A stretch of DNA of 64,000 nt, from NCBI RefSeq assembly GCF_015356755.1, contig NZ_JADFCO010000065.1:372001-436000 (forward strand). Reading direction: 5' to 3'. The DNA is from Nonlabens antarcticus (GTDB lineage: Bacteria > Bacteroidota > Bacteroidia > Flavobacteriales > Flavobacteriaceae). Positions 1 to 64,000 of the stretch are shown here, piece after piece. The notes beneath the pieces were generated by a model. It did no database searches, was not told the origin of the DNA, and worked only from the letters and a program-made list of their open reading frames with translations. Position 1 is the first letter of the stretch. Each line of letters begins with the position of its first letter. The translations under genes and the position numbers were made by a program.

Positions 1-41
1 CGTAGTTCAGCAGATTAATTAATATTGTAAAAAGAACAATT

Positions 42-61
42 TTCGCTTTCGCGAAAGCGAA
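42..61. repeat. Dispersed palindrome, copy 1 (extended 20 bp)
   Basis: Perfect inverted repeat TTCGCTTTCGCGAAAGCGAA with the common 16-bp core at 44-59. It lies downstream of the first DUF3078 gene, in a short stretch (1-98) with no recognisable gene. It belongs to the family described in the findings. Confidence 0.9.
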
Positions 62-98
62 CTTATCGGCATTTCAGCACCTAATTACACGCTTGATT

Positions 99-1004
99 CT
101 ATAACGTATAGCTCAATCCCAGTCCTGAAACCTCACGGATCTGGAAAGCTCCCACGGCATTATCATCATAGATGGCTTGAAAAATAAATTTAGCACTCAC
201 AAAATCGTTCACTTTCATTTTAATATGAGCGAGATAATTAATATCCACGTTTCCCGGACTCTTTAAATAATTTGAATACAAGGATAGTTTATTACCTATG
301 GTGATATTTTCTACAATGGTAAAGTTATAAGTTGCGTTAAGGGAAGCCCCTAGTTCATAACGTCGTTCCTGCCCAGCTGCAACGCCAAAATAGCTCTCAT
401 CCACATAGTCTGGCGCAGAGGTAAACTGATCATCAACCATGATTAAACGAGCGGTAGAAGGTGCTAGATTCAGAGTGAAAAAATCGCCTTTTTTATATAA
501 ATATCCAGGACCGGCCTGAATGTATCCAGGGGAAAAAAAGTTTGTACGTTCCTTGCGCTGCACAATGCCTAGACTGTCCTTTTTATAGGTATAACCTTTA
601 GTAGCCTGACTCATAGCATTAACAAAGAAGGAGTAATAAGCAGAATCATCTCCTTCATTTACTTCATATCCATAAACACTATTAAATTCAATACGATCAT
701 TTGTTTTACGGGTAAAACGATCTTCATCTTGTTTAGTCAATCCGTATTCAACAATCAATGAATTTTCCCATCGGGCGCGATTCTCTGTATAGTTCAATTC
801 AATATTTGCATTGAGGTTTCCTGCGACACTTGACGTCCCACCACCTGTCCAGTTATTATTGAAAGCAGATTGATTGAATAAAAATTGAAAAGTTCCAGTA
901 TTATTCCAACCGTTAACTGGTTGGTTCTCATCGTCCCCTGCGTCCTGAGAAAGGGCAGGACTAACAACCATAAGCATTAAAATAAAGCACATCCAGAACT
1001 TCAT
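99..1004 (-). CDS. DUF3078 domain-containing outer-membrane protein
   Basis: This 301-residue protein has an N-terminal signal peptide (about residues 1-19, ending ALSQ). Alternating polar and aromatic strands follow and the chain ends in an aromatic/Leu residue pattern (LSYTL), as expected for an outer-membrane beta-barrel. The DUF3078 hallmark NQSAFNNNWTGGG lies at about residues 44-56. The family is common in Bacteroidota and has no established function. The next gene upstream is a clear paralogue sharing the same hallmark and the C-terminal IYDDNAVGAFQIRE segment, so the pair is a tandem duplication. It sits at the distal end of the suf region. A -7 box (TATCTTTG) 24 bases upstream of the ATG suggests its own promoter. 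Confidence 0.85.
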   Translation of the reverse strand: MKFWMCFILMLMVVSPALSQDAGDDENQPVNGWNNTGTFQFLFNQSAFNNNWTGGGTSSVAGNLNANIELNYTENRARWENSLIVEYGLTKQDEDRFTRKTNDRIEFNSVYGYEVNEGDDSAYYSFFVNAMSQATKGYTYKKDSLGIVQRKERTNFFSPGYIQAGPGYLYKKGDFFTLNLAPSTARLIMVDDQFTSAPDYVDESYFGVAAGQERRYELGASLNATYNFTIVENITIGNKLSLYSNYLKSPGNVDINYLAHIKMKVNDFVSAKFIFQAIYDDNAVGAFQIREVSGLGLSYTL

Positions 1005-1028
1005 AGGTATATATTTTACTATCTAGCG

Positions 1029-1036
1029 CAAAGATA
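1029..1036 (-). promoter_or_regulatory. Bacteroidetes -7 box for DUF3078 gene
   Basis: Minus-strand TATCTTTG matches TAnnTTTG and lies 24 bases before the ATG at 1004. No convincing -33 element is seen. Confidence 0.4.
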
Positions 1037-1169
1037 AAAAGTTAACAGCTGTTATAAGGCTATAAATTTGCTAAATGCCCGGTAATTATTTGATACATAA
1101 TATGATATCAGCTAAGATATTCCATCTGTATCATGAGCATACCTTTCATAAAATCACAAGTCGGCAATT

Positions 1170-2069
1170 TTATAATTTATAATTAAGACCCAGCCCGAAG
1201 ACTTCTCTAATCTGGAATGCACCTACTGCATTGTCATCATAAATTGCCTGAAACACTAAGTTAGCACTTAACCATTCGTTTACCTTCATGTTTACCGCAG
1301 CAGAATAATTGATGTCAACATTTCCAGGCTTGTCCAGATAATTAGAATACAGCAACAAGACATTGTCCATTGTTATATTTTCTGCGATGGTAAATTTGTA
1401 AAGTGCATTTATAGAAGCACCAAATTCAAATCGAGAACTGTCTCCAGCATCCACCCCAAAATAATCACCATCGACATAATCAGCAGTAGTTGTAAATTGA
1501 TTATCTACTAGAATTATTCGTGAGGTTGCAGGGGCAATGTTTACGGTAAAATTCTCATCCTCTTTATATAGTAAACCTGGACCGGCCTGAAAATATCCAG
1601 GTGATAATATGTGAGTACGTTCAGTTCTAATAGGTTCACCAGTTATGGGATCCTCTCCAAAGTCGTATCCTTTAGTAAATTGCGTCAACGCGTTAACAAA
1701 GAAAGAATAGGACCATTTATTTTCTTCAGATAACTTATACCCGTAAACAGAATTGAGTTCTAGTCGATCGTTTGTTTTTTTTATGAAATCATCGCCGTCC
1801 TGTTTAGTAATACCGTATTCTGCTATAATTTTATTGTCCCAACTAGTACGGTCTTTGAGGTAGTTAAAGTTATAATTCACACCCGCATTTCCAGCTATAC
1901 TTGAGGTCCCGCCACCTGTCCACTCTGCGTTAAAAGCAGATTGATTTATCAATAGTTGAAAAGCTCCTTCCTTAGTCCATCCTTCTTTTTGTTTCTCAGA
2001 ATCATCATCTTGTGCTGTAACACCTGAAATAATAAAGAAAAATAGGATGGTAAATAATACCTTTTGCAT
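1170..2069 (-). CDS. DUF3078 domain-containing outer-membrane protein (paralogue)
   Basis: About 299 residues starting with the signal peptide MQKVLFTILFFF, ending near VTAQ. The reading frame is open 24 bases further upstream, but that would put eight polar residues before the signal peptide, and a -7 box (TAATTTTG, 2091-2098) overlaps that extension, so the ATG at 2069 is preferred. The DUF3078 signature NQSAFNAEWTGGG and the C-terminal IYDDNAVGAFQIRE block are shared with the adjacent downstream gene. It is a predicted outer-membrane barrel of unknown function. An asymmetry is the stretch PITGEPIRTERTH, which is longer than in the paralogue. Confidence 0.85.
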   Translation of the reverse strand: MQKVLFTILFFFIISGVTAQDDDSEKQKEGWTKEGAFQLLINQSAFNAEWTGGGTSSIAGNAGVNYNFNYLKDRTSWDNKIIAEYGITKQDGDDFIKKTNDRLELNSVYGYKLSEENKWSYSFFVNALTQFTKGYDFGEDPITGEPIRTERTHILSPGYFQAGPGLLYKEDENFTVNIAPATSRIILVDNQFTTTADYVDGDYFGVDAGDSSRFEFGASINALYKFTIAENITMDNVLLLYSNYLDKPGNVDINYSAAVNMKVNEWLSANLVFQAIYDDNAVGAFQIREVFGLGLNYKL

Positions 2070-2090
2070 GTTCAAATTATTTATAAGAAC

Positions 2091-2098
2091 CAAAATTA
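2091..2098 (-). promoter_or_regulatory. -7 box for second DUF3078 gene
   Basis: Minus-strand TAATTTTG fits TAnnTTTG and ends 21 bases before the chosen ATG (2069). It argues against the longer start at 2093. Confidence 0.4.
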
Positions 2099-2163
2099 AG
2101 GCACTTTTTGATAATTATACAAATACTGTAGATTAATAAAGGCCTTAATTTAAAGGATTGAAA

Positions 2164-2673
2164 TTATTTAGGCTTTTTAAATACAGGAACAGAAGAACAC
2201 GCCTCACCATACATAACGCTACTTGCTACGCTTTTCAGCTTGTTAGTAATCATCATATAGGCAGCAACTGGAACCGGTTTTTTAGAGCAACCTTTAACAA
2301 TAACCGGCAAGTTTTCAAAATGAGATAAATCTAAATCTTTGATAATATCACGATAGATCTCTGTCTCTAAATCTTCAAGAGTACCGTAAACTATAGTTGC
2401 TGCATAACTTGAAACTTCCGCTTGAAGGAGCATCCATGCCCACGGTGGTATTATCGCGTTCGTACTACAGTTAAGGGCGACATGATGATTTTGATAAACG
2501 GAGAAGTCTGTGGTTTTTACGCTTTCGCGAAAGCGGGATTCAACCAGCACTAAACCTTCCATTAACCACTGGGAAACATCAATCTCAATGCGCGTGCCTG
2601 GCGCATAATAATCCTCGAGATCAAAGTTCTTGAGTTTAGAATTAGCCACTCTATTGATGATTTCTTCTCTCAT
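2164..2673 (-). CDS. DUF2480 family protein
   Basis: This 169-residue soluble protein matches the DUF2480 family, typically found beside suf genes in Bacteroidota and of unknown function. It has no signal peptide or membrane segment. Visible features are an acidic N-terminal half, the segment AIIPPWAWMLLQAEV and a basic C-terminus with KGCSKKPVPVAAYMM. It starts one base after the stop of the DUF59 gene, so it is probably co-transcribed with sufE and DUF59. The dispersed palindrome lies inside the gene (2520-2535) and is read as RFRES. A role linked to Fe-S biogenesis is inferred from context only. Confidence 0.8.
   Translation of the reverse strand: MREEIINRVANSKLKNFDLEDYYAPGTRIEIDVSQWLMEGLVLVESRFRESVKTTDFSVYQNHHVALNCSTNAIIPPWAWMLLQAEVSSYAATIVYGTLEDLETEIYRDIIKDLDLSHFENLPVIVKGCSKKPVPVAAYMMITNKLKSVASSVMYGEACSSVPVFKKPK
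2520..2535. repeat. Dispersed palindrome, copy 2, in DUF2480 CDS
   Basis: Exact CGCTTTCGCGAAAGCG inside the coding region, read on the minus strand as RFRES. Confidence 0.9.
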
Positions 2674-2674
2674 A

Positions 2675-2995
2675 TTACAGCATTCCTAGCTCAAGCTTTG
2701 CTTCTTCACTCATAAGATCCTTATTCCATGGTGGATCAAAAGTGATTTCAACTTCAGCGTCTTTAACTTCTTTAAGCGATTTTATCTTTTCTTCTACTTC
2801 CATAGGTAGCGACTCTGCCACTGGACAGTTGGGAGATGTTAATGTCATCAAGACTTTTACTTCTGCCTCATCACTTACCATAATATCATATATCAATCCC
2901 AGCTCGTAGATATCTACTGGGATTTCAGGATCGTATATGGTTTTAATAACGCGAAGGACTTTTTCGCCTATTTCTTGTCCGTTTATTTCTTCCAT
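2675..2995 (-). CDS. DUF59/MIP18-family Fe-S assembly protein (SufT-like)
   Basis: This 106-residue protein belongs to the DUF59 (MIP18/PaaD-like) family, whose members help mature or target Fe-S proteins. Diagnostic pieces are VIKTIYDPEIPVDIYELGLI near residue 15, then LTSPNCPVAESLP with the conserved Cys near residue 57, and the C-terminal FDPPWNKDLMSEEAK. The length is normal for a single-domain member. It lies three bases downstream of sufE and immediately upstream of the DUF2480 gene in the same direction, consistent with one transcript. The gene symbol sufT is sometimes used for related proteins; I leave it blank because orthology was not tested. Confidence 0.9.
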   Translation of the reverse strand: MEEINGQEIGEKVLRVIKTIYDPEIPVDIYELGLIYDIMVSDEAEVKVLMTLTSPNCPVAESLPMEVEEKIKSLKEVKDAEVEITFDPPWNKDLMSEEAKLELGML

Positions 2996-2998
2996 AAC

Positions 2999-3424
2999 TT
3001 ATTTGATTTGTGATTGATACGCAACAGCGTACATTTTAAGTTGTTTAATCATAGAAACGAGCCCATTTGCACGTGTAGGGGACAAATGCTCCTTGAGGCC
3101 TATCTCATCAATAAAGTCAGTATTAGCATCCAGAATATCTTGTGGTTTCTGATTAGACCACGCGCGTATTAGGATTGCTATAATGCCCTTTGTAATAATG
3201 GCATCGCTATCTGCTGTGAAAACCACGTTCTCATTTGTAAGACCTGCATGCACCCATACTTTTGACTGGCATCCCTTAATACTATGCTCGTCGTCTTTAT
3301 ACTGCTCATCAATTATAGGCAAGCTTTTGCCCAGATCAATCATATATTCATACCGTTGCATCCAGTCGTCAAACATGGAAAATTCATCAACGATCTCGTT
3401 CTGTATTTCCTTAATGTTACTCAT
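2999..3424 (-). CDS. sufE: SufE, sulfur acceptor for SufS
   Basis: This 141-residue protein is a SufE family member, which accepts persulfide sulfur from the cysteine desulfurase SufS and stimulates its activity. The active-site cysteine is seen as Cys52 in SIKGCQSKVW, and the HLSPTRANG motif near residue 115 is typical. No signal peptide, so cytoplasmic. The start overlaps the end of the upstream META-lipoprotein gene by eight bases, indicating translational coupling, and the DUF59 gene follows after three bases. Together with sufS two genes upstream, it forms the sulfur-mobilising half of the suf region. Confidence 0.95.
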   Translation of the reverse strand: MSNIKEIQNEIVDEFSMFDDWMQRYEYMIDLGKSLPIIDEQYKDDEHSIKGCQSKVWVHAGLTNENVVFTADSDAIITKGIIAILIRAWSNQKPQDILDANTDFIDEIGLKEHLSPTRANGLVSMIKQLKMYAVAYQSQIK

Positions 3425-3821
3425 TAGTCTTTTTTGCCTTGATCAAGACATTTCCATCTTCATCCATTAATCTCAATACGTCATTTTTCAACTCTACTCT
3501 TTTTACTAGGGAGAGTTGAGACATATATTTTGTTTCGATTTTAGCTGTTTCCTCACAATACATTTTAGTTCCCATCATAGGTCCTAAATCTACCATACTT
3601 CCTTCTGGGTTTGTAAATGTACCGCTGTACTGGTTGCAACCGTTGTTACCAGAGATCCGATTCTCTGTTTTGGACATTTCGATTTTTATGGTGATTCCAT
3701 TATCGCTTAAGTCTTCTCCATCAACGGTTGTTACATTGTAAGAACCTTGAATATCTTCTAGCTCTTTACAGCTCGTAATGGTTAACACCATTAAACTAAA
3801 TATCAATATTTGTGCTTTCAT
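3417..3821 (-). CDS. META domain-containing lipoprotein
   Basis: This 134-residue lipoprotein has a signal peptide ending in the lipobox LTITSC (Cys18), followed by KELED, whose Lys-acidic start resembles the flavobacterial surface-export signal. The mature part has the META/HslJ-like pattern: GSYNVTTVDG, then ISGNNGCNQYSG at about residues 57-68, and a Cys in KMYCEE that could pair with the CNQ Cys. META-domain proteins are often associated with stress or heat-shock phenotypes, with no enzymatic activity known. It is inserted between sufS and sufE and overlaps sufE by eight bases, so it is likely co-expressed with them; why is unknown. Confidence 0.85.
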   Translation of the reverse strand: MKAQILIFSLMVLTITSCKELEDIQGSYNVTTVDGEDLSDNGITIKIEMSKTENRISGNNGCNQYSGTFTNPEGSMVDLGPMMGTKMYCEETAKIETKYMSQLSLVKRVELKNDVLRLMDEDGNVLIKAKKTNE

Positions 3822-3848
3822 AATAATGTATTTTGATAATAACTTTCT

Positions 3849-5063
3849 TTAAGATAACATCTTTACAGCACGTTGCAAAGCTTGTACCATAACATCTATC
3901 TCTTCTTGAGTATTGTAAAATGCAAAACTAGCTCTAATAGTTCCTACAATTTGAAAACGTTCCATAACGGGTTGAGCGCAATGATGACCAGTGCGTACTG
4001 CTATTCCCAGCTTATCCACGATAGTTCCAATATCATAAGGGTGTAATCCCTCAACATTAAATGATATCACAGCCGCTTTAGCAGCCACATCGCCATATAT
4101 TACAGCCCCTGGAATGGTTTTAATTTGTTCTGTTCCATAAATGAGCAGCTCATTTTCATAAGCAGCTATGTTTTCCATACCTACTTCATTCAAATAATCG
4201 ACAGCGGCTCCTAAAGCGATTCCGCCAGCAATATTAGGCGTTCCAGCTTCAAATTTGTGAGGCAATCCTGCATAGGTGGTTTTTTCAAAACTTACCTGAT
4301 CAATCATTTCACCACCACCTTGATAAGGAGGCAGCTCATTGAGCGCTTCTTCCTTTCCATATAGTAATCCTATTCCTGTCGGGCCACACATCTTATGACC
4401 TGCCATAGTGTAAAAATCGGCGTTTAGATCTTGAACATCAACCTTCATATGACCACAAGATTGTGCGCCATCGATGAGAACTTTAGCTCCATATTTATGA
4501 GCTCCTGCAATAATTTCTTTTACTGGATTTGTAACTCCTAGTGCATTTGAAATGTGGTTCACCACTACAAATGCCGTTTTGGGATTGAGCATTTCATGGT
4601 AGGCATTCATGTCTAGTTGCCCATTATCCATTACGGGAAGCACTTTTAAATAAGCACCCACTCGTTCACACAGCATTTGCCAAGGAACGATATTAGAATG
4701 ATGCTCCACCGCACTTACAATAACTTCATCACCTTTTTTTACAAAAACATGCGCGCCACTGGCTACCGCATTAATGCTGTGCGTATTTCCAAAAGTAAAT
4801 AAGCACTGTTTTGCTGTGGGTATATTAAAAAAGGCCCGGCATTTTTCTCTTGAAGCCTCATAAAGATCGGTGGCTTCTTGACTCAATGCATGAACACCAC
4901 GGTGGATATTAGCATTGTACATCGTGTAATATTCCACAATTTTATCAATGACTTGCTGGGGCTTTTGCGAGGTCGCCGCATTGTCAAAATAGACCAAAGG
5001 ATGGCCATTCACTTCACGGTTGAGAATGGGGAAATCGGCTCGTATTTTTTTGATGTCTAGCAT
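3849..5063 (-). CDS. sufS: SufS cysteine desulfurase
   Basis: This 404-residue PLP enzyme removes sulfur from cysteine and hands it to SufE. The PLP lysine is Lys224 in MAGHKMCGPTG, the catalytic cysteine is Cys362 in RTGHHCAQPVM, and AVEHHSNIVPW (residues 118-128) is the cofactor-ring histidine region. The N-terminus KIRADFPILNREVNG is the normal family start. The glycine-rich phosphate-site segment reads FGNTHSINAVASG, where most family members have (R/S)GTT(E/H)-x-IN, so an Asn replaces a usual Thr. The gene has its own -7 box just upstream and is separated from sufD by a terminator. Confidence 0.95.
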   Translation of the reverse strand: MLDIKKIRADFPILNREVNGHPLVYFDNAATSQKPQQVIDKIVEYYTMYNANIHRGVHALSQEATDLYEASREKCRAFFNIPTAKQCLFTFGNTHSINAVASGAHVFVKKGDEVIVSAVEHHSNIVPWQMLCERVGAYLKVLPVMDNGQLDMNAYHEMLNPKTAFVVVNHISNALGVTNPVKEIIAGAHKYGAKVLIDGAQSCGHMKVDVQDLNADFYTMAGHKMCGPTGIGLLYGKEEALNELPPYQGGGEMIDQVSFEKTTYAGLPHKFEAGTPNIAGGIALGAAVDYLNEVGMENIAAYENELLIYGTEQIKTIPGAVIYGDVAAKAAVISFNVEGLHPYDIGTIVDKLGIAVRTGHHCAQPVMERFQIVGTIRASFAFYNTQEEIDVMVQALQRAVKMLS

Positions 5064-5068
5064 AGTTA

Positions 5069-5076
5069 CAAAGGTA
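5069..5076 (-). promoter_or_regulatory. -7 box upstream of sufS
   Basis: Minus-strand TACCTTTG matches TAnnTTTG; TTG occurs 16 bases further upstream. The box ends only five bases before the ATG, so a transcript from it would be nearly leaderless. Confidence 0.4.
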
Positions 5077-5266
5077 CGGCGTGGGGGGGCAACAAGATTA
5101 TAGGTTTACTTAAATTTAGATATAGAAGGCCTTAGGATGTAGAATTTTAGTGTCGTTATTGAAATATAAACCGCAGGACGTTTTTCAAAGAAAAAATTGA
5201 TTCTCAGGAGATCTAAATAGTGCACGTTAATTCTGATTATTTACTTTTTTTGAAAGTATTAGGATC

Positions 5267-5297
5267 AAAAAAAAGCCCGATCAACAGATCGGGCTTT
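5267..5297 (-). terminator. Intrinsic terminator after sufD
   Basis: An 11-bp perfect stem (5272-5282 with 5287-5297) and 4-base loop, followed on the minus strand by a run of T. It lies 24 bases past the sufD stop and separates sufABCD from sufS-sufE. The remaining gap 5064-5266 shows only the sufS -7 box. Confidence 0.8.
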
Positions 5298-5320
5298 CAA
5301 AACATATGTATTAAAAAAAT

Positions 5321-6634
5321 TTACAAATCAAATCCGATTTCAACACCCAATTTATTTGCAATTAACTTTGTGATTCTAGTTTTAATTTCAGGGATTTTCA
5401 CACTTTCCAAAACGGAGTTTGCAAAGGCAAACATCAATAAAGCGCGTGCTTCCTTTTTACCAATTCCGCGGGACTGCATATAAAATAATGCATCTTCATC
5501 CAGTTGACCGATGGTACAACCGTGAGAACATCTAACATCATCTGCAAAAATCTCTAATTGTGGTTTAGCGTTGATTGTTGCCTTATCGCTAATCAGTATG
5601 TTATTGTTCTGCTGGAACGCGTTTATTTTCTGAGCCACCTTATCTACGAGAACTTTACCGTTGAAAACACCAACCGACCTATCGTCAAAGATCTGTTTGT
5701 ACTCTTGGAAGCTTTCGCAATTAGGAGCGGTGTGGTGAACCAGTGTGGAGTGATCCACGTGTTGTTTCCCTCCAATAATGGTTACACCGTTAAGAACAGA
5801 ATTACAATGCTCACCACGCTGATAAAATGTCAAGTTATTCCTTGTAAGCGCTCCGCCAAAAGAAAAGGTGTGCAAACGAACCTCAGAATTATCTTTCTGT
5901 TCTACCGTGGTGTGGTCAATTAATGACGCAGTAGTGAGGTCATTCTGGATTTTATAATAATCCACCATAGAACGCTTGTCTGCAAAAATCTCTGTCACAC
6001 TATTAGTGAGTGTAGCATTTTCTGTCAGACTCTGCTGGCGCTCGATGATTTGCACTTGTGAATTTTCACCGACTACCACCAGATTTCTAGGTTGTAACAT
6101 GAGTGATGCCTCATTCCCAGTTGAGAAGTTGACGATCTCAATAGGCTTTTCAACGTGAACATTCTTAGGAATATGGATGTAAGCACCTTCCCGGGCAAAC
6201 GCGGTATTCAACGATGTCAAGCTATCGTCTCCTGCCAGTTTGTTGTAGTAATTTTCAATGACTGATGCATACTTGGGGTTATTTAATGTGCTGGACATTA
6301 AACAAACGTCAAACTTATCATGAGTCGTTTGTGAAAGATGCGAGCTATAAATCCCATCAATAAAAATGACCCGGTATGCATCAATTTGATGCATGAGATA
6401 TTGCTTGATATCTCCATAAGAAATCGCAGCTTCCTCTTTGGGAAAAAAGCTGTAATCCTTATTAAAAAGGGATTTTAGAGATGTGTATTTATAGGCTTCA
6501 TCCTTACGTAGCGGCAAACCTTTACTTTCAAAATCAGACAATGCTTTACTGCGCAACTCATGCACATAGCTATCTGTATTGACCTCGTTTTCCAAAGCTA
6601 GAAAAGATGATAATATATTTTCTTTAAAACTCAT
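5321..6634 (-). CDS. sufD: SufD, Fe-S cluster scaffold component
   Basis: This protein of about 437 residues belongs to the SufB/SufD family and forms the SufBC2D scaffold on which Fe-S clusters are assembled. Recognisable parts are an N-terminal helical region with LPLRKDEAYKYTSLKSL, the beta-helix core with REGAYIHIPKNV and VEKPIEIVN, and the conserved C-terminal KPQLEIFADDVRCSHGCTIG and LFYMQSRGI. The ATG at 6634 is preferred to a TTG two codons upstream. The 124-base gap to sufC holds a dispersed palindrome. A strong terminator follows the gene. Assignment is firm. Confidence 0.95.
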   Translation of the reverse strand: MSFKENILSSFLALENEVNTDSYVHELRSKALSDFESKGLPLRKDEAYKYTSLKSLFNKDYSFFPKEEAAISYGDIKQYLMHQIDAYRVIFIDGIYSSHLSQTTHDKFDVCLMSSTLNNPKYASVIENYYNKLAGDDSLTSLNTAFAREGAYIHIPKNVHVEKPIEIVNFSTGNEASLMLQPRNLVVVGENSQVQIIERQQSLTENATLTNSVTEIFADKRSMVDYYKIQNDLTTASLIDHTTVEQKDNSEVRLHTFSFGGALTRNNLTFYQRGEHCNSVLNGVTIIGGKQHVDHSTLVHHTAPNCESFQEYKQIFDDRSVGVFNGKVLVDKVAQKINAFQQNNNILISDKATINAKPQLEIFADDVRCSHGCTIGQLDEDALFYMQSRGIGKKEARALLMFAFANSVLESVKIPEIKTRITKLIANKLGVEIGFDL

Positions 6635-6712
6635 TTTCAATATTTTTTGAAGTGGTAGATATTTTGAATTATAATTCTAAATCAATGGAATTGCAATTCA
6701 CCTGTTGTGTTT

Positions 6713-6730
6713 TCGCTTTCGCGAAAGCGA
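6713..6730. repeat. Dispersed palindrome, copy 3
   Basis: Exact core CGCTTTCGCGAAAGCG at 6714-6729 with T and A extending the symmetry, in the sufC-sufD gap. Confidence 0.9.
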
Positions 6731-6758
6731 GTTAACGCCACACTTATAAAGGCTGTTT

Positions 6759-7511
6759 TTAAGCTTCTACTTCTTCTTTAATCCAGTCATAACCACGCTC
6801 TTCTAATTGATGAGCCAGCTCCTTACCTCCTGTTTTTACAATACGTCCATTGTAAAGAACATGAACGAAATCAGGAATAATGTGATCCAATAAACGTTGA
6901 TAGTGTGTGATAACGATAGTAGCATTATCCTTGCTGCGCAACTTGTTCACACCGTTTGCAACAATGCGAAGAGCGTCAATATCAAGGCCAGAATCTGTCT
7001 CGTCAAGAATCGCTAGTTTAGGTTCCAGCATTGCCATTTGAAAAATCTCATTTCGCTTTTTCTCTCCTCCAGAGAAACCTTCGTTTAAAGATCTGGATAA
7101 GAATTTACGGTCAATTTCTAAAAGCTCAGACTTATCTCGTAACATTTTGAGCATGTCTTTAGCAGGCATTTCATCTTTCCCTTGAGCCTTGCGAGTCTCA
7201 TTGATAGCCGTCTTTATGAAGTTTGTTACACTTACACCGGGAATCTCGATGGGATATTGAAAGGATAGAAAAACACCACGATGTGCACGTTCTTCAGGAT
7301 CGAGTTCTGTAAGATCTGCGCTATCTAGAGAAATTTCCCCTTGAGTCATTTCATATTCCTCACGGCCCGCAATTACATTTGCAAGAGTGGATTTCCCAGA
7401 GCCGTTAGGGCCCATGATGGCGTGAACCTCGCCGGCGTTTACCTCTAAGTTGATTCCTTTTAAAATTTCCTTGCCATCAATACTGGCGTGTAGGTTTTTT
7501 ACTTTTAACAT
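6759..7511 (-). CDS. sufC: SufC, Fe-S assembly ABC-type ATPase
   Basis: This 250-residue cytoplasmic ATPase drives conformational change of the SufBCD complex. It shows Walker A GPNGSGKS at 34-41, the Q-loop region LSFQYP near 84, the ABC signature FSGGEKKR at 146-153 and Walker B LAILDETDSGLD at 167-178, with the switch His in VITHYQRLL. The ETDSGLD variant of the D-loop is typical of SufC. Unusually, sufC is separated from sufB here by two lipoprotein genes; the nearer one ends five bases before sufC begins. Confidence 0.97.
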   Translation of the reverse strand: MLKVKNLHASIDGKEILKGINLEVNAGEVHAIMGPNGSGKSTLANVIAGREEYEMTQGEISLDSADLTELDPEERAHRGVFLSFQYPIEIPGVSVTNFIKTAINETRKAQGKDEMPAKDMLKMLRDKSELLEIDRKFLSRSLNEGFSGGEKKRNEIFQMAMLEPKLAILDETDSGLDIDALRIVANGVNKLRSKDNATIVITHYQRLLDHIIPDFVHVLYNGRIVKTGGKELAHQLEERGYDWIKEEVEA

Positions 7512-7516
7512 AGTTG

Positions 7517-7921
7517 TTAGTTATCTTCTTGTTCCTGCGCCGGTGCTTTCATCACTGATGATGTTTTTGCCTTGCGCACTTCTATAATTTTATCGATCAC
7601 GAGCATCTGCTCCCAACCTTCTCCAGTTCCCACTTTGCGTGGATTAGGAATTAATTTTCCTGTCACTATTACTTGCACCATATCATATGGTGTTCTCATA
7701 AATTCTTTGGCTTGTTGATCCAGCTCGCCAGCCATATCATCAATCTGAACTGCATAAATCTCATCTGCCGTAGTAAGAACGGCTGCATTGCCCACATGGA
7801 TATATTCTCCTTTATAACTAACCTCGTTATCTGCTAGTCCATAGTTATTCTCAGAAGACTTCTCTTCCTTACAGCCCGTTATAAGCAGTAATAGAAGTAG
7901 CGATATCAGTGCATATTTCAT
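7517..7921 (-). CDS. Small lipoprotein of unknown function in suf operon
   Basis: This 134-residue protein has a signal peptide with lipobox LLITGC (Cys17) followed by KEEKS, which fits the Lys-acidic-acidic surface-export signal described in flavobacteria, so surface display is plausible. The mature part has a compact region (GEYIHVGNAAVLTTADEIYAVQI and MVQVIVTGKLIPNP) with beta-strand character, somewhat reminiscent of an OB-fold, and a polar disordered tail. I do not recognise a family. Its ATG shares one base with the stop of the upstream metallo-hydrolase gene and its stop is five bases before sufC, so it must be translated from the suf transcript. Confidence 0.75.
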   Translation of the reverse strand: MKYALISLLLLLLITGCKEEKSSENNYGLADNEVSYKGEYIHVGNAAVLTTADEIYAVQIDDMAGELDQQAKEFMRTPYDMVQVIVTGKLIPNPRKVGTGEGWEQMLVIDKIIEVRKAKTSSVMKAPAQEQEDN

Positions 7922-8817
7922 TACTTCATAGGGTTTTTAGCCATGGAAGCTTTAAAATCTTCTGGATCATGCTGGATAATCACTTTTGCATTCTTCTCTG
8001 CAGCAAAAGCTTCAAATCCTTTGATGCTTTCCTTACTTTCAGGAATATCGTAGTTGAATTGTGGGACGACTGCGTCTTCACGATTTTGCTTAAAATGATA
8101 GGTATCGCCTGATAATAAAGTTGGCCCGCTTACTTTTAAGTCAAGGTATAACGCTTGATGTCCAGCAGTATGTCCTGGAAAAGATTTAATAACCACACTT
8201 CCATCATCAAACACATCCTTATCTCCAGTCAAAATCATTTTATCAGTCAACTTATTAAAAGAATCTGGTGCGTAAAAAGCATTGTCTTTAATCTCGTCGC
8301 TGTTTATAAAATCAACTTCAGTTTGTTGAACCATCCATTTTGCATTTGGAAAATTGTTTGCTGCTCCTGTGTGATCAAAGTGCACGTGAGAGAAGGCAAT
8401 CATATCTACATCTTCCGGTTTTAAACCAATGCTAGCCAGTTGATCAACGATCTTTTCCTTGCGGGAAAGTGTAAAAGCATCACCTTCTGGTGTAACATCA
8501 CCTTGTCCGACTAATCCTTCTGGAAGACCGGTATCCCATAACAAAATACCTTCTGGGTGCTTAATGACATAAAAAGGACTTGCTAATTGCTGTGATTCTC
8601 CAGCATAAAGGTCTCCTTCAGAAAACATCTGCTTTTGTTTAGCTAGAATGCTACCACCATCAAAAACATGAAGTTCTACTTCTGGCTTAGCATCCAGGCT
8701 ATCCTGCTTCATCGCCTCAGCTTCTGCCTTTGCCATTCCATCTGCATAGCCTTTTTTAAACTCCTCGCAGGAGGTTAGTATAAGGACAGTTGCAAAAACG
8801 TATATCAGCTTTCTCAT
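7921..8817 (-). CDS. Metallo-beta-lactamase-fold lipoprotein hydrolase
   Basis: This 298-residue protein has a lipobox TSC (Cys17) and an MBL-fold catalytic domain. Metal ligands visible are His144, His146, Asp148 and His149 in SHVHFDHTG, His216 in GHTAGH, Asp238 in SGDTYH and His283 in IIQHDPED. The layout resembles the N-acyl-homoserine-lactonase/AttM-like branch, but substrate cannot be assigned from sequence. As a lipoprotein it acts in the periplasm or outside, unlike the cytoplasmic Suf machinery it sits in. It starts 60 bases after sufB and overlaps the next lipoprotein gene by one base. Confidence 0.85.
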   Translation of the reverse strand: MRKLIYVFATVLILTSCEEFKKGYADGMAKAEAEAMKQDSLDAKPEVELHVFDGGSILAKQKQMFSEGDLYAGESQQLASPFYVIKHPEGILLWDTGLPEGLVGQGDVTPEGDAFTLSRKEKIVDQLASIGLKPEDVDMIAFSHVHFDHTGAANNFPNAKWMVQQTEVDFINSDEIKDNAFYAPDSFNKLTDKMILTGDKDVFDDGSVVIKSFPGHTAGHQALYLDLKVSGPTLLSGDTYHFKQNREDAVVPQFNYDIPESKESIKGFEAFAAEKNAKVIIQHDPEDFKASMAKNPMK

Positions 8818-8877
8818 AAATGTATTAATTTCCTTTGTTTAGTTATTCCACTATCAGATCTGAGATCAATATCGGCT

Positions 8878-10326
8878 TTATCCTACCGAACCTTCCAGAC
8901 TTATTTCCAATAATTTTTGTGCTTCCACAGCAAACTCCATCGGTAGTTTATTCAAGACTTCTTTAGAGAAACCATTTACAATCAATGCAATTGCTTTCTC
9001 TGTATTAATACCACGCTGGTTGCAATAGAAAATCTGATCTTCACCTATTTTACTAGTGGTTGCCTCGTGTTCAACTTTGGCGGTGCTGTTTTTTGTCTCT
9101 ATGTACGGGAACGTGTGTGCTCCACATTCATTACCCATCAATAAACTATCACATTGTGAAAAATTACGGGCATTTGAAGCTCGTGGGTTGATTTGCACCA
9201 ATCCTCTGTAAGAGTTCTGAGATTTCCCAGCACTGATCCCCTTAGAAATAATGGTTGATTTTGTATTCTTTCCTATGTGAACCATCTTGGTTCCCGTGTC
9301 GGCCTGCTGGAAATTATTAGTTACTGCAATGGAGTAAAATTCACCCACACTATTATCGCCTTTCAAAATACAGCTAGGGTATTTCCAGGTAATTGCAGAT
9401 CCAGTTTCAACTTGCGTCCAAGAGATTTTTGCGTTTTTCTCGCAAATCCCACGTTTAGTCACAAAATTGAAGACTCCTCCTTTTCCTTCTTTGTTTCCAG
9501 GATACCAGTTTTGAACGGTAGAATATTTAATTTCTGCTCCGTCAAGTGCGACTAATTCCACACATGCGGCGTGTAACTGATTCTCGTCACGTGATGGTGC
9601 TGTACAACCTTCAAGGTAACTGACATAACTTCCTTCATCTGCAACTACTAGTGTTCTCTCAAACTGTCCAGTTCCTGCCTGATTAATACGGAAATATGTA
9701 CTTAACTCCATAGGGCAACGAACGCCTTTAGGGATATAGCAAAAAGATCCATCAGAGAATACGGCCGCATTCAAAGAAGCATAGTAATTATCGCGCTGCG
9801 GTATTACAGTCCCTAAATATTTTTTAACTAATTCTGGGTGTTCCTGAATCGCTTCGGAAATAGGGCAGAAGATGATGCCTTTTTCGGCGAGTGTCTTTTT
9901 AAAAGTAGTCGCTACTGAAACGGAATCTACCACAATATCTACAGCAACACCGGTAAGCATTTTTTGTTCATCAATAGAGATCCCTAATTTCTTAAAAGTC
10001 TCCAGTAACTCAGGATCCACCTCGTCAAGGCTATCTAATTTTGGCTTTTTACTGGGTGCAGAATAGTAGGATATTGCCTGTAGGTCTGGTTTGTCGTAAG
10101 TTACGTTTGCCCAGTCCGGCTCATGCATGGAAACAAAATGACGGTAGGCTTCAAGCCTCCATTCTGTCATCCATTCTGGTTCGTTTTTCTTTGCGCTTAT
10201 CATGCGCACCACATCTTCACTCAGTCCTATGGGGATCGTGTCAGATTCAATATCTGTGTAAAATCCGTATTCATATTCCTTAGTTGCGAGCTCCTTCTCT
10301 AATTCTTCTTCGGTATATTTTGCCAT
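8878..10326 (-). CDS. sufB: SufB, Fe-S cluster scaffold
   Basis: This 482-residue protein is the SufB subunit of the SufBC2D scaffold. It carries the family landmarks [17 protein letters not shown] near the N-terminus, [19 protein letters not shown] in the middle, the conserved [20 protein letters not shown] with the Cys implicated in cluster transfer, and the C-terminal [20 protein letters not shown] and [21 protein letters not shown]. Length is normal. It lies 120 bases downstream of sufA, a gap that holds a dispersed palindrome, and is the first large gene of the operon. Cytoplasmic; assignment is secure. Confidence 0.97.
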
Positions 10327-10410
10327 GGTAGTTCAATTTAAGGTTCAAAATCAATGATTCTGAACGTATTTGTTATTCAATTGTTAAGCCCGATAACTTG
10401 AGGCTGGTAC

Positions 10411-10426
10411 CGCTTTCGCGAAAGCG
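10411..10426. repeat. Dispersed palindrome, copy 4
   Basis: Exact CGCTTTCGCGAAAGCG in the sufA-sufB gap. Confidence 0.9.
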
Positions 10427-10446
10427 AGATTCTTATCAAACAGTTG

Positions 10447-10776
10447 CTACAATGAGAAACTCTCACCGCAACCACAAGTTCTTTGCGCGTTAGGATTGTT
10501 AAACACGAAACCTTTACCGTTTAAGCCGCCGCTAAATTCAAGGGTAGTTCCAACTAAGTAAAGAAAACTGCGTTTGTCTACAACAATGCGCACTTGATTA
10601 TCCTCAAAAACCTTGTCTGTATCAACTGTGGCCTTGTCAAATGTCAAATCGTAAGAAAGACCGCTACAACCACCACTTTTTACGCCTACACGCACAAAGT
10701 CTTGATCTATAGAATAACCTTCCTCGCTCATGAGCGTGGTTAGTTTACTTTTTGCTGTTTCAGAAACGTTAATCAT
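10447..10776 (-). CDS. sufA: SufA/IscA-type Fe-S carrier
   Basis: This 109-residue A-type carrier receives Fe-S clusters and delivers them to target proteins. The three conserved cysteines are Cys37 in GGCSGLSYDL and Cys101 and Cys103 in RTCGCGESF. The length matches the family. It heads the minus-strand suf region, has a -7 box (TACCTTTG) 27 bases upstream, and is followed by sufB. I use sufA because of the suf context; it could equally be called an IscA/ErpA-like protein. Confidence 0.92.
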   Translation of the reverse strand: MINVSETAKSKLTTLMSEEGYSIDQDFVRVGVKSGGCSGLSYDLTFDKATVDTDKVFEDNQVRIVVDKRSFLYLVGTTLEFSGGLNGKGFVFNNPNAQRTCGCGESFSL

Positions 10777-10803
10777 AGTGTTGATCGATTAAATAAATGC
10801 ACA

Positions 10804-10811
10804 CAAAGGTA
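10804..10811 (-). promoter_or_regulatory. -7 box for the sufA-sufB operon
   Basis: Minus-strand TACCTTTG, 27 bases before the sufA ATG. No clear -33 element. Confidence 0.4.
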
Positions 10812-10927
10812 CAATACAAACAGCGGTAAGCGCTAGGATGTAATGAGAATCTTATATAGTGATATTTGCAAATACTATGCCCATAAAGGCTTGTGACAGA
10901 TCGTTAGTGGATGACGTTTCATAGTCG

Positions 10928-10935
10928 TAATTTTG
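10928..10935 (+). promoter_or_regulatory. -7 box upstream of thiL
   Basis: TAATTTTG fits TAnnTTTG and ends four bases before the ATG at 10940, predicting a leaderless or almost leaderless transcript. Confidence 0.35.
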
Positions 10936-10939
10936 TGCT

Positions 10940-11983
10940 ATGATTGAAGATAAAAATCCACTAAGAACACCGATCGAGCAACTGGGCGAATTTGGCCTGA
11001 TTGACCACATCACAAAGTCTTTTAATATCCAGAATTCTGGAACTGTCAAAGCAATAGGAGACGACGCTGCTGTTGTCAAGTTTGAAAAACATACGGTGAT
11101 CACCACAGACATGCTTGTTGAAGGTATTCACTTTGATTTGAGTTATGTTCCATTAAAGCATTTAGGTTATAAATCTATAATGGTCAACTTGTCAGATGTT
11201 TATGCTATGAATGCTGTAGCTACTCAAGTGACCGTTTCCATTGCAATTTCAAACCGATTTCCAGTAGAAGCAGTGGAAGAATTATATGAAGGGATTGCTC
11301 TGGCCTGCATGAATTACAATGTGGATTTGATAGGTGGTGATACGACGGCGAGTAATACAGGTCTTGTTATTTCAGTAACAGCACTGGGCGAGCAGGATAA
11401 AGACAAAATTATATATAGATCTGGTGCCGGCGATGGCGATTTGTTAGTGGTTACTGGAGATGTGGGTGCTGCCTATATGGGCTTACAAATTCTAGAACGT
11501 GAAAAGGCAGTTTTTAAAGCTAATCCTAGCAGCCAGCCAGACATCGAGGCATACAGTTATTTAATTGAGCGCCAGCTCAAACCAGAAGCACGTAAAGACA
11601 TTGCTAAGTTGCTAGAAGAATTAGACGTGAAGCCCACAAGCATGATTGATGTCTCTGACGGTCTTAGTTCTGAAATTATTCATCTGTGCAAACAATCCAG
11701 TGTAGGAATGAAATTGTATGAGGAGAAAATCCCGCTGGATCCCACAGTAATTAGCGCTTGTGAAGAGTTTAATCTGGATAGCACCACTGTTGCGTTGAGT
11801 GGCGGCGAGGATTATGAATTATTATTTACCATTAAACAGGAAGATTTTCCTAAGATAAAAGCAAACCCTAGTCTAAGTATTATAGGACATGTGTTGCCAC
11901 AAAGTGATGGGATACATCTAGTTACTCGCAGTGGTGAGCAAATTGCTATAAAGGCAATGGGATGGAATAGTTTTGAAAATTAG
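10940..11983 (+). CDS. thiL: ThiL, thiamine-monophosphate kinase
   Basis: This 347-residue enzyme of the PurM/ThiL superfamily phosphorylates thiamine monophosphate to the active cofactor TPP. Evidence: the N-terminal metal/ATP segment IGDDAAVV (about residues 39-46), TTDMLVEGIHFD, VNLSDVYAM, LIGGDTTAS, TGDVGAAYMGLQIL, MIDVSDGLSSEI and LSGGEDYELLFT, all standard ThiL blocks in the right order. Cytoplasmic. It is divergent from sufA and converges with a small gene, overlapping it by four bases. A TPP riboswitch-controlled TonB receptor lies 17 kb away, so thiamin uptake and activation genes are both in this window. Confidence 0.95.
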   Translation: MIEDKNPLRTPIEQLGEFGLIDHITKSFNIQNSGTVKAIGDDAAVVKFEKHTVITTDMLVEGIHFDLSYVPLKHLGYKSIMVNLSDVYAMNAVATQVTVSIAISNRFPVEAVEELYEGIALACMNYNVDLIGGDTTASNTGLVISVTALGEQDKDKIIYRSGAGDGDLLVVTGDVGAAYMGLQILEREKAVFKANPSSQPDIEAYSYLIERQLKPEARKDIAKLLEELDVKPTSMIDVSDGLSSEIIHLCKQSSVGMKLYEEKIPLDPTVISACEEFNLDSTTVALSGGEDYELLFTIKQEDFPKIKANPSLSIIGHVLPQSDGIHLVTRSGEQIAIKAMGWNSFEN

Positions 11984-12216
11984 GCAGCCTTTTGACGTAG
12001 TCTTTTTCTGCGGGCGAGCTGACTTAAAGATTCATTTATTCGCAGGTAATAATCGTTCATAGGAACGGTATCGCCGTAAATATTGTTTGTCATTTCCTTA
12101 CCACATTTTTTGCAACACATTTCATTAATACGATCATTAACGACATGTGATATTTCCATCTGGTGTCCTTTGATAAAACAAGTTAGGAAATTTAGGAAAG
12201 TAGGTTTGATAGGCAT
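11980..12216 (-). CDS. Small zinc-ribbon-like protein of unknown function
   Basis: This 78-residue protein has a Cys in LTCFIKGHQ followed about 20 residues later by MCCKKCGKEM, giving a C-x2-H-like plus C-x2-C arrangement that could bind zinc. The C-terminus is strongly basic (RRKRLRQK). No signal peptide. The gene converges on thiL and overlaps its last four bases. I recall similar short conserved proteins in Flavobacteriaceae but no function; DNA or RNA binding would be a guess from the basic tail. Length and codon pattern favour a real gene. Confidence 0.6.
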   Translation of the reverse strand: MPIKPTFLNFLTCFIKGHQMEISHVVNDRINEMCCKKCGKEMTNNIYGDTVPMNDYYLRINESLSQLARRKRLRQKAA

Positions 12217-12296
12217 TTGGCAGTAATTCTAATTGCGTAATTAATGATATGTTAAAACTAATAAAAGTTATTCACAAAACAAGATTAACGCATGAA

Positions 12297-13049
12297 TTAA
12301 TCGATGAAAGACAGTTTTTCCATAATTTCCTGTGGATGCGTGATTAGACTCATGTGACCAGAATCTAATTCCACGCATGATGCACTTAGGATATTAATCT
12401 CCTCTTTTATCGTTTTTTTTAGAATAACCGTATCGTGCGACCCGTAAAAATAGGCAACAGCAAACCTTGAATATGTTAAGGCATCGACTTGGGAATTTCT
12501 ATCTCGCATGGCTCCTATGGCTTGTTTAATACTACCGGTTGACATCTTCTGCGCCTCTGTCTTCATTTGATCGATGGCGTGTTGATAAGTTTGTCTTTCC
12601 GTTTTGGAAAATAGATTACCGATAGCCATGCTCAGAAAAGCGTCAGGGTATTTCTCAATAAGTTTTATAGACCGGTTGCGTTGTGATTTTCTATCGTCTG
12701 AATCATCTGCCGCGCAACTGTTAATTAAGTGGAGAGATAATAATTTTTCAGAGTTCGCTTTCGCGAAAGCGCAACCCACATAACCTCCCATACTATGACC
12801 TATAAAATGAATGGCCGTAATTTTATATTGCTGCAATATAGTGTTGATGCTGTCTGCAACATCCATGATGGTGTAATCACAAGTCTCATTACTGTCGCCG
12901 TGACCTGGAAGATCTACCATCAGAATCTGATGAGTTCCCTTAAAATGATCAGCGATCATTTTCCATTGTTTCGAACTGCCTAAAAACCCATGTAAAAATA
13001 AAATGGTAGAACCAGAACCGGATATCAATTGATGGGAAAGCTGTAACAT
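12297..13049 (-). CDS. Alpha/beta-fold hydrolase
   Basis: This 250-residue cytoplasmic hydrolase has the oxyanion-hole motif FLHGFLGSSKQW at 18-29, the nucleophile elbow GHSMGG with Ser86, and a C-terminal His in ELDSGHMSLITHP near residue 234, completing a Ser-Asp-His triad (Asp probably near 206 in YFYGSHDTV). The HGFLGSS start recalls MenH-like and esterase members, but the substrate is unassigned. The dispersed palindrome lies right after the nucleophile elbow and is read as AFAKA (residues 94-98). A -7 box lies 19 bases before the ATG. Confidence 0.85.
   Translation of the reverse strand: MLQLSHQLISGSGSTILFLHGFLGSSKQWKMIADHFKGTHQILMVDLPGHGDSNETCDYTIMDVADSINTILQQYKITAIHFIGHSMGGYVGCAFAKANSEKLLSLHLINSCAADDSDDRKSQRNRSIKLIEKYPDAFLSMAIGNLFSKTERQTYQHAIDQMKTEAQKMSTGSIKQAIGAMRDRNSQVDALTYSRFAVAYFYGSHDTVILKKTIKEEINILSASCVELDSGHMSLITHPQEIMEKLSFID
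12756..12771. repeat. Dispersed palindrome, copy 5, in hydrolase CDS
   Basis: Exact CGCTTTCGCGAAAGCG, read on the minus strand as AFAKA, eight residues after the catalytic serine. Confidence 0.9.
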
Positions 13050-13068
13050 AAAAAGGAGTTGTGTGTGA

Positions 13069-13076
13069 CAAAGGTA
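13069..13076 (-). promoter_or_regulatory. -7 box for alpha/beta hydrolase
   Basis: Minus-strand TACCTTTG, 19 bases before the ATG at 13049. Confidence 0.4.
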
Positions 13077-13119
13077 GTTTCAATAATCATAAAGCGCTCT
13101 GTTTTTAGATCGCTACCAG

Positions 13120-13127
13120 TATCTTTG
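13120..13127 (+). promoter_or_regulatory. -7 box for second alpha/beta hydrolase
   Basis: TATCTTTG, 31 bases before the ATG at 13159, in the divergent region between the two hydrolase genes. Confidence 0.4.
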
Positions 13128-13158
13128 AATGCTTAAAATCGATTAAAAATCACAACTC

Positions 13159-13995
13159 ATGATTAAGTTTTTCAGCTTTTTGCTGAACAATACTGCTGGA
13201 ATTTTTAAAAATTGGAATGGACGCTATGCTTTTCATTTGCTCTGCAAAGTGAAGCAAGTCCATAAAGAAAAAGAACCCAATGCTTTTCTAGACGCGGCAA
13301 AGCAAACAAAGTTGTACACTGACGGTTATGAGGCCACCATTTATAAAATAGGAACCGGACCTAAAAATTTACTTTTTTTGCACGGCTGGAAAAGTCACTC
13401 TGCGCGATGGGCTCCTATAGTAGAACTGCTCGATCTTGAGAAATATACCTGTTATGCCATTGATGCTCCTGCCCATGGACGCAGTGCTGGAGATTCCATA
13501 CATCTTGAGATCTACAGAAAATTTGTGGTACAAACGATAGAATCTGCTGGGGATATCCACGCTATTGTAGGACATTCTTTAGGGGCTCTTGTTATCAATT
13601 ATCTTTATTTAGACAATCCAAAAGTTGCTGTTAACAAATTCATCATCACTGGTGCGCCTATGGGGATGGAGCAAATCTATTTTTTCTTCCAGCGTATTGT
13701 AGGTGTAAATCCTCAAGTTATGGAGAATTTGGATCGTTATGTTTCCGCTAATATTACCCGTATTCCAGCTAGAGAAATCAAACTCGATTCTTTTTTTGAA
13801 AACGTGAAAAAGCCCGTTTTAGTTATTCATGATGAAGATGACAAAGTCTGCGATATCGTACCTATCAAAGAATCTACTCATGGAAAATCTAATATTGAAA
13901 CATTCTTTACTCAAGGTTTAGGACATGATCTAGCGTCTGATGCAGTTTATAAGAGGATGGTGTGCTTTATGGAAGAAGAGGATGAATACAATTAG
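13159..13995 (+). CDS. Alpha/beta-fold hydrolase
   Basis: This 278-residue protein has the oxyanion-hole motif FLHGWKSHSARW near residues 74-85, the nucleophile elbow GHSLGA with Ser about 141, a candidate Asp in VIHDEDDKVCD and a C-terminal His in GLGHDLAS, i.e. a complete catalytic triad. The N-terminal 60 residues are basic and contain a hydrophobic start (MIKFFSFLLNN), possibly a peripheral membrane association rather than a cleaved signal. The substrate is unknown. It is divergent from another hydrolase of the same fold, though the two are not close paralogues by eye. Confidence 0.85.
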   Translation: MIKFFSFLLNNTAGIFKNWNGRYAFHLLCKVKQVHKEKEPNAFLDAAKQTKLYTDGYEATIYKIGTGPKNLLFLHGWKSHSARWAPIVELLDLEKYTCYAIDAPAHGRSAGDSIHLEIYRKFVVQTIESAGDIHAIVGHSLGALVINYLYLDNPKVAVNKFIITGAPMGMEQIYFFFQRIVGVNPQVMENLDRYVSANITRIPAREIKLDSFFENVKKPVLVIHDEDDKVCDIVPIKESTHGKSNIETFFTQGLGHDLASDAVYKRMVCFMEEEDEYN

Positions 13996-14031
13996 TGCTT
14001 GTTAATGATTAGTTTTGATCAAAACTGAAAT

Positions 14032-15015
14032 TTGGCCATTCCCACAGATGCATTTGAGCAATATACCGTAGGTTTCTATAATGTTGAAAATTTATTTGAT
14101 TTCCAGAACGATCAACATATTCTAGATGATGATTTCACAAAAGTGGGTCGCAATGAATGGACGGAGAACAGGTATTCTAAAAAGCTTCAAAAGCTAAGCG
14201 ACGCCATAAGTAAAATAGGAACTGAATATACAGGTAAACCACCAGCAGTCATAGGCCTAGCCGAAGTGGAGAACAAGAAAGTGCTCAATGATCTGATCGA
14301 TCAACCTAAATTAAAGCACTTTAAATATGATTATATACACTTCAACAGTCCTGACGAGCGCGGGATTGATGTTGCTTTATTATACCGCAAGGATGTTTTT
14401 CAAGTTCTAGAGGCAAAGCCCATTACATTATTCATTCAGAATGAAAATGGACACCGCGATACAACTAGGGATATTTTGTACGTCAAGGGGACAATGGCAG
14501 AAACAGTTCTTCATATATATGTAAATCACTGGCCATCCAGGCGTGATGGTTCAGGGTCTACAAACTACAAGAGAGAGATTGCTGCTCGCCAGCTCATGCA
14601 GCACATTGACAGCATTGACCCAGATCATAACAGAGAAAAAAAGCAAGATACTGACAATACTTTTATCATGATCATGGGTGACTTTAACGATGACCCAGAT
14701 AATGACAGCATAAAAAACGGAATCCTTCCCTATGGATTTGATAATGTTACGGCTCCATTAAAAAAAGGACATCGTGGATCGCTCAGCCATAAGTTTAAAT
14801 GGAATCTTTTCGATCAAATAATGGTAAGTAATAATCTTCATAATGATATTCCTGGCAGTCTTTTCTTACATAAAGCAGATATTTTTGACGATATCATGTT
14901 GCGGCAATGGAAGGGAAAATATCGCGGTCAACCAGCACGTACATTTATAGGAAGCCGCTATGCAGGAGGCTACAGTGATCATTTTCCCGTATACGCCGTG
15001 TTGCGACGCAATTAG
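14032..15015 (+). CDS. Endonuclease/exonuclease/phosphatase (EEP) family protein
   Basis: This 327-residue EEP-fold phosphoesterase has YTVGFYNVENLFD at the start (metal-binding Asn), GLAEVENKKVL with the catalytic Glu, VNHWPSRRDGSG with the active-site His, MGDFNDDPDN, and the final GGYSDHFPVYAV Asp-His pair. These mark a metal-dependent nuclease or phosphatase; substrate unknown. The only usable start is TTG at 14032, because an in-frame stop lies two codons upstream. There is no signal peptide, unlike its homologue at 19545-20621. It converges on the DUF5689/TonB gene pair. Confidence 0.88.
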   Translation: MAIPTDAFEQYTVGFYNVENLFDFQNDQHILDDDFTKVGRNEWTENRYSKKLQKLSDAISKIGTEYTGKPPAVIGLAEVENKKVLNDLIDQPKLKHFKYDYIHFNSPDERGIDVALLYRKDVFQVLEAKPITLFIQNENGHRDTTRDILYVKGTMAETVLHIYVNHWPSRRDGSGSTNYKREIAARQLMQHIDSIDPDHNREKKQDTDNTFIMIMGDFNDDPDNDSIKNGILPYGFDNVTAPLKKGHRGSLSHKFKWNLFDQIMVSNNLHNDIPGSLFLHKADIFDDIMLRQWKGKYRGQPARTFIGSRYAGGYSDHFPVYAVLRRN

Positions 15016-15042
15016 AAGACCTGAATAAATTGGGGAGGATTT

Positions 15043-15058
15043 CGCTTTCGCGAAAGCG
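15043..15058. repeat. Dispersed palindrome, copy 6
   Basis: Exact CGCTTTCGCGAAAGCG between the convergent EEP and DUF5689 genes. Its position between two 3' ends would allow a hairpin in both transcripts. Confidence 0.9.
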
Positions 15059-15117
15059 GAATCATCCTTAGCAATCCTGCTAGCAAATTGGCCCATAAAT
15101 CATAAGCAATTTCCAAC

Positions 15118-16539
15118 TTAATCACTGGTAATCTTCACGTCGTCTAATTCATAAGTGCCATTAAAGGCGCCGTCTCTGCCGCTAGCATCAGACTCGCTGG
15201 CTATGTATTTAAAAGCGATAGCTCCTGTTCCAGCAAGACATTCTAACGAGATATTTCCTGAAGAAATAAAAACGTTAGAACTAGCAGTGTTAGGAATTAC
15301 GGTAGTATCTGCTAACGGATTCCACGTCGCAGCTCCTACGCCTGCAGATGTACCGTCCCAATTGTCAGAAAACAATACCGCAAGTACAGATCCGTCTGGG
15401 AAGCTATTTGAGGAAATAAAGTTAAGAACTTCGCCAGTTTGCGAGTCAAAATTGAGTTGTGGCGTTATCAACCACGCTATAGAACTCTCATCTTTTGAAC
15501 CGAAGTTTGTAACTCTCGTTCCAGGATTGTTCGTCTCCTCGTTAAGGTAATTTTTCCAGCTCGTTGTTCCTGATTCTATAAAATTAGTCCAACCAGCAGG
15601 TGTAGTAGGTCTGTTTTTAATTTCAGAGTCAAATGTTTCCTCAAGAAGTACGATTTCACCCGGCCCGTCTGCTATTCCACATTGAATAACCTGAAATTCA
15701 CATCTAATGGCTGGATCAAAATCAAAATCTTCTGGACTGTTTGAGTTGAGAACAAAGAACTCATCTTTAAAATCACGGGATACAATTGCATTTACAGAAC
15801 CGCTTCCATTGGGAATCTTCACAGCCTTAAAGTCTGCAAAGGTGGAGGTTTGATAGATGATGGGATCGATAAAGAATTCTTCACAGGTTTTTAATTTTCT
15901 ATCTCCATCGAAGGTGTCACCTAGTTCTGAAGCAAATGAATTGCCCAGCTCATCGTCAGCAAATTGCACATTTGACAAACGCACCCATTGATTTTCATGC
16001 AAACTAGAAACATCAGAAAGCGATAATTCTTTAGGGACAATAGTCACTGTTTCTTCATCTCTAATAATATAATCATCAAATCTAGCAGCTTGTATCCCAT
16101 TAAGTTCAGTTCCAAAACCTAGCGCATAAACACCGTTGGCCTCACTTAAGGTCAATCCATCCAACTTAATATATACCCGACGACCAAATTCTAAACGGGT
16201 GAATAAAGGAGCCACATCAATCTTGACGTTGACGCCTACAGTCGGGTTTTCGGCTTGGTTTTGAATGACCAGTTCTTTGAAAAAATTCCCGGCTTCATCG
16301 CTGGAGATTACGTAACCTTCTATATAGCCAGCATTCTCTAAAAAGGTTATAGGTATAGGCTGGCGACCGGCAAAAGTGTTTTCGTATTGATTAATAATCT
16401 TTTGAATATCAACCGTACCTACTGGAGCATCAAGCACAACCTCGCTAGTAACTGGAACGGTAAAATCATCATCCTCAATACAGGATGAGGTTATGAAGAC
16501 AATAAATAGTAAGATTAAAAGAGGATATAATTTTTTCAT
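15118..16539 (-). CDS. DUF5689 domain-containing surface lipoprotein
   Basis: This 473-residue lipoprotein has a lipobox ITSSC (Cys20) followed by IEDDD, an acidic stretch consistent with surface export. The N-terminal half is DUF5689 (PITFLENAGYIEGYVISSDE and the OB-like FGRRVYIKLDGLTLSE). The C-terminal half (about residues 290-473) resembles a jelly-roll adhesin domain, with FDSEIKNRPTTPAGWTNF and AIAFKYIASESDASGRDG followed by NGTYELDDVKI. It lies 30 bases downstream of a TonB receptor in the same direction. Such pairs usually act as surface substrate-binding protein plus transporter; here an EEP gene on each side suggests a phosphorylated or nucleic-acid-derived substrate. Confidence 0.88.
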   Translation of the reverse strand: MKKLYPLLILLFIVFITSSCIEDDDFTVPVTSEVVLDAPVGTVDIQKIINQYENTFAGRQPIPITFLENAGYIEGYVISSDEAGNFFKELVIQNQAENPTVGVNVKIDVAPLFTRLEFGRRVYIKLDGLTLSEANGVYALGFGTELNGIQAARFDDYIIRDEETVTIVPKELSLSDVSSLHENQWVRLSNVQFADDELGNSFASELGDTFDGDRKLKTCEEFFIDPIIYQTSTFADFKAVKIPNGSGSVNAIVSRDFKDEFFVLNSNSPEDFDFDPAIRCEFQVIQCGIADGPGEIVLLEETFDSEIKNRPTTPAGWTNFIESGTTSWKNYLNEETNNPGTRVTNFGSKDESSIAWLITPQLNFDSQTGEVLNFISSNSFPDGSVLAVLFSDNWDGTSAGVGAATWNPLADTTVIPNTASSNVFISSGNISLECLAGTGAIAFKYIASESDASGRDGAFNGTYELDDVKITSD

Positions 16540-16569
16540 TTTCTGTTCTTTAAACTATTTATTAAGTAT

Positions 16570-19410
16570 TTAAAATCTTAGATATACGCTTAAATAATAA
16601 CTGGTTCCATTCCCAAAGAAATAGCGCGGCGCAAATACTTCTCTGGGATTATTTTTATCATCTCTGACAGATCGAAAGTTTGAATTGCGAGATTGCTCAA
16701 AGCCTCCTGTCTTATATTCTTGGGCCATAATATTATTTACAACACAAAAGAACCCCACATACTTCCCGCCGATTCTCCAAGATTTCCCCCCTATTATATT
16801 AACCAGCATGTAATCATCAAACTGTTCCTGTTTTAATAGTTGCTTTGCAAGATCTGCATCATAATCAGAAAACGGCTGTCGGTCAAAATCAAGCGAAAAA
16901 TTATCAGACCGTCGCAGATTGCTGATGTCTGAATATGCATTTGCAAAGTAATTGACGGTAGCGCCTATATTCCAATACTCAGCATCACGATATTCAAAAC
17001 CTAATTGCGCCGCCGTTTCTGGACCGCCTGCCACATGTAGATTCTTAAGTTTTGTCTTTCCGTCACCAAACGTGAGCTGTCCTTCAAAATCATCACTAGT
17101 TAAGTAAAGGTTGGGATTATTAGTATATGTGTTTTGGCCTAGAGCTAAAGCTCCTTTTACTTTGATCGTGGGTGTAATTTGATACTCCGCACCTAATTCT
17201 AAACCCATGTTTTGTCTTCCGACACCTGTCAGAACCTCTTGCACAAATGCAGCTCCATCATCACTGGGGAGTCCAGTCAAGTCTTCTGTAAAATAAAAAC
17301 CTAAGTCATTTTCATTTTCAAACGCCAGATAGTAACCCGTCAAACGTATTTTTACAAGTGGTGACCTATAAATATAGCTTGCATCTAGACTATAACTTTG
17401 ACTAGATTCTACGCCATCCACGATTAAGTTATTCTGACGAGCATTGACAAAAGTATTCCTGATGTAGGGAGCTTTGGTAATGTAGGCAGCATTGACATTT
17501 ATGAGATTGATACCGTTAATTTTATAAGTAGCTCCACCCTTAAAGCCGAAATCTGTAAAACTGACTTTTTCACTTTTACCAAAGGACTCGTTACCTACAA
17601 AATTCCCATTCTCAAATATTCCATCACGCTGGTAACTGGTTTTCGTAGCAGTCCCAGCCATAAAAAAGTCCACTTTTTTCGTTCTAAATTGTGTTTGTGC
17701 AAATGATGAAAGCACATTTGCATCAATTATGTAATTGAATTTGTAGCGATCGCCTACCGTTGCAATCCTGTTGGGATTTTTTAGATCAGATTGAGCGGCT
17801 TGATCTTGAGTTATCTGGGTGGTTTCCTCAGCAAAAAAATCAACATCTAGATAGCCGATTCCTCCAAGCAGATCTTGAACTTGTGCATAATTATCACTGC
17901 TTAAATCGCGATAATTGATTCCAGCAGTTAGAAGAATATGATCGGCTAGATCTGCGGTTAAAATGCTACTCGCCTGGATTTGTTTATCGTCAATGCGATC
18001 TTCTTGAATGATATAAATAGAATTGCCGCCTGTGGTTCGAACAAGTTCATTTGCATTGTAAAGCTCTAACCAGTCCAGTTGACCATTATTTATAAAATCC
18101 TGTTCTGCCAGAAATGCTGAAGCTAAGTTTGCAGAATTCGTTCCGTTTCTTAAAAAATAGCTGGGAAGGTTTTGATAATAATCTGGATTAGGATTGTTTG
18201 CACCACCTAGATAAGCGTTTTGACCTTGAAATGTAATAAGCCTGGTCCCGCCGTTGTCGATTCTGGTATTCCCTATATGGCCGAATTGGTACGAAATATT
18301 CGTGTTCAACTGTATCTTAGGTTCAACGTCCCAGTAGTGATTGAGCATTAAGATAGGCTCATTAATCTCGCGAATTCTAGAATTCCGTTGCTTTCCATCC
18401 TGTATTCCCCAGAATGGATTGTAATCTATGTCTTTGAGATCTTTAATCTCTTCTGTAATGGCAGTTCTACGTCCGGTTCGATTTTTAGAATAGATTCCCG
18501 TAAAATTGAGGAAGTGATTTTCATTCAATTTTCGCTCTACGTTTATACTTAGAGAATTAGCATCATAAAGTGTTCCTTCCACAGATCCCTCTTTTCCGGC
18601 ACGACGTGAAGCAGTAATAGCATAAGCCCAGCCACTGCTGAGTAGCCCACTTTTATAGGTAGCCATAACACGGTGACGGTAACTTCTATTTGCAGATGCA
18701 TAGGAAACTTGCGATCCAGAACGTTGTTGGGACGCTCTCATATTAAAACTTTGTACACCGCCATATCCGCCAAATGTGACATCAGCCGGCGTCAATCCCA
18801 TGGTGTAAGTTTGATTGCGCTGCAGATCATTGATTCCACCCCAATTAGACCATTGAGGCCGGCCAGAAAACTGCTTATTCATCTCCAGACCATTGATGAG
18901 AATTTTGCCATCCTCGCTATTAAGACCTCGAGGCCTAAAAAAAGTAGCGCTAAAATCATACGCCGCTGCTCTTAAAAACTGATCTTTAATAGATTGCAAC
19001 ATGCCAGAAATATTGTTTGCGGCATTCTCATCTTCCGCCAGATCATTTTCTGTTAGGGAAATTATACCTAGAGCTTGCTCACGCTGGACATCATCGATTT
19101 GCAAGTAAAGCGGATTGATGTTTACAGTCTCACCCTTAACTATAATTATAGGAATGTTACGCGTTAGGTAGTTGTTAGATTCAATAATAAGCATTTGATC
19201 ACCTTGCTCAATCTGCTTTGAGAACACAAAATAACCTTGCGCATCCGTAGTCATTTCAATTTGTGAACCTCTTATTAAAACGAGAGCGCCTGGAATAGGT
19301 TCTTCTGTAATTTCATCAAGAACCCTTCCTTTGAGTAGGTTTTGTGAGACACCTAGAGAGCAAAAAAGCACGGCAATAGCCAGTACACACCTTGAGTATA
19401 ACGGTTTCAT
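16570..19410 (-). CDS. TonB-dependent receptor with carboxypeptidase-like regulatory domain
   Basis: This 946-residue outer-membrane receptor has a signal peptide (about residues 1-22, ending GVSQ), a carboxypeptidase-regulatory-like beta-sandwich (about 25-105, LKGRVLDEITEEPIPGALV), a plug region with FRPRGLNSEDGKILINGLEMN, and a long beta-barrel ending in YLSVYLRF with the terminal Phe. It imports an unidentified substrate using TonB energy. The DUF5689 lipoprotein follows after 30 bases. The divergent EEP gene starts 134 bases away. No SusD homologue is present, so this is not a classical polysaccharide locus. Confidence 0.92.
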   Translation of the reverse strand: MKPLYSRCVLAIAVLFCSLGVSQNLLKGRVLDEITEEPIPGALVLIRGSQIEMTTDAQGYFVFSKQIEQGDQMLIIESNNYLTRNIPIIIVKGETVNINPLYLQIDDVQREQALGIISLTENDLAEDENAANNISGMLQSIKDQFLRAAAYDFSATFFRPRGLNSEDGKILINGLEMNKQFSGRPQWSNWGGINDLQRNQTYTMGLTPADVTFGGYGGVQSFNMRASQQRSGSQVSYASANRSYRHRVMATYKSGLLSSGWAYAITASRRAGKEGSVEGTLYDANSLSINVERKLNENHFLNFTGIYSKNRTGRRTAITEEIKDLKDIDYNPFWGIQDGKQRNSRIREINEPILMLNHYWDVEPKIQLNTNISYQFGHIGNTRIDNGGTRLITFQGQNAYLGGANNPNPDYYQNLPSYFLRNGTNSANLASAFLAEQDFINNGQLDWLELYNANELVRTTGGNSIYIIQEDRIDDKQIQASSILTADLADHILLTAGINYRDLSSDNYAQVQDLLGGIGYLDVDFFAEETTQITQDQAAQSDLKNPNRIATVGDRYKFNYIIDANVLSSFAQTQFRTKKVDFFMAGTATKTSYQRDGIFENGNFVGNESFGKSEKVSFTDFGFKGGATYKINGINLINVNAAYITKAPYIRNTFVNARQNNLIVDGVESSQSYSLDASYIYRSPLVKIRLTGYYLAFENENDLGFYFTEDLTGLPSDDGAAFVQEVLTGVGRQNMGLELGAEYQITPTIKVKGALALGQNTYTNNPNLYLTSDDFEGQLTFGDGKTKLKNLHVAGGPETAAQLGFEYRDAEYWNIGATVNYFANAYSDISNLRRSDNFSLDFDRQPFSDYDADLAKQLLKQEQFDDYMLVNIIGGKSWRIGGKYVGFFCVVNNIMAQEYKTGGFEQSRNSNFRSVRDDKNNPREVFAPRYFFGNGTSYYLSVYLRF

Positions 19411-19475
19411 GCAATGTTAATATTTTGATAATTTCTGAAGTGTTGGGCAATGTAATGTATTAATAATCAAGATCG

Positions 19476-19483
19476 TACCTTTG
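19476..19483 (+). promoter_or_regulatory. -7 box upstream of secreted EEP gene
   Basis: TACCTTTG, 61 bases before the preferred ATG (19545) and 22 before an alternative TTG (19506). Confidence 0.35.
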
Positions 19484-19544
19484 AGTTAGATTTTACCTTA
19501 AGAGTTTGTCAAAGCACAGACATAAACGCAAAAAAACCGATGTA

Positions 19545-20621
19545 ATGCTTAAATATTTGATTTGTAGTATTTTAATTTATTTCGCTTTCGCGAAAGCGAT
19601 GCTTGCTCAAACCGAAGCAACTAAAGAGTATCGAGTGCAAACGGTAGCGTTTTATAATCTTGAGAATCTTTTTGACACTGTTGATGATGTAACATTGAAT
19701 GACGAGGCCAGCCCAATGATGGAGCTCGATCCAGGTATTAGAGAGGAAGTTTACGACAAGAAATTGACTAACATGGCGCGCGTTATCCGCAAATTAGGCG
19801 CTGAGAAATCTGAGTCGGCACCAGCCATTGTTGGGGTCTGTGAGGTAGAAAATCGTAAGGTCCTTGTGGATCTTGTCAATCATCCATTACTTAAAGAATT
19901 TGATTATGGGATCGAGCATTTTGAATCTCCAGACCGTCGCGGTATTGACACTGGGTTTGTATATAGGAAGAGCGAGTTCAGGATTTTAAACGCTGCCTCA
20001 AAAGAGCTGTTTATTTATGATACAGAAGATGGGCATCGCATCTATACCCGCAGCCCAATTATAGTAACTGGCGAACTCAACGGTGATAAAATGACCTTTA
20101 TTGTCAATCACTGGCCGTCCCGTAGCGGTGGTGAACAGAAAAGTCGCAGTAAGCGTAATGCCGCTGCTGCATTGAACAAAGCGATCGTTGATAGCTTGCA
20201 CAGTATCGATGCCATGTCTAAAATATTTATCATGGGAGATTTCAATGATGATCCTACAAATGAGAGTCTCAAGGATATTCTAAAGGCAGAAAGAGACCGC
20301 GAGAAAATAAGACCGCAAATGATCTATAATCCATATAGTCAGATGCATAAAGATGGTTACAACACTCTAGCTTACAGAGATTCTGGAAATTTGTTTGATC
20401 AAATTACGTTTACCTATCCTTTACTGCAGGAAGCACAACAAACGGGTTATAAATACTGGCAGGCACATATCTACAATCCTGGGTTTTTGACTAATAAAAC
20501 AGGACGATATAAAGGATACCCGCACCGCAGTTTTATAGGGAATGTTTTTGCCGATGGTTACAGCGATCACTTCCCGGTTTTTGTTTATCTGGTAAGGGAA
20601 ATTAAAACAGGAAAAAAGTAA
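19545..20621 (+). CDS. Secreted EEP-family phosphoesterase/nuclease
   Basis: About 358 residues. From the ATG at 19545 the protein starts with a signal peptide (MLKYLICSILIYFAFAKAML, cleavage near AQ), so it acts outside the cytoplasm. EEP motifs are FYNLENLFD, GVCEVENRKVL, HWPSRSGGE, MGDFNDDPTN and YSDHFPVFV. An in-frame TTG 39 bases upstream would add a very basic n-region (KHRHKRKK) and is possible given the promoter position. The end of the signal peptide is encoded by the dispersed palindrome. It is homologous to the EEP gene at 14032 and diverges from the TonB receptor; a role in breaking down extracellular nucleic acid or phosphoesters is inferred. Confidence 0.88.
   Translation: MLKYLICSILIYFAFAKAMLAQTEATKEYRVQTVAFYNLENLFDTVDDVTLNDEASPMMELDPGIREEVYDKKLTNMARVIRKLGAEKSESAPAIVGVCEVENRKVLVDLVNHPLLKEFDYGIEHFESPDRRGIDTGFVYRKSEFRILNAASKELFIYDTEDGHRIYTRSPIIVTGELNGDKMTFIVNHWPSRSGGEQKSRSKRNAAAALNKAIVDSLHSIDAMSKIFIMGDFNDDPTNESLKDILKAERDREKIRPQMIYNPYSQMHKDGYNTLAYRDSGNLFDQITFTYPLLQEAQQTGYKYWQAHIYNPGFLTNKTGRYKGYPHRSFIGNVFADGYSDHFPVFVYLVREIKTGKK
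19583..19598. repeat. Dispersed palindrome, copy 7, in signal peptide
   Basis: Exact CGCTTTCGCGAAAGCG encoding AFAKA in the signal peptide of the secreted EEP protein. Confidence 0.9.
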
Positions 20622-20752
20622 GTCGGTGTTGTTGTGCGTGCTCAGGAAGTGGTAAAGCATGAAAAAAATGATGCTGTTTTAAGCTAGGATTTCCGTGATA
20701 AGAATCGACTTAAACTTGATGCTCAAAATAGGGCTTAGGAAAAGCACTGTTT

Positions 20753-21115
20753 TCAAAAATGGTAAAAAGCATCTTCCAAATGTTCCACCTTAACTCCGGC
20801 TCTGTTTTTTATAATCCCAACAATATCAAAGCGCACTTCTAGATCTTCTTCTTCTAGCTCTTCTACAAAATGATGAGCCGTTTCTACTAGTCTTTTTATT
20901 TGTGCTGGTTTGAGAAAATCTTGCGGATCACCAAAATCTGGTGTTGACCGCGTTTTTACCTCCACAATAACGATCGTATTTTCAATTCTTGCGATGATAT
21001 CAACCTCTCCTTTTAAATACACATAATTGCGCGCTAGGATTTGATAGCCTTTCTTCAACAAGTGGTCTGCTGCCATTTGCTCGCCTATATCACCTAGATC
21101 GTTATGGTCAGCCAT
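20753..21115 (-). CDS. YraN family (UPF0102) endonuclease-like protein
   Basis: This 120-residue protein matches the UPF0102/YraN family, with a Holliday-junction-resolvase-like (restriction endonuclease) fold of uncertain function. Motifs: GEQMAADHLLKKGYQILARN at the start, then GEVDIIAR and VIVEVKTRS, which provide the Asp and Glu-x-Lys residues of a nuclease site. It begins three bases after the stop of the LD-carboxypeptidase gene, so the two are co-transcribed. The normal family length is about 115-125 residues. Confidence 0.92.
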   Translation of the reverse strand: MADHNDLGDIGEQMAADHLLKKGYQILARNYVYLKGEVDIIARIENTIVIVEVKTRSTPDFGDPQDFLKPAQIKRLVETAHHFVEELEEEDLEVRFDIVGIIKNRAGVKVEHLEDAFYHF

Positions 21116-21118
21116 GTG

Positions 21119-22021
21119 TTATTGAGAAATAGTAATATTATTCTCGCGGATGTCAATCGCAGTCGATTTGCCCAGTACAAAACTGAAGTTATCAATCCCA
21201 TGCCCAGCTGGAAAATCAAAAATAACGGGATAATCGCAGCTACCGGTATGAGCGCTGATAATTTCTTTTACGGTCTGCCCAAATGGAATCTCGTGATCTC
21301 TCATGTCTGTCATGCCACCTACTAGTAATGCTTTGAGATTATCTAATTTACCAGCACGCTTCAAGGTAGTCATCAATCGATCTATGTGATAAAGATATTC
21401 ATCCAGATCTTCAATAAAAAGAATGTGATCCTCAACATCTGGAAAGGTGGATGACCCCAGCATACTTAATAAAACCGATAGATTACCACCTACAATAGGA
21501 GCTATTATAGATTGCGCTGGTAGATCCTGATTATTTTCTAGTGTTAAAGATTGTTTACCACCAGAAACAACACGGTTCCAGCCGCGCAAGACTTCTTCAG
21601 GCTTTTCATAATATTCTTGTGGCATGAAACAATGAACACTTTGTAAACCATTTCTCTGCCATAATCCATGCAGGTTAGTAACGTCTGAATATCCCAGTAA
21701 TAACTTGTTGTTGCCGTTTAAAACACTCAGATCGATAGAATCCACAATTTTTATACTGCCGTAGCCGCCACGTGCAATCCATATCGCGTTAACGTTAGGA
21801 TCTTCAAGCGCTTCTTGAAAATCTTCAAGACGTTCTTGATCTGTACCACCGTATTGATGGTGCTTTTTACCTATTGTTTTTCCCAGACTTACTTTATAAC
21901 CTTGTGATTTCAACCAGCCAATTGCTGGTGCCAGTTTTTCAATACTGGCAATTCTTGCGGTACAAAGGATTCTAATATGGGAGTTTAATTCGAGAGTTGG
22001 AAATGCTAGTAATTCTGGCAT
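21119..22021 (-). CDS. LD-carboxypeptidase (S66 family)
   Basis: This 300-residue serine peptidase of the LdcA/MccF family removes the terminal D-alanine from muropeptide tetrapeptides during murein recycling. The nucleophile is Ser112 in LLGYSDVTNLH, preceded by IWIARGGYG; the Glu lies in LFIEDLDEYLYHIDRL and the His in FPAGHGIDNFSF. It has no signal peptide, fitting a cytoplasmic recycling enzyme. The usual HGPM segment reads VHCFMPQE here, a modest divergence. yraN follows after three bases. Confidence 0.9.
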   Translation of the reverse strand: MPELLAFPTLELNSHIRILCTARIASIEKLAPAIGWLKSQGYKVSLGKTIGKKHHQYGGTDQERLEDFQEALEDPNVNAIWIARGGYGSIKIVDSIDLSVLNGNNKLLLGYSDVTNLHGLWQRNGLQSVHCFMPQEYYEKPEEVLRGWNRVVSGGKQSLTLENNQDLPAQSIIAPIVGGNLSVLLSMLGSSTFPDVEDHILFIEDLDEYLYHIDRLMTTLKRAGKLDNLKALLVGGMTDMRDHEIPFGQTVKEIISAHTGSCDYPVIFDFPAGHGIDNFSFVLGKSTAIDIRENNITISQ

Positions 22022-22107
22022 GTATTCATTTAGAAGGTTACCGAAAAATACGAAATCTTAGGTACTGCATAAAATGAACACTTAAAAAGCTAACGGAGAA
22101 AGGTTAA

Positions 22108-22698
22108 CTACTCACCAGATTGAGAGGTCATTTTTATAGGAAGGCCCATTTGAACCCTAGTAATGTAAAGTTTGAGATCTTTAGATTTAGGATTAGAAGC
22201 ATCAAAACTATTATAGCTGTAATATTCTGTGGGAATAATATCTGAAGTAGGTCGCACGGCAAAAGTAATATCCTTTCCTGCGAGCTTTCCTGAGTCGATT
22301 TTTACTTTTCCGGGTAAATCATATCCCAGTCCATAGAATTGAACACCGGCTCCGTTTGCTTTTTCTAATACAGTAATGGGATCACCTACAGTCCCGTATG
22401 GTGTTGTCCAGCTGCCTGATTTAAACCAGTATAGCTGCTCTGGCTTGTTTCCGTTAAAAATCACTACCAGCTCATCTTCCGTTTCTGGGTAGAGCGTTTT
22501 TACAGTTTTGTCAGCATTAAACTCATTCATGAATTTAGTCTCTGTCAAGATATTTGCATCGCTATATTCTTTTTCCCAATCAGAACCATTAGAAATAAGA
22601 GTTGCTAAATGTTCTGCGTTCCAAGGATTTACCGGTTCTTCATCGTCTTTACAAGATATGAGGACGATAGCAACTAATAGTATCAATAATTTTTTCAT
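22108..22698 (-). CDS. Surface lipoprotein of unknown function (paralogue A)
   Basis: About 196 residues from the ATG at 22698: signal peptide MKKLLILLVAIVLISC with lipobox Cys16, then KDDEEP, a good match to the Lys-acidic-acidic surface-export signal. An ATG nine bases upstream is also possible; the frame also has a TTG at 22722, but that start overlaps a -7 box and is rejected. The mature protein has no family I recognise. It shares the pattern ELVV-(N/D)GNKP-QL, then GDPITVLEKANG and a C-terminal LKLYITRV with the adjacent upstream gene, so the two arose by duplication. Confidence 0.75.
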   Translation of the reverse strand: MKKLLILLVAIVLISCKDDEEPVNPWNAEHLATLISNGSDWEKEYSDANILTETKFMNEFNADKTVKTLYPETEDELVVIFNGNKPEQLYWFKSGSWTTPYGTVGDPITVLEKANGAGVQFYGLGYDLPGKVKIDSGKLAGKDITFAVRPTSDIIPTEYYSYNSFDASNPKSKDLKLYITRVQMGLPIKMTSQSGE

Positions 22699-22719
22699 GA
22701 AATCCATATTAATGGGCGG

Positions 22720-22727
22720 CAAAGATA
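22720..22727 (-). promoter_or_regulatory. -7 box for lipoprotein A
   Basis: Minus-strand TATCTTTG, 21 bases before the ATG at 22698, in the 38-base gap between the two paralogues. Confidence 0.4.
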
Positions 22728-22736
22728 ACGGTGCTT

Positions 22737-23384
22737 TTAAAACTTATAGGTAATGCTGGAGACGTAAAGATGAAGTTTTTCAACATCAGGCGCATCAGAT
22801 CTGTAAAAATCACTTCCCAGAAACTCAAAAGCAGCATCTTCGGAAACATTTTTTTTATCAGGCGCTATAAACATGTCGTAGGAGCTTGCATCAATGGCGC
22901 CTCCTTCAAAACGCACAAGACCGCTATATTCCCATCCAAACCCACCGAATTTTATGGGTTTGCCATTGACTTTATTTAAAGCCTCCACAGGAGAACCTAT
23001 ATAGATAGAATGTTTTGTGCGCCATTTTCCACGACTGCCGTACATTAATTGGAATGGTTTATTCCCGTCATAAGATACAACCAACTCATTAGGCGTGTCA
23101 CCGGCGATAATCTTCACCACACGTCTCACGGTTCCTTCTCCTGAAATCATGGTGTCATCCTTCATTGACAATTCTGGATAATCCTGATCCATCGTATCAT
23201 TTTCAAGTGATTCTACTAGGTTTTCAATAGACCAGTAGGATGCTTCTTCCTCGGTTTCATTTGCAAATAAAGAGGGATCTAAAGGACCTACATCTCCTTG
23301 ACTCGCATTTATGGGAGTATCTTGGGATACGTCGCTACAGCTTGCAACCAATACTAGTAATATTAAAAATATAAAATTTTTCAT
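22737..23384 (-). CDS. Lipoprotein of unknown function (paralogue B)
   Basis: This 215-residue lipoprotein has the signal peptide MKNFIFLILLVLVASC (Cys16) followed by SDVSQD, which lacks the Lys-acidic export signal, so it may stay periplasmic while its paralogue is surface-exposed. The mature region contains ELVVSYDGNKPFQLMYG, GSPVEALNKVNG and a C-terminal LHLYVSSI, matching blocks in the neighbouring gene downstream. No known domain recognised. The 116 bases to metG upstream hold a dispersed palindrome copy. Confidence 0.75.
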   Translation of the reverse strand: MKNFIFLILLVLVASCSDVSQDTPINASQGDVGPLDPSLFANETEEEASYWSIENLVESLENDTMDQDYPELSMKDDTMISGEGTVRRVVKIIAGDTPNELVVSYDGNKPFQLMYGSRGKWRTKHSIYIGSPVEALNKVNGKPIKFGGFGWEYSGLVRFEGGAIDASSYDMFIAPDKKNVSEDAAFEFLGSDFYRSDAPDVEKLHLYVSSITYKF

Positions 23385-23401
23385 TGAGGTTGTGAATATT
23401 A

Positions 23402-23417
23402 CGCTTTCGCGAAAGCT
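23402..23417. repeat. Dispersed palindrome, copy 8 (15/16)
   Basis: CGCTTTCGCGAAAGCT, one mismatch at the last base, in the divergent region between lipoprotein B and metG. Confidence 0.85.
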
Positions 23418-23473
23418 AACAATTTACACTTTTTACAGCTTCTATTAGAACTTTAAAGCTGCCACTTATATTG

Positions 23474-23481
23474 TAAATTTG
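23474..23481 (+). promoter_or_regulatory. -7 box for metG
   Basis: TAAATTTG fits TAnnTTTG and ends 19 bases before the ATG. Confidence 0.4.
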
Positions 23482-23500
23482 CCCTCTTTTACATGATTTC

Positions 23501-25588
23501 ATGAGCAAACAACAACGATTTACGATTACTGCGGCGCTGCCATATACAAATGGACCCGTTCATATAGGACATCTTGCCGGCGTTTACGTTCCAGCAGATA
23601 TTTATGCACGTTACCAGCGATTGAAAGGTAATGATGTCGCTTTTATTTGTGGAAGTGATGAACATGGCGTGCCTATCACCTTGAAGGCTAAAAAAGAAGG
23701 TGTTTCCCCTCAGGAAATCGTAGATCGTTATCATAAAATAATAGGAGATTCCTTTGCCGAATTTGGTATTTCATTTGACAATTACAGCCGTACCACAGCG
23801 CAGGTTCATCATGATACCGCCAGTGATTTCTTTACCAAATTATACGACAACGGCAAATTTATAGAGCAGGTCACAGAACAATTGTATGACCCAGAAGCAA
23901 ACCAGTTTCTAGCTGATAGATTTGTAGTAGGAACTTGTCCCAAATGTGGAAATCCAGAATCCTATGGCGATCAATGTGAGCGTTGCGGCACCAGCCATAA
24001 TGCAACAGATTTGATCGAACCTAAAAGCGCCATTACAGGAAATGTTCCTGAACTAAAGGAAACTAAACACTGGTTTTTACCACTGGATCAATACAGCGAC
24101 TGGTTGAATGAGTGGATTGTGGAAGGTCATGCCAATGACTGGAAAACAAATGTTCTAGGTCAGGTAAAAGGCTGGATCACAGATGGTTTAAAGCCACGCG
24201 CGGTAACCCGCGATCTGGACTGGGGAATCCCAGTTCCCGTGGAAGGTGCTGACGGAAAGGTTCTTTACGTTTGGTTTGACGCACCCATAGGTTATATTTC
24301 TTCTACTAAGGAATGGGCAGAACGGGAAGGTAAGAATTGGGAGGATTACTGGAAAAACGAGGATACTAAACTGCTACATTTTATAGGTAAGGACAACATT
24401 GTTTTTCACTGTATCATCTTTCCTGCGATGTTAAAGGCCCACGGCGAGTTCATCCTGCCAGATAATGTTCCTGCAAACGAGTTCTTGAATCTTGAAGACG
24501 ATAAAATTTCCACATCACGCAATTGGGCGGTGTGGTTGCATGAATACCTCGAGGATTTCCCGGGACAACAGGATGTACTGCGATATGTGTTGACCACAAA
24601 CGCACCAGAAACCAAAGACAATAACTTTACCTGGAAAGATTTTCAGGCGCGAAATAATAATGAGCTGGTCGCAATTTTAGGTAATTTCATAAACCGCGCG
24701 CTCGTATTGACACACAAATATTACGATGGGGTTGTGCCAGAAGCTGGGGAGTTCACTCAAGTGGACAAAGAGACGCTAGCAGCGGTTCAAGCATTTCCAG
24801 CAAGCATAGAAAGCAGTTTAGAACGTTACCGCTTCCGTGAAAGCGCAAGCGAATTTATGAACCTAGCCAGACTAGGAAACAAATACCTAGCCGATGAAGA
24901 ACCCTGGAAAGTCATCAAAACTGATCCAGAACGTGTGAAAACAGTAATGTTTGTAGGCCTACAAATTGCGGCAGCACTAGCTATTCTTGCTGAGCCTTTC
25001 CTGCCTCACACCGCAAAAAAACTTCAAGACATGCTGAACATCGCATCAAATCCTGCAGCCCGATTGCGTGCCGATTTGGTTAAAATCGAGTGGAACGATG
25101 TTTCTGAAAAGCAGGAATTACTACACCACGGCTACAAAATCAATCCAGCCGAATTGCTATTCTCAAAAATTGAGGATGAACAAATAGAAGCTCAGCTTGC
25201 AAAATTGGAAGCTACAAAAGCATCCAATAAATCCACAACACCTAATCTTATGCCACAGAAAGAAGAAACCAACTACGATGATTTTATGAAAATGGACCTG
25301 CGCGTAGGAGAGATCCTAACAGCAGAAAAATTGCCAAAATCCAATAAGTTGATGGTCATGACCGTAGACACTGGAATAGATAAAAGGACCATCGTTTCAG
25401 GAATCGCTAAATTTTTCACTGCAGAGGAATTGGTTGGAAAAAAAGTAACCGTTCTCGCAAATCTCGCACCCAGAAAATTAATGGGCGTAGAATCCCAAGG
25501 AATGATTTTACTTGCGGAAGACCCAGAAGGGAAATTGGTTTTTGTGAATCCAGATGATGCGGTTGTGAATGGGGCTACGATAGCATAG
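23501..25588 (+). CDS. metG: Methionyl-tRNA synthetase
   Basis: This 695-residue class I synthetase attaches methionine to tRNA-Met. HIGH signature at 21-24 (PVHIGH), zinc knuckle CPKCG followed by CERCG near residues 147-164, KMSKS-type loop KISTS near 333-337, an anticodon-binding helical domain, and a C-terminal EMAP/Trbp111-like tRNA-binding domain (about 590-695, MDLRVGEIL and [23 protein letters not shown]). The full-length, two-part architecture is standard. A two-mismatch version of the palindrome is embedded at 24830-24845 (RFRES). A hairpin terminator follows immediately. Confidence 0.97.
24830..24845. repeat. Degenerate palindrome copy in metG (14/16)
   Basis: CGCTTCCGTGAAAGCG, two mismatches to the core, read as RFRES. 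It could be a decayed copy or coincidence. Confidence 0.5.
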
Positions 25589-25593
25589 TTTCC

Positions 25594-25619
25594 AAAGGGT
25601 GGACTTAAGTCCACCTTTT
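25594..25619 (+). terminator. Terminator after metG; copy 1 of GGACTTAAGTCC hairpin
   Basis: Perfect 18-bp palindrome GGTGGACTTAAGTCCACC (25598-25615) followed by TTTT, six bases beyond the metG stop region. A related hairpin occurs at 26226-26263. Confidence 0.7.
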
Positions 25620-25684
25620 GTAAAACTTTTTTTGAGTCTGCTGTTCAGAAAAAAGTATCTATATTTCTTGTTTACATTAGTCTT

Positions 25685-26134
25685 ATGAAATTTAAAAATT
25701 TATTCCTACTCGCAGCCTTTGCACTCTTGACTTCTTGTGCATTGAAGCCCATTCCGTCAGAGTTTAATAATAAAAAGGTGGAGCGGGAAAACGTGAAATT
25801 AGAAGATCTAGGGAATGGAACGATTCTGATCTATAACGGTTCTAACGTATTTCATAAAGCAGACAATACAGAACGTCTTAATATCTGGATTAATGACAAA
25901 GCTTTAGGTCAGTTGCGCGGTTCAGAATATGTTATTGTGAATCTTAAAGAAGGAAATTATAAGTTTGATGTGCTGCATCTAGATGTCGTAAACATGAGAA
26001 GCAACCATGAGGTCACAATTGACGAGCAAACTAAAGTCATTAAAATCAAACCAAATATTACTTCAAACAAATTAGAAGTCACGAATGAGCTGCCTGAAAA
26101 ATGGGAAAAATTCAAATACGTGGAACCTCGTTAA
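25685..26134 (+). CDS. Lipoprotein, possibly DUF2846-like
   Basis: This 149-residue lipoprotein has a signal peptide ending LLTSC (Cys18) followed by ALKPIP. The mature part contains NGTILIYNGSNVF, then NIWINDKALGQLRGSEYVIVNLKEGNYKF, a pattern like DUF2846 domains (a short beta-rich unit with a bound-name and a Gly-x-Tyr stretch). That family call is tentative; function unknown. It stands alone between two copies of the GGACTTAAGTCC hairpin, which probably ends its own and the metG transcripts. Confidence 0.7.
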   Translation: MKFKNLFLLAAFALLTSCALKPIPSEFNNKKVERENVKLEDLGNGTILIYNGSNVFHKADNTERLNIWINDKALGQLRGSEYVIVNLKEGNYKFDVLHLDVVNMRSNHEVTIDEQTKVIKIKPNITSNKLEVTNELPEKWEKFKYVEPR

Positions 26135-26225
26135 CGAACTCTTCAACCGAAACTTTAACTAGATTCAGATTTTAATATTAAACTGTGGATTGCCCAAGCT
26201 AAACTCCAGTTTTAGTTTGCTTTAC

Positions 26226-26263
26226 TTTTCAAAAGAATGGGCTTAAGTCCACCCTTTTGAAAA
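26226..26263. repeat. GGACTTAAGTCC-type hairpin, copy 2
   Basis: Long inverted repeat: outer arms TTTTCAAAAG and CTTTTGAAAA are perfect; the centre GGGCTTAAGTCC has one asymmetry. It matches the metG terminator palindrome in the centre and in the CAAAAG/CTTTTG flanks. It lies about 90 bases after the lipoprotein gene and may terminate it. Confidence 0.7.
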
Positions 26264-26329
26264 TGCCTAATTACCTAAGCTATTATTTACCGCTCTGAAT
26301 ATCGATATTTGTTACCACAAATTCATCAA

Positions 26330-27145
26330 ATGAAAAGTATACTCTTTTTTATATTTATTCTGCCTATTCTAATAATAGCACAACCTTATCATTCCTTAAA
26401 TAATGAGCCATCTAAGGGAGATGTGTATTATACTTTCGGTGACAATGTGAATTTGCGTAAAGCTCCAGATTCAGGAAGTGAGATAGTTGGGAATCTACCT
26501 ATCAATACTCGTGTTACAGTATTAGAGGTTGCGACTAATAAGATTGACGTTAGCGGTGGTCTAGAGTTACCATGGTTCAAGATAGGTACCAAAGATATGA
26601 TTATTGGGTACATAGCTTCAGGACTGCTTGCTTTAAATAGCGATAATTTGAAGGATGGAAGCAGCTTGCTATACACCTACCGAATGGAAGGAGAAAAAAC
26701 GGGATTGTCTTATAGAAAAGCTCACAAGCAAGGCGGTTATACTGATTTAGGTTTTCAAGAATTACTCACATCAGAAATCCAAGTCAAGCTTATGAACAGT
26801 CAGGGGTTATCTGGAATTGATCATTTAGTTAGGGTAGATTATACAGCCGAAGCTTGTGGCGTGGAAGGCGGTTACTCTCTTCACTCTTTTAATCTCAAGG
26901 ATAAGAAAATAAAACTGATAGGAAATGCACATTCCGTGAGTGATGCTGGGATTTTTAGTCTTAATGAGGAATTCATATTGCCTAATCATGAGAATGGAGT
27001 GCCTAATTCCATAGTGTTTATAGGAGAGCAAAGTGAGTCTATCGATGAGTCAAAAAATGAATACCGTACGGTAAAACTGTCACGAGAATACAGATTGGAA
27101 AACGGAAGCTTGAAAGAACCCATCAAACCCTTTGATTACCGCTGA
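26330..27145 (+). CDS. SH3-domain (SH3b) secreted protein
   Basis: About 271 residues with a signal peptide MKSILFFIFILPILIIAQ. Residues about 30-110 form a bacterial SH3 domain: YYTFGDNVNLRKAPDSGS, EIVGNLPINTRVTVLE, PWFKI and IIGYIASGLLAL, usually a peptidoglycan- or peptide-binding module. The rest (about 115-271) is a beta-rich domain I do not recognise, with a single Cys-containing stretch YTAEACGVEGGYSLHSF. The ATG at 26330 is preferred to an in-frame TTG 21 bases upstream because it begins the signal peptide. No clear operon partner. Confidence 0.8.
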   Translation: MKSILFFIFILPILIIAQPYHSLNNEPSKGDVYYTFGDNVNLRKAPDSGSEIVGNLPINTRVTVLEVATNKIDVSGGLELPWFKIGTKDMIIGYIASGLLALNSDNLKDGSSLLYTYRMEGEKTGLSYRKAHKQGGYTDLGFQELLTSEIQVKLMNSQGLSGIDHLVRVDYTAEACGVEGGYSLHSFNLKDKKIKLIGNAHSVSDAGIFSLNEEFILPNHENGVPNSIVFIGEQSESIDESKNEYRTVKLSREYRLENGSLKEPIKPFDYR

Positions 27146-27187
27146 AAAAATATTGAGAAGCTCGTTTAAAGTGCGATAAGAATCTAT

Positions 27188-27430
27188 TTATCTGCGCAAG
27201 TGGTTCCTGAATTCATCTCGAGGGAACTCCCTCACCTTCTCCTTTTGCCATAGCGCTAGATATAAAAGCACTCCTATCAACGGCGCAAAAATCACTACAA
27301 GTAAATAAATGATCCTATTGTTCTCGTTCTGAAAACGGCTTCTGGCAATATCAACAATTGAATAGATCCATAAACCCACTATAGCTAGTGCGATAAAAAC
27401 AAATAGAGAAGTGGAAAACATTGGTAGCAT
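27188..27430 (-). CDS. PLDc_N domain small membrane protein
   Basis: This 80-residue protein has two hydrophobic segments (about 8-28 and 42-62). It shows the phospholipase D nuclease N-terminal domain pattern: a WIYSIVDIARSRF turn, then IIYLLVVIFAPLIGVLLYLALW, with a charged C-terminal tail. Such short proteins are widespread in Bacteroidota as inner-membrane proteins of unknown function. An ATG nine bases downstream is an equally good start. It converges on the SH3-domain gene with a 42-base gap. Confidence 0.8.
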   Translation of the reverse strand: MLPMFSTSLFVFIALAIVGLWIYSIVDIARSRFQNENNRIIYLLVVIFAPLIGVLLYLALWQKEKVREFPRDEFRNHLRR

Positions 27431-27588
27431 AATAAAATTTATTCTGATTTAGATTTTCTAAGGTAATAAGATTTTACCATAAATCAATTTGCTTTTATTA
27501 GAAGGGAGTTTATCATTGAGGATCTTACCGGTAAAAATATTCCCCAAAAGCATTTGTCTGATTGTCTCTTTATTTTTTATTTTGTTTC

Positions 27589-27596
27589 TACCTTTG
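27589..27596 (+). promoter_or_regulatory. -7 box for riboswitch-controlled receptor
   Basis: TACCTTTG; predicted transcription start about six bases later coincides with the 5' end of the TPP riboswitch. A TTG lies 24 bases upstream, a little far for a -33 element. Confidence 0.5.
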
Positions 27597-27601
27597 AACC
27601 A

Positions 27602-27682
27602 TCTCAAGGGGTGCTTTTAGAAATAAAGGCTGAGATTATACCCGAGGAACCTGGGCAGGTAATGCTGCCAAGGGATTTTGAA
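27602..27682 (+). promoter_or_regulatory. TPP (thiamin pyrophosphate) riboswitch
   Basis: The THI-element consensus is present in order: TCAAGGGGTGC (27604-27614), the pyrimidine-sensing GGCTGAGATTATACCC (27628-27643), GAACCTG (27647-27653) and GGGCAGGTAATGCTGCCAAGGGA, which ends at 27675, closed by a short P1 (TCAA with TTGA). These are the conserved P1-P5 sequences of TPP aptamers. It lies 170 bases before the start of a TonB receptor gene, so it should repress that gene when TPP is plentiful. No obvious intrinsic terminator follows; the expression platform is not clear. Confidence 0.93.
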
Positions 27683-27853
27683 AACTAAGCGTTGATCGTT
27701 TGCAGTATATTGTCACACTGAGCCTGTAAAAGTGCTCGAGATAATTTCGTAAGCAGTTAATCTTCAGTCATCAAATAAAGAGAATCCTCTCAAACATTTT
27801 ATTTTAACCAGACCGAATAAATGCCCCTTTTATTTGAACTTAATCAAGTTCAC

Positions 27854-29998
27854 ATGAAACATTTTTCAGTCGCTGTAATTGCCGTTGCGTTAACACTAAC
27901 CAGCACGGTAACAGCACAAAACAAACAGCCGCAGGACACGACCAAAGCGGAAAAACTCAACGAGATCGTTCTTAAAGCCACCAGGGTTACTAAGGATAAC
28001 CCGGTCACATTCTCAAACGTGACTAAGGAAGATCTTAAATCTAGAAACCTGGGTCAGGACCTTCCCATTTTACTAAGTTACTTGCCTAACGTAGTCACCA
28101 CCAGCGACGCTGGTGCGGGAATAGGCTATACGGGAATACGGGTGCGAGGCAGCGATGCCACTAGGGTTAATGTGACACTCAATGGGGTTCCTTATAATGA
28201 CTCAGAATCACAAGGAACATTCTGGGTAAACCTTCCAGATTTTGCTAGCAGTGTAGAGAGCTTGCAATTGCAACGTGGTGTAGGTACAAGTACAAACGGT
28301 AGCGGCGCATTCGGTGCGAGTTTGAATATCAAAACCACAGACTACAGTGAAGAGGCTCAGGTTGCTGTTTCAAACTCCATAGGATCCTTCAATTCTAGAA
28401 AACATAGTATTCAGTTCACTACCGGACTCCTCGATGATCGTTGGGAATTTAATGGACGTGCGTCACAAGTTTATAGTGATGGGTTTATCGATCGCGCTGA
28501 TAGCAACCTGAAATCCTACTATATTTCTGGAGCTTATGTGGGTGATAAAACGCTTATAAAAGCGACTATTTTTGGTGGTCAGGAACGCACCTATCAAGCC
28601 TATTATGGAGTTGATCTAGAAACATTAAAAACGAATCGTACGGCAAATTTCGCTGGGTTTTATATTGATGCCGCCGGCAACGAGAAATTTTATAATGATC
28701 AAGTAGATAACTACAATCAAGATCATTATCAGCTTTTATTAAGTCATAGGTTTAATAATAACTGGAGCGCCAGTGCCACCGTTCATTATACAAAGGGAAG
28801 AGGATATTTCCAGGAACTTCAAGACGACGCCCGACTGACAAGATACAACTTGCCCACTTTTACAAATAACGGACAACTTGTGGAACGCAGTGATCTGGAA
28901 ACCAGACGCTGGTTAGACAATGAATTCTATGGGATTGTCTCAAATTTAAATTACAAAAACAGCGTTGTGGATGCCAGTTTTGGACTTGCTGCTAACCAGT
29001 ATGATGGCCTTCACTATGGAGAAGTTTTAGCCGGTGAATTTATCCAGCTGCCAGAACGATCTTTCCGGTATTATAGTAATGTTTCTGATAAGCAGGAATA
29101 TAACGCTTTCGCGAAAGCGAACTTTACAATTACAGAGAAACTATCCCTTTTTGCAGACTTACAAATGAGATTGATAAGCTATGAAACTCTAGGTCCAGAT
29201 TCTAAAATAGCCAATTTTGTAACTGACGAGGATTATGCGTTTTTTAATCCTAAAGCGGGAGCGGTTTATAATGTCAACGCCAGTAATAGAATTTATGCTA
29301 GTATCGCAAGAGCGCAACGCGAGCCCAGCCGTTCTGATTTTAAGGACGGCACGCCAGAACCGGAAGATTTACTAGATTACGAACTGGGTTATCGCATTTC
29401 AAAACCAGATTTCAATATCAATATCAACGGGTATTTTATGGACTATAAAAACCAGCTGGTGCTCACGGGAGCGATTGATGATAATGGTACGCCATTGCGA
29501 ACTAACTCTGGGGATAGTTACCGGCTAGGTCTGGAAATAGATGCCCAGTTCAGGGTTACGGACAAGATATTCCTACAACCTAATTTTGCCGTGTCGCGCA
29601 ATCAGAATCAGGATTTTATCAACGATGAAAACGGAACCCCTACCAACATAGGCGACACAGAAATTGCCTATTCACCATCCATAGTGGCAGGAAATGCACT
29701 GACTTATAAGTTTAATGAAGGTTTTGAGGTCTCCTTACTTTCTAAGTATGTGGGTTCACAGCAACTGGATAATACAGAAAATGCTATTTCACAATTAGAA
29801 GGCTATTTTGTGAGCGATTTCAATGCGCAATACATTTGGACGCCTAAAAATTTAGTAAAAGAAGTGGCGTTTAGTGTTTTGGTAAACAATATTCTTGATG
29901 AAGAATATTCCTCGAACGGTTACGCATTTCCAGGATCTGTTTTTGTGTTTCCGCAGGCTCGGATTAATTTTTTGACTGGAGTTACCGTTACTTTTTAG
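27854..29998 (+). CDS. TonB-dependent receptor, predicted thiamin uptake
   Basis: About 714 residues from the ATG at 27854, which begins the signal peptide MKHFSVAVIAVALTLTSTVTAQ; the frame is open 33 bases upstream but without a signal. The plug shows KEDLKSRNLGQDLPILLSYLPNVV, GIRVRGSDATRVNVTLNGVPYND and LQLQRGVGTSTNGSGAFG; the barrel ends FLTGVTVTF with terminal Phe. Lacks the carboxypeptidase-like N-terminal domain. The TPP riboswitch upstream makes thiamin or a thiamin precursor the likely substrate. A palindrome copy sits in the barrel (AFAKA). A bidirectional terminator follows. Confidence 0.93.
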   Translation: MKHFSVAVIAVALTLTSTVTAQNKQPQDTTKAEKLNEIVLKATRVTKDNPVTFSNVTKEDLKSRNLGQDLPILLSYLPNVVTTSDAGAGIGYTGIRVRGSDATRVNVTLNGVPYNDSESQGTFWVNLPDFASSVESLQLQRGVGTSTNGSGAFGASLNIKTTDYSEEAQVAVSNSIGSFNSRKHSIQFTTGLLDDRWEFNGRASQVYSDGFIDRADSNLKSYYISGAYVGDKTLIKATIFGGQERTYQAYYGVDLETLKTNRTANFAGFYIDAAGNEKFYNDQVDNYNQDHYQLLLSHRFNNNWSASATVHYTKGRGYFQELQDDARLTRYNLPTFTNNGQLVERSDLETRRWLDNEFYGIVSNLNYKNSVVDASFGLAANQYDGLHYGEVLAGEFIQLPERSFRYYSNVSDKQEYNAFAKANFTITEKLSLFADLQMRLISYETLGPDSKIANFVTDEDYAFFNPKAGAVYNVNASNRIYASIARAQREPSRSDFKDGTPEPEDLLDYELGYRISKPDFNININGYFMDYKNQLVLTGAIDDNGTPLRTNSGDSYRLGLEIDAQFRVTDKIFLQPNFAVSRNQNQDFINDENGTPTNIGDTEIAYSPSIVAGNALTYKFNEGFEVSLLSKYVGSQQLDNTENAISQLEGYFVSDFNAQYIWTPKNLVKEVAFSVLVNNILDEEYSSNGYAFPGSVFVFPQARINFLTGVTVTF
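29104..29119. repeat. Dispersed palindrome, copy 9, in TonB receptor CDS
   Basis: Exact CGCTTTCGCGAAAGCG read as AFAKA within a barrel strand. Confidence 0.9.
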
Positions 29999-30070
29999 AA
30001 AGTAGTTAGGGCTTAATATCTAGAAAATTTGATATAATTTATTTGAAACCAAAAAATAATGGACAAAAAT

Positions 30071-30096
30071 AAACCCGAAAATTAATTTTCGGGTTT
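30071..30096. terminator. Bidirectional intrinsic terminator
   Basis: Stem AAACCCGAAAAT with ATTTTCGGGTTT between the convergent TonB receptor and PRC-barrel genes. A and T runs on both sides allow it to serve either direction. Confidence 0.75.
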
Positions 30097-30113
30097 ATAA
30101 TTTAATGTATCGA

Positions 30114-30620
30114 CTATCTCTTGAATTCCTGTCTGTCATAAAAGGCTTCATCTTCTGGGTAGACGATTACTTCTTCCGGACGTGTGTAAGTATCTAGGAT
30201 AATGGTCTCATATTCTCTGCGAATCGGCGTACCCTTTTTCATCCTTTTGGTACGTGCAAAAGTGTCGTGATTGATCTTGTTTGTAGAAACAATCTCGTTA
30301 TCTAAATTCAGGTCTGCCATTCCTATGGGGATGATGACGTGGTTTTCACCATCTTCATTGATAAAATCGTGAACTCCATCCTTAGCCTTAGCATTGTAAG
30401 GTTTATAGCCGGCCTCGATAATTGATTTGTCCATCTCAACATCAAGGTAAACGACGCGTTCTGTATTCTTGTTTACTAGAAGGTTTGCTACCTTACCTAT
30501 AACTCTATTGTCAGTGTCTTTCACATCCCAGCCACGTACGTCCTTATCGTCATTTGCCACTTTATAGTCGCTCAGTTCTTCAAGGTAGTATAGACTTTTA
30601 TCTTTTTTATCTGTGCTCAT
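30114..30620 (-). CDS. PRC-barrel domain protein
   Basis: This 168-residue cytoplasmic protein contains a PRC-barrel-like domain: DVRGWDVKDTDNRVIGKVANLLVNKNTERVVYLDVEM near residues 24-60, the pattern also found in photosynthetic reaction-centre H subunits and in stress-related bacterial proteins. The following ENHVIIPIGMADLNLDNE segment completes the barrel. The function is unknown. It begins 12 bases after the stop of the upstream membrane-anchored gene, so the two are co-transcribed. Confidence 0.85.
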   Translation of the reverse strand: MSTDKKDKSLYYLEELSDYKVANDDKDVRGWDVKDTDNRVIGKVANLLVNKNTERVVYLDVEMDKSIIEAGYKPYNAKAKDGVHDFINEDGENHVIIPIGMADLNLDNEIVSTNKINHDTFARTKRMKKGTPIRREYETIILDTYTRPEEVIVYPEDEAFYDRQEFKR

Positions 30621-30632
30621 TTGTTTGGTTTT

Positions 30633-31253
30633 TTAGTTCATTTTGTTCAACAAGTCCTCAGCAGCCTGATAGAAGCCATTGACAGTACCTTTTTGTTTCA
30701 ATGTGCGCTTTTCTTTCTCAATATTAGCTACATCTTTTTCCACTTGAGCTAGCTCATCGGAAAGATTTGGATACTTATCTGTTTGAATTGTTTCCAGCGC
30801 TCGTGTGATTGATTCACCCGCTTCTTTAATTAGATCAGCGTGGTTCAGTTCATAGGGCTGTTTGGTAATTGCATCTGCATTTTTTCTTACTTGATCCAGA
30901 TCTGCAGAAACATCTACATTGAGTACATCTGCCTTAGCTTCTACGGCGCTTGCAAGTAGGGCAAGTGCAGTATGACTGTATTCGTGATCAATCCCCATTT
31001 CTCCTGTAGTTCCTATAAAATTTGAATATTTAGTTAGGGCGGCATCATAAGAAGCCATTGCATCTGTATTCATGTCTCCATTATCGACATCCATTGCATC
31101 ATCTTCCATCACCTGTTCTGTAGTAATGTCATCGTCAGTTGCATCATCATCGTTGTTTAAAAAAACAAAGTAGAGGATAATTGCCAGAACTATAGCCGCA
31201 AGGAGTATCCACGGCCAGATAGGCTTCTTTTTTTCAATTTTAATTTCTGCCAT
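30633..31253 (-). CDS. Membrane-anchored helical protein, unknown function
   Basis: This 206-residue protein has one N-terminal transmembrane helix (about residues 12-32, WPWILLAAIVLAIILYFVFL), a very acidic linker (about 33-65, rich in Asp), and an alpha-helical domain from about residue 66 to the end with heptad-like leucines. Orientation by the positive-inside rule places the helical domain in the periplasm. I recognise no family. The PRC-barrel gene follows 12 bases later, suggesting a joint role, possibly in envelope or osmotic stress, which is inference only. Confidence 0.7.
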   Translation of the reverse strand: MAEIKIEKKKPIWPWILLAAIVLAIILYFVFLNNDDDATDDDITTEQVMEDDAMDVDNGDMNTDAMASYDAALTKYSNFIGTTGEMGIDHEYSHTALALLASAVEAKADVLNVDVSADLDQVRKNADAITKQPYELNHADLIKEAGESITRALETIQTDKYPNLSDELAQVEKDVANIEKEKRTLKQKGTVNGFYQAAEDLLNKMN

Positions 31254-31965
31254 AATGATCTTTATTTAAGTTGATTTGGGAATCAAGGTAGGTTGTTTTA
31301 GAATAGATTCAATTTATAACATTGTTGTAAACCTCTAATTGTCAAATAAAAACGTAGGAAAATAAAGGTAACGGCATATTTGTTTTGGTTGTAAGTAGAG
31401 CTGTTTTCTTTACAGATACTCATCAGAAGAAGGAACTTATTTTTCAATGAAGGTCTCGGAAAATGGGGGGGTGTTTTTATCCTTAATAGGTATCAAATAT
31501 TTTTTGAGTGCCGTTAATATTTTTTTGAATATAACCGATAGTAAAATCTTAACTTTTCAAGTATGGAGTTAAGCTACGAGTAAAGGTTCTGTGTTGGACA
31601 CCTTAGGATTCTGTAAAATATATTGAATACTTTGGGTAAAATTAATTACCCACAGAAGAGTGTGCTGAAATAATCGCAATTAGGGAGAATACTATCGGAG
31701 TATTACTGCTGAAAAAAACATCAAAAAAAGTGGGTAAGATATGCGGGAAGCCGTAGGAATTAAAATTTTGATAATTTTATTGAACTACTTGTATTGCACT
31801 TTGTTTTCTAAGATTAGGAAATGACTCAAATACAGGGTTTTTGAAATACCACAATTGAAATTCAATATACTTAAAGGAACCTAATGGCTTGATACCTTTT
31901 AAATCCCATGATCAAAGGATAGAATAGATGCTTTGTGTTTTCTCAAAATGAGATTCCTTCCATTA
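31254..31965. other. Gene-free region of about 710 bases
   Basis: AT-rich, with no open frame that looks coding on either strand. It contains a small perfect inverted repeat TGGGTAA-AATTAA-TTACCCA at 31633-31652 and a G run at 31466-31471. No tRNA or known RNA motif was recognised. It could hold a small RNA or a decayed gene. Confidence 0.5.
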
Positions 31966-32394
31966 TCAATTAGTTACAACAATCATATTGCCACTGCGGT
32001 TAACACGATAGCGTTTCATAGAATATTGACTATTTCCAGTGCTGGGCTGTCCAGAGAAAATGTCGTAAGAATTGTTGTCGTCTGGACAGGGACAAGTGGC
32101 CGTAACGCCATTCACCGTCATTGCAGAGCAGGAATTAGGCGCATGGTTAGGGTCGCTTAATTCAAAGGCACTATATTGACCATTGCCAAAATTATAAATG
32201 ACAAAGCCGCGAATTCCCTGATTGCGGACAACAACACTGTTACCTGCAAAGTTGAGGCTGGAATATTGTGGAAGATCTGTATTCAAAGTTATTTGAAAGG
32301 AAAGGTCGATCAGGAATGGGTTTCTGCCCAGACCCTCATCTTTTTCACAGGAAAAAAGTAAGGCAATGGCGAGAATGAATAATAGCTTTTTCAT
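31966..32394 (-). CDS. Rieske-like lipoprotein lacking cluster ligands
   Basis: This 142-residue lipoprotein has a lipobox LLFSC (Cys16) followed by EKDEG. Residues about 48-140 look like a Rieske [2Fe-2S] fold: VVRNQGIRGFVIYNF, YSAFELSDPNHAPNSC, then TCPCPDDNNSYDIFSGQP, as in the usual CPCHGSxFDxxxG. The two box-I/box-II disulfide cysteines (Cys89, Cys103) and one ligand from each box (His84, Cys101) are kept, but the box-I ligand Cys is Pro82 and the box-II ligand His is Pro104. It therefore should not bind a standard cluster. Function unknown; stands alone. Confidence 0.65.
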   Translation of the reverse strand: MKKLLFILAIALLFSCEKDEGLGRNPFLIDLSFQITLNTDLPQYSSLNFAGNSVVVRNQGIRGFVIYNFGNGQYSAFELSDPNHAPNSCSAMTVNGVTATCPCPDDNNSYDIFSGQPSTGNSQYSMKRYRVNRSGNMIVVTN

Positions 32395-32441
32395 GAACGT
32401 TTTCTAAGGTGCTAAAATATAACGATCCTATTGGGATTTCG

Positions 32442-32449
32442 TATATTTG
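32442..32449 (+). promoter_or_regulatory. -7 box upstream of greA
   Basis: TATATTTG, about 170 bases before the greA ATG. The implied long leader contains palindrome copy 10. Confidence 0.3.
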
Positions 32450-32569
32450 CAGTATAAATCCCGCAGCAATGAAGGGATTTTATGTTTTGTAGCTATCCAT
32501 AATAAAAAGTGGGAGCGGGAACAAGTGCGTTTTGTAATCAAATTTTAAAGCAGAATTTAAAGTGCCGTT

Positions 32570-32585
32570 CGCTTTCGCGGAAGCG
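32570..32585. repeat. Dispersed palindrome, copy 10 (15/16)
   Basis: CGCTTTCGCGGAAGCG, one mismatch, 34 bases before the greA start codon. Confidence 0.8.
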
Positions 32586-32619
32586 TAACAACCCAACTAT
32601 CATTTAATTAAGGTGTGTC

Positions 32620-33096
32620 ATGAGTAAAATATCATACTATACGGAGGAAGGTCTCAAGAAATTGAAGGACGAATTAAAACAATTAAAGGATGTAGATCGT
32701 CCCGCAGCATCACAGGCGATAGGAGAAGCACGCGATAAGGGTGACTTGAGTGAAAATGCAGAATATGATGCCGCCAAAGAAGCCCAGGGAATGCTGGAAA
32801 TGCGTATTTCAAAACTGGACGCTGTTGTTTCTAACGCTAGAATAATTGATGAAAATACTTTAGATTTGTCTAAAGCTTTGATCCATAGCACTGTGAAGAT
32901 CAAAAACCATAACAATAATATGGTTATGAATTACAAGCTGGTTGCTCAAAGTGAATCAGATCTTTCAAAGGGCTACATAAGTATAGAATCCCCAATAGGT
33001 CAGGGTTTACTAGGTAAGGAAGTGGGTGATGTGGCAGAGGTTACTGTACCAGTGGGAACTATCAAATTAGAGATTTTAGAAATATTCAGAGATTAG
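32620..33096 (+). CDS. greA: GreA transcription elongation factor
   Basis: This 158-residue protein rescues backtracked RNA polymerase by stimulating transcript cleavage. It has the N-terminal coiled coil with YYTEEGLKKLKDELKQLK and the acidic-tip segment ARDKGDLSENAEYDAAKEAQ at about 42-61, then the C-terminal FKBP-like domain with SPIGQGLLGKEVGDV. Length and motifs are canonical. The HIT-family gene begins two bases after its stop, forming a three-gene unit with an ankyrin protein. Confidence 0.96.
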   Translation: MSKISYYTEEGLKKLKDELKQLKDVDRPAASQAIGEARDKGDLSENAEYDAAKEAQGMLEMRISKLDAVVSNARIIDENTLDLSKALIHSTVKIKNHNNNMVMNYKLVAQSESDLSKGYISIESPIGQGLLGKEVGDVAEVTVPVGTIKLEILEIFRD

Positions 33097-33098
33097 AG

Positions 33099-33500
33099 AT
33101 GAGCTTATTCACTAAAATAATTTCAGGAGAAATTCCATCATATAAAGTTGCAGAGACAAAAGATTTCTTTGCTTTTTTAGATATCAACCCTAATGCGCCA
33201 GGACATACTTTGTGCATTCCTAAACAAGAAGTGAACAAGCTGTTTGATCTGGATGAGAAATCTTATGCAGGGCTGATGCAATTTTCTCGTCAAGTGGCGT
33301 TGTGTTTACGAGAAGAAGTTTCTTGCAAGCGTATAGGATTATCAGTTATAGGACTAGAAGTGCCGCATGTGCATGTTCATTTGATCCCGTTGCGAGATAT
33401 GGAAGACATGAGATTTAGTAATAAAGTGACTCTTGATAAAGACGAGATGCAAGACATTGCAGATCGAGTACATAAACAATTTAATAACAGGTATAATTAA
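33099..33500 (+). CDS. HIT family protein (nucleotide hydrolase/transferase)
   Basis: This 133-residue protein has the histidine-triad motif HVHVHLIP with His90, His92 and His94, the N-terminal FTKIISGEIPSYKVAE and FLDINPNAPGHTLCIPK, which define the Hint/HIT branch. These enzymes act on nucleoside phosphoramidates or dinucleotides. Cytoplasmic. It lies two bases after greA and two bases before the ankyrin gene, the common greA-HIT order of Bacteroidota. Confidence 0.93.
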   Translation: MSLFTKIISGEIPSYKVAETKDFFAFLDINPNAPGHTLCIPKQEVNKLFDLDEKSYAGLMQFSRQVALCLREEVSCKRIGLSVIGLEVPHVHVHLIPLRDMEDMRFSNKVTLDKDEMQDIADRVHKQFNNRYN

Positions 33501-33501
33501 A

Positions 33502-34017
33502 ATGGCAACACCTAAACAACCATTGGTCCCCTTCGATGCGTTGAGACGTTTACGCAGTCTAGTAGATCGCGAGGCGAACGATGAATTACAACAATTACTA
33601 GACGACCACGGTGTCGATGCAAAGGATTCTGATGGAAGGACAGCATTGATACACGCTTCCTTTTTTGGTAAAGATGAGCTGCTCGCAGATTTGATCAAGC
33701 GTGGCGCAAATACAAATCATCAAGATAAGATAGGTTATAGCGCATTGCATCACTGCAGTCTAGAAATGAGAGTAGCCTGTGCACAGATCTTGCTGAACAA
33801 TCACGCAGATCCTAACTTGCTGGATGAGCATGAGAATGGTCCATTATGGGTAGCACTCATGAATTCTAAAGGAAATTTCAAACTCGTGCGATTGCTAATG
33901 GAACACGGCGCAGACCCAGAGATTGAGAATCTTTATGAACGCACCGCAGAAGATCTTTCAGAAACTCTTTACAAAAAAGAGTTGGATGAATTGCTTGAAG
34001 AAGACGAGGAAGAATAA
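33502..34017 (+). CDS. Ankyrin repeat protein
   Basis: About 171 residues from the ATG at 33502, one base after the HIT gene stop; the frame extends upstream into the HIT gene but without reason to start there. At least three ankyrin repeats are visible: DSDGRTALIHASFFGKDELLADLIKRG, DKIGYSALHHCSLEMRVACAQILLNN and DEHENGPLWVALMNSKGNFKLVRLLMEHG. The ends are acidic (ELLEEDEEE). It has no signal, so it probably mediates protein-protein contacts in the cytoplasm. Partner unknown. Confidence 0.88.
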   Translation: MATPKQPLVPFDALRRLRSLVDREANDELQQLLDDHGVDAKDSDGRTALIHASFFGKDELLADLIKRGANTNHQDKIGYSALHHCSLEMRVACAQILLNNHADPNLLDEHENGPLWVALMNSKGNFKLVRLLMEHGADPEIENLYERTAEDLSETLYKKELDELLEEDEEE

Positions 34018-34090
34018 CGAGATCAGTTTGTTAAAACTATCGATAGGAACAAATGATGGTATATGGAGGTGATAAACAAATTACACCCAT

Positions 34091-34098
34091 TACCTTTG
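34091..34098 (+). promoter_or_regulatory. -7 box for bacilliredoxin gene
   Basis: TACCTTTG, 15 bases before the ATG at 34114. Confidence 0.4.
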
Positions 34099-34113
34099 TA
34101 AAAATTTAAAACT

Positions 34114-34524
34114 ATGTACCCAGCAGAAATGGTTCAACCCATGCGTGACGATTTAGGAACCGCAGGTTTTGAACAACTATATACAGAAGACGCCGTAAAA
34201 AATGCATTAAGCAAGGAAGGAACAACACTTGTTGTTGTAAATTCAGTTTGTGGTTGTGCGGCGGCAAATGCACGTCCAGGAGCAAAAATGTCCCTAACAA
34301 ATGACAAGAAACCAGATCATTTAGTGACTGTGTTTGCAGGTGTTGATCGCGATGCGGTAAATGCGGCAAGACAGGCAATGGTTCCTTTTCCTCCTAGTTC
34401 TCCAAGTATGGCATTGTTCAAAAACGGTGAACTCGTTCACATGTTAGAGCGTCACCACATTGAAGGACGCCCTGCAGAGATGATCGCAGAAAATTTAAAA
34501 GAAGCGTATAACGAGAATTGCTAG
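34114..34524 (+). CDS. BrxA/BrxB-family bacilliredoxin
   Basis: This 136-residue thioredoxin-fold protein has the YphP/BrxA active-site motif Cys-Gly-Cys (Cys46, Cys48) in VVNSVCGCAAANARPGA, preceded by the family start MYPAEMVQPMRDDL. In Firmicutes such proteins remove bacillithiol from oxidised proteins, and Bacteroidota also encode them. A third Cys is the C-terminal residue. Cytoplasmic, stand-alone gene with its own -7 box and terminator. Confidence 0.92.
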   Translation: MYPAEMVQPMRDDLGTAGFEQLYTEDAVKNALSKEGTTLVVVNSVCGCAAANARPGAKMSLTNDKKPDHLVTVFAGVDRDAVNAARQAMVPFPPSSPSMALFKNGELVHMLERHHIEGRPAEMIAENLKEAYNENC

Positions 34525-34548
34525 AAAGCAATTGCGTTAATTTATTAA

Positions 34549-34579
34549 GAAGCATTCAGGAAACTGGATGCTTTTTTTA
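34549..34579 (+). terminator. Intrinsic terminator after bacilliredoxin gene
   Basis: Stem AAGCATTCAG with CTGGATGCTT (one G-T pair), GAAA-like loop, then seven T, 25 bases after the stop. Confidence 0.8.
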
Positions 34580-34989
34580 TTAGATGAGAAAGCGTTGATT
34601 ACTTTCTCGAAGAATAGTCGCTATCAAGTTTATTATGGTCCTATATAAACGTTATACGTACTCGCTATCTTTTTTTTCTCATTGCATTCCCGAGATATCT
34701 ATATGAAGGGTTCGTAAACTTTACAGAGTCTTCTTTCATCGTTTTGATGAATTAATTTCAAGATGGTACATGAATACCGAATCAGCCTATGAATGCAAGT
34801 AATTTAGAGTTGGCAAGAGGGTTTTTCTTCTTGAAATTGAGCATCACCAAATAGAATTAATGAGCGATTGTCCTATGTAGAAAGCGTATTTCTAGTTATG
34901 TTTTAAATAAGCGATTGATTCAAGTAATATTTTGATTTTACTGAAGTGCAATCACTTTTATGAGTATTACTTGAAAGGAGTGCTTTTGC
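34580..34989. other. Gene-free region before ctaB
   Basis: About 400 bases with no plausible coding frame, AT-rich, no RNA motif recognised. It ends at a two-part promoter for ctaB. Confidence 0.5.
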
Positions 34990-35020
34990 TTTGCTACAAA
35001 GCTGTTGTGGGGTATCTTTG
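34990..35020 (+). promoter_or_regulatory. Promoter of the ctaB/cytochrome oxidase operon
   Basis: Both Bacteroidetes elements are present: TTTG (34990-34993), 19-base spacer, TATCTTTG (35013-35020). The start codon follows 22 bases after the -7 box. This is the best complete promoter match in the window. Confidence 0.65.
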
Positions 35021-35042
35021 CAAACCCTTAAAAACGATCCTT

Positions 35043-35936
35043 TTGAGTGACGCTCAAGCTATAGAAAAAACACCTGGAATGCTGGCAAATTATGTGGAGA
35101 TCACAAAGCCACGTCTATCGATTGTGGTTGTTTTTTCATCCATTGCTGGTTACTTTTTAGGAGCGGAAACCTACGATTGGTTTACGGTGCTTCTTCTTTG
35201 TGTTGGCGGCTATTTTCTGGTAGGTTCCTCTAACGTTTTCAATCAAATAATTGAACGTGATCGTGATGCGCTTATGAAACGTACGATGAACCGTGCGATT
35301 CCTATGGGTCGTATTGCTGTTAATTATGCGTGGATCTATGGATTTGCCATGGCTTTGACCGGTGTCTATTTGTTGTATCTAATCAATATTCCCACGGCGC
35401 TTTTTGGAGCTCTTAGTATCGTATTATACGCGGCGGTTTATACGCCGTTAAAGACCAAAACGCCATTGTGCGTGTTTGTGGGAGCTTTTCCCGGTGCTAT
35501 TCCTTATATGTTAGGCTGGGTTGCTGCGAGCGGTAGTTTTGGGATTGAGCCGGGAACATTATTTATGTTACAGTTCTTTTGGCAATTTCCTCACTTTTGG
35601 GCGATAGGATGGATGCTGGAAAGCGACTACAAAGCAGGTGGTTTTAAAATGTTGCCTACGGGATCTGCAGATCGTGGAACGGCAATTCAAATTGTTCTTT
35701 ACACGATATGGACGATTGCGATCTCGCTGATTCCTGCATTTGGGGTTACGGGTTCTTTATACATGACTTTATGGAGTGCCGCGCTAGTATTATTACTGGG
35801 CCTTTGGTTCCTTTACTATTCCGTTAAATTATTTAGGGAAAGAACTAATGCGGTCGCGAGAAAGCTCATGCTGGTAAGTGTGAGCTATATAACCTTGATA
35901 CAGATCATCTACGTAGTAGATAAATTTTTAAGATAA
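35043..35936 (+). CDS. ctaB: Heme o synthase (protoheme IX farnesyltransferase)
   Basis: About 297 residues starting at TTG 35043; the frame is open further upstream but that region contains the promoter, so the longer start is rejected. The UbiA-type prenyltransferase motifs are NVFNQIIERDRDALMKRT (Asp-rich metal site) and YTPLKTKTPLCVFVGAFPGA, with about eight transmembrane helices. It farnesylates heme b to heme o for heme-copper oxidases. It is the first gene of a terminal-oxidase cluster; its stop overlaps the next start by one base. Confidence 0.93.
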   Translation: MSDAQAIEKTPGMLANYVEITKPRLSIVVVFSSIAGYFLGAETYDWFTVLLLCVGGYFLVGSSNVFNQIIERDRDALMKRTMNRAIPMGRIAVNYAWIYGFAMALTGVYLLYLINIPTALFGALSIVLYAAVYTPLKTKTPLCVFVGAFPGAIPYMLGWVAASGSFGIEPGTLFMLQFFWQFPHFWAIGWMLESDYKAGGFKMLPTGSADRGTAIQIVLYTIWTIAISLIPAFGVTGSLYMTLWSAALVLLLGLWFLYYSVKLFRERTNAVARKLMLVSVSYITLIQIIYVVDKFLR

Positions 35937-36526
35937 TGACAGACATGACTGAATTACCGATCCCTGAAAAGATTGCGAAAGCTAAAAAACAGATGATGTG
36001 GTTTGCGATCGCGAGTCTTGTAATGATGTTTGCGGGATTAACAAGTGCTTATGTAGTAAGTAGTAGTAGAAGAGACTGGGTAGATATAGAGTTGCCTTCA
36101 GAGTTTTTCTATAGTACAGGTGTCATCCTATTAAGCAGTTTAACGTTGTGGATGGCAAAAAACCTCATAAAAAAAGGTGATAAAAAAGCTGCAATGATTT
36201 TTACCGTGGTAACTTTTGTTCTCGGGACTACATTTGTTGTTATGCAATTTATGGGTTTTGATAGCATCATAAACATGGGCTATCGATTTACAGGTGCGGC
36301 GAGTAATGTTAACGCTTCATTTATCTATGTAATTGTGGCTGCGCACCTTGCACACATTGTTGCTGGGCTAATTGCACTCTTAGTTATGACGATACAAACT
36401 TTAAGAGGTAAGTATTCTAAAGAAAATCTACTAGGTTTTGAACTAGGATCTATATTCTGGCACTTTGTGGATGTGCTTTGGATTTATTTACTATTGTTTT
36501 TAGTTTTTGCCAAAGATATTTTTTAG
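35936..36526 (+). CDS. Cytochrome c oxidase subunit III (short form)
   Basis: This 196-residue membrane protein has five to six hydrophobic helices and the subunit III pattern: MMWFAIASLVMMFAGLTSAYVV, NASFIYVIVAAHLAHIVAGLIAL and the terminal FWHFVDVLWIYLLLFLVFA. It belongs to the heme-copper oxidase subunit III family and lacks any redox cofactor itself. It overlaps ctaB by one base and is followed 36 bases later by a second, longer subunit III. Whether the two serve one oxidase or two is not clear from sequence. Confidence 0.9.
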   Translation: MTDMTELPIPEKIAKAKKQMMWFAIASLVMMFAGLTSAYVVSSSRRDWVDIELPSEFFYSTGVILLSSLTLWMAKNLIKKGDKKAAMIFTVVTFVLGTTFVVMQFMGFDSIINMGYRFTGAASNVNASFIYVIVAAHLAHIVAGLIALLVMTIQTLRGKYSKENLLGFELGSIFWHFVDVLWIYLLLFLVFAKDIF

Positions 36527-36562
36527 CCTATTTTTGCCACTTATTACAACTAATATCAAGTT

Positions 36563-37561
36563 ATGGAGACGACAGTAGCTGCTACTGGTACAGAAGGCCA
36601 AATGTGGGGTGGTGGTAAAAGCCCACTCGGTGCAAGTTACGGGAAATTGATGATGTGGTTTTTCATCCTTTCTGATGCACTAACATTTACTGGTTTTCTA
36701 GCTGCCTATGGTTTTTCTAGATTTAAATTCATTGAGGAATGGCCTCTTGCTGATGAGGTGTTTAATCACTTCCCATTCATGCACGGTGTTGATGCTCCCA
36801 TGTTCTATGTGGCGTTAATGACTTTTGTCTTGATAGGTTCTTCAGTAACCATGGTTCTCGCCGTGGATGCTGGACATCATATGAATAGAAAAAAAGTTTC
36901 TTTCTATCTTTTATTAACCATTATAGGAGGTTTAATCTTTGTAGGATCTCAGGCCTGGGAGTGGAAAAACTTTATCGCTGGAGAGTATGGTGCCGTTCAA
37001 ACGACAGGAGGAAATATTCTTCAATTTGTTGATACAAATGGAGATCGTGTAGCATTAGAGGAATTTGTGAATGTAGGTCCTAGGGATGTGCAGGCATACG
37101 GCGATAATCAAGGAATATGGTACGAGTCCTCAGGCGACTTAGGAACTACCTATACCATAGAAGAAGTGCGCGCAGGTTTTGCAACTCGTCCAGATTTATT
37201 AATTCGCACACAACATCTTATTGTTAATGAGGAAACTGGTGCGTCTGAAAAAACGATTCTTTCTAGAGAAGAGTCTGCTTTCAAATTAGAAAATCAAGCA
37301 GTTAAGGTTGTTGAAGGAGCTAACTTGACAGAAAATGAATATGGAGTTCCTTTATTTGCTGACTTCTTTTTCTTCATTACAGGTTTCCACGGATTCCACG
37401 TATTTTCTGGTATCATCTTTAACTTAATAGTGTTTTTCAACGTATTGCTGGGAACCTATGAAAGACGAGGCAGTTATGAAATGGTAGAAAAGGTCGGGTT
37501 GTACTGGCACTTTGTAGACCTCGTTTGGGTATTTGTATTTACTTTCTTTTACCTCGTATAA
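36563..37561 (+). CDS. Cytochrome c oxidase subunit III with large insertion
   Basis: This 332-residue protein carries the same fold: N-terminal helices MMWFFILSDALTFTGFLAAYGF, then FYVALMTFVLIGSSVTMVLA, and C-terminal GFHGFHVFSGIIFNLIVFF and YWHFVDLVWVFVFTFFYLV. Between them (about residues 133-265) is a hydrophilic insertion of roughly 130 residues (for example GDRVALEEFVNVGPRDVQAY) not present in the shorter neighbour, likely facing the periplasm. It is part of the ctaB operon; the subunit IV gene follows after 17 bases. Confidence 0.92.
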   Translation: METTVAATGTEGQMWGGGKSPLGASYGKLMMWFFILSDALTFTGFLAAYGFSRFKFIEEWPLADEVFNHFPFMHGVDAPMFYVALMTFVLIGSSVTMVLAVDAGHHMNRKKVSFYLLLTIIGGLIFVGSQAWEWKNFIAGEYGAVQTTGGNILQFVDTNGDRVALEEFVNVGPRDVQAYGDNQGIWYESSGDLGTTYTIEEVRAGFATRPDLLIRTQHLIVNEETGASEKTILSREESAFKLENQAVKVVEGANLTENEYGVPLFADFFFFITGFHGFHVFSGIIFNLIVFFNVLLGTYERRGSYEMVEKVGLYWHFVDLVWVFVFTFFYLV

Positions 37562-37578
37562 TTATTTAAGACATTAAA

Positions 37579-37980
37579 ATGGCAGATCACGCACAGGCAG
37601 AACATAAAGAACACAATCTTGCGATTTTCAGAGGCAGATTGAAGTTCAAAAATAACGTACAGAAGATTTGGGGAGTTTTAATATTTCTTTCATTAGTGAC
37701 TTGTGTTGAGGTCGCTCTAGGATATATTAAACCTGATTTTTTGAACGGTCACTTCTTGGCTTTAAAGTATTTAAACTGGATCTTTATTATCCTTACACTC
37801 GTTAAGGCTTATTACATTACATGGGACTTTATGCACATGAGAGATGAAGTAAGCGGCTTGCGCAGAGCCGTAGTGTGGACAGCAGTTTTCTTAATCATTT
37901 ATCTGATCGCACTTCTTTTAGTAGAGGGAGACTATATTTATGAGATTTACAAAAACGCCGCTGTAAGTTCTGACTTTTAA
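37579..37980 (+). CDS. Cytochrome c oxidase subunit IV family protein
   Basis: This 133-residue protein has three transmembrane helices (about 30-50, 60-80 and 93-115) after a His/Glu-rich N-terminus (HAQAEHKEHN). The WDFMHMRDEVSGLRRAV loop is typical of the prokaryotic subunit IV/COX4 family. It is an accessory subunit without cofactors. It ends the oxidase subunit run; a hairpin terminator follows 24 bases later. Confidence 0.88.
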   Translation: MADHAQAEHKEHNLAIFRGRLKFKNNVQKIWGVLIFLSLVTCVEVALGYIKPDFLNGHFLALKYLNWIFIILTLVKAYYITWDFMHMRDEVSGLRRAVVWTAVFLIIYLIALLLVEGDYIYEIYKNAAVSSDF

Positions 37981-38003
37981 AGGACACTAATTATAAACAT
38001 ATT

Positions 38004-38028
38004 AAGGACGGTTATGCCGTCCTTTTTT
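38004..38028 (+). terminator. Hairpin terminator after subunit IV gene
   Basis: Stem AAGGACGG/CCGTCCTT with 5-base loop and six T. The next gene starts only 10 bases later with no promoter seen, so partial read-through or attenuation is likely. Confidence 0.75.
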
Positions 38029-38038
38029 ATACCATATC

Positions 38039-38737
38039 ATGTCAAAAGCTAAGGAAACATACGAGATAAAAAAGGTAAATCCGATTGCGAAATACTTGGT
38101 TTTAGTAGTTCTCTTTGCTTTGCCATTAGTTGCTTACCTCTTCTTTCTTCAGGGAAAACATCATTTTGATACACTGCCTGTTATGCGGGAGCAGATAGGA
38201 ACCTTAGATGGATTTGTGGCTTTAGACGGCTCTTCCGTGCAGCTTAAAGATAGTGTTAGTGTTATAACTTTCTTAGGCAACCAGCCTTATTCCCGACTGG
38301 GTTACGTTTCAAACATCAATGAAAAGATCTATAAGGAGTTCCATGAATTTGAGACCTTCCAAATGATCAGTATTATCCCCAAATCTGGGGTTAAGGATAT
38401 TTCTGAAATCTTGTTTCAGATGCAGGAAACCACAGATATTGAAGACTGGCATTTCATAACAGCCAGCGATGAAGAAATTAATAGTTTTTTCCAGTCACTT
38501 AACTCCGGCTTGCCTATAAATGCAGATCTCTCATCAGATTATGCCTTTATAACAGATAAAAATAAAGCGTTGCGTGGTAGACCAGAAGATGATGAAGATG
38601 TGGCGGTTTATGGTTATGACACAAGCTCCATAGCTACATTACAAAAAAAGATGATTGATGACATGCGAGTACTTCTTGCAGAATATCGATTTGCTTTCAA
38701 AAAAAACCGGGACGAACAAATTAAAAACGATGAGTAA
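38039..38737 (+). CDS. Sco-like membrane protein without cysteines
   Basis: This 232-residue protein has one N-terminal transmembrane helix (about 19-37) and a periplasmic domain whose pattern (QLKDSVSVITFLGN, then FETFQMISIIP, then YAFITDKNKALRGR) resembles a thioredoxin/Sco fold. It contains no cysteine at all, so it cannot carry out the copper or thiol chemistry of Sco proteins. It overlaps the true Sco gene by eight bases and precedes it, as if the pair act together in oxidase assembly. The fold assignment is inference from pattern and context. Confidence 0.65.
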   Translation: MSKAKETYEIKKVNPIAKYLVLVVLFALPLVAYLFFLQGKHHFDTLPVMREQIGTLDGFVALDGSSVQLKDSVSVITFLGNQPYSRLGYVSNINEKIYKEFHEFETFQMISIIPKSGVKDISEILFQMQETTDIEDWHFITASDEEINSFFQSLNSGLPINADLSSDYAFITDKNKALRGRPEDDEDVAVYGYDTSSIATLQKKMIDDMRVLLAEYRFAFKKNRDEQIKNDE

Positions 38738-39431
38738 AAAAAGCGACACGCCGTATTACATAGGACTTGGTATCATCATTTTGTTATTCGGTTACTTTGC
38801 CGTGACTAATGTAATTAGCTATGTGCAGAATGATGCTGTAGTTGATAGCAATCGCAGTGACGATCGCGCTCCAGTGGCTGATAAGTTTTTAAAGAAGTTT
38901 AATAAAGTACCTGATTTTCAATTTGTAAACCAAAATGGAGATACTATTACAAACACAGACTTGCTAGGTAAAGTATATATAGTGGATTTCTTCTTTACCA
39001 CTTGCCCTACTATTTGCACTCCTATGAGCCGCAACCTTGATAAGGTTACAGAAAGCCTCTCTAAATATGATGATTACGTATCTGTTTCAATTAGTATTGA
39101 TCCAGATAATGATACACCAGCTGTACTAAAAGATTATGCGGCTAAATTTGATAAGCCGGCCAGCGATTGGCAATTTCTTACCGGCAATAAAGTAGATACT
39201 TATAAACTTGCTCTTGAAGGTTTCAAATCCTATGTAGGAGAGAGTGATAATCCGGCAGTGCGATTTGAGCATAGCGGTAATTTTGCATTAATTGATAGGG
39301 AAGGGTATATACGTTCTCGTAAAGATGCTTATGGTAACTGGATTTTATTTTATGCCGGTATCGATGAAAATGGTTTTCCAGCTATGTTGAAGGAAATCAC
39401 AGAAGATGCTGAAACCCTATTGAACAAATAA
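38730..39431 (+). CDS. SCO1/SenC copper chaperone
   Basis: About 233 residues from the ATG at 38730, which overlaps the previous gene's stop by eight bases; the frame is open upstream inside that gene. One N-terminal transmembrane anchor (10-31), then a thioredoxin-fold domain with the copper-binding CPTIC (Cys92, Cys96) and His181 in RFEHSGNFAL. SCO proteins deliver copper to or reduce the CuA site of cytochrome oxidase. DUF420 gene follows after one base. Confidence 0.93.
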   Translation: MSKKSDTPYYIGLGIIILLFGYFAVTNVISYVQNDAVVDSNRSDDRAPVADKFLKKFNKVPDFQFVNQNGDTITNTDLLGKVYIVDFFFTTCPTICTPMSRNLDKVTESLSKYDDYVSVSISIDPDNDTPAVLKDYAAKFDKPASDWQFLTGNKVDTYKLALEGFKSYVGESDNPAVRFEHSGNFALIDREGYIRSRKDAYGNWILFYAGIDENGFPAMLKEITEDAETLLNK

Positions 39432-39432
39432 A

Positions 39433-39954
39433 ATGTTAGAAAAAAGAGGTCCAGCCATCATTATTGCTATTTCTATCATTGTCCCATTAGTTGTGGTGTT
39501 TTTAATGCTGATGCCAGAGCGCTACAATTTCCTGGGAGTAGAGTCCGGATTATTTCCTTTGTTCCATGCCATATTGAACGGCAGCACAGCTCTTTTATTA
39601 ATCACCGGTTTTTCTTTAATTAAATCTGGAAACCGCAATGCTCATCGAGCGGTCATGACTACAGCGTTTGTATTGAGCGCTATTTTTTTGGTAAGCTATG
39701 TGATATCAAAGATCAGCAATGAACCTATTTCTTATCCGGCAGATGCGCCCTTGCGATGGTTGTATTTATTCATTTTAATTACACACATCATATTGTCAGG
39801 AATTATTTTGCCACTTGTTTTATATACTATGTATTTCGCATGGAACAAGAGGTTTGACCGCCATAAAAAAATTGCTCGCTGGACATTCCCTATTTGGTTA
39901 TACGTAGCATTTACTGGGGTTGCGGTGTATGTTTTCATGTATCCTTACTACTAA
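39433..39954 (+). CDS. DUF420 integral membrane protein
   Basis: This 173-residue protein has about five transmembrane helices and the DUF420 pattern: FPLFHAILNGSTALLLITGFSLIKSGNRNAHRAVM, then WLYLFILITHIILSGIILPLVLYTMYFAWNKRFDRHKKIARWTFP split by short loops. Conserved His residues (NAHR, THIIL, DRHKKIARW) suggest heme or metal contact. The family regularly accompanies cytochrome oxidase and Sco genes and is thought to aid oxidase biogenesis. Located one base after the Sco gene. Confidence 0.9.
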   Translation: MLEKRGPAIIIAISIIVPLVVVFLMLMPERYNFLGVESGLFPLFHAILNGSTALLLITGFSLIKSGNRNAHRAVMTTAFVLSAIFLVSYVISKISNEPISYPADAPLRWLYLFILITHIILSGIILPLVLYTMYFAWNKRFDRHKKIARWTFPIWLYVAFTGVAVYVFMYPYY

Positions 39955-39960
39955 TATCTT

Positions 39961-40179
39961 ATGAAAAAAGGATTAATTTTTATTGTATTTGTGTTGTTTT
40001 CCGCTTTCGCGAAAGCGCAATGCGCCATGTGTCGAGCCGTCATTGAGAGTGGTGGAAGTACTGCCGAAGCTGAAGGTTTAAACAGCGGAATCACCTACTT
40101 AATGATATTTCCATACCTACTGGTAGGAGGTATTATTTATATGATCTACCGAGGTACTCAAAAGAAGAGTTCGAATTAA
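39961..40179 (+). CDS. Small CxxC membrane protein in oxidase cluster
   Basis: This 72-residue protein has a signal peptide ending AFAKA-Q, encoded by the dispersed palindrome. The mature N-terminus begins QCAMCRAVIESGG, a CxxC pair, and a single transmembrane helix follows (about 45-63, YLMIFPYLLVGGIIYMIYR). After cleavage the CxxC pair sits almost at the membrane-exposed N-terminus, suitable for metal or thiol exchange. It lies six bases after DUF420 and is the last gene of the oxidase cluster. Function unknown; a copper-related role is inferred from position. Confidence 0.75.
   Translation: MKKGLIFIVFVLFSAFAKAQCAMCRAVIESGGSTAEAEGLNSGITYLMIFPYLLVGGIIYMIYRGTQKKSSN
40002..40017. repeat. Dispersed palindrome, copy 11, in signal peptide
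   Basis: Exact CGCTTTCGCGAAAGCG encoding AFAKA at the predicted cleavage site of the small CxxC protein. Confidence 0.9.
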
Positions 40180-40263
40180 CTCTTTATTAACAAAGGAAAT
40201 GTAACTATTCTCTTTTTTTAAGGTCTAGTCAGCAGGCTTTTAAATGCTTAGAATATTTTGCAA

Positions 40264-40965
40264 ATGATTGAAATTAAAGATCTTCACAAATCCTATAAAA
40301 CAGGAAACAATTCTCTTCACGTTTTAAAGGGAATCAACTTTAATGTGAAAGAAGGAGAACTGGTTTCTATTATGGGATCTTCTGGTTCTGGAAAATCTAC
40401 ATTGCTCAATATCCTAGGGATGCTAGACGAGGCAGATGAAGGTAGTTACACGCTGGATGGAACTCCCATAAAAAACTTAAATGAAAAGATTGCGGCGCAA
40501 TACCGCAATAAATTTCTAGGTTTCATTTTCCAATCCTTTAACCTGATCAATTATAAAAATGCCATGGATAACGTGGCGTTGCCTCTATATTATCAAAAAC
40601 TTCCAAGAAAAGAGCGAGAAGAACGTGCCATGCATTATCTAGAAAAGGTAGGTCTTGCCGACTGGGCAGAGCATTTACCCAACCAGCTTTCTGGTGGACA
40701 AAAACAGCGGGTAGCCATAGCTAGAGCACTTGCCAGCGACCCGAAGGTACTTCTTGCAGATGAGCCTACAGGAGCATTAGATACTAAAACCTCTTATGAG
40801 GTTATGGACTTGATCCAAGGAATTAATGACGAAGGAAGAACAATTCTAGTCGTAACTCACGAGCCTGATATCGCTCAAATGACCAAGCGTATTGTAAATC
40901 TTAAAGACGGTCGAATTATTGACGATACTCTAGTTAATCAGGTAAAAGCGCTCAGTAATGTTTAA
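40264..40965 (+). CDS. ABC transporter ATPase, MacB/LolD type
   Basis: About 233 residues from the ATG at 40264 (a TTG two codons earlier is rejected). Walker A is GSSGSGKST, the signature [15 protein letters not shown], Walker [13 protein letters not shown] and the switch His in VVTHEPD. The [11 protein letters not shown] form is typical of the MacB/LolCDE/FtsE clade, which transduces mechanical force to extracytoplasmic domains rather than moving substrate through the membrane. Its end overlaps the first permease by eight bases. Confidence 0.94.
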
Positions 40966-42205
40966 CGTTGAGAGTTGGCAGGAGATTTTTGAAACTATGC
41001 GTAAGAACAAGCTGCGCACGTTCTTGACTGCTTTTTCTGTATTCTTAGGGATTTTCATCCTAGTAATTCTTATGGGTTTTTCTAACGGTATTGAAAATGG
41101 CGTTAGTTCACAATTTGAAAGTGATGCAACAAACAAAATCTCCATTCGTACTGGAATTACTACTAAAGGTTATCAAGGATTAAATCCTGGTCGCAGACTA
41201 CAATTGCGCAATGGTGATTATGATAACCTCAATCAAAAATTTGAGGAGAACATAGAATATAAAACGGCTACTTATTCTACATGGGGAGGTCAGGTGAATT
41301 ATAAAACGCAACAAGGAAGTTACCGCATAGAAGGTGCAAACGCAGACCAGCAATTTATCGAGAACCAAAGCATGGTTTCTGGTAGGTTTTTAAATCAGGC
41401 AGATTTACTTCAAAAGAATAAAGTTGCCATTATTGGACAGCAAATGAAAATGGATTTGTTCAAGGATGAGGATCCTATCGGTAAGATGATCATGCTTAAT
41501 AATAACGTCAATTTTCAGGTGGTAGGTGTCTATACAGATCCCGGTGGGAGCCGTGAAGAAAGCAGATTGTTTATTCCATTGACGACTGCGCAACAAGTTT
41601 TTAACGCAGGACAGGATATTCGTAGTATTTCCTATACGGTAAAAATGAGTGAAGATTTTGATGAGGCTGTTGCTACCAGTACTGCTATGTCAGAAGCGAT
41701 CAATCAAGATCTGCGCAATAGATTTACCGTCGCTCCAGATGACAGATCGGCTGTGAATGTAGATAACACCCTAGAAGAAGCAAAGAAGATCTATGGTTTG
41801 ATTGACACTATACGTTACGTATTTTGGTTCATAGGTATCGGTACCATCATTGCTGGAATAGTAGGAGTAAGCAACATTATGTTGATTATTGTTAAGGAGA
41901 GAACTAAGGAAATAGGGATTCGTAAAGCGTTGGGAGCTCTACCTTCCCAGATTACGGGAATGATTCTTCAAGAGGCTATTTTTATTACAGCAATTTCTGG
42001 ACTGATAGGACTGCTAGCTGGTGTTTTTGTGCTGGAGGCCTTGAGTCCATTAGTGGAGACTGATTTTTTGAGATATCCTAAAGCAGATCTTGCAACCTCT
42101 TTAACAACATTACTTATTCTGATAGTTGCAGGTGCATTTGCTGGGTTTATTCCCGCAAGGCGTGCCGCACACATAAAACCAATTGAAGCTTTAAGAGACG
42201 AATAA
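40958..42205 (+). CDS. MacB-type ABC permease (first)
   Basis: This 415-residue permease has the FtsX/MacB layout: an N-terminal transmembrane helix (about 21-41, FLTAFSVFLGIFILVILMGF), a large periplasmic domain (about 45-280), then three C-terminal helices ending at ADLATSLTTLLILIVAGAFAGFIPARRAAHIKPIEALRDE, the hallmark PARRAAxxxPxxALR end. The conserved cytoplasmic loop VKERTKEIGIRKALGA contacts the ATPase. It overlaps the ATPase gene and is one base from a second permease, so the transporter is probably heterodimeric. Confidence 0.93.
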   Translation: MFNVESWQEIFETMRKNKLRTFLTAFSVFLGIFILVILMGFSNGIENGVSSQFESDATNKISIRTGITTKGYQGLNPGRRLQLRNGDYDNLNQKFEENIEYKTATYSTWGGQVNYKTQQGSYRIEGANADQQFIENQSMVSGRFLNQADLLQKNKVAIIGQQMKMDLFKDEDPIGKMIMLNNNVNFQVVGVYTDPGGSREESRLFIPLTTAQQVFNAGQDIRSISYTVKMSEDFDEAVATSTAMSEAINQDLRNRFTVAPDDRSAVNVDNTLEEAKKIYGLIDTIRYVFWFIGIGTIIAGIVGVSNIMLIIVKERTKEIGIRKALGALPSQITGMILQEAIFITAISGLIGLLAGVFVLEALSPLVETDFLRYPKADLATSLTTLLILIVAGAFAGFIPARRAAHIKPIEALRDE

Positions 42206-42206
42206 T

Positions 42207-43466
42207 ATGTTTAGTAAGGACAGATGGAATGAAATATTAGAAGCGCTGAATGCTAACCGATTCAGAACGTTTTTGACGGCTTTTGGTGTTTTTTGGGGGA
42301 TTTTCATTTTGGTTTTACTGCTGGCATTAACTAATGGATTGCGTGCAGGAGTGAGTAAAGATTTTGGAGACTTTGCAACCAACTCCATGTTTTTATGGTC
42401 ACAATCTACTTCAATTGCTTATAAAGGATTTGCTAAAGGGAGACGTTTTGATTTAAAGATTACAGACGTTGAGGCATTGAAGAGAAAGTTTCCAGATTTG
42501 AAGTACGTTTCTCCTCGTTCTCGTTTAGGTGGTTATCGAGGTGGTAATAATGTTACAAGAAACGAAAGAACCGGTGCCTTTCAGGTCAATGGAGATTATC
42601 CTGAGTTTATCAACCAGCAGCCCATGGATATTTTAGAAGGTCGTTTTCTAAGCTATTCAGATATTGATAACGATTTGAAAACTGCCGTTATAGGCGTTGA
42701 TGTTGTAAAAACCCTTTATGACGTTGTAGAAGAACCTATAGGATCATACATCACTATTAATGGTGTCAATTTTAAAGTCGTAGGTGTTTTTCAGAACCCA
42801 AATAGCTCTGGCGATAGTGAGGAAGAAGCTAATACGATCTACATCCCATTCACAACATTTTCAAAAGCATTCAATCAGGGAGACAGTATAGGGTATATGG
42901 CCATAACAGCAAATGATGATGTCAGTATAACAGAACTTAAACCCCAGATATTAGGCTTATTAAAAGAATTGAGATCTGTGCATCCTAATGATGAGCGAGC
43001 CCTGGGAAACCGAGATATTGCAGAACAATTTGCAAAAATTACCGGTCTTTTTGACATCATGGCATTTGTAGGATATTTTGTGGGAGGATTGATCTTGCTT
43101 TCGGGCGGTATAGGAATTAGCAATATCATGCTTATTGTTGTAAAAGAAAGAACTAACGAGATAGGGGTACGACGTGCCCTAGGTGCAACCCCATGGGACA
43201 TTAAAGCACAAATCTTACAAGAAAGTATTGTATTGACCTTACTGGCAGGGCTTGCGGGAATCGCGTTTTCTGCAGGAATGATTTATGTAATGAATGTAAT
43301 ACTGGAATCCATTGGGCCCGTATCAAATTTTGCAAATCCCACTGTAGATATTAAGGTAGTAATCATCGCGCTGCTGGTACTGATTGTTGCTGGATTGTTA
43401 GCTGGATTTATTCCCGCTTCCAGAGCCACCACCATGAAACCGGTTGACGCATTGCGAACAGAGTAA
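42207..43466 (+). CDS. MacB-type ABC permease (second)
   Basis: This 419-residue paralogue of the preceding permease has the same architecture: helix at about 21-41, periplasmic domain, coupling loop VKERTNEIGVRRALGATPWD, three C-terminal helices and the end FIPASRATTMKPVDALRTE. It begins one base after the first permease stop. The pair shares one ATPase gene upstream and two adaptors and a TolC downstream. Substrate is unknown; MacB relatives export peptides, antibiotics or lipoproteins. Confidence 0.93.
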   Translation: MFSKDRWNEILEALNANRFRTFLTAFGVFWGIFILVLLLALTNGLRAGVSKDFGDFATNSMFLWSQSTSIAYKGFAKGRRFDLKITDVEALKRKFPDLKYVSPRSRLGGYRGGNNVTRNERTGAFQVNGDYPEFINQQPMDILEGRFLSYSDIDNDLKTAVIGVDVVKTLYDVVEEPIGSYITINGVNFKVVGVFQNPNSSGDSEEEANTIYIPFTTFSKAFNQGDSIGYMAITANDDVSITELKPQILGLLKELRSVHPNDERALGNRDIAEQFAKITGLFDIMAFVGYFVGGLILLSGGIGISNIMLIVVKERTNEIGVRRALGATPWDIKAQILQESIVLTLLAGLAGIAFSAGMIYVMNVILESIGPVSNFANPTVDIKVVIIALLVLIVAGLLAGFIPASRATTMKPVDALRTE

Positions 43467-43493
43467 AAAAAACGAATTAAAGAACTATAGAAA

Positions 43494-44663
43494 ATGAAAA
43501 GAAGAGGCACTATCATCTTGCTTGCAGTAATTGTGATCCTTTCCGTCGCGGGAATCTGGTACATCGTGGTAAAGGATTTAGAAGATCCAGAAACCTATGC
43601 TACTGAGATGGCTGAAATGCAGACTATCGTTAAAGAAACGGTGGCTACTGGAAGCATCGTTCCTAAGGAAGAAGTGAATATCAAGCCTAACATATCTGGA
43701 GTTATAGAGAAGATTCATGTTCAGGCTGGTGATTATGTGGAAGCTGGAGATCTGATTGCAGACATTAAAGTAGTGCCTAATGTTAGTTCATTGACCAGTG
43801 CTAAAAATAGCATCGCTTCGCAGCAAACTGCCGTCCAGACAGCAAAGCTTGCTCTGGATAATCAAACAGGAATTTACAATAGACAGAAAGAACTTTTTGA
43901 TAAAGGCGTTATTGCAGCAAACGATTTTGACCTAGCTCAAAATAACTATAACAACGCTCAACAACGCTACCGTCAGGAAAAGGTTTCTTTAAGTGGAGCC
44001 AGTCAAAACTATGATATTATACGTACTGGAACTACCGCAGGCCTGGGCCAGTATGCAAACACAAGCGTTCGCGCTACAGTTGCTGGAATGATTCTAGATG
44101 TTCCCGTAAAGGAAGGTAATCAGGTTATTGAATCAAATAACTTTAACGAGGGAACTTCAATAGTGCTGCTTGCTGATGTCAATAAAATGATTTTTGAAGG
44201 GAAAGTTGATGAGAGTGAGGTTGGTAAGATAAAAGAAGGTCTACCCTTAGAGATTACCGTAGGTGCTTACGATAATAAAAAATTCAATGCAATTCTAGAT
44301 TATATAGCGCCTAAAGGTGTTGCAGAAAATGGAGCTATTCAGTTTGAGATTAAGGGAACACTTGCTGTAACAGATAATAATTCATTTGTACGCGCTGGAC
44401 TTAGTGCAAATGCAAGTATCATTCTTGATAAAGCGACAGATGTACTTGCCATTAAAGAAGCGTTAGTACAATACGATAAAGACACAAAAAAACCATTTGT
44501 AGAAGTTGAAACGGGTGATCAAGAATTCCAGCGACGGGATGTAGAGCTGGGTTTAAGTAACGGGATTTTTGTAGAGATTAAGAAGGGAGTCTCCAAAACA
44601 GACAAAATCAAGGTTTGGAATGCTCTTAAAGCGCCTATCGTTGCTGGAAATTACGGAGGTTAG
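43494..44663 (+). CDS. Periplasmic adaptor (MacA/HlyD family), first
   Basis: This 389-residue membrane-fusion protein has an N-terminal signal-anchor (about 5-25), biotinyl-lipoyl-like halves (ETVATGSIVPKEEVNIKPNISGVIEKIHVQAGDYVEAGDLI and its return strand VRATVAGMILDVPVKEGNQV split by a coiled-coil hairpin with FDKGVIAANDFDLAQNNYNNAQQRYRQEK), then beta-barrel and membrane-proximal domains. It bridges the permease and TolC. A second adaptor lies on the far side of tolC, so the operon has two different adaptors. Confidence 0.92.
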   Translation: MKRRGTIILLAVIVILSVAGIWYIVVKDLEDPETYATEMAEMQTIVKETVATGSIVPKEEVNIKPNISGVIEKIHVQAGDYVEAGDLIADIKVVPNVSSLTSAKNSIASQQTAVQTAKLALDNQTGIYNRQKELFDKGVIAANDFDLAQNNYNNAQQRYRQEKVSLSGASQNYDIIRTGTTAGLGQYANTSVRATVAGMILDVPVKEGNQVIESNNFNEGTSIVLLADVNKMIFEGKVDESEVGKIKEGLPLEITVGAYDNKKFNAILDYIAPKGVAENGAIQFEIKGTLAVTDNNSFVRAGLSANASIILDKATDVLAIKEALVQYDKDTKKPFVEVETGDQEFQRRDVELGLSNGIFVEIKKGVSKTDKIKVWNALKAPIVAGNYGG

Positions 44664-44717
44664 AAAAAAAACTGTAACAATTCGTTCAACACATCTACCT
44701 ATAGACATTATCACGAT

Positions 44718-46154
44718 ATGAAGAATTTAATTACATGCATTGCGGTTCTAGGATGTTTCGCTTTCGCGAAAGCGCAAACACAAAGAGTATGGACACTACA
44801 AGAGTGTATTCAATACGCAATTGAAAATAACATCAGCATCAAACAAGCAGACTTGAACATCGAGACTGTTAAAATTGATAAACGAGGCGCCATAGGAAAT
44901 TTTCTTCCGACGTTGAATGGATCTGTAAATAACTCATGGAATACCGGTCTTACACAAAATATTACTACCGGTGTTTTACAGACGCAAGTGACTAGGAACT
45001 CTAGTTACAACGTGACGGCGGGAGTGACGTTATTTGATGGACTCGCTAACTTGTACCGTTTGCAGCGTGCTAAAATGAATATTCTAGCAAGCCAATACGA
45101 TGCAGAGCAACTGGAAGATAACATCCTTTTAAATGTATCAAACTCTTATTTGAACGTACTTTTTAATAAGGAAAATTTAAAACAATTAGAGATTCAGCAT
45201 CAAATTTCTACGGAGCAAATTGAACGTACGGAGCAATTAGTGGAGGCAGGAAGTTTACCGCGCGGAGATTTACTTGAAATCCAAGCTACTTTTGCCGATG
45301 AGGAGCAAAGAATTATTGCTGCTAAAAACTCGATTCTTATTTCACGCATCACCTTAGCTCAAATTTTGAACCTAAAAGAATATGAAAACTTTGATGTAGT
45401 TGATCCAGATCTAACGGATCCTAATGGATTTATTATTGATGAGGGAGTGAATGCGATTTATCAAGCGGCACAAGAAGAAAGATACGAAGTCAAAATTGCT
45501 GAGCAGAATACCGCCATTGCAGAAAAGGATTTGAAGATAGCTAGAGCAGCGATCCTTCCTACTCTAGATGCATTTTTGAATTATAATACAAGAGAATCAG
45601 ATCAGGGAAGAACCTCTTCTTTTTTAGACCCAGATCAACCTACCAGACAGATAGGTGTTGTGGAGGGTTCAGGAGAATCAGTCGTTGCTCCTAATTTTAC
45701 TGGAAGCATCGGTAGTCCGCGACCATTTTTTGAGCAGTTGTACCGTAATGATGGTATCTCTTATGGACTACAATTGCGTGTGCCCATTTTCAACGGTTTT
45801 AACGTTAGTAATAATATTGCTAAGAGTAAAATTAATGTTGAAAATAGCAGATTGCTGGAGAGTCAAGCAAAGCTAGATTTAGAACGCAATATCTATCAAG
45901 CCTATAATGATGCTGTAGGAGCAAAGGCTACATTTGAGAGCTCTTCCAAGGCGCTGGAAGCCCGTCAACAAGCTTTTGAATATGCACAAGCACGATATGA
46001 CGTGGGATTGCTTAATGCTTTTGATTTTAATCAAGCGCAGGCACAGCTAACAAACGCTCAAAGTACGATGTTAAGAAATAAGTACGATTATATTTTCAAA
46101 ATCAAAGTGTTGGAATTGTTTAAGGGTGCCCAGCCTAATGAACTCAAATTATAG
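44718..46154 (+). CDS. TolC family outer-membrane efflux protein
   Basis: This 478-residue protein has a signal peptide ending CFAFAKAQ, whose last part is the dispersed palindrome. Two OEP repeats follow: WTLQECIQYAIENNISIKQADLN at about 27-49 and QVPIFNGF-like RVPIFNGFNVSNNIAKSKINVEN in the second half, each with long coiled-coil helices and the LFDGLANLYRLQRAK turn. It forms the exit duct for the adaptor-permease complex encoded around it. It lies 54 bases after the first adaptor and three bases before the second. Confidence 0.94.
   Translation: MKNLITCIAVLGCFAFAKAQTQRVWTLQECIQYAIENNISIKQADLNIETVKIDKRGAIGNFLPTLNGSVNNSWNTGLTQNITTGVLQTQVTRNSSYNVTAGVTLFDGLANLYRLQRAKMNILASQYDAEQLEDNILLNVSNSYLNVLFNKENLKQLEIQHQISTEQIERTEQLVEAGSLPRGDLLEIQATFADEEQRIIAAKNSILISRITLAQILNLKEYENFDVVDPDLTDPNGFIIDEGVNAIYQAAQEERYEVKIAEQNTAIAEKDLKIARAAILPTLDAFLNYNTRESDQGRTSSFLDPDQPTRQIGVVEGSGESVVAPNFTGSIGSPRPFFEQLYRNDGISYGLQLRVPIFNGFNVSNNIAKSKINVENSRLLESQAKLDLERNIYQAYNDAVGAKATFESSSKALEARQQAFEYAQARYDVGLLNAFDFNQAQAQLTNAQSTMLRNKYDYIFKIKVLELFKGAQPNELKL
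44759..44774. repeat. Dispersed palindrome, copy 12, in TolC signal peptide
   Basis: Exact CGCTTTCGCGAAAGCG encoding AFAKA just before the predicted cleavage site. Confidence 0.9.
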
Positions 46155-46157
46155 ATT

Positions 46158-47423
46158 ATGAACAGAAAATTACTGATAGCTCTTATCGTTATAGGAGTAC
46201 TGATAGCCGGATATGTGATTTTAAATATTGCTGGTGTTTTCGGTTCTGGAGATGATGGTGTTGTCGTTGAAACCATGCAAGTTGAAAAAATTGATGTTAC
46301 AGAAACTGTTTCTGCGACTGGTAAAATTAAACCAGAAATAGAGGTTAGTATTTCTCCGGAGGTTCCAGGAGAAATAATTAAGCTGGATATTAAGGAAGGT
46401 GATCCCGTTGAAAAGGGAGATCTATTAGTAATGATAAATCCTGATTTACTAGAATCTAGTGTGAGCAGAACTCAGGCGGGATTGTCAAATTCTCGCTCAA
46501 ATTATGCGCAATCCCAAGCAACTCTAGCGGAAGCAAAAGCTAACTATGATAGAAGCTCTAAACTATTTAAACAAGGGGTTATTTCACAGTCAGATTTTGA
46601 TACTGCTACAGCTAATTATGACCGCGCTAAAGCATCAGAGCGTTCCGCCTACTTTGGGGTTCGTAGTGCTGCTGCAAGTGTGAATGAAGCTACAGATAAT
46701 TTGGGACGTACAAGTATTTTTGCCCCTATGACGGGTACTGTTTCGCTCCTCGCCGTAGAATTAGGAGAGCGAGTAGTTGGAACTCAGCAAATGGCAGGAA
46801 CAGAGCTATTGAGAGTAGCAGATCTTTCTTCCATGGAAGTAGAGGTAGATGTTAATGAGAATGACATTGTTAAGATCAATGTAGGTGACAAAGCTATCGT
46901 TGAAGTAGATGCTTATTTGAAAAAAGAATTTGAAGGCCAGGTAACCGAAATCGCAAATACAGCAACAGGAACACTAACGGCAGATCAAGTAACCAACTTC
47001 AAAGTAAAAATCAGAATTCTTCCAGAGTCTTACAAAGATTTAACAGAAGGAAAACCCAATAACTACAGTCCTTTTAAGCCAGGAATGACAGCGACAGTTG
47101 ATATCATTACTAAACAAAGTAAAGGAGCTATCGCAGTGCCTATTAGCGCCATAGTTGTCAAAAACGACACCACTAGTTCTACAACTAAAAAAACCAGCTC
47201 TCCAACTGCAGAGAAGTTTGAGTGTGTTTTTGTTGAAAAAAATGGTAAAGCTAAATTGAAAGTAGTAAAAACTGGAATTCAAGATGATAAGAACATTGTC
47301 ATTACTTCAGGATTAGAGCCAGGTGAAATGGTCATCACTGGTCCTTACAGAACAGTTACGGATGTTTTAAAATCAGGAAAAGCCGTGAACTCCAAAAAAG
47401 TGAAAGTAGAGACAGAGGAATAA
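46158..47423 (+). CDS. Periplasmic adaptor (MacA/HlyD family), second
   Basis: This 421-residue adaptor starts with a membrane anchor (about 5-25), then the lipoyl half VTETVSATGKIKPEIEVSISPEVPGEII, a coiled-coil hairpin (SVSRTQAGLSNSRSNYAQ to SSKLFKQGVISQSDFDTATANYDRAKASE), the return strand IFAPMTGTVSLLAVELGERV, and barrel domains with MTATVDIITK. The family function is to link inner-membrane permease and TolC. It is distinguishable from the first adaptor and has a Ser/Thr-rich loop (about 335-347). tsaB follows nine bases later. Confidence 0.92.
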   Translation: MNRKLLIALIVIGVLIAGYVILNIAGVFGSGDDGVVVETMQVEKIDVTETVSATGKIKPEIEVSISPEVPGEIIKLDIKEGDPVEKGDLLVMINPDLLESSVSRTQAGLSNSRSNYAQSQATLAEAKANYDRSSKLFKQGVISQSDFDTATANYDRAKASERSAYFGVRSAAASVNEATDNLGRTSIFAPMTGTVSLLAVELGERVVGTQQMAGTELLRVADLSSMEVEVDVNENDIVKINVGDKAIVEVDAYLKKEFEGQVTEIANTATGTLTADQVTNFKVKIRILPESYKDLTEGKPNNYSPFKPGMTATVDIITKQSKGAIAVPISAIVVKNDTTSSTTKKTSSPTAEKFECVFVEKNGKAKLKVVKTGIQDDKNIVITSGLEPGEMVITGPYRTVTDVLKSGKAVNSKKVKVETEE

Positions 47424-47432
47424 TCCAATTAT

Positions 47433-48116
47433 ATGGGCTACATTCTTTGCATTGAAACCACCTCGACAAATTGCTCTGTGGCTTTAGCCTCTGAAAAAGG
47501 GGGCTATAGTAATTCAATTGGCATCCAACACTGTCAGGATATCTTGGAAGATATGAATGACTCTTATAGTCATGGTGAATTACTCCATATTTATATTCAG
47601 ATGCTCTTGGAACGCAATAACTTTACTACTGCTGACTTAGATGCAATTGCTATTAGTAAAGGGCCTGGTTCTTATACAGGATTGCGCATAGGTGTAGCGA
47701 GTGCAAAAGGGCTTTGCTATGCACTGGAAATTCCGCTCATTTCTATTGATACCCTTCAATCATTATCCTTGCAAGCGTCACAAGAAGGTATTGTAATCCC
47801 AATGGTTGATGCCAGAAGAATGGAAGTTTACAGTGCTGTGTATAGAAAGGGTGAAGAAATTGAAAGTGTAAAGGCTATAGTGCTTAACGCGAACTCCATG
47901 CAAGAATATCTCGATGATGGTAATTCAATTATCATAGGTAGTGGAGCAGCAAAATTTCAAGGTTTGCTTAAAGATCAAAACAACACTTATATTAATACAC
48001 TTTCCAGTGCGCTTACCATGTGTGATCTAGCAATGGAAGCCTATAAAAAAAGCGATATTGTAGAGGATATCGCTTATTATGAACCTTTCTACTTGAAAGA
48101 GTTTAAGGCTGGTTAA
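47433..48116 (+). CDS. tsaB: TsaB, tRNA t6A biosynthesis protein
   Basis: This 227-residue protein belongs to the TsaB/YeaZ family, partner of TsaD in making threonylcarbamoyladenosine at tRNA position 37. It shows ILCIETTSTNCSVAL at the start, HGELLHIYIQMLL, AIAISKGPGSYTGLRIGVASAKGLCYAL (residues about 69-96) and VPMVDARRMEVYSA-like IPMVDARRMEVYSAVY. It has the ASKHA nucleotidyl fold but is catalytically inactive alone. It lies nine bases after the second adaptor, probably in the same transcript, and abuts a convergent gene. Confidence 0.93.
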   Translation: MGYILCIETTSTNCSVALASEKGGYSNSIGIQHCQDILEDMNDSYSHGELLHIYIQMLLERNNFTTADLDAIAISKGPGSYTGLRIGVASAKGLCYALEIPLISIDTLQSLSLQASQEGIVIPMVDARRMEVYSAVYRKGEEIESVKAIVLNANSMQEYLDDGNSIIIGSGAAKFQGLLKDQNNTYINTLSSALTMCDLAMEAYKKSDIVEDIAYYEPFYLKEFKAG

Positions 48117-48791
48117 TCATTTAATGCTGCTGTAATACTTTAGCAATTTAGCGAGACCCATTCCATCTTCATCAAAATTAAGGTCATTTTCTTTAATAAA
48201 CTTTTTTAATTCATTTTTATTAGAATTGTCTAGATTTTTAGTCACCTTATTTTTATTATTTTCCACTTCAATGGCTTTTCCATCTTCCACATAATAGAAT
48301 TTGGCTTTTGTTGAAATCTTAGGATCTCGGCCTGAATAATAACTATTAACGTCTTGTTTGTCAGGTTTATAAATACTCTTCATGTGCTTTTTTATGAGAA
48401 AATCAGAGTCGGTAAATATATTTAAAACCTCAAAAATGCCATTAATCTTATTTGAAAAGTCAAAATATTGAAACCTACTACCATTAAATTCATAAGCCAT
48501 TGATAAATCATTAGGCATGGCCTCTAGCTCCACACCATCACTGGTGGAACTAAACTCAATTTGATCATTGAGCACATTGTAACGCATATAATAATTTGCA
48601 AAAGGATCACCATTGCGATATACAATCCCGTAGGTCAGTGTATCATTAAGATATGGATTGCCTTCTAATTTATCTCCACTCTTTAAATTGACATAATAGC
48701 CACCTACATCAGGGAGTTTTTCACCACCATCTTCTTGGGCAAAACTAAATTGAACAATTAAAAGTAGTACGGCAAGAAGTAATTTCTTCAT
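48117..48791 (-). CDS. Secreted protein of the YYSS-tail family (member 1)
   Basis: This 224-residue protein has a signal peptide (to about SFAQ, residue 19). It shares with two genes at 49827 and 50644 a GNPYL/DPFL start, a YNxxNDQIEF-type segment, FxYFDF, a PKISTKAKFYYVEDGKAIEV block and the C-terminus GLAKLLKYYSSIK. No family recognised; the pattern suggests a secreted beta-rich domain followed by a short helical tail. It differs from the other two in the acidic N-terminus EDGGEKLPDVGG. Function unknown; the stop abuts the tsaB stop. Confidence 0.75.
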   Translation of the reverse strand: MKKLLLAVLLLIVQFSFAQEDGGEKLPDVGGYYVNLKSGDKLEGNPYLNDTLTYGIVYRNGDPFANYYMRYNVLNDQIEFSSTSDGVELEAMPNDLSMAYEFNGSRFQYFDFSNKINGIFEVLNIFTDSDFLIKKHMKSIYKPDKQDVNSYYSGRDPKISTKAKFYYVEDGKAIEVENNKNKVTKNLDNSNKNELKKFIKENDLNFDEDGMGLAKLLKYYSSIK

Positions 48792-49489
48792 GACTTTTTT
48801 GGTTAAGATATTTTTTGCGCTAAAATTCTAATGGTGTTGAAAATTGATTTTAGCATTCACAGAATGCCTGATAATGTTTTCATTAATTTTAGAATGTTTC
48901 GTAAACCGACTTGATGTATTTCCAAATATTAGAATAAACTGCTAGGTCAATTTTGGAGATATTTGCCAAGTCCTTTTAGACATTCCAAAAAAACAAAATC
49001 ATTCTTAAAGTTACAAAATAATTATCCATCTATAATATGGTTTAAATTATTCTGGTAGGGTGGTTCCCCTCTATTATGGAATTAAAGCAAGGTTATAGGT
49101 TTGCCTACAGACTTAAACAACTTTTGCTGGTAAGAAAAAATTCTGATTCTCCAACTAAAATTGCGTTTCGCAAGCAAATAAGAATTTTTTACAAATCTAG
49201 TAATGAATTAAATATCAAAGATAAATGGAGAGGCTTTTCATTGCTGCGCTTCATAATGTTGATCACTTGGTTAAATATGGATGGAGATATGGGATGCGGT
49301 ATATTCAGCAATCTTGAAGTTAGATCGAGTGGCTGCTGTTACTCCTAACAATTATTTGGTTTGAGAATTTTGCTTAGGGAGCCCTACAATTGTTATCGGT
49401 ATCTTCCCTTTGACTTTGCTAAACTTCCCAACCTATAGATTTATACTTATTTACAGCAATATCAACTGGATGAGATCATGCTATTGCAT
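48792..49489. other. Gene-free region of about 700 bases
   Basis: AT-rich, no convincing gene. A 90-codon frame at 49076-49348 is judged spurious. Several short runs around 48900-48960 (ATGTTTCGTAAACCGACTTG) have no recognised motif. It separates YYSS family member 1 from the dodecin and the other two members. Confidence 0.5.
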
Positions 49490-49520
49490 AAAAAGCGATA
49501 TCGTTAAGATATCGCTTTTT
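49490..49520. terminator. Intrinsic terminator, strong, both orientations
   Basis: Perfect 13-bp stem AAAAAGCGATATC/GATATCGCTTTTT with 5-base loop. On the minus strand it lies 46 bases after the dodecin stop and is followed by T-rich sequence. Confidence 0.8.
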
Positions 49521-49565
49521 ATAAATCTTCTTATTTAAAAGAAGCTCAATAAGTTTGCTTAAAGT

Positions 49566-49766
49566 CTAGTGAACTTCAAAAGTGATTTTAGCATTTACTC
49601 TAAATTCAGTTATGTTGTTGTCCTTCACTTGAGCACTTTGCTCATTTATATAGACGGAACGAATGTTCTTAACACTTTTGGCAGCGTGTTCTACAGCTTT
49701 CCTAGTTGCGTCTTCCCAACTTTTTTCACTATTTGCTAAGATCTCTATTACTTTTAAAATTGCCAT
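49566..49766 (-). CDS. Dodecin family flavin-binding protein
   Basis: This 66-residue protein is a dodecin: LKVIEILANSEKSWEDATRKAVEHA, then VKNIRSVYINEQSAQVKDNNITEFRVNAKITFEV. Dodecins are small dodecamers that store flavins or, in some, coenzyme A or calcium. The core Trp (SWEDA) used for flavin stacking is present. Stand-alone gene with a terminator after it; 60 bases from the upstream YYSS member. Confidence 0.93.
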   Translation of the reverse strand: MAILKVIEILANSEKSWEDATRKAVEHAAKSVKNIRSVYINEQSAQVKDNNITEFRVNAKITFEVH

Positions 49767-49826
49767 AATAATTATAGTTTTAAATTTATTAAGCTTTAAT
49801 ATAATAAATTAAATAGAATAAGGAGC

Positions 49827-50564
49827 TTATTTAACACTAGAATAATATACCGCAACTTTTTGAAGACCAATATAGTCATCATCAAAATCAATATTATTTG
49901 ACTTGATATATTCTTTAATCATATCTGCTTTTGAATCAATCATATTTTTGTAAACCTTTCTTTTATGATTTGCTACAGATATTGCAATTCCGTTATCGTC
50001 GATAATAAAAAATTCACGCGAAGCGTCAAATTTAGGGTTACGCGTTACACCATATGAGGAACGATTACCTCCTGGTGGTTGCTTGATCTCCATGGTACGA
50101 TTTAGAACCAAAACGGCTTCATTTTCCAATTCTTTTAAAATCTCTACATAAGTTCGGATCATATTTCCATTGTTTTTGAACTCCATGTATCTAAACGTTT
50201 TATCCTGAATAACTATATCCAAATTAGAAGTTCTAGGAAGTATTTTTATATCGCTTCCTACCTGTTCTTCTTTGACTTCAGACATTTTCATCATATCTGC
50301 ATAAATGTTATAGTTGATATATATTGACGTAGGCTTTTGCTCAGTGTTTCTAAAGTAAACTTTGGCAAGAACTAAATTTTCAAAAAGGAATGGACTTCCA
50401 TCAATATTTTCAGGCTCACTAGAATTCCTTAAAGTAGTTTGAACATTTTGAAACTTATTGATATCAAATGATGCTCCATCAATTCGAGATCCAAATCCAT
50501 CCTGTGCGTTCATTGAAAATGTAATGATGCTGACAACAACTGCTAAAATAATACGTACGTTCAT
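49827..50564 (-). CDS. Secreted protein of the YYSS-tail family (member 2)
   Basis: This 245-residue protein has a signal peptide (to about NAQ, residue 20). Blocks shared with its neighbour at 50644: FDINKFQNVQTTLR, DGSPFLFENLVLAKVYF, YINYNIYADMMKM, LPRTSNLDIVIQDKTFRYMEF, YVEILKELENEAVLVLNRT, NPKFDASREFFIIDDNGIAI and the end YYSSVK. Probably beta-rich. No known domain or function. Dodecin lies downstream; a third family member lies upstream in the same orientation. Confidence 0.75.
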   Translation of the reverse strand: MNVRIILAVVVSIITFSMNAQDGFGSRIDGASFDINKFQNVQTTLRNSSEPENIDGSPFLFENLVLAKVYFRNTEQKPTSIYINYNIYADMMKMSEVKEEQVGSDIKILPRTSNLDIVIQDKTFRYMEFKNNGNMIRTYVEILKELENEAVLVLNRTMEIKQPPGGNRSSYGVTRNPKFDASREFFIIDDNGIAISVANHKRKVYKNMIDSKADMIKEYIKSNNIDFDDDYIGLQKVAVYYSSVK

Positions 50565-50643
50565 TTCTTTTAATTTCTAAAATAGCTTCATAAATCATAC
50601 CAATAAGTTCACCTTTTGATAGCAAGAGTATGCCTATCTAAAC

Positions 50644-51378
50644 TTAATCTGTACGAATGGAAGAATAATATTTTGTCGTTGCTATTAGGCCTGTCAGATC
50701 GTTTTCAAACTCAATGCTATTGATTTTTATATACTCCTGCAATCTATTATTTAATGAAGTTGAAAACTCTTTACTAACTCTTTTATTATTGTTTTTTACC
50801 TCAATAGCGATACCCTTATTGGTAATAAAAATAAAAGTCTCTTCTGTTTTTATCCTAGGATTTCTGGGAGATGAATAACTAGATTCACTAATCGATAGCG
50901 ATTGTTTAACCTCTTGTGTGCGCAATAAAGCTAACATGTCACCATTTTCATAAGACGCAATAATTTCTACATAAGATGACTTCTTGCCTCTCATTTCAAA
51001 CTCTAGAAACAAAAAAGTTCTCCCTTCCATAACTATCAAAAGGTCTGGTCTCTTCGGTAAAAGCAACACTTCATCTATTTTGCTGGATTTCATATTCATT
51101 GAGCCAGCATAGATGTTGTAGTTTAATTCTAGTAGAGTAGGTTGCTTAGGGTTACTTTTAGAATAAACTTTGGCGGGAACATAAGTAGCAAAAAGAAATG
51201 GATCACCATCCACATCATTGGTCGCAATGTATTTGCGCGTGGTAAGGTCAGAGTCTTGAAACGTTTGCAAATCAATAGACTGCCCTGAAAAGGATGCGCC
51301 TTGATGAAAGTTTTGTGCGTAAACAATCTCACTTATTAAAAGTAACGTGACTAAGACTAAAAGTTTAAAACCTTTCAT
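50644..51378 (-). CDS. Secreted protein of the YYSS-tail family (member 3)
   Basis: This 244-residue protein has a signal peptide ending VYAQ (about residue 22). It shares with member 2: DLQTFQDSDLTTR, DGDPFLFATYVPAKVY, ELNYNIYAGSMNMK, LPKRPDLLIVMEGRTFLFLEFE, YVEIIASYENGDMLALLRT, NPRIKTEETFIFITNKGIAIEV and the end KYYSSIRTD. No lipobox. The gene is 52 bases from the NifU-like gene upstream, possibly the same transcript. Function unknown. Confidence 0.75.
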   Translation of the reverse strand: MKGFKLLVLVTLLLISEIVYAQNFHQGASFSGQSIDLQTFQDSDLTTRKYIATNDVDGDPFLFATYVPAKVYSKSNPKQPTLLELNYNIYAGSMNMKSSKIDEVLLLPKRPDLLIVMEGRTFLFLEFEMRGKKSSYVEIIASYENGDMLALLRTQEVKQSLSISESSYSSPRNPRIKTEETFIFITNKGIAIEVKNNNKRVSKEFSTSLNNRLQEYIKINSIEFENDLTGLIATTKYYSSIRTD

Positions 51379-51429
51379 ATCAGTCTAAGATACAACTGTC
51401 ATTAATTATCGACAACGATATCAATAAAA

Positions 51430-52338
51430 TTAGCCGTTAATAGCCACAACGCGCTGTATTTTGCCAGGTATCATGTCCTTCATCATCGTTTCAATTCCAT
51501 TGCGCAGCGTCATAGTAGAACTAGGACAGCCACTGCAAGCACCTTGTAGAATTACGTTTACTTCTTGTGTCTCCTCATTATAACTGTCAAAAACTATATT
51601 CCCACCATCGCTCGCTACGGCTGGGCGTACGTACTCGTCTAGAATCTCAACAATTTTTTTAGAAACATCACTCAAGTTCTCAAACTTAGGCAAATCCATG
51701 CTTTCCCCAGTCTGCTTCACTGTTCCAGACGTGTATTTAGAAACGCCTATTTCATCCCCTGTTTCAATTCCTTCTTTAATAAAAGACCTGATTTGATTTG
51801 TAACTTCCTGCCATTCTACAATATCATGTTTGTGAACAGAGATGTAGTTTTCATCTACGTACAATTCTTTTACAAATGGAAATTGATATAGCTTTCGCGA
51901 AAGCGAACCAGCTTCGGTATCCTCAATCGTTTTAAACTCTTGACTGGCAAGAACTAATTTTTTATTAGCCACGTATTTCATCACGGCTGGGTTAGGAGTG
52001 GCCTCTGCATAAACGGTCACAGGTGTTTTCTTGACCTCTTTTTCGTCAGGTAACAACGGTTTTCCACTATTTAAGTATTCTTCTATTTGCGCGGAAACTT
52101 CATCTTGAATATCATTCCATTCTATAATATCGTAACGTTCTATTGCAATAAAATTTTGAGCGATATAAACCGTTTTTACGAAAGGAAGATAAAACAATTG
52201 TTGCGCTAGCGGTGATGGCTTTGCATCATCAATATTTTTGAACTCATAGCTGTGGTTTTTAACCAGAAACTCGGTACTTTCAAACTTTACGATAGAATCA
52301 TTAGTAGTAGGAACTACTTTTATAGTATGTGTACTCAT
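51430..52338 (-). CDS. NifU family Fe-S protein with duplicated N-terminal domain
   Basis: About 302 residues from the ATG at 52338; the frame is open to 52383 but a -7 box at 52357 lies between. Two Nfu_N domains occur in tandem, one with SPLAQQLFYLPFVKTVY and one with GSLSRKLYQFPFVKELY, followed by a C-terminal NifU domain with the cluster-binding CSGCPSS. NifU/Nfu proteins hold and transfer Fe-S clusters, so it complements the suf system at the other end of the window. A palindrome copy encodes LSRK in the second Nfu_N domain. YYSS member 3 follows. Confidence 0.9.
   Translation of the reverse strand: MSTHTIKVVPTTNDSIVKFESTEFLVKNHSYEFKNIDDAKPSPLAQQLFYLPFVKTVYIAQNFIAIERYDIIEWNDIQDEVSAQIEEYLNSGKPLLPDEKEVKKTPVTVYAEATPNPAVMKYVANKKLVLASQEFKTIEDTEAGSLSRKLYQFPFVKELYVDENYISVHKHDIVEWQEVTNQIRSFIKEGIETGDEIGVSKYTSGTVKQTGESMDLPKFENLSDVSKKIVEILDEYVRPAVASDGGNIVFDSYNEETQEVNVILQGACSGCPSSTMTLRNGIETMMKDMIPGKIQRVVAING
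51890..51905. repeat. Dispersed palindrome, copy 13 (15/16), in NifU-like CDS
   Basis: AGCTTTCGCGAAAGCG, one mismatch in the first base, read in the third possible frame as LSRK. Confidence 0.85.
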
Positions 52339-52356
52339 GGCTTTTAATTCAGGTAA

Positions 52357-52364
52357 CAAAGATA
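52357..52364 (-). promoter_or_regulatory. -7 box for NifU-like gene
   Basis: Minus-strand TATCTTTG, 18 bases before the ATG at 52338; TTG lies 16 bases upstream of it. Confidence 0.45.
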
Positions 52365-52481
52365 GATAGGATGGATGGAACAATTAAGGACTGATGAATG
52401 TTATACCTTATAACTATATATTTAATTTAAATCCAGCACGCTAACAATGATGGGCTTCATAATTATCTAGTCATAATATGA

Positions 52482-52489
52482 TATATTTG
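52482..52489 (+). promoter_or_regulatory. -7 box upstream of porP-like gene
   Basis: TATATTTG, about 76 bases before the ATG at 52566. Confidence 0.3.
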
Positions 52490-52565
52490 AGGCTTTCATT
52501 GCGGTGCAGAAATCTTTAGACTAGATGGTTTTAAAAGAAGCGCAATAGCGATAGATTATATCTTA

Positions 52566-53567
52566 ATGAGACATTTTTTACTCTTTCTAATTCTATTATC
52601 CGTTTCACAATATACCGCGGCACAAGAAGGAATTCCAGTGTATCAGGATTATTTAATGGACAATTTATACTTGTTACATCCATCCATGGCAGGCGCTGCA
52701 AATTGTGGTAAAATTAGAGCGACGGGACGCCAGCAATGGTTTGACCAGCAAGACGCCCCTAATCTACAGACGTTAAGTTTCAATACTGGAGTAGGTCAAA
52801 ATAGTGGGATAGGTGCTATAGTGTTTAATGACAAAAATGGTTACCATTCTCAAACGGGAGCCTATTTATCTTATGCCTATCACTTACAGGTAGGCGGTGG
52901 TTATGATGATTTGAACAGGGTTTCCTTTGGGATGAATGTAGGTATGGTACAGAGTCGTCTGGATGAGACCAGCTTTGATCGTACTAATTTTGATCCTATC
53001 ATCACGGGTGTTTTAGTCAGTGATTCCTATTTCAATATTGATATAGGAGCGTCTTATTTATACAAAGATTTTTTCCTGCATGCGACTGTCAAGAATGCTA
53101 TTTTTCAAAATAGAGAAATTTATTCTGAGGGCTTTGAAAGTACAGATCAATTGCGCCTTATTGCTAATATAGGCTACCTTATCGCGCCTAATGATTCTGA
53201 CTGGCAATTTGAGCCATCGATTTTGTACCAGCGAACAAATAGGACAAAAGAACAGTTCATGGATTTGAATGCTAAAGCTTTCTATGACCTAAATGAAAAC
53301 ACGGTGCTTTATATGGGAGCCTCTTACAGACAAAGTTTTGAAGGAGCAGAATTCCAAAACGGTGTCGATATTCAAGAACAAAACTTGACGTTGCTTTCAC
53401 CTTTTCTAGGAGCAAAGATCAATAATTTCACTGTGGGTTATACGTATAGCCAGCAATTTGGAGACGTCCAATTTGCCAGCGGTGGTTTCCACCAGATCAC
53501 ATTAGGATTTGACTTTTCATGTACTAAAGACCGGTGGAGCTGCAATTGTCCTGCGGTAAATCTCTAA
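52566..53567 (+). CDS. PorP/SprF family type IX secretion membrane protein
   Basis: This 333-residue outer-membrane protein has a signal peptide (to about AAQ, residue 19). It shows the PorP/SprF signature: PVYQDYLMDNLYLLHPSMAGA at the start, RQQWFDQQDAPNLQTLS, then barrel strands, and a C-terminus with ITLGFDFSC. The family assists gliding motility adhesin export and type IX secretion in Bacteroidota, often paired with a large secreted protein; no such partner is adjacent here. The TrmH-type gene begins 10 bases later. Confidence 0.9.
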   Translation: MRHFLLFLILLSVSQYTAAQEGIPVYQDYLMDNLYLLHPSMAGAANCGKIRATGRQQWFDQQDAPNLQTLSFNTGVGQNSGIGAIVFNDKNGYHSQTGAYLSYAYHLQVGGGYDDLNRVSFGMNVGMVQSRLDETSFDRTNFDPIITGVLVSDSYFNIDIGASYLYKDFFLHATVKNAIFQNREIYSEGFESTDQLRLIANIGYLIAPNDSDWQFEPSILYQRTNRTKEQFMDLNAKAFYDLNENTVLYMGASYRQSFEGAEFQNGVDIQEQNLTLLSPFLGAKINNFTVGYTYSQQFGDVQFASGGFHQITLGFDFSCTKDRWSCNCPAVNL

Positions 53568-53577
53568 CATTTTCCTA

Positions 53578-54123
53578 TTGTCAGAAACAAGAAAACTTCT
53601 TAACGACGAGCTGGAGCGGCTTTCAACAGATCGCTTTCGCGAAAGCGAAAAAACACCTTTAGTAATCGTGCTTGACAACGTGCGCAGTCTTAATAATGTA
53701 GGCAGCATTTTTCGTAGTGCAGATGCATACAGAGTAGAAAAAATCTACCTGTGTGGGATCACAGCACAACCACCACATCGAGAAATCCGAAAAACAGCCT
53801 TGGGAGCGACGGAATCTATATCTTGGGAATATGTTGAAAATACTATCGAGGTAATTCAAAAATTAAACTCCAGTGGTTATCAAACTTGTGCGATAGAACA
53901 AGCAGAGCGTTCTGAAAATCTATTTCACTTTTCACCAAAACTAAACTCCAAAGTCGCTATAGTTCTAGGGAATGAAGTGAACGGCGTATTGCAAGAAGTT
54001 GTTGATGCTTGCGACACGGTCATAGAACTGGATCAATATGGAACAAAACACAGTTTAAACATCGCGGTTTGTGCTGGTATCGTAATCTATGATATTTTCA
54101 ATAAAATCAGCCCGCTGCGATAG
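53578..54123 (+). CDS. TrmH/SpoU family RNA 2'-O-methyltransferase
   Basis: This 181-residue protein has the SpoU fold motifs: LVIVLDNVRSLNNVGSIFRSADAYRVEKIYLCG split near residues 29-58, then KVAIVLGNEVNGV and the knot end ELDQYGTKHSLNIAVCAGIVIYD. It uses S-adenosylmethionine to methylate ribose in tRNA or rRNA; target unknown. The start is TTG at 53578; no ATG precedes the conserved region. A palindrome copy near the N-terminus is read as RFRES. The 3' end overlaps the convergent folK fusion gene by 17 bases. Confidence 0.9.
   Translation: MSETRKLLNDELERLSTDRFRESEKTPLVIVLDNVRSLNNVGSIFRSADAYRVEKIYLCGITAQPPHREIRKTALGATESISWEYVENTIEVIQKLNSSGYQTCAIEQAERSENLFHFSPKLNSKVAIVLGNEVNGVLQEVVDACDTVIELDQYGTKHSLNIAVCAGIVIYDIFNKISPLR
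53631..53648. repeat. Dispersed palindrome, copy 14, in TrmH-type CDS
   Basis: Core CGCTTTCGCGAAAGCG at 53632-53647, exact, with symmetric T and A, read as RFRES. Confidence 0.9.
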
Positions 54124-55326
54124 CTTCTGAAATTTGTCTAAGTACTTCTAGGTAATCTTCTTGATTGTTGACAAAATCGAGATTTGTAACATCGATTACT
54201 TTAATTTTTAAATCTTTTTGAGACCTGATAAAATTTGCATAGCCTTGTTGTATTTGTGCGAGATAACTTGCTTCAATATTTTGTTCATAATCACGACCGC
54301 GTTTTTTGATATTTTCCAGCAAACGTTCTTCGGTTTGATAGAGGTAAACGTATAAATCTGGTTTTACCAATTCCTTATACATCATGTTAAACAAACGCTG
54401 GTAAAGCGCATATTCTTGCTCTTCTAATGTTATGTTGCTAAATATCAGTGATTTGATCACATAATAATCTGCAACTGTAAAGTTTGTAAATAGGTCATGC
54501 TGTGCAACATCATCACTCAATTGCTGGTACCGATCTGCAAGAAAAGACATTTCTAACGGGAAACTATAACGCTCCTTATCCTCATAAAACAAGGGTAAAA
54601 ACGGATTGTCAGCAAAACGTTCCAATACGCATTTTCCATTGTAGTCTTCACTGATCCTCATGGCGAGACTGGTTTTCCCAGACCCTATGTTTCCTTCAAT
54701 GGCAATAAAATTAAGCTTGTCGACGGGAAATTTATTCATTTGGGTTTTTATATTCTGACCTTGGTACGAGGCGATATCATTGCCGGTATATTTTAGAAAT
54801 CGCTTGCTTTTTAACAGCGATATTCCAGTGCGTTCTACTACTTCAGAAAGCTCAATATTGAACCATAGTGACGCTATTGATTTCTTAAAAACTGGATGCA
54901 ATACATCACTGGCAATAGCATTTAAAGGCTTCATGACAAAATCTCGATCCACCATGCGTGGATGCGGTATTTGCAGTTCTAATTCATCCATTACAATATC
55001 GTCAAACAAGAGAATGTCAAGATCAATGACTCTGTTTTCATAAGTGGTCCCAGCTTTAGGCTGGCGGCCCATAATCCGTTCAATTTGCTGTAAAATAGCG
55101 AGAGTTTCTAGTGGCTCTTTTATAGAATGCACCAGCATGCAACTGTTCAAAAAATCATTCCCAGAAAACCCCACTGCTGGTACTTCATACACTGGCGCAA
55201 CATTAATTACCGGACCCAGTTGCTGCTCTATATGATCTACAGCAGCGCATAGGTTTTCAAACCTGTCGCCCAGGTTACTTCCTAATGCAATGAATATCTG
55301 ATGGTTGTGTTGTGTTGCGATGCCAT
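54107..55326 (-). CDS. folK: FolK-deoxynucleoside kinase fusion with out-of-frame start
   Basis: The N-terminal part is HPPK (FolK), making the diphosphate of the pterin for folate synthesis: IFIALGSNLGDRFEN, then NRVIDLDILLFDD and PHPRMVDRDFVMKPL. The C-terminal part (about 200 residues) is a deoxynucleoside kinase: P-loop EGNIGSGKTS, then LERFADNPF and RGRDYEQNI. The HPPK frame is open back to about 55339 but has no ATG, GTG or TTG before the conserved region. The natural ATG (55326-55324) is out of frame by exactly one unit of a CAACA repeat at 55304-55317. Deleting one unit gives MASQHNHQIFIALGSN. A near -7 box (TTAATTTG) lies 13 bases before that ATG. Confidence 0.8.
55304..55317 (-). 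repeat. CAACA tandem repeat at the 5' end of folK
   Basis: Minus strand reads CAACA-CAACA-CAAC, 2.8 units of five bases, ten bases after the ATG. One unit too many puts the ATG out of frame with folK. Confidence 0.9.
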
Positions 55327-55588
55327 TTACTTTTGCAGCAAATTAAGGAATTATGACCAACTCCTTTGGTACTTTTGTGGCAATATGAAACGGTTCACAG
55401 GCAATGGTTTACGATTTGAACAGTCTTTTTAATTGATAGTTATCGCTATTTGCAGCATGATTGTTGTTTTAAGTAGATTAAGAAATGTGTGAGATGTTTT
55501 TTTACCACAGTATATCCGCATTTAAAAACCCGTTCCTACCAGAATGGCACATGAAATAAAATTAGACTAAAAGTTTCAAAATATACAA

Positions 55589-58270
55589 ATGAAGAAGTTT
55601 TTTAAAGTATTGGGAATCGTGGTTTTGTTACTGGTCGTGGTAGTTATTGCCGCGCCGTTCGTTTTTCAAGATCAAATCGCACAGGTCGTAAAGGACAAAC
55701 TGAACGAGTCACTGGATGCTCAGGTTGAATTTGGAGACGTAGATTTGAGCTTCATTAGGGCGTTTCCTGATGCGCGTTTGAAAATCAAGAAATTGTCCAT
55801 TGTCAACAAGGCGCCATTTGCCGGCGACACCTTATTTTATGCAAATGAAACCTATCTGGACATGCCACTTTTCGACGTTTTCAATAATGCGAGTGAGCCC
55901 ATCCGCATTAATGAATTGATTGTTGATGGTGCCGTGGCGAGACTTAAAGTGGATGAAAATAATGCGTCCAACTGGGATATCGCTTCCGCGAAAGCGGAAA
56001 AAAATCAACCTCAAGACACGTCATCAGGATTCAATCTCGATCTAAAATACTACGAGATCAAGAATTCAGAGCTTTCCTATGAAGATGCAATTTCAAAAAA
56101 CCGTCTCGTTCTATCCGGTTTACAACATAGTGGTAACGGTGATTTTTCCCTAAAATCCAGTACGCTGGACACAAAAACCACTGCCAGAGTGATCTACAGC
56201 CTTGACGGTGTTGAATATTTGTCGGGCCAAAGTGTAAATCTGGATGCAGATATCCTAATGGATCTTGAAAACCAGAAATACACGCTTGAGGATAATAAAG
56301 CCTTGATTAATGACCTGGAGCTAGAACTTGCTGGATACATTGATTTGGAAGAAGATTACACGATGGTAGATCTGACATTTAAAGCACCATCATCGGACTT
56401 TAAAAACTTTTTTGCGATCATTCCAGAAACATATCGATCTAACTTAGAAGGCATCACTACGACCGGAGACTTTGTGGTAAATGGGATTATTAAAGGTCAG
56501 GTTACAGATGAATTGATACCAACGCTGGACATCACTGCGAAATCAAACAATGCTTCCTTTCAATATCCAGACCTGCCACAAAAAGTGACTAACATTTTCA
56601 TTGATGCACAGTTGCTTAATACTACTGGAAAAGTGGAAGATACTTATCTGAATATTGCAAACACCGCCTTCAACATAGGGAAAGATCGTTTAGAAGGTCG
56701 AGCGATGATTACAGATTTAACCAGCAATATGAAGGTGGATCTGAATGCTAACGGAAATCTAGACCTAGGAAATCTTTCCCAATCTTTTCCGCTTCCAGAA
56801 GATATGGATCTTGATGGACGACTAGCATTAGATATTGCAGCGCAATTTGACATGGAAAGTATCGAGAAAGAACGTTATGAGCGTGTCAATACAAAAGGAA
56901 CCGCAACATTAACTGACTTTAAATACATAGGATCTGCGTTTAAGAGTCCGTTTTTGATCAGACGAACCGATATTGATCTTAATACTTCCACGATTAAGTT
57001 AAATAGTTTTGATGCTATCACGGGAAATACGGACATCAAGGCGAGCGGTACGATCAATAACCTAATAGGCTTTTTGTTGCAGGATCAAGGCTTGAAAGGG
57101 AACTTTAAAGTTAATTCCAACAGTTTTGACGTGGGTGATTTTATGGAGGAATCCACAGAAGTGGCTTCGGCAAATCAGACGACCACTTCCAAAACTGAAG
57201 AAGCTGTGAAGATCCCAGCGTTTTTAGATGCTAATCTGGACTTCAATTTAAAAGAAGTAAGATACGACGGATTAATCCTTAAAAATGTTCAGGGAATAGC
57301 AGCAATTAGAGATGAAACACTCACGATGAGCGATGTGCGCAGTGATATATTTGGCGGAGCAATCGGCCTTGCGGGAATGGTAACGACAAAAGGCTCAAGT
57401 CCTAAATTCAATATGAATTTAAACATGGACAATCTAGACATTTCTCAAGCCTTTGCAGGATTTGAAATGTTCCAACAATACGTCCCTTTATTGAAGGCGT
57501 TGCAGGGAAGGATAAATACCGATATTGAAATTAAGGGAGATCTTGCGAGCGACCTTTCTCCTATATTGACCAGCATAAATGGTGGCGCTCTGGCAGAGTT
57601 ATTGACTCGAGATATTCAAACGGGTGCAGCACCATTGTTGGATAAGCTTGATCAACAGTTATCTTTTATCAGTTTAAAAGATATTGATTTAAGTGATTTG
57701 AAAACCAAGTTAAAATTTCAGGACGGTGCCGTTCAGGTAAGTCCGTTTGATTTTAAGATCAAGGATATTGTTGTCACCGCCAGTGGTAAACACAGTCTTA
57801 CTAACGAGATGGACTACACAATGGATCTCAAACTGCCCGCAAAATATCTAGGAAAGGATGGAGCTTCACTCTTGTCAAAATTACAGGCTACCGATATTGA
57901 TAAAATGACCGTACCCTTACCCATTCGTTTTACTGGATCGTTTTCAAAACCTAATGTTCAAGTAAATTTAGAGTCTGCAGTTACAAATCTTACCAGCCAG
58001 ATTATAGAAATTCAAAAACAACGCTTAAAGGAAAAAGGAGAAGACGCTTTAGGCAATGCTATTGAAGACCTAACTTCAGGTAAAAACCCTCTTGGAGGAA
58101 TCAAAGATATTTTAAGCGGAAAAAAACCAGCTGTCAAAGATTCCACGGCCATAAAAAATATAACAGATACCATTAAAAAACCAGCAACTAAAGATCCCGT
58201 TAAAGAAACTGCAAGAAATTTGTTGCAGGGATTGCTGAAGAAAAAGAAGGATACGACTGGAAATAATTAA
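55589..58270 (+). CDS. AsmA-like C-terminal region protein
   Basis: This 893-residue protein has one N-terminal transmembrane helix (about 5-27, GIVVLLLVVVVIAAPFVFQ) and a very long periplasmic beta-rich domain of the AsmA/TamB-related group: NESLDAQVEFGDVDLSFIRAFPDARLKIKKLSIVNKAPF, split by loops, then DLRSDIFGGAIGLAGMV-like VRSDIFGGAIGLAGMV and a C-terminus with AMQVNLESAVTNL-like segments and a Lys-rich tail. Such proteins are thought to help move lipids to the outer membrane. A one-mismatch palindrome copy lies at residue 132 (ASAKA). Confidence 0.88.
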   Translation: MKKFFKVLGIVVLLLVVVVIAAPFVFQDQIAQVVKDKLNESLDAQVEFGDVDLSFIRAFPDARLKIKKLSIVNKAPFAGDTLFYANETYLDMPLFDVFNNASEPIRINELIVDGAVARLKVDENNASNWDIASAKAEKNQPQDTSSGFNLDLKYYEIKNSELSYEDAISKNRLVLSGLQHSGNGDFSLKSSTLDTKTTARVIYSLDGVEYLSGQSVNLDADILMDLENQKYTLEDNKALINDLELELAGYIDLEEDYTMVDLTFKAPSSDFKNFFAIIPETYRSNLEGITTTGDFVVNGIIKGQVTDELIPTLDITAKSNNASFQYPDLPQKVTNIFIDAQLLNTTGKVEDTYLNIANTAFNIGKDRLEGRAMITDLTSNMKVDLNANGNLDLGNLSQSFPLPEDMDLDGRLALDIAAQFDMESIEKERYERVNTKGTATLTDFKYIGSAFKSPFLIRRTDIDLNTSTIKLNSFDAITGNTDIKASGTINNLIGFLLQDQGLKGNFKVNSNSFDVGDFMEESTEVASANQTTTSKTEEAVKIPAFLDANLDFNLKEVRYDGLILKNVQGIAAIRDETLTMSDVRSDIFGGAIGLAGMVTTKGSSPKFNMNLNMDNLDISQAFAGFEMFQQYVPLLKALQGRINTDIEIKGDLASDLSPILTSINGGALAELLTRDIQTGAAPLLDKLDQQLSFISLKDIDLSDLKTKLKFQDGAVQVSPFDFKIKDIVVTASGKHSLTNEMDYTMDLKLPAKYLGKDGASLLSKLQATDIDKMTVPLPIRFTGSFSKPNVQVNLESAVTNLTSQIIEIQKQRLKEKGEDALGNAIEDLTSGKNPLGGIKDILSGKKPAVKDSTAIKNITDTIKKPATKDPVKETARNLLQGLLKKKKDTTGNN
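55981..55996. repeat. Dispersed palindrome, copy 15 (15/16), in AsmA-like CDS
   Basis: CGCTTCCGCGAAAGCG, one mismatch, read as ASAKA, so the frame is the same as AFAKA copies. Confidence 0.8.
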
Positions 58271-58383
58271 TTGACAGATCTTGCTGGTTTATCGCAAGGT
58301 CCCAAAAAGATAGTTCGTAACAATTTTTACTGAAATACAGTAATCAATAGAAGGACGGTCATTTCAAGCTTATTGTAGAGTCA

Positions 58384-59178
58384 TCAGTCCACATTCAAGT
58401 CTACTACAAAGCCCTCATGACTGCGTATATTCATGACTTTACCTCCTTCAAAAATGAAATATTGACCTTTGATACCCATGAGTTTTCCGCTGTGTTCCGG
58501 AGTTTTGGTCAGGTTTACTGAAGTGACTTTTTTAGGATATTCCAGCACGGGAAAGTGAATGTGTGTTTCTGTCGTTGCGGGTAATATAAATTCTCGAGCT
58601 TCCTGTGGGATGAGGTCGATTAAGCTTTCGCGAAAGCGTAACAAGTCCACATCCTCAATACTATTAGTTAACATTTTTCTCCAGTTCGTCTTGTCTGCAA
58701 CCTTTTCTTTCAAAGCGACCTCTGTAATTCCAGCCAGGTAGCGGTTGGGCGCTTCTACAATTGCCAGTGCTTCATGGGCGCCTTGATCGATCCAGCGCGT
58801 GGGGACTTGCGTTTTGCGTGTCACGCCTACTTTTATGTTGCTGGAGTTGGCGAGGTACACCATGTGTGGTTTAAGCTGCACTCGTTTTTCATATTCTAGA
58901 TCGCGGTCTTCTTCATCAAGATGTGCCCTGCTCAATTCTGGCTTTATAATCCACTCACCGGCTTGCGGGCTGCTGGAAAAGCAGTCGTAACAATAACCTT
59001 GTCGCCATATTTTTTTATCCAGGCCGCAATTGAGACATTCATTCGCAACGTGTTTTATGCTTATATGTTGACCCAGAAGCTGGTTGACATGCAGGAATTC
59101 GTCCTTGAATACCAAGTAATACTGGACAGTATCCTTTAATTCTGTTTGCATCTTGCGTATCGTGCCGCTTAGTACCAT
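58384..59178 (-). CDS. DUF2797 domain-containing protein
   Basis: About 264 residues from the ATG at 59178; the frame is open 147 bases further upstream but DUF2797 proteins begin at the GTIRKM segment and a -7 box (59219-59226) lies in between. Zinc-like cysteines are in NECLNCGLDKK and GYCYDCFSS. Conserved blocks HMVYLANSSNIKVGVTRKTQVPTRWIDQGA and LAIVEAPNRYLAG suggest a nuclease-like GIY-YIG-related core. Function is unknown. A palindrome copy near residue 184 is read as RFRES. Divergent from the GH3 gene. Confidence 0.85.
   Translation of the reverse strand: MVLSGTIRKMQTELKDTVQYYLVFKDEFLHVNQLLGQHISIKHVANECLNCGLDKKIWRQGYCYDCFSSSPQAGEWIIKPELSRAHLDEEDRDLEYEKRVQLKPHMVYLANSSNIKVGVTRKTQVPTRWIDQGAHEALAIVEAPNRYLAGITEVALKEKVADKTNWRKMLTNSIEDVDLLRFRESLIDLIPQEAREFILPATTETHIHFPVLEYPKKVTSVNLTKTPEHSGKLMGIKGQYFIFEGGKVMNIRSHEGFVVDLNVD
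58623..58638. repeat. Dispersed palindrome, copy 16 (15/16), in DUF2797 CDS
   Basis: AGCTTTCGCGAAAGCG, one mismatch, read on the minus strand as RFRES. Confidence 0.85.
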
Positions 59179-59218
59179 TCTAAAGATATTTTTTTGGGAA
59201 AATGTAGGTATATTGCCC

Positions 59219-59226
59219 CAAAAATA
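59219..59226 (-). promoter_or_regulatory. -7 box for DUF2797 gene
   Basis: Minus-strand TATTTTTG, 40 bases before the ATG at 59178, in the divergent region with GH3. Confidence 0.35.
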
Positions 59227-59244
59227 CCTTAAACCAACTAGAGC

Positions 59245-60765
59245 GTGGCAATTCCCCTTATCAATTCTGTAGTGTCGTGGTTTCTCAAGAAACGCATTCA
59301 CGATATGGAGTTGTTTATGAAGCATCCGCAGGAGTTACAAAACAACTTATTACTTGATCTGGTTGATCAGGCAAAAAATACGGAGGTAGGCAGGAAATAT
59401 GGTTTTAAAGCTATTTGTAGTTATGCTAGATTCAAGGATCAAGTTCCCATTTCTGAATACGAAGACGTAAAACAGGATATTGAGCGATCGCGCAATGGCG
59501 AGGGAAATATTTTCTGGCCTGAAGAAATCAAATATTTTGCGATGTCTAGTGGTACTACCAGTGCTAGAAGTAAATTCATTCCTGTAAGTCAACAGTCCCT
59601 TCAAGATTGTCACTATGCCGCTGCAAAGGATTTGTTGTGCATGTATTTAAACAACAATCCAGATTCTCGCTTATTTACAGGTAAAGGTCTGAGGTTGGGA
59701 GGCAGTAAAAAACTAAATAAGACTTCTGGAACATCTGCGGGAGATTTGAGTTCCATATTAATTGATAACATGCCATTCTGGGCAGACTATAGTTCCACTC
59801 CAGGAAATGACGTGGCCTTAATGGCAGACTGGGAGAAGAAAATGCCAGCTATCGTAAGGGAGACAATTGATGAAAAGGTCACTAGCCTTGCTGGTGTTCC
59901 TTCCTGGATGATGGTTTTACTCAATAATGTTCTGGAAACTACAGGGAAAAGTAATATTCTCGAGGTGTGGCCAGATATGGAAGTGTTTTTTCACGGCGGC
60001 GTCAGTTTTGATCCTTATCAAGAACCTTTCAAGAGATTGTTGCCAAAATCTGATATTAAATACTACGAGACTTATAATGCAAGCGAAGGTTTTTTTGCTA
60101 TACAAGACACAAATGACAGTAAAGACCTACTGCTAATGCTAGATTACGGGATTTTTTATGAATTCATTCCAATGTCAACCTATGGAGGCACTGATCAAAA
60201 AATTATTCCATTAGAACAAGTTGAAATTGGGGAGAATTATGCAATTATTATTACTACAAACGCTGGCTTATGGCGCTATAAAATAGGAGATACGGTGCGC
60301 TTCACAAATACCTCACCGTACCGCATCAAAGTTACGGGTAGGACAAAACACCATATAAATGTCTTTGGTGAAGAATTAATTATTGAAAATGCCGAAGCTG
60401 CCTTAAAAGCAACTATTCAAAAAGTTCCCTGCATAATTAAGGATTATACGGTGGCTCCCATTTTCATGGAAGGCAAGGAGAAAGGAGCTCATGAGTGGAT
60501 CATTGAATTTGAACAACCACCTGAACACGCAGATGAGTTCAAGACATTACTTGACTTACATCTACAAGCGGTTAATAGTGATTATGCAGCAAAGAGAGAG
60601 AACGACCTGACTTTAAGGCAACCATTAATACATTTTGCTAATGGTCGTGTTTTTTATCACTGGTTGAAGTCAAAAGATAAATTGGGTGGCCAACATAAAA
60701 TCCCGCGATTGTCTAATAATCGAGAATATCTAGAAGAACTTCTGGAAATTCATAGAACTATATAG
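59245..60765 (+). CDS. GH3 family protein (acyl-adenylating fold)
   Basis: This 506-residue protein is a bacterial member of the GH3 auxin-responsive promoter family, related to plant enzymes that conjugate amino acids to acyl groups through adenylation. Landmarks: FAMSSGTTSARSKFIPVS (ATP-binding motif, about 99-116), YYETYNASEGFFAIQD (about 272-287), GLWRYKIGDTVRF and VTGRTKHHINVFGEELIIENAE. The GTG start at 59245 fits the divergent layout. Bacterial GH3 substrates are unknown. No partner gene reveals the pathway. Confidence 0.88.
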   Translation: MAIPLINSVVSWFLKKRIHDMELFMKHPQELQNNLLLDLVDQAKNTEVGRKYGFKAICSYARFKDQVPISEYEDVKQDIERSRNGEGNIFWPEEIKYFAMSSGTTSARSKFIPVSQQSLQDCHYAAAKDLLCMYLNNNPDSRLFTGKGLRLGGSKKLNKTSGTSAGDLSSILIDNMPFWADYSSTPGNDVALMADWEKKMPAIVRETIDEKVTSLAGVPSWMMVLLNNVLETTGKSNILEVWPDMEVFFHGGVSFDPYQEPFKRLLPKSDIKYYETYNASEGFFAIQDTNDSKDLLLMLDYGIFYEFIPMSTYGGTDQKIIPLEQVEIGENYAIIITTNAGLWRYKIGDTVRFTNTSPYRIKVTGRTKHHINVFGEELIIENAEAALKATIQKVPCIIKDYTVAPIFMEGKEKGAHEWIIEFEQPPEHADEFKTLLDLHLQAVNSDYAAKRENDLTLRQPLIHFANGRVFYHWLKSKDKLGGQHKIPRLSNNREYLEELLEIHRTI

Positions 60766-60837
60766 TGTAAATAAGATTCAATTTAAATACATCTACAGAT
60801 TTAACTGACAATATTTTCCTATTCCCTAAGGGGAGCG

Positions 60838-60845
60838 TACTTTTG
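60838..60845 (+). promoter_or_regulatory. -7 box for feoA-feoB
   Basis: TACTTTTG fits TAnnTTTG, 27 bases before the feoA start. Confidence 0.4.
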
Positions 60846-60872
60846 CCTATTCAAATTAATTCTAAATAAGAA

Positions 60873-61103
60873 TTGGAGAAGACCATCGCACATCTCAAAC
60901 GTGGAGAAATAGCAATTATCAAAAGCTTCAGTGAAACTGATGTGCCGTTAAAGTTGCTGGAAATGGGTTGCTTGCCTGGAAATCTTGTGACTATGATGCA
61001 AAGTGCTCCTTTCCAAGATCCAATATATTTAAACATTAATGGGACGCATCTCGCTATACGTAGAGAAACGGCTCGTAAAATAAACGTGGATCCATATGTC
61101 TAG
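60873..61103 (+). CDS. feoA: FeoA, ferrous iron transport accessory
   Basis: This 76-residue SH3-like protein belongs to the FeoA family, which binds FeoB and supports Fe(II) uptake. It shows LKRGEIAIIKSFSETDVPLKLLEMGCLPGNLVTMMQ split near residues 8-43, then PIYLNINGTHLAIRRETARKI, the standard FeoA pattern. It starts at TTG (60873); no ATG is available in frame before the conserved region. Its end overlaps feoB by eight bases, so both are translated together. Confidence 0.93.
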   Translation: MEKTIAHLKRGEIAIIKSFSETDVPLKLLEMGCLPGNLVTMMQSAPFQDPIYLNINGTHLAIRRETARKINVDPYV

Positions 61104-63222
61104 ATCGATCAACGTTGCCCTTATAGGCAATCCCAACACTGGAAAAACGTCACTTTTTAACCGATTGACCGGTTTGAATCAAAAGGTGGGAAATTATCCG
61201 GGAATCACGGTAGAAAAGAAAGAAGGGCTTTGCAAGCTGGACCGCGGTTTAAAAGCGCATATTTTAGACCTTCCAGGAACGTACAGTTTAAATACCTCTT
61301 CTCTTGACGAAAGTGTAGTAGTAGAAACATTACTAAATAAAAACTCTAAGGACTTTCCAGATGTTGCGGTAGTGATAAGCGATATAGAAAACCTGAAACG
61401 TAACCTGTTGCTTTTTACCCAAATCAAAGATCTAGAAATACCGGCAATTCTGGTTATAAATATGGCAGATCGCATGCAAAGAAAGGCGATCACCCTAGAC
61501 ATTGAGTTGATGGAGAAAGAACTCAATACTAGAGTAGTTCTTGTCAGCGCTCGTAAAAACCAAGGGATCAACGCGCTTAAAGAAGCTATTTCCCAGTACA
61601 AAACTTTAAAAACAGAGCCTTGCGTCAATTCTAGTGTCATTGATCCTGAGTATTTTAGCCGCTTAAGTAAAGTGTATCCTAACCAGCAATTATATAAATT
61701 ATGGTTGGTGATTACACAAGATGTAAACTTTGGAAAAGTGGATCGTGGCAGGGATTATGAAAAGCTCAAAAGCAGTAATTTTAGTGTCAAGTCAGAAGAA
61801 GATCTTAAAAAATTACAACATAAAGAAACGGTAGTCCGGTATCAATTTATAAATGGATTGCTTAAAAAAGTATTGCACGTTGATACGGTGCATGCCAAAG
61901 ACTTGCGCAGCAAACTAGATAGAATCTTATTGCACAAGGTTTGGGGTTATCTTATTTTCTTCTTTGTTCTATTATTGATTTTTCAGGCGATTTATGATTG
62001 GTCAGAATATCCTATGGATTGGATCGATCAGGCATTTGCTTCTTTAAGCCAAATCACAGCAGAAAGTCTTCCTGACGGGCCGTTCACCAGCCTTATTGCA
62101 GAAGGTATTATTCCAGGATTAGGCGGTATCGTGATCTTTATACCGCAGATTGCGTTTTTGTTCCTCTTTATCGCATTATTGGAGGAAAGTGGTTATATGA
62201 GCAGGGTAGTTTTTTTAATGGACCACATCATGAAAAAATTTGGTTTGAGCGGGAAGAGTGTAGTACCGTTGATTTCAGGAACAGCTTGCGCGATTCCTGC
62301 TGTTATGGCAACACGTAATATCGAGGACTGGAAGGAACGATTGATCACAATTCTAGTAGTTCCATTTACCACCTGTTCTGCTAGATTGCCGGTGTATTTG
62401 ATTATCATCGCTTTAGTAATTCCAGATCAGGATATCTGGTGGTTCTTTGATTTAAAGGCGCTTACCTTAATGTTATTGTATTTGTTAGGCTTTGCTGCTG
62501 CCATTGTCTCAGCTTGGGTTCTCAATAAAATCCTACCCATCAAACGTAAGTCTTTCTTTGTGATGGAAATGCCAGCTTACAAATTACCTATGTTTAAAAA
62601 CGTTCTCATTACGGTAATTGAGAAAACTAAGAGTTTCGTTTTAGGTGCTGGAAAGATCATCATGGCGATTAGTATTGTTTTGTGGATTCTCGCCAGTTAT
62701 GGAGTGGGGGATAAGTTTAATAATGCAGAGAGTATCGTTAAGGAACAGTATGCAGGTCAGGACGTAGAGGATAAAATAATTGAACAAAAAATAGCTTCAC
62801 ATAAGCTTGAACACAGCTTTATAGGATATATAGGAAAAGCTATTGAGCCAGCGGTGCGACCGCTAGGTTATGATTGGAAAATAGGGATTGCGATCGTGAG
62901 TTCTTTTGCGGCTCGAGAGGTGTTTGTTGGAACTCTAGCAACCATTTACAGTGTGGAAAATATAAAAGATGAGGACAAAATGAATGAAACCATCAAAAAC
63001 CGAATGCGGGCTGAGGTTAACCCCATACTAGGTGGTCCACTATTTACTTTTGCCAGCGGTATATCATTGATACTTTTCTATGCATTTGCAATGCAATGTA
63101 TGAGTACGCTCGCGATTGTAAAACGAGAAACAAACAGCTGGAAATGGCCTGCCATACAATTTACGGCAATGACTATCATAGCTTATTTTGCTGCTTTGGG
63201 AGCCTTTCAGATTCTGAAATAG
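61096..63222 (+). CDS. feoB: FeoB, ferrous iron transporter
   Basis: This 708-residue inner-membrane Fe(II) transporter has an N-terminal GTPase domain: G1 GNPNTGKTS at 10-18, G2 with GNYPGITVEKKEG, G3 DLPGTYSL, G4 NMADRMQRK. A helical spacer follows, then a membrane domain with FIPQIAFLFLFIALLEESGYMSR, GKSVVPLISGTACAIPA and FTTCSARLPVYLII, the Gate motifs with conserved Cys. The C-terminal helices hold SSFAAREVFVGTLATIYSV and a MRAEVNPILGGPLFTF loop. A small Cys-rich gene follows. Confidence 0.95.
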   Translation: MSRSINVALIGNPNTGKTSLFNRLTGLNQKVGNYPGITVEKKEGLCKLDRGLKAHILDLPGTYSLNTSSLDESVVVETLLNKNSKDFPDVAVVISDIENLKRNLLLFTQIKDLEIPAILVINMADRMQRKAITLDIELMEKELNTRVVLVSARKNQGINALKEAISQYKTLKTEPCVNSSVIDPEYFSRLSKVYPNQQLYKLWLVITQDVNFGKVDRGRDYEKLKSSNFSVKSEEDLKKLQHKETVVRYQFINGLLKKVLHVDTVHAKDLRSKLDRILLHKVWGYLIFFFVLLLIFQAIYDWSEYPMDWIDQAFASLSQITAESLPDGPFTSLIAEGIIPGLGGIVIFIPQIAFLFLFIALLEESGYMSRVVFLMDHIMKKFGLSGKSVVPLISGTACAIPAVMATRNIEDWKERLITILVVPFTTCSARLPVYLIIIALVIPDQDIWWFFDLKALTLMLLYLLGFAAAIVSAWVLNKILPIKRKSFFVMEMPAYKLPMFKNVLITVIEKTKSFVLGAGKIIMAISIVLWILASYGVGDKFNNAESIVKEQYAGQDVEDKIIEQKIASHKLEHSFIGYIGKAIEPAVRPLGYDWKIGIAIVSSFAAREVFVGTLATIYSVENIKDEDKMNETIKNRMRAEVNPILGGPLFTFASGISLILFYAFAMQCMSTLAIVKRETNSWKWPAIQFTAMTIIAYFAALGAFQILK

Positions 63223-63326
63223 GTAAAATGGCATAAGGCAGTCGGCGTGATTTTTGTATAAGTAAACAAAGAAACTAAGGCACAGTTTTAAGGTCTAAGT
63301 TCTTCATTAAAATTAAAGAAACGATC

Positions 63327-63458
63327 ATGATTTATCTACAATATATTCTATTAGCCATTGCAGCAGTAGGTGCTGTATTATGGTTATTTCGCAAGAGTTT
63401 TTTTCCTAAAAAATACGACTCTGGTAACTGTGGAGATGGGGATTGTGGGTGTCATTAA
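63327..63458 (+). CDS. FeoB-associated Cys-rich membrane protein
   Basis: A 43-residue open frame starting MIYLQYILLAIAAVGAVLWL: a single transmembrane helix, then FRKSFFPKKYDSG and the C-terminus NCGDGDCGCH with three cysteines and a final His. This fits the short FeoB-associated Cys-rich proteins found after feoB in Bacteroidota, which may bind iron. It lies about 105 bases after feoB in the same direction and was found by reading the sequence directly. The start coordinate may be off by one base. Confidence 0.75.
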   Translation: MIYLQYILLAIAAVGAVLWLFRKSFFPKKYDSGNCGDGDCGCH

Positions 63459-63462
63459 ACAT

Positions 63463-63491
63463 AAAAAAGCCCGTTCTTGCGAATGGGCTTT
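63463..63491 (-). terminator. Intrinsic terminator for cold shock gene
   Basis: Stem 63466-63476 with 63481-63491 (11 bp, one G-T pair), 4-base loop. On the minus strand it is followed by six T. It lies 24 bases after the csp stop. Confidence 0.75.
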
Positions 63492-63515
63492 CTAAGTCTA
63501 GAAATATAACTTCAA

Positions 63516-63710
63516 TTACTGTATAACTCTAACGTTTACAGCGTTCATTCCTTTTTTACCTTCTTGTTCTTCATACTCAACTTTGTCTCCTTCTCTAACC
63601 TCATCGATTAGTCCGGTGACGTGCACGAAGCAGTCTTGATTTGTTCCATCCTCAACGACGAATCCAAAACCTTTTGATTCATTGAAAAATTTTACGGTGC
63701 CTTGTTTCAT
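63516..63710 (-). CDS. Cold shock protein (CspA family)
   Basis: This 64-residue single-domain cold shock protein binds single-stranded RNA or DNA. RNP1 is KGFGFV at about 13-18 and RNP2 CFVHV near 28. The sequence MKQGTVKFFNESKGFGFV is the classical start. Length and end (NVRVIQ) are normal. It has a -7 box 26 bases before the ATG and a terminator downstream. Likely an abundant RNA chaperone; paralogue number in the genome cannot be seen here. Confidence 0.95.
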   Translation of the reverse strand: MKQGTVKFFNESKGFGFVVEDGTNQDCFVHVTGLIDEVREGDKVEYEEQEGKKGMNAVNVRVIQ

Positions 63711-63736
63711 GGTAATAAATTATAATAATTAGACAA

Positions 63737-63744
63737 CAAATGTA
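63737..63744 (-). promoter_or_regulatory. -7 box for cold shock gene
   Basis: Minus-strand TACATTTG, 26 bases before the ATG at 63710. Confidence 0.4.
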
Positions 63745-63821
63745 GCAGGAAAATTTTTAATCCATATTATAAGCGAATTATTTTCTTTCTTTTCACTATT
63801 GTTAATGTGCTATGCGTTAGA

Positions 63822-64000
63822 CTATTTAGGAGCGCCGTCTAAGTAAATCGCTGCTCCTTTCACACTGCGATCGTACATCACAATACTTCCAGCAACAGAT
63901 ACATTTAAACTTTTCGGCGTATCAAATCTAATGAGTTGGTGTGATTTTTCAATCGCTTTTTTTGTCAATCCATTATCCTCTGCTCCTAATAAATAGACAC
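63822..64000 (-). CDS. SpoU-type RNA methyltransferase, C-terminal part (cut by window edge)
   Basis: An open minus-strand frame runs from the window edge to a stop at 63822-63824. It encodes VYLLGAEDNGLTKKAIEKS, then TPKSLNVSVAGSIVMYDR and a tail GAAIYLDGAPK. The GAE-x-GL motif and SLNVSVAGSI knot motif are the conserved C-terminal parts of SpoU/TrmH RNA 2'-O-methyltransferases. Only about 58 residues are visible; the start lies outside the window. It is a different gene from the TrmH-type methyltransferase at 53578. Confidence 0.85.
   Translation of the reverse strand, partial: VYLLGAEDNGLTKKAIEKSHQLIRFDTPKSLNVSVAGSIVMYDRSVKGAAIYLDGAPK

Follow-up and report, generated by a model that had tools for sequence, protein, structure and literature searches.

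Why should a 16-bp palindrome recur, nearly letter-perfect, every few kilobases of a bacterial genome? The question is raised by a 64-kb stretch of Nonlabens DNA (positions 372001-436000 of contig C65 in the 3.27-Mb genome that we call G000), referred to here, at its whole length, as the window. A first-pass annotation had reported 17 sites in the window, and all of its coordinates and mismatch classes match those we obtain: 11 exact copies, five with one mismatch and one with two. As claimed, this count is above chance: 100 dinucleotide-preserving shuffles average 0.14 sites and contain at most 1, even when up to three mismatches are allowed.

Palindrome sites in the window and in the genome

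The first-pass division into 11 genic and six intergenic copies needs correction. With ORFs of at least 120 aa, on which our placing rests, 10 sites lie inside ORFs and 7 between them. The intergenic sites are the exact copies at 44..59, 6714..6729 (amid SUF-like genes, named by eye), 10411..10426, 15043..15058 (with convergent ORFs on either side) and 40002..40017, together with two one-mismatch sites, at 23402..23417, which is 99 bp upstream of metG, and at 32570..32585, for which the nearest site in a second Nonlabens genome, G020, is 25-42 bp off the aligned place. The exact copies inside ORFs are at 2520..2535 (ORF 2164-2673, minus strand), 12756..12771 (12297-13049, minus), 19583..19598 (19506-20621, plus, read as AFAKA close to the N-terminus), 29104..29119 (27821-29998, plus), 44759..44774 (44718-46154, plus) and 53632..53647 (53578-54123, plus). 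Three one-mismatch sites are also genic, at 51890..51905 (51430-52383, minus), 55981..55996 (55589-58270, plus) and 58623..58638 (58384-59325, minus), and the two-mismatch site at 24830..24845 lies inside metG, where it is read as RFRES.

Genome-wide, the count is far above chance. G000 holds 480 exact copies, 667 sites with at most one mismatch and 734 with at most two (about 220 per Mb), versus 0, 0 and 6 for the reversed word used as a control. The 22 other Nonlabens genomes have 453-937 sites each with up to two mismatches, and their controls 0-6. Outside the genus, 13 genomes from 13 other genera of the family have 0-3 sites, except G033, whose 9 sites all fall on one contig of more than 100 kb. 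Among 397 family genomes counted, G234 (377 sites) and G250 (879) are the only ones rich in the palindrome outside Nonlabens, the next having 27, and among 247 genomes sampled across the phylum more than two exact copies occur in G000 alone. The first-pass reading of a genome-wide mark at the level of DNA is borne out, with a distribution at the level of the genus.

Named MetRS loci assign the window to Nonlabens. The MetRS of the window is 92% identical to that of an uncultured Nonlabens and 80% identical to those of N. xylanidelens and others. A site is present at one of 75 named MetRS loci outside Nonlabens, with two mismatches. A search for dialects of the palindrome in other genera gave far weaker palindromes at the 57 of these 75 loci that we compared (ten genera, short or vague records left out). 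Site positions are common to G250 and Nonlabens genes in 2 of 9 rows, which cover 8 distinct sites. We set aside the idea that G234 and G250 are sister groups of Nonlabens. The MetRS tree needs three changes of motif label; a single origin is still compatible with that tree. We found no published description of the motif in the literature searched, mostly by terms other than the motif letters.

A symmetric site with a sharp threshold

The 16-mer forms the center of a larger site, about 50 bp long, with dyad symmetry. In a flank profile of 119 G000 and 333 G020 sites, each counted on both strands, a symmetric base preference extends beyond the core to about 25 bp on each side of the dyad; the symmetry described by the first-pass annotation stands, and its extent, given as 18-20 bp, was understated. 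C is avoided in the 5' arm, T is preferred at about 9.5-10.5, 13.5, 16.5 and 18.5-19.5 bp from the dyad, A at 11.5 bp and G at 21.5-22.5 bp. On either strand, a T-rich arm precedes the core and an A-rich arm follows it, and a single strand of the site folds on itself when computed with RNA parameters. The flank preference is alike at 290 genic and 162 intergenic sites.

The site also has a sharp threshold. In 1.64 Mb from two genomes, sites with 0, 1, 2, 3 and 4 mismatches number 332, 102, 24, 21 and 38. The corresponding means for 20 shuffled palindromes in the same DNA are 0, 0, 0.15, 9 and 71, and the reversed word gives 0, 0, 0, 31 and 134. The excess of near misses is plain at one and two mismatches, lies between the controls at three (21 versus 9 and 31) and becomes a deficit at four (38 versus 71 for shuffled and 134 for reversed words). 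Given 458 sites with up to two mismatches and no clear excess beyond, the site is therefore nearly all-or-none.

A simple ORF-based call places 292 of these 458 sites (G000 C65 and G020) in genes, at 0.20 per kb, and 166 between genes, at 1.05 per kb, an intergenic enrichment of 5.3-fold. Densities are 1.19 per kb in convergent gaps, 1.04 in tandem gaps and 0.97 in divergent gaps. The genic sites do use all three reading frames, as first claimed, and use them unequally (AFAKA 171, RFRES 64, LSRK 57). The accompanying claim, that DNA rather than protein sequence is being maintained, is supported.

Either-or sites at metG

Sites occur at two places at metG, about 99 bp upstream and within the gene. 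Of 18 metG loci from other Nonlabens, four of them from genomes already represented, 11 have a site at the upstream place. Taking the window with 14 other Nonlabens genomes, and counting loci with identical MetRS once, six of the 15 have the in-gene site only, five the upstream site only and four, including the window, both; none of the 15 lacks both. The upstream copy is imperfect in the three other genomes that have both.

Of the 107 other loci, 13 carry the in-gene palindrome, including those of G234 and G250 and two duplicate loci. RFRES is encoded at all 13, whereas the 94 loci without the palindrome encode RFREA (90) or RFREG (4), and never Ser. Because GAA-AGC-G requires that Ser, a conserved protein residue differs wherever the palindrome occurs and nowhere else, in all 13 carriers and in none of the 94 remaining loci. 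The three genera may have inherited this metG site or gained it separately.

Even spacing and conservation between species

Sites are spaced far more evenly than random, and this holds in two genera. Over 456 kb of G000 with 119 sites, the coefficient of variation (CV) of the gaps is 0.446, versus a mean of 0.99 and a minimum of 0.73 in 5000 random sets, and 2 gaps are shorter than 1 kb where 27 are expected. Over 480 kb of G250 with 138 sites, the gap CV is 0.58 (random-set minimum 0.72), with 7 gaps under 1 kb versus 34 expected. Even spacing persists against 3000 random sets that preserve the genic and intergenic shares. Counted per 20 kb, sites have a variance-to-mean ratio of 0.18 in G000 C65 (22 bins) and 0.51 in G020 (59 stretches). 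By eye, no trend with origin or terminus appears in 60 stretches round the G020 chromosome (339 sites, 1.19 Mb). The median distance to the nearest neighbor is 2417, 2349 and 1841 bp for sites with 0, 1 and 2 mismatches (n = 237, 83 and 17). Degenerate sites are thus weakly nearer to their neighbors, a trend too slight for us to retain the idea that redundant sites carry more mismatches.

The sites are also conserved. In 145 kb aligned between G000 C65 and G020 at 74% DNA identity, 38 of 41 G000 sites coincide in position with a site in G020, which has 10 further sites of its own. Letter-identical in the two genomes are 25 of the 41 sites versus 901 of 46,899 background 16-mers. Neither outcome that the first-pass annotation named as refuting its reading, a count near that predicted by composition or loss of the motif at orthologous sites, is observed. 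For the three G000-only sites the closest G020 site is 25, 647 and 2408 bp off. For the 10 sites present in G020 only, the distance to the closest G000 site is 42-3205 bp and exceeds 1.5 kb in 7 cases, so this comparison does not demonstrate wholesale local replacement. Two of the three unshared G000 sites align without gaps in G020, where the motif has 7 and 3 mismatches; the third falls in a gapped, ambiguous alignment with a G020 site 25-42 bp away. We likewise saw no signs of insertion, in agreement with the first-pass statement that transposases and flanking repeats are lacking.

The palindrome in islands and phages

Among the matches listed, some genomes with 8-27 copies have them in clusters. 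For instance, all 21 copies in G120 are inside 78 kb and all 8 in G352 inside 69 kb; the 12 copies in G188 are scattered. In one stretch of G122 (L027), the cluster sits amid copper and heavy-metal efflux genes, named by eye. The motif islands of G033, G122 and G131 are about 76-78% identical across these hosts, with many sites in common and others decayed or missing. The palindrome may serve as a mark of ancestry, and islands bearing it in other genera may derive from motif-rich hosts. An acquired island can also be bare: 40 kb of G000 (C58:45601-85600), with BREX-like and transfer genes named by eye, contains no site with up to two mismatches. The persistence of at least 40 kb of site-free DNA in G000 means that absence is tolerated, at least temporarily.

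Phages show a similar mixture. Among the 2.9 million contigs of IMG/VR, exact copies occur in 30 contigs (41 stretches). Just one exact copy is present in 19 of these 30 contigs, and given the size of the collection some of these may be chance matches. In four contigs, the pieces covered contain four or more sites at a tolerance of two mismatches (7 in 27.9 kb, 5 in 18.5 kb, 5 in 20.3 kb and 4 in 18.5 kb), densities biased upward because the pieces were chosen round matches. PHROGs names for ten proteins of motif-bearing contigs include tape measure, portal, major head, terminase, tail sheath, integrase, tail assembly chaperone and ATPase; the label Mu-like is our own reading. The T preference is present in the pooled flanks of 26 exact phage sites, from contigs that are partly related. 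In comparisons of related phages, one site remains exact where identity is 69% and another differs by two changes where it is 90%. A search of 23 Nonlabens genomes did not recover the portal protein of one phage that bears the motif, so its host is putative; we infer that motif-bearing phages infect Nonlabens-type hosts, and multi-copy phage contigs might be assigned a probable host.

No integrase is annotated in P12024S or P12024L, two phages that were isolated on Persicivirga sp. and are listed as phages of Nonlabens. Neither contains the palindrome: their best matches have 4 and 5 mismatches, and about 9 sites each would be expected at the density of the host. Both encode their own annealing protein and exonuclease, and the annotations also include a base glucosyltransferase in P12024L and a DNA methyltransferase in P12024S.

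A putative protein-binding site

We propose, with a probability of roughly 0.45, that the palindrome is the binding site of a putative symmetric protein that organizes or maintains the chromosome. Taken together, the symmetry, the 50-bp extent, the threshold, the spacing and the presence in some mobile DNA are better fitted by an intracellular, distance-dependent binding site than by uptake, methylation or insertion. A dimeric or larger symmetric protein would bind the site of about 50 bp and, once bound, might anchor loops or load or limit a DNA-processing machine, to name two examples. Such a role would need one good site per few kilobases, and selection would therefore act on the gaps: a lone site should stay almost unchanged, and of two near neighbors either may decay. 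Long-resident DNA (chromosome, conjugative islands and temperate phages) would be under the same selection, and lytic phages and fresh arrivals may do without the palindrome. The existence of the protein, and its intracellular and spacing-dependent role, are what we infer from this pattern. In favor of the proposal we also count the conservation between species, the either-or occupation of metG and the even spacing that Bakkali 2007 (PMC1939737) expects of chromosome-compacting sequences. Against it stand the site-free 40 kb of G000, the uncertain phage hosts, the thin support for replacement of lost sites in the G000/G020 pair, the weakness of the neighbor trend among degenerate sites and the conservation of neisserial uptake sequences.

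Segregation or nucleoid binding, among the functions suggested by the first-pass annotation, fits best, with the qualification that a cognate protein was not found: a ParB_N search returned ordinary ParB. ParB_N is present in all 23 Nonlabens genomes, with a single match in 20; extra long forms bring the matches to 3 in G000 and to 2 each in G015 and G019. A canonical parS pair, 1.9 kb apart, is present in all five Nonlabens genomes searched, and parS matches with up to two mismatches are present in 11 of 11 genomes, where controls reach 0-4. ParB or Noc is an unlikely binder because Nonlabens keeps the canonical parS pair and has no genus-wide second ParB. In five Nonlabens genomes a site-free gap of 6.3-9.8 kb surrounds parS; we dropped the notion of exclusion round parS since sites start 133 bp from it in G002 and 19 bp in G250. 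An approach to the binder through proteins unusually close between G250 and Nonlabens was abandoned, the sample being too small. To our knowledge, no nucleoid protein has sites this numerous and perfect. The motif is unusually sharp, and the binder should therefore be easy to fish out.

More specifically, and a shade more tentatively, the palindrome may represent a new class of quasi-regular, symmetric anchors of about 50 bp, set at one per 3.5-4 kb round the whole chromosome, selected for spacing, served by a dedicated protein, present in three flavobacterial genera and adopted by temperate phages and conjugative islands. If so, this would be a bacterial genome with a sequence-encoded period of organization or maintenance. 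The even spacing makes for a testable claim, namely that selection acts on the distance between sites. Earlier iterated motifs (Chi, uptake sequences, HIP1) have in every case opened or settled a question about some fundamental process of DNA.

Alternative explanations

The strongest rival remains DNA uptake, which we regard as unlikely. Competent Nonlabens would prefer palindrome-bearing DNA, and recombination would spread and repair the sites by molecular drive, as in Haemophilus and Neisseria. We know of no demonstrated competence in Nonlabens. A ComEC-family protein is encoded by all 20 genomes searched, and equally by the 3 motif-poor genomes among them. The near-perfect copies and the 5.3-fold intergenic enrichment suit an uptake signal, and the phased T- and A-rich flanks recall the AT-tracts of Haemophilus (PMC7811141, in excerpt). 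Spacing could mirror the length of recombination tracts, as neisserial DUS spacing matches the size of conversion fragments (PMC2397512, in excerpt), and evenness might also stem from uptake-driven replacement. The DUS of that paper are strongly conserved and scarce in acquired DNA, in parallel with the 40-kb site-free island of G000. In Riemerella columbina, own DNA competes best in transformation (PMC7965970, in excerpt), a self-preference in keeping with such a signal. Against uptake, the relevant excerpt of Bakkali 2007 (PMC1939737) holds that uptake sequences are not palindromes and are less even than compaction sequences should be, chromosome-compacting sequences being expected to be evenly spaced; the sequence here is a perfect palindrome. 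Drive should also produce a graded excess of near misses, whereas the excess is seen at one and two mismatches and not clearly at three or four, and some phage contigs carry the palindrome.

Third, and quite unlikely, is a bidirectional Chi-like site that the helicase-nuclease working on broken ends would read both ways, or that would fold into a hairpin once the strand is unwound, so turning degradation into repair; the spacing would leave no break far from a site. The Chi sites known so far are asymmetric words of 5-8 nt, and a core of 16 bp whose footprint spans 50 bp is larger than anything that RecBCD or AddAB is known to read, which weighs against it. In its favor, the density of one per 3.5-3.8 kb is near that of Chi in E. 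coli (1008 copies in 4.64 Mb; PMC1939737, in excerpt) and the spacing is even. On both strands the DNA 5' of the core is rich in G and T, the single strand folds (with RNA parameters), and the site-less phages P12024S and P12024L bring their own annealing protein and exonuclease.

A methylation mark, as proposed for HIP1, strikes us as improbable. A methyltransferase would act on the CGCG or TCGCGA center, and repair or epigenetic use would accumulate sites; like HIP1, the palindrome is highly iterated, in and between genes (PMC4390886, in excerpt). However, TCGCGA outside full sites is at expectation (228 observed versus 230 expected), and 411 of the 417 copies of TTTCGCGAAA fall within full sites. 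We searched two methylase families as candidates, and neither is conserved in the genus: of 15 Nonlabens genomes, 8 (including G000 and G020) lack PF00145 (C5) and 5 lack PF01555 (N6/N4), with both missing from G007, G008 and G010. The likeness to HIP1 drawn at first pass is, as regards mechanism, not supported.

Just as doubtful is a self-mark for defense, under which a defense system would attack DNA that runs too long without the palindrome, and temperate phages and islands would carry the palindrome as an adaptation. The motif does occur in some phage contigs and islands, and the glucosyltransferase of P12024L and methyltransferase of P12024S could shield bare DNA, but at least 40 kb of site-free DNA sits in the G000 chromosome, and we know of no palindrome-based defense of this kind. 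Finally, inserted mobile palindromes (REP or MITE-like) and intrinsic terminators, to which the folding of a short repeated palindrome and the intergenic enrichment might point, are highly improbable: two of the three unshared G000 sites align gap-free, the T-rich arm before and A-rich arm after the core are opposite to terminator order, and sites show no marked convergent excess, gap densities being alike, and are mostly genic (292 of 458).

Comparison with known systems

The palindrome shares features with several known systems and differs from each of them in others. REP and BIME elements are also repeated palindromes with hundreds of copies per genome; REPs are intergenic and longer than this palindrome, whereas most copies here are genic. 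Chi has a similar density and, as here, sites round the whole chromosome, but it is short and oriented, and our palindrome is long, symmetric and without orientation. Haemophilus USS and Neisseria DUS resemble it in their hundreds of near-perfect copies, intergenic excess and conservation in the core genome, and USS also in the phased AT flanks. USS and DUS are asymmetric (PMC1939737, in excerpt), in contrast to a perfect palindrome with a sharp cut-off and very even spacing that is present in some phage contigs.

HIP1 of cyanobacteria (GCGATCGC) is, as here, an iterated palindrome, genic and intergenic, variable between lineages and of unsettled function. The abundance is likewise of the HIP1 type, with 332 exact copies in 1.64 Mb and none for any of 20 shuffled palindromes. 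HIP1 is 8 bp long and reaches 300-2700 copies per Mb (PMC4390886, in excerpt), whereas here 16 bp within a site of about 50 bp recur about 220 times per Mb. The HIP1 word also encloses methylase sites for which matching methylases exist; in Nonlabens the inner palindromes are unenriched and the two families searched unconserved. Lastly, parS is itself a 16-bp palindrome with TTTC...GAAA halves, as is the palindrome described here. It is present as one pair in each of the five Nonlabens genomes searched, whereas our palindrome has 450-940 copies, with half-sites 2 bp closer together.

Palindrome-bearing islands and other loci

Several motif-poor Flavobacteriaceae of other genera carry the palindrome in islands of copper/heavy-metal efflux genes, which we named by eye. 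These islands comprise stretch L027 in genome G122 (C1:2820001-2840000), stretches L024-L026 in G033 and stretches L028-L029 in G131. A pair of sites spaced 933 bp apart recurs among them, and in both G122 and G131 the two sites fall within a TolC-like gene (405 aa). In G131, a repeat-like stretch interrupts the aligned palindrome immediately past the CGCG centre (L028 compared with L024:2639).

Long ParB_N proteins (602-616 aa) are encoded by some Nonlabens, namely N. antarcticus (G000; C66:20190 and C60:5491), G015 and G019. The long ParB_N protein of G033 (C18:76088) sits inside a palindrome-bearing stretch, close to its edge.

The MetRS loci of Gillisia, Aequorivita and Tenacibaculum contain repeated non-palindromic 10-mers that are particular to each genus (for example, CTCGACTCCG in Gillisia). 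Locus L118 is a Flavobacterium-like metG in a MAG titled Bifidobacterium breve; the bin is contaminated or mislabelled.

Site-free DNA and phage P12024L

In N. antarcticus, an island of lower GC (C58:45601-85600; L300-L301) has no palindrome sites and encodes BREX-like (PglX- and BrxC-like) and conjugation genes, again named by eye. Within the window, GC drops to 0.33 at 48001-52000 versus ~0.39 overall.

The Nonlabens phage P12024L (L295; NC_018272) is annotated with a beta-glucosyl-HMC-alpha-glucosyltransferase and a 2OG-Fe oxygenase-domain protein, in place of which phage P12024S has other genes. From these two annotations, P12024L DNA is likely to be hypermodified.
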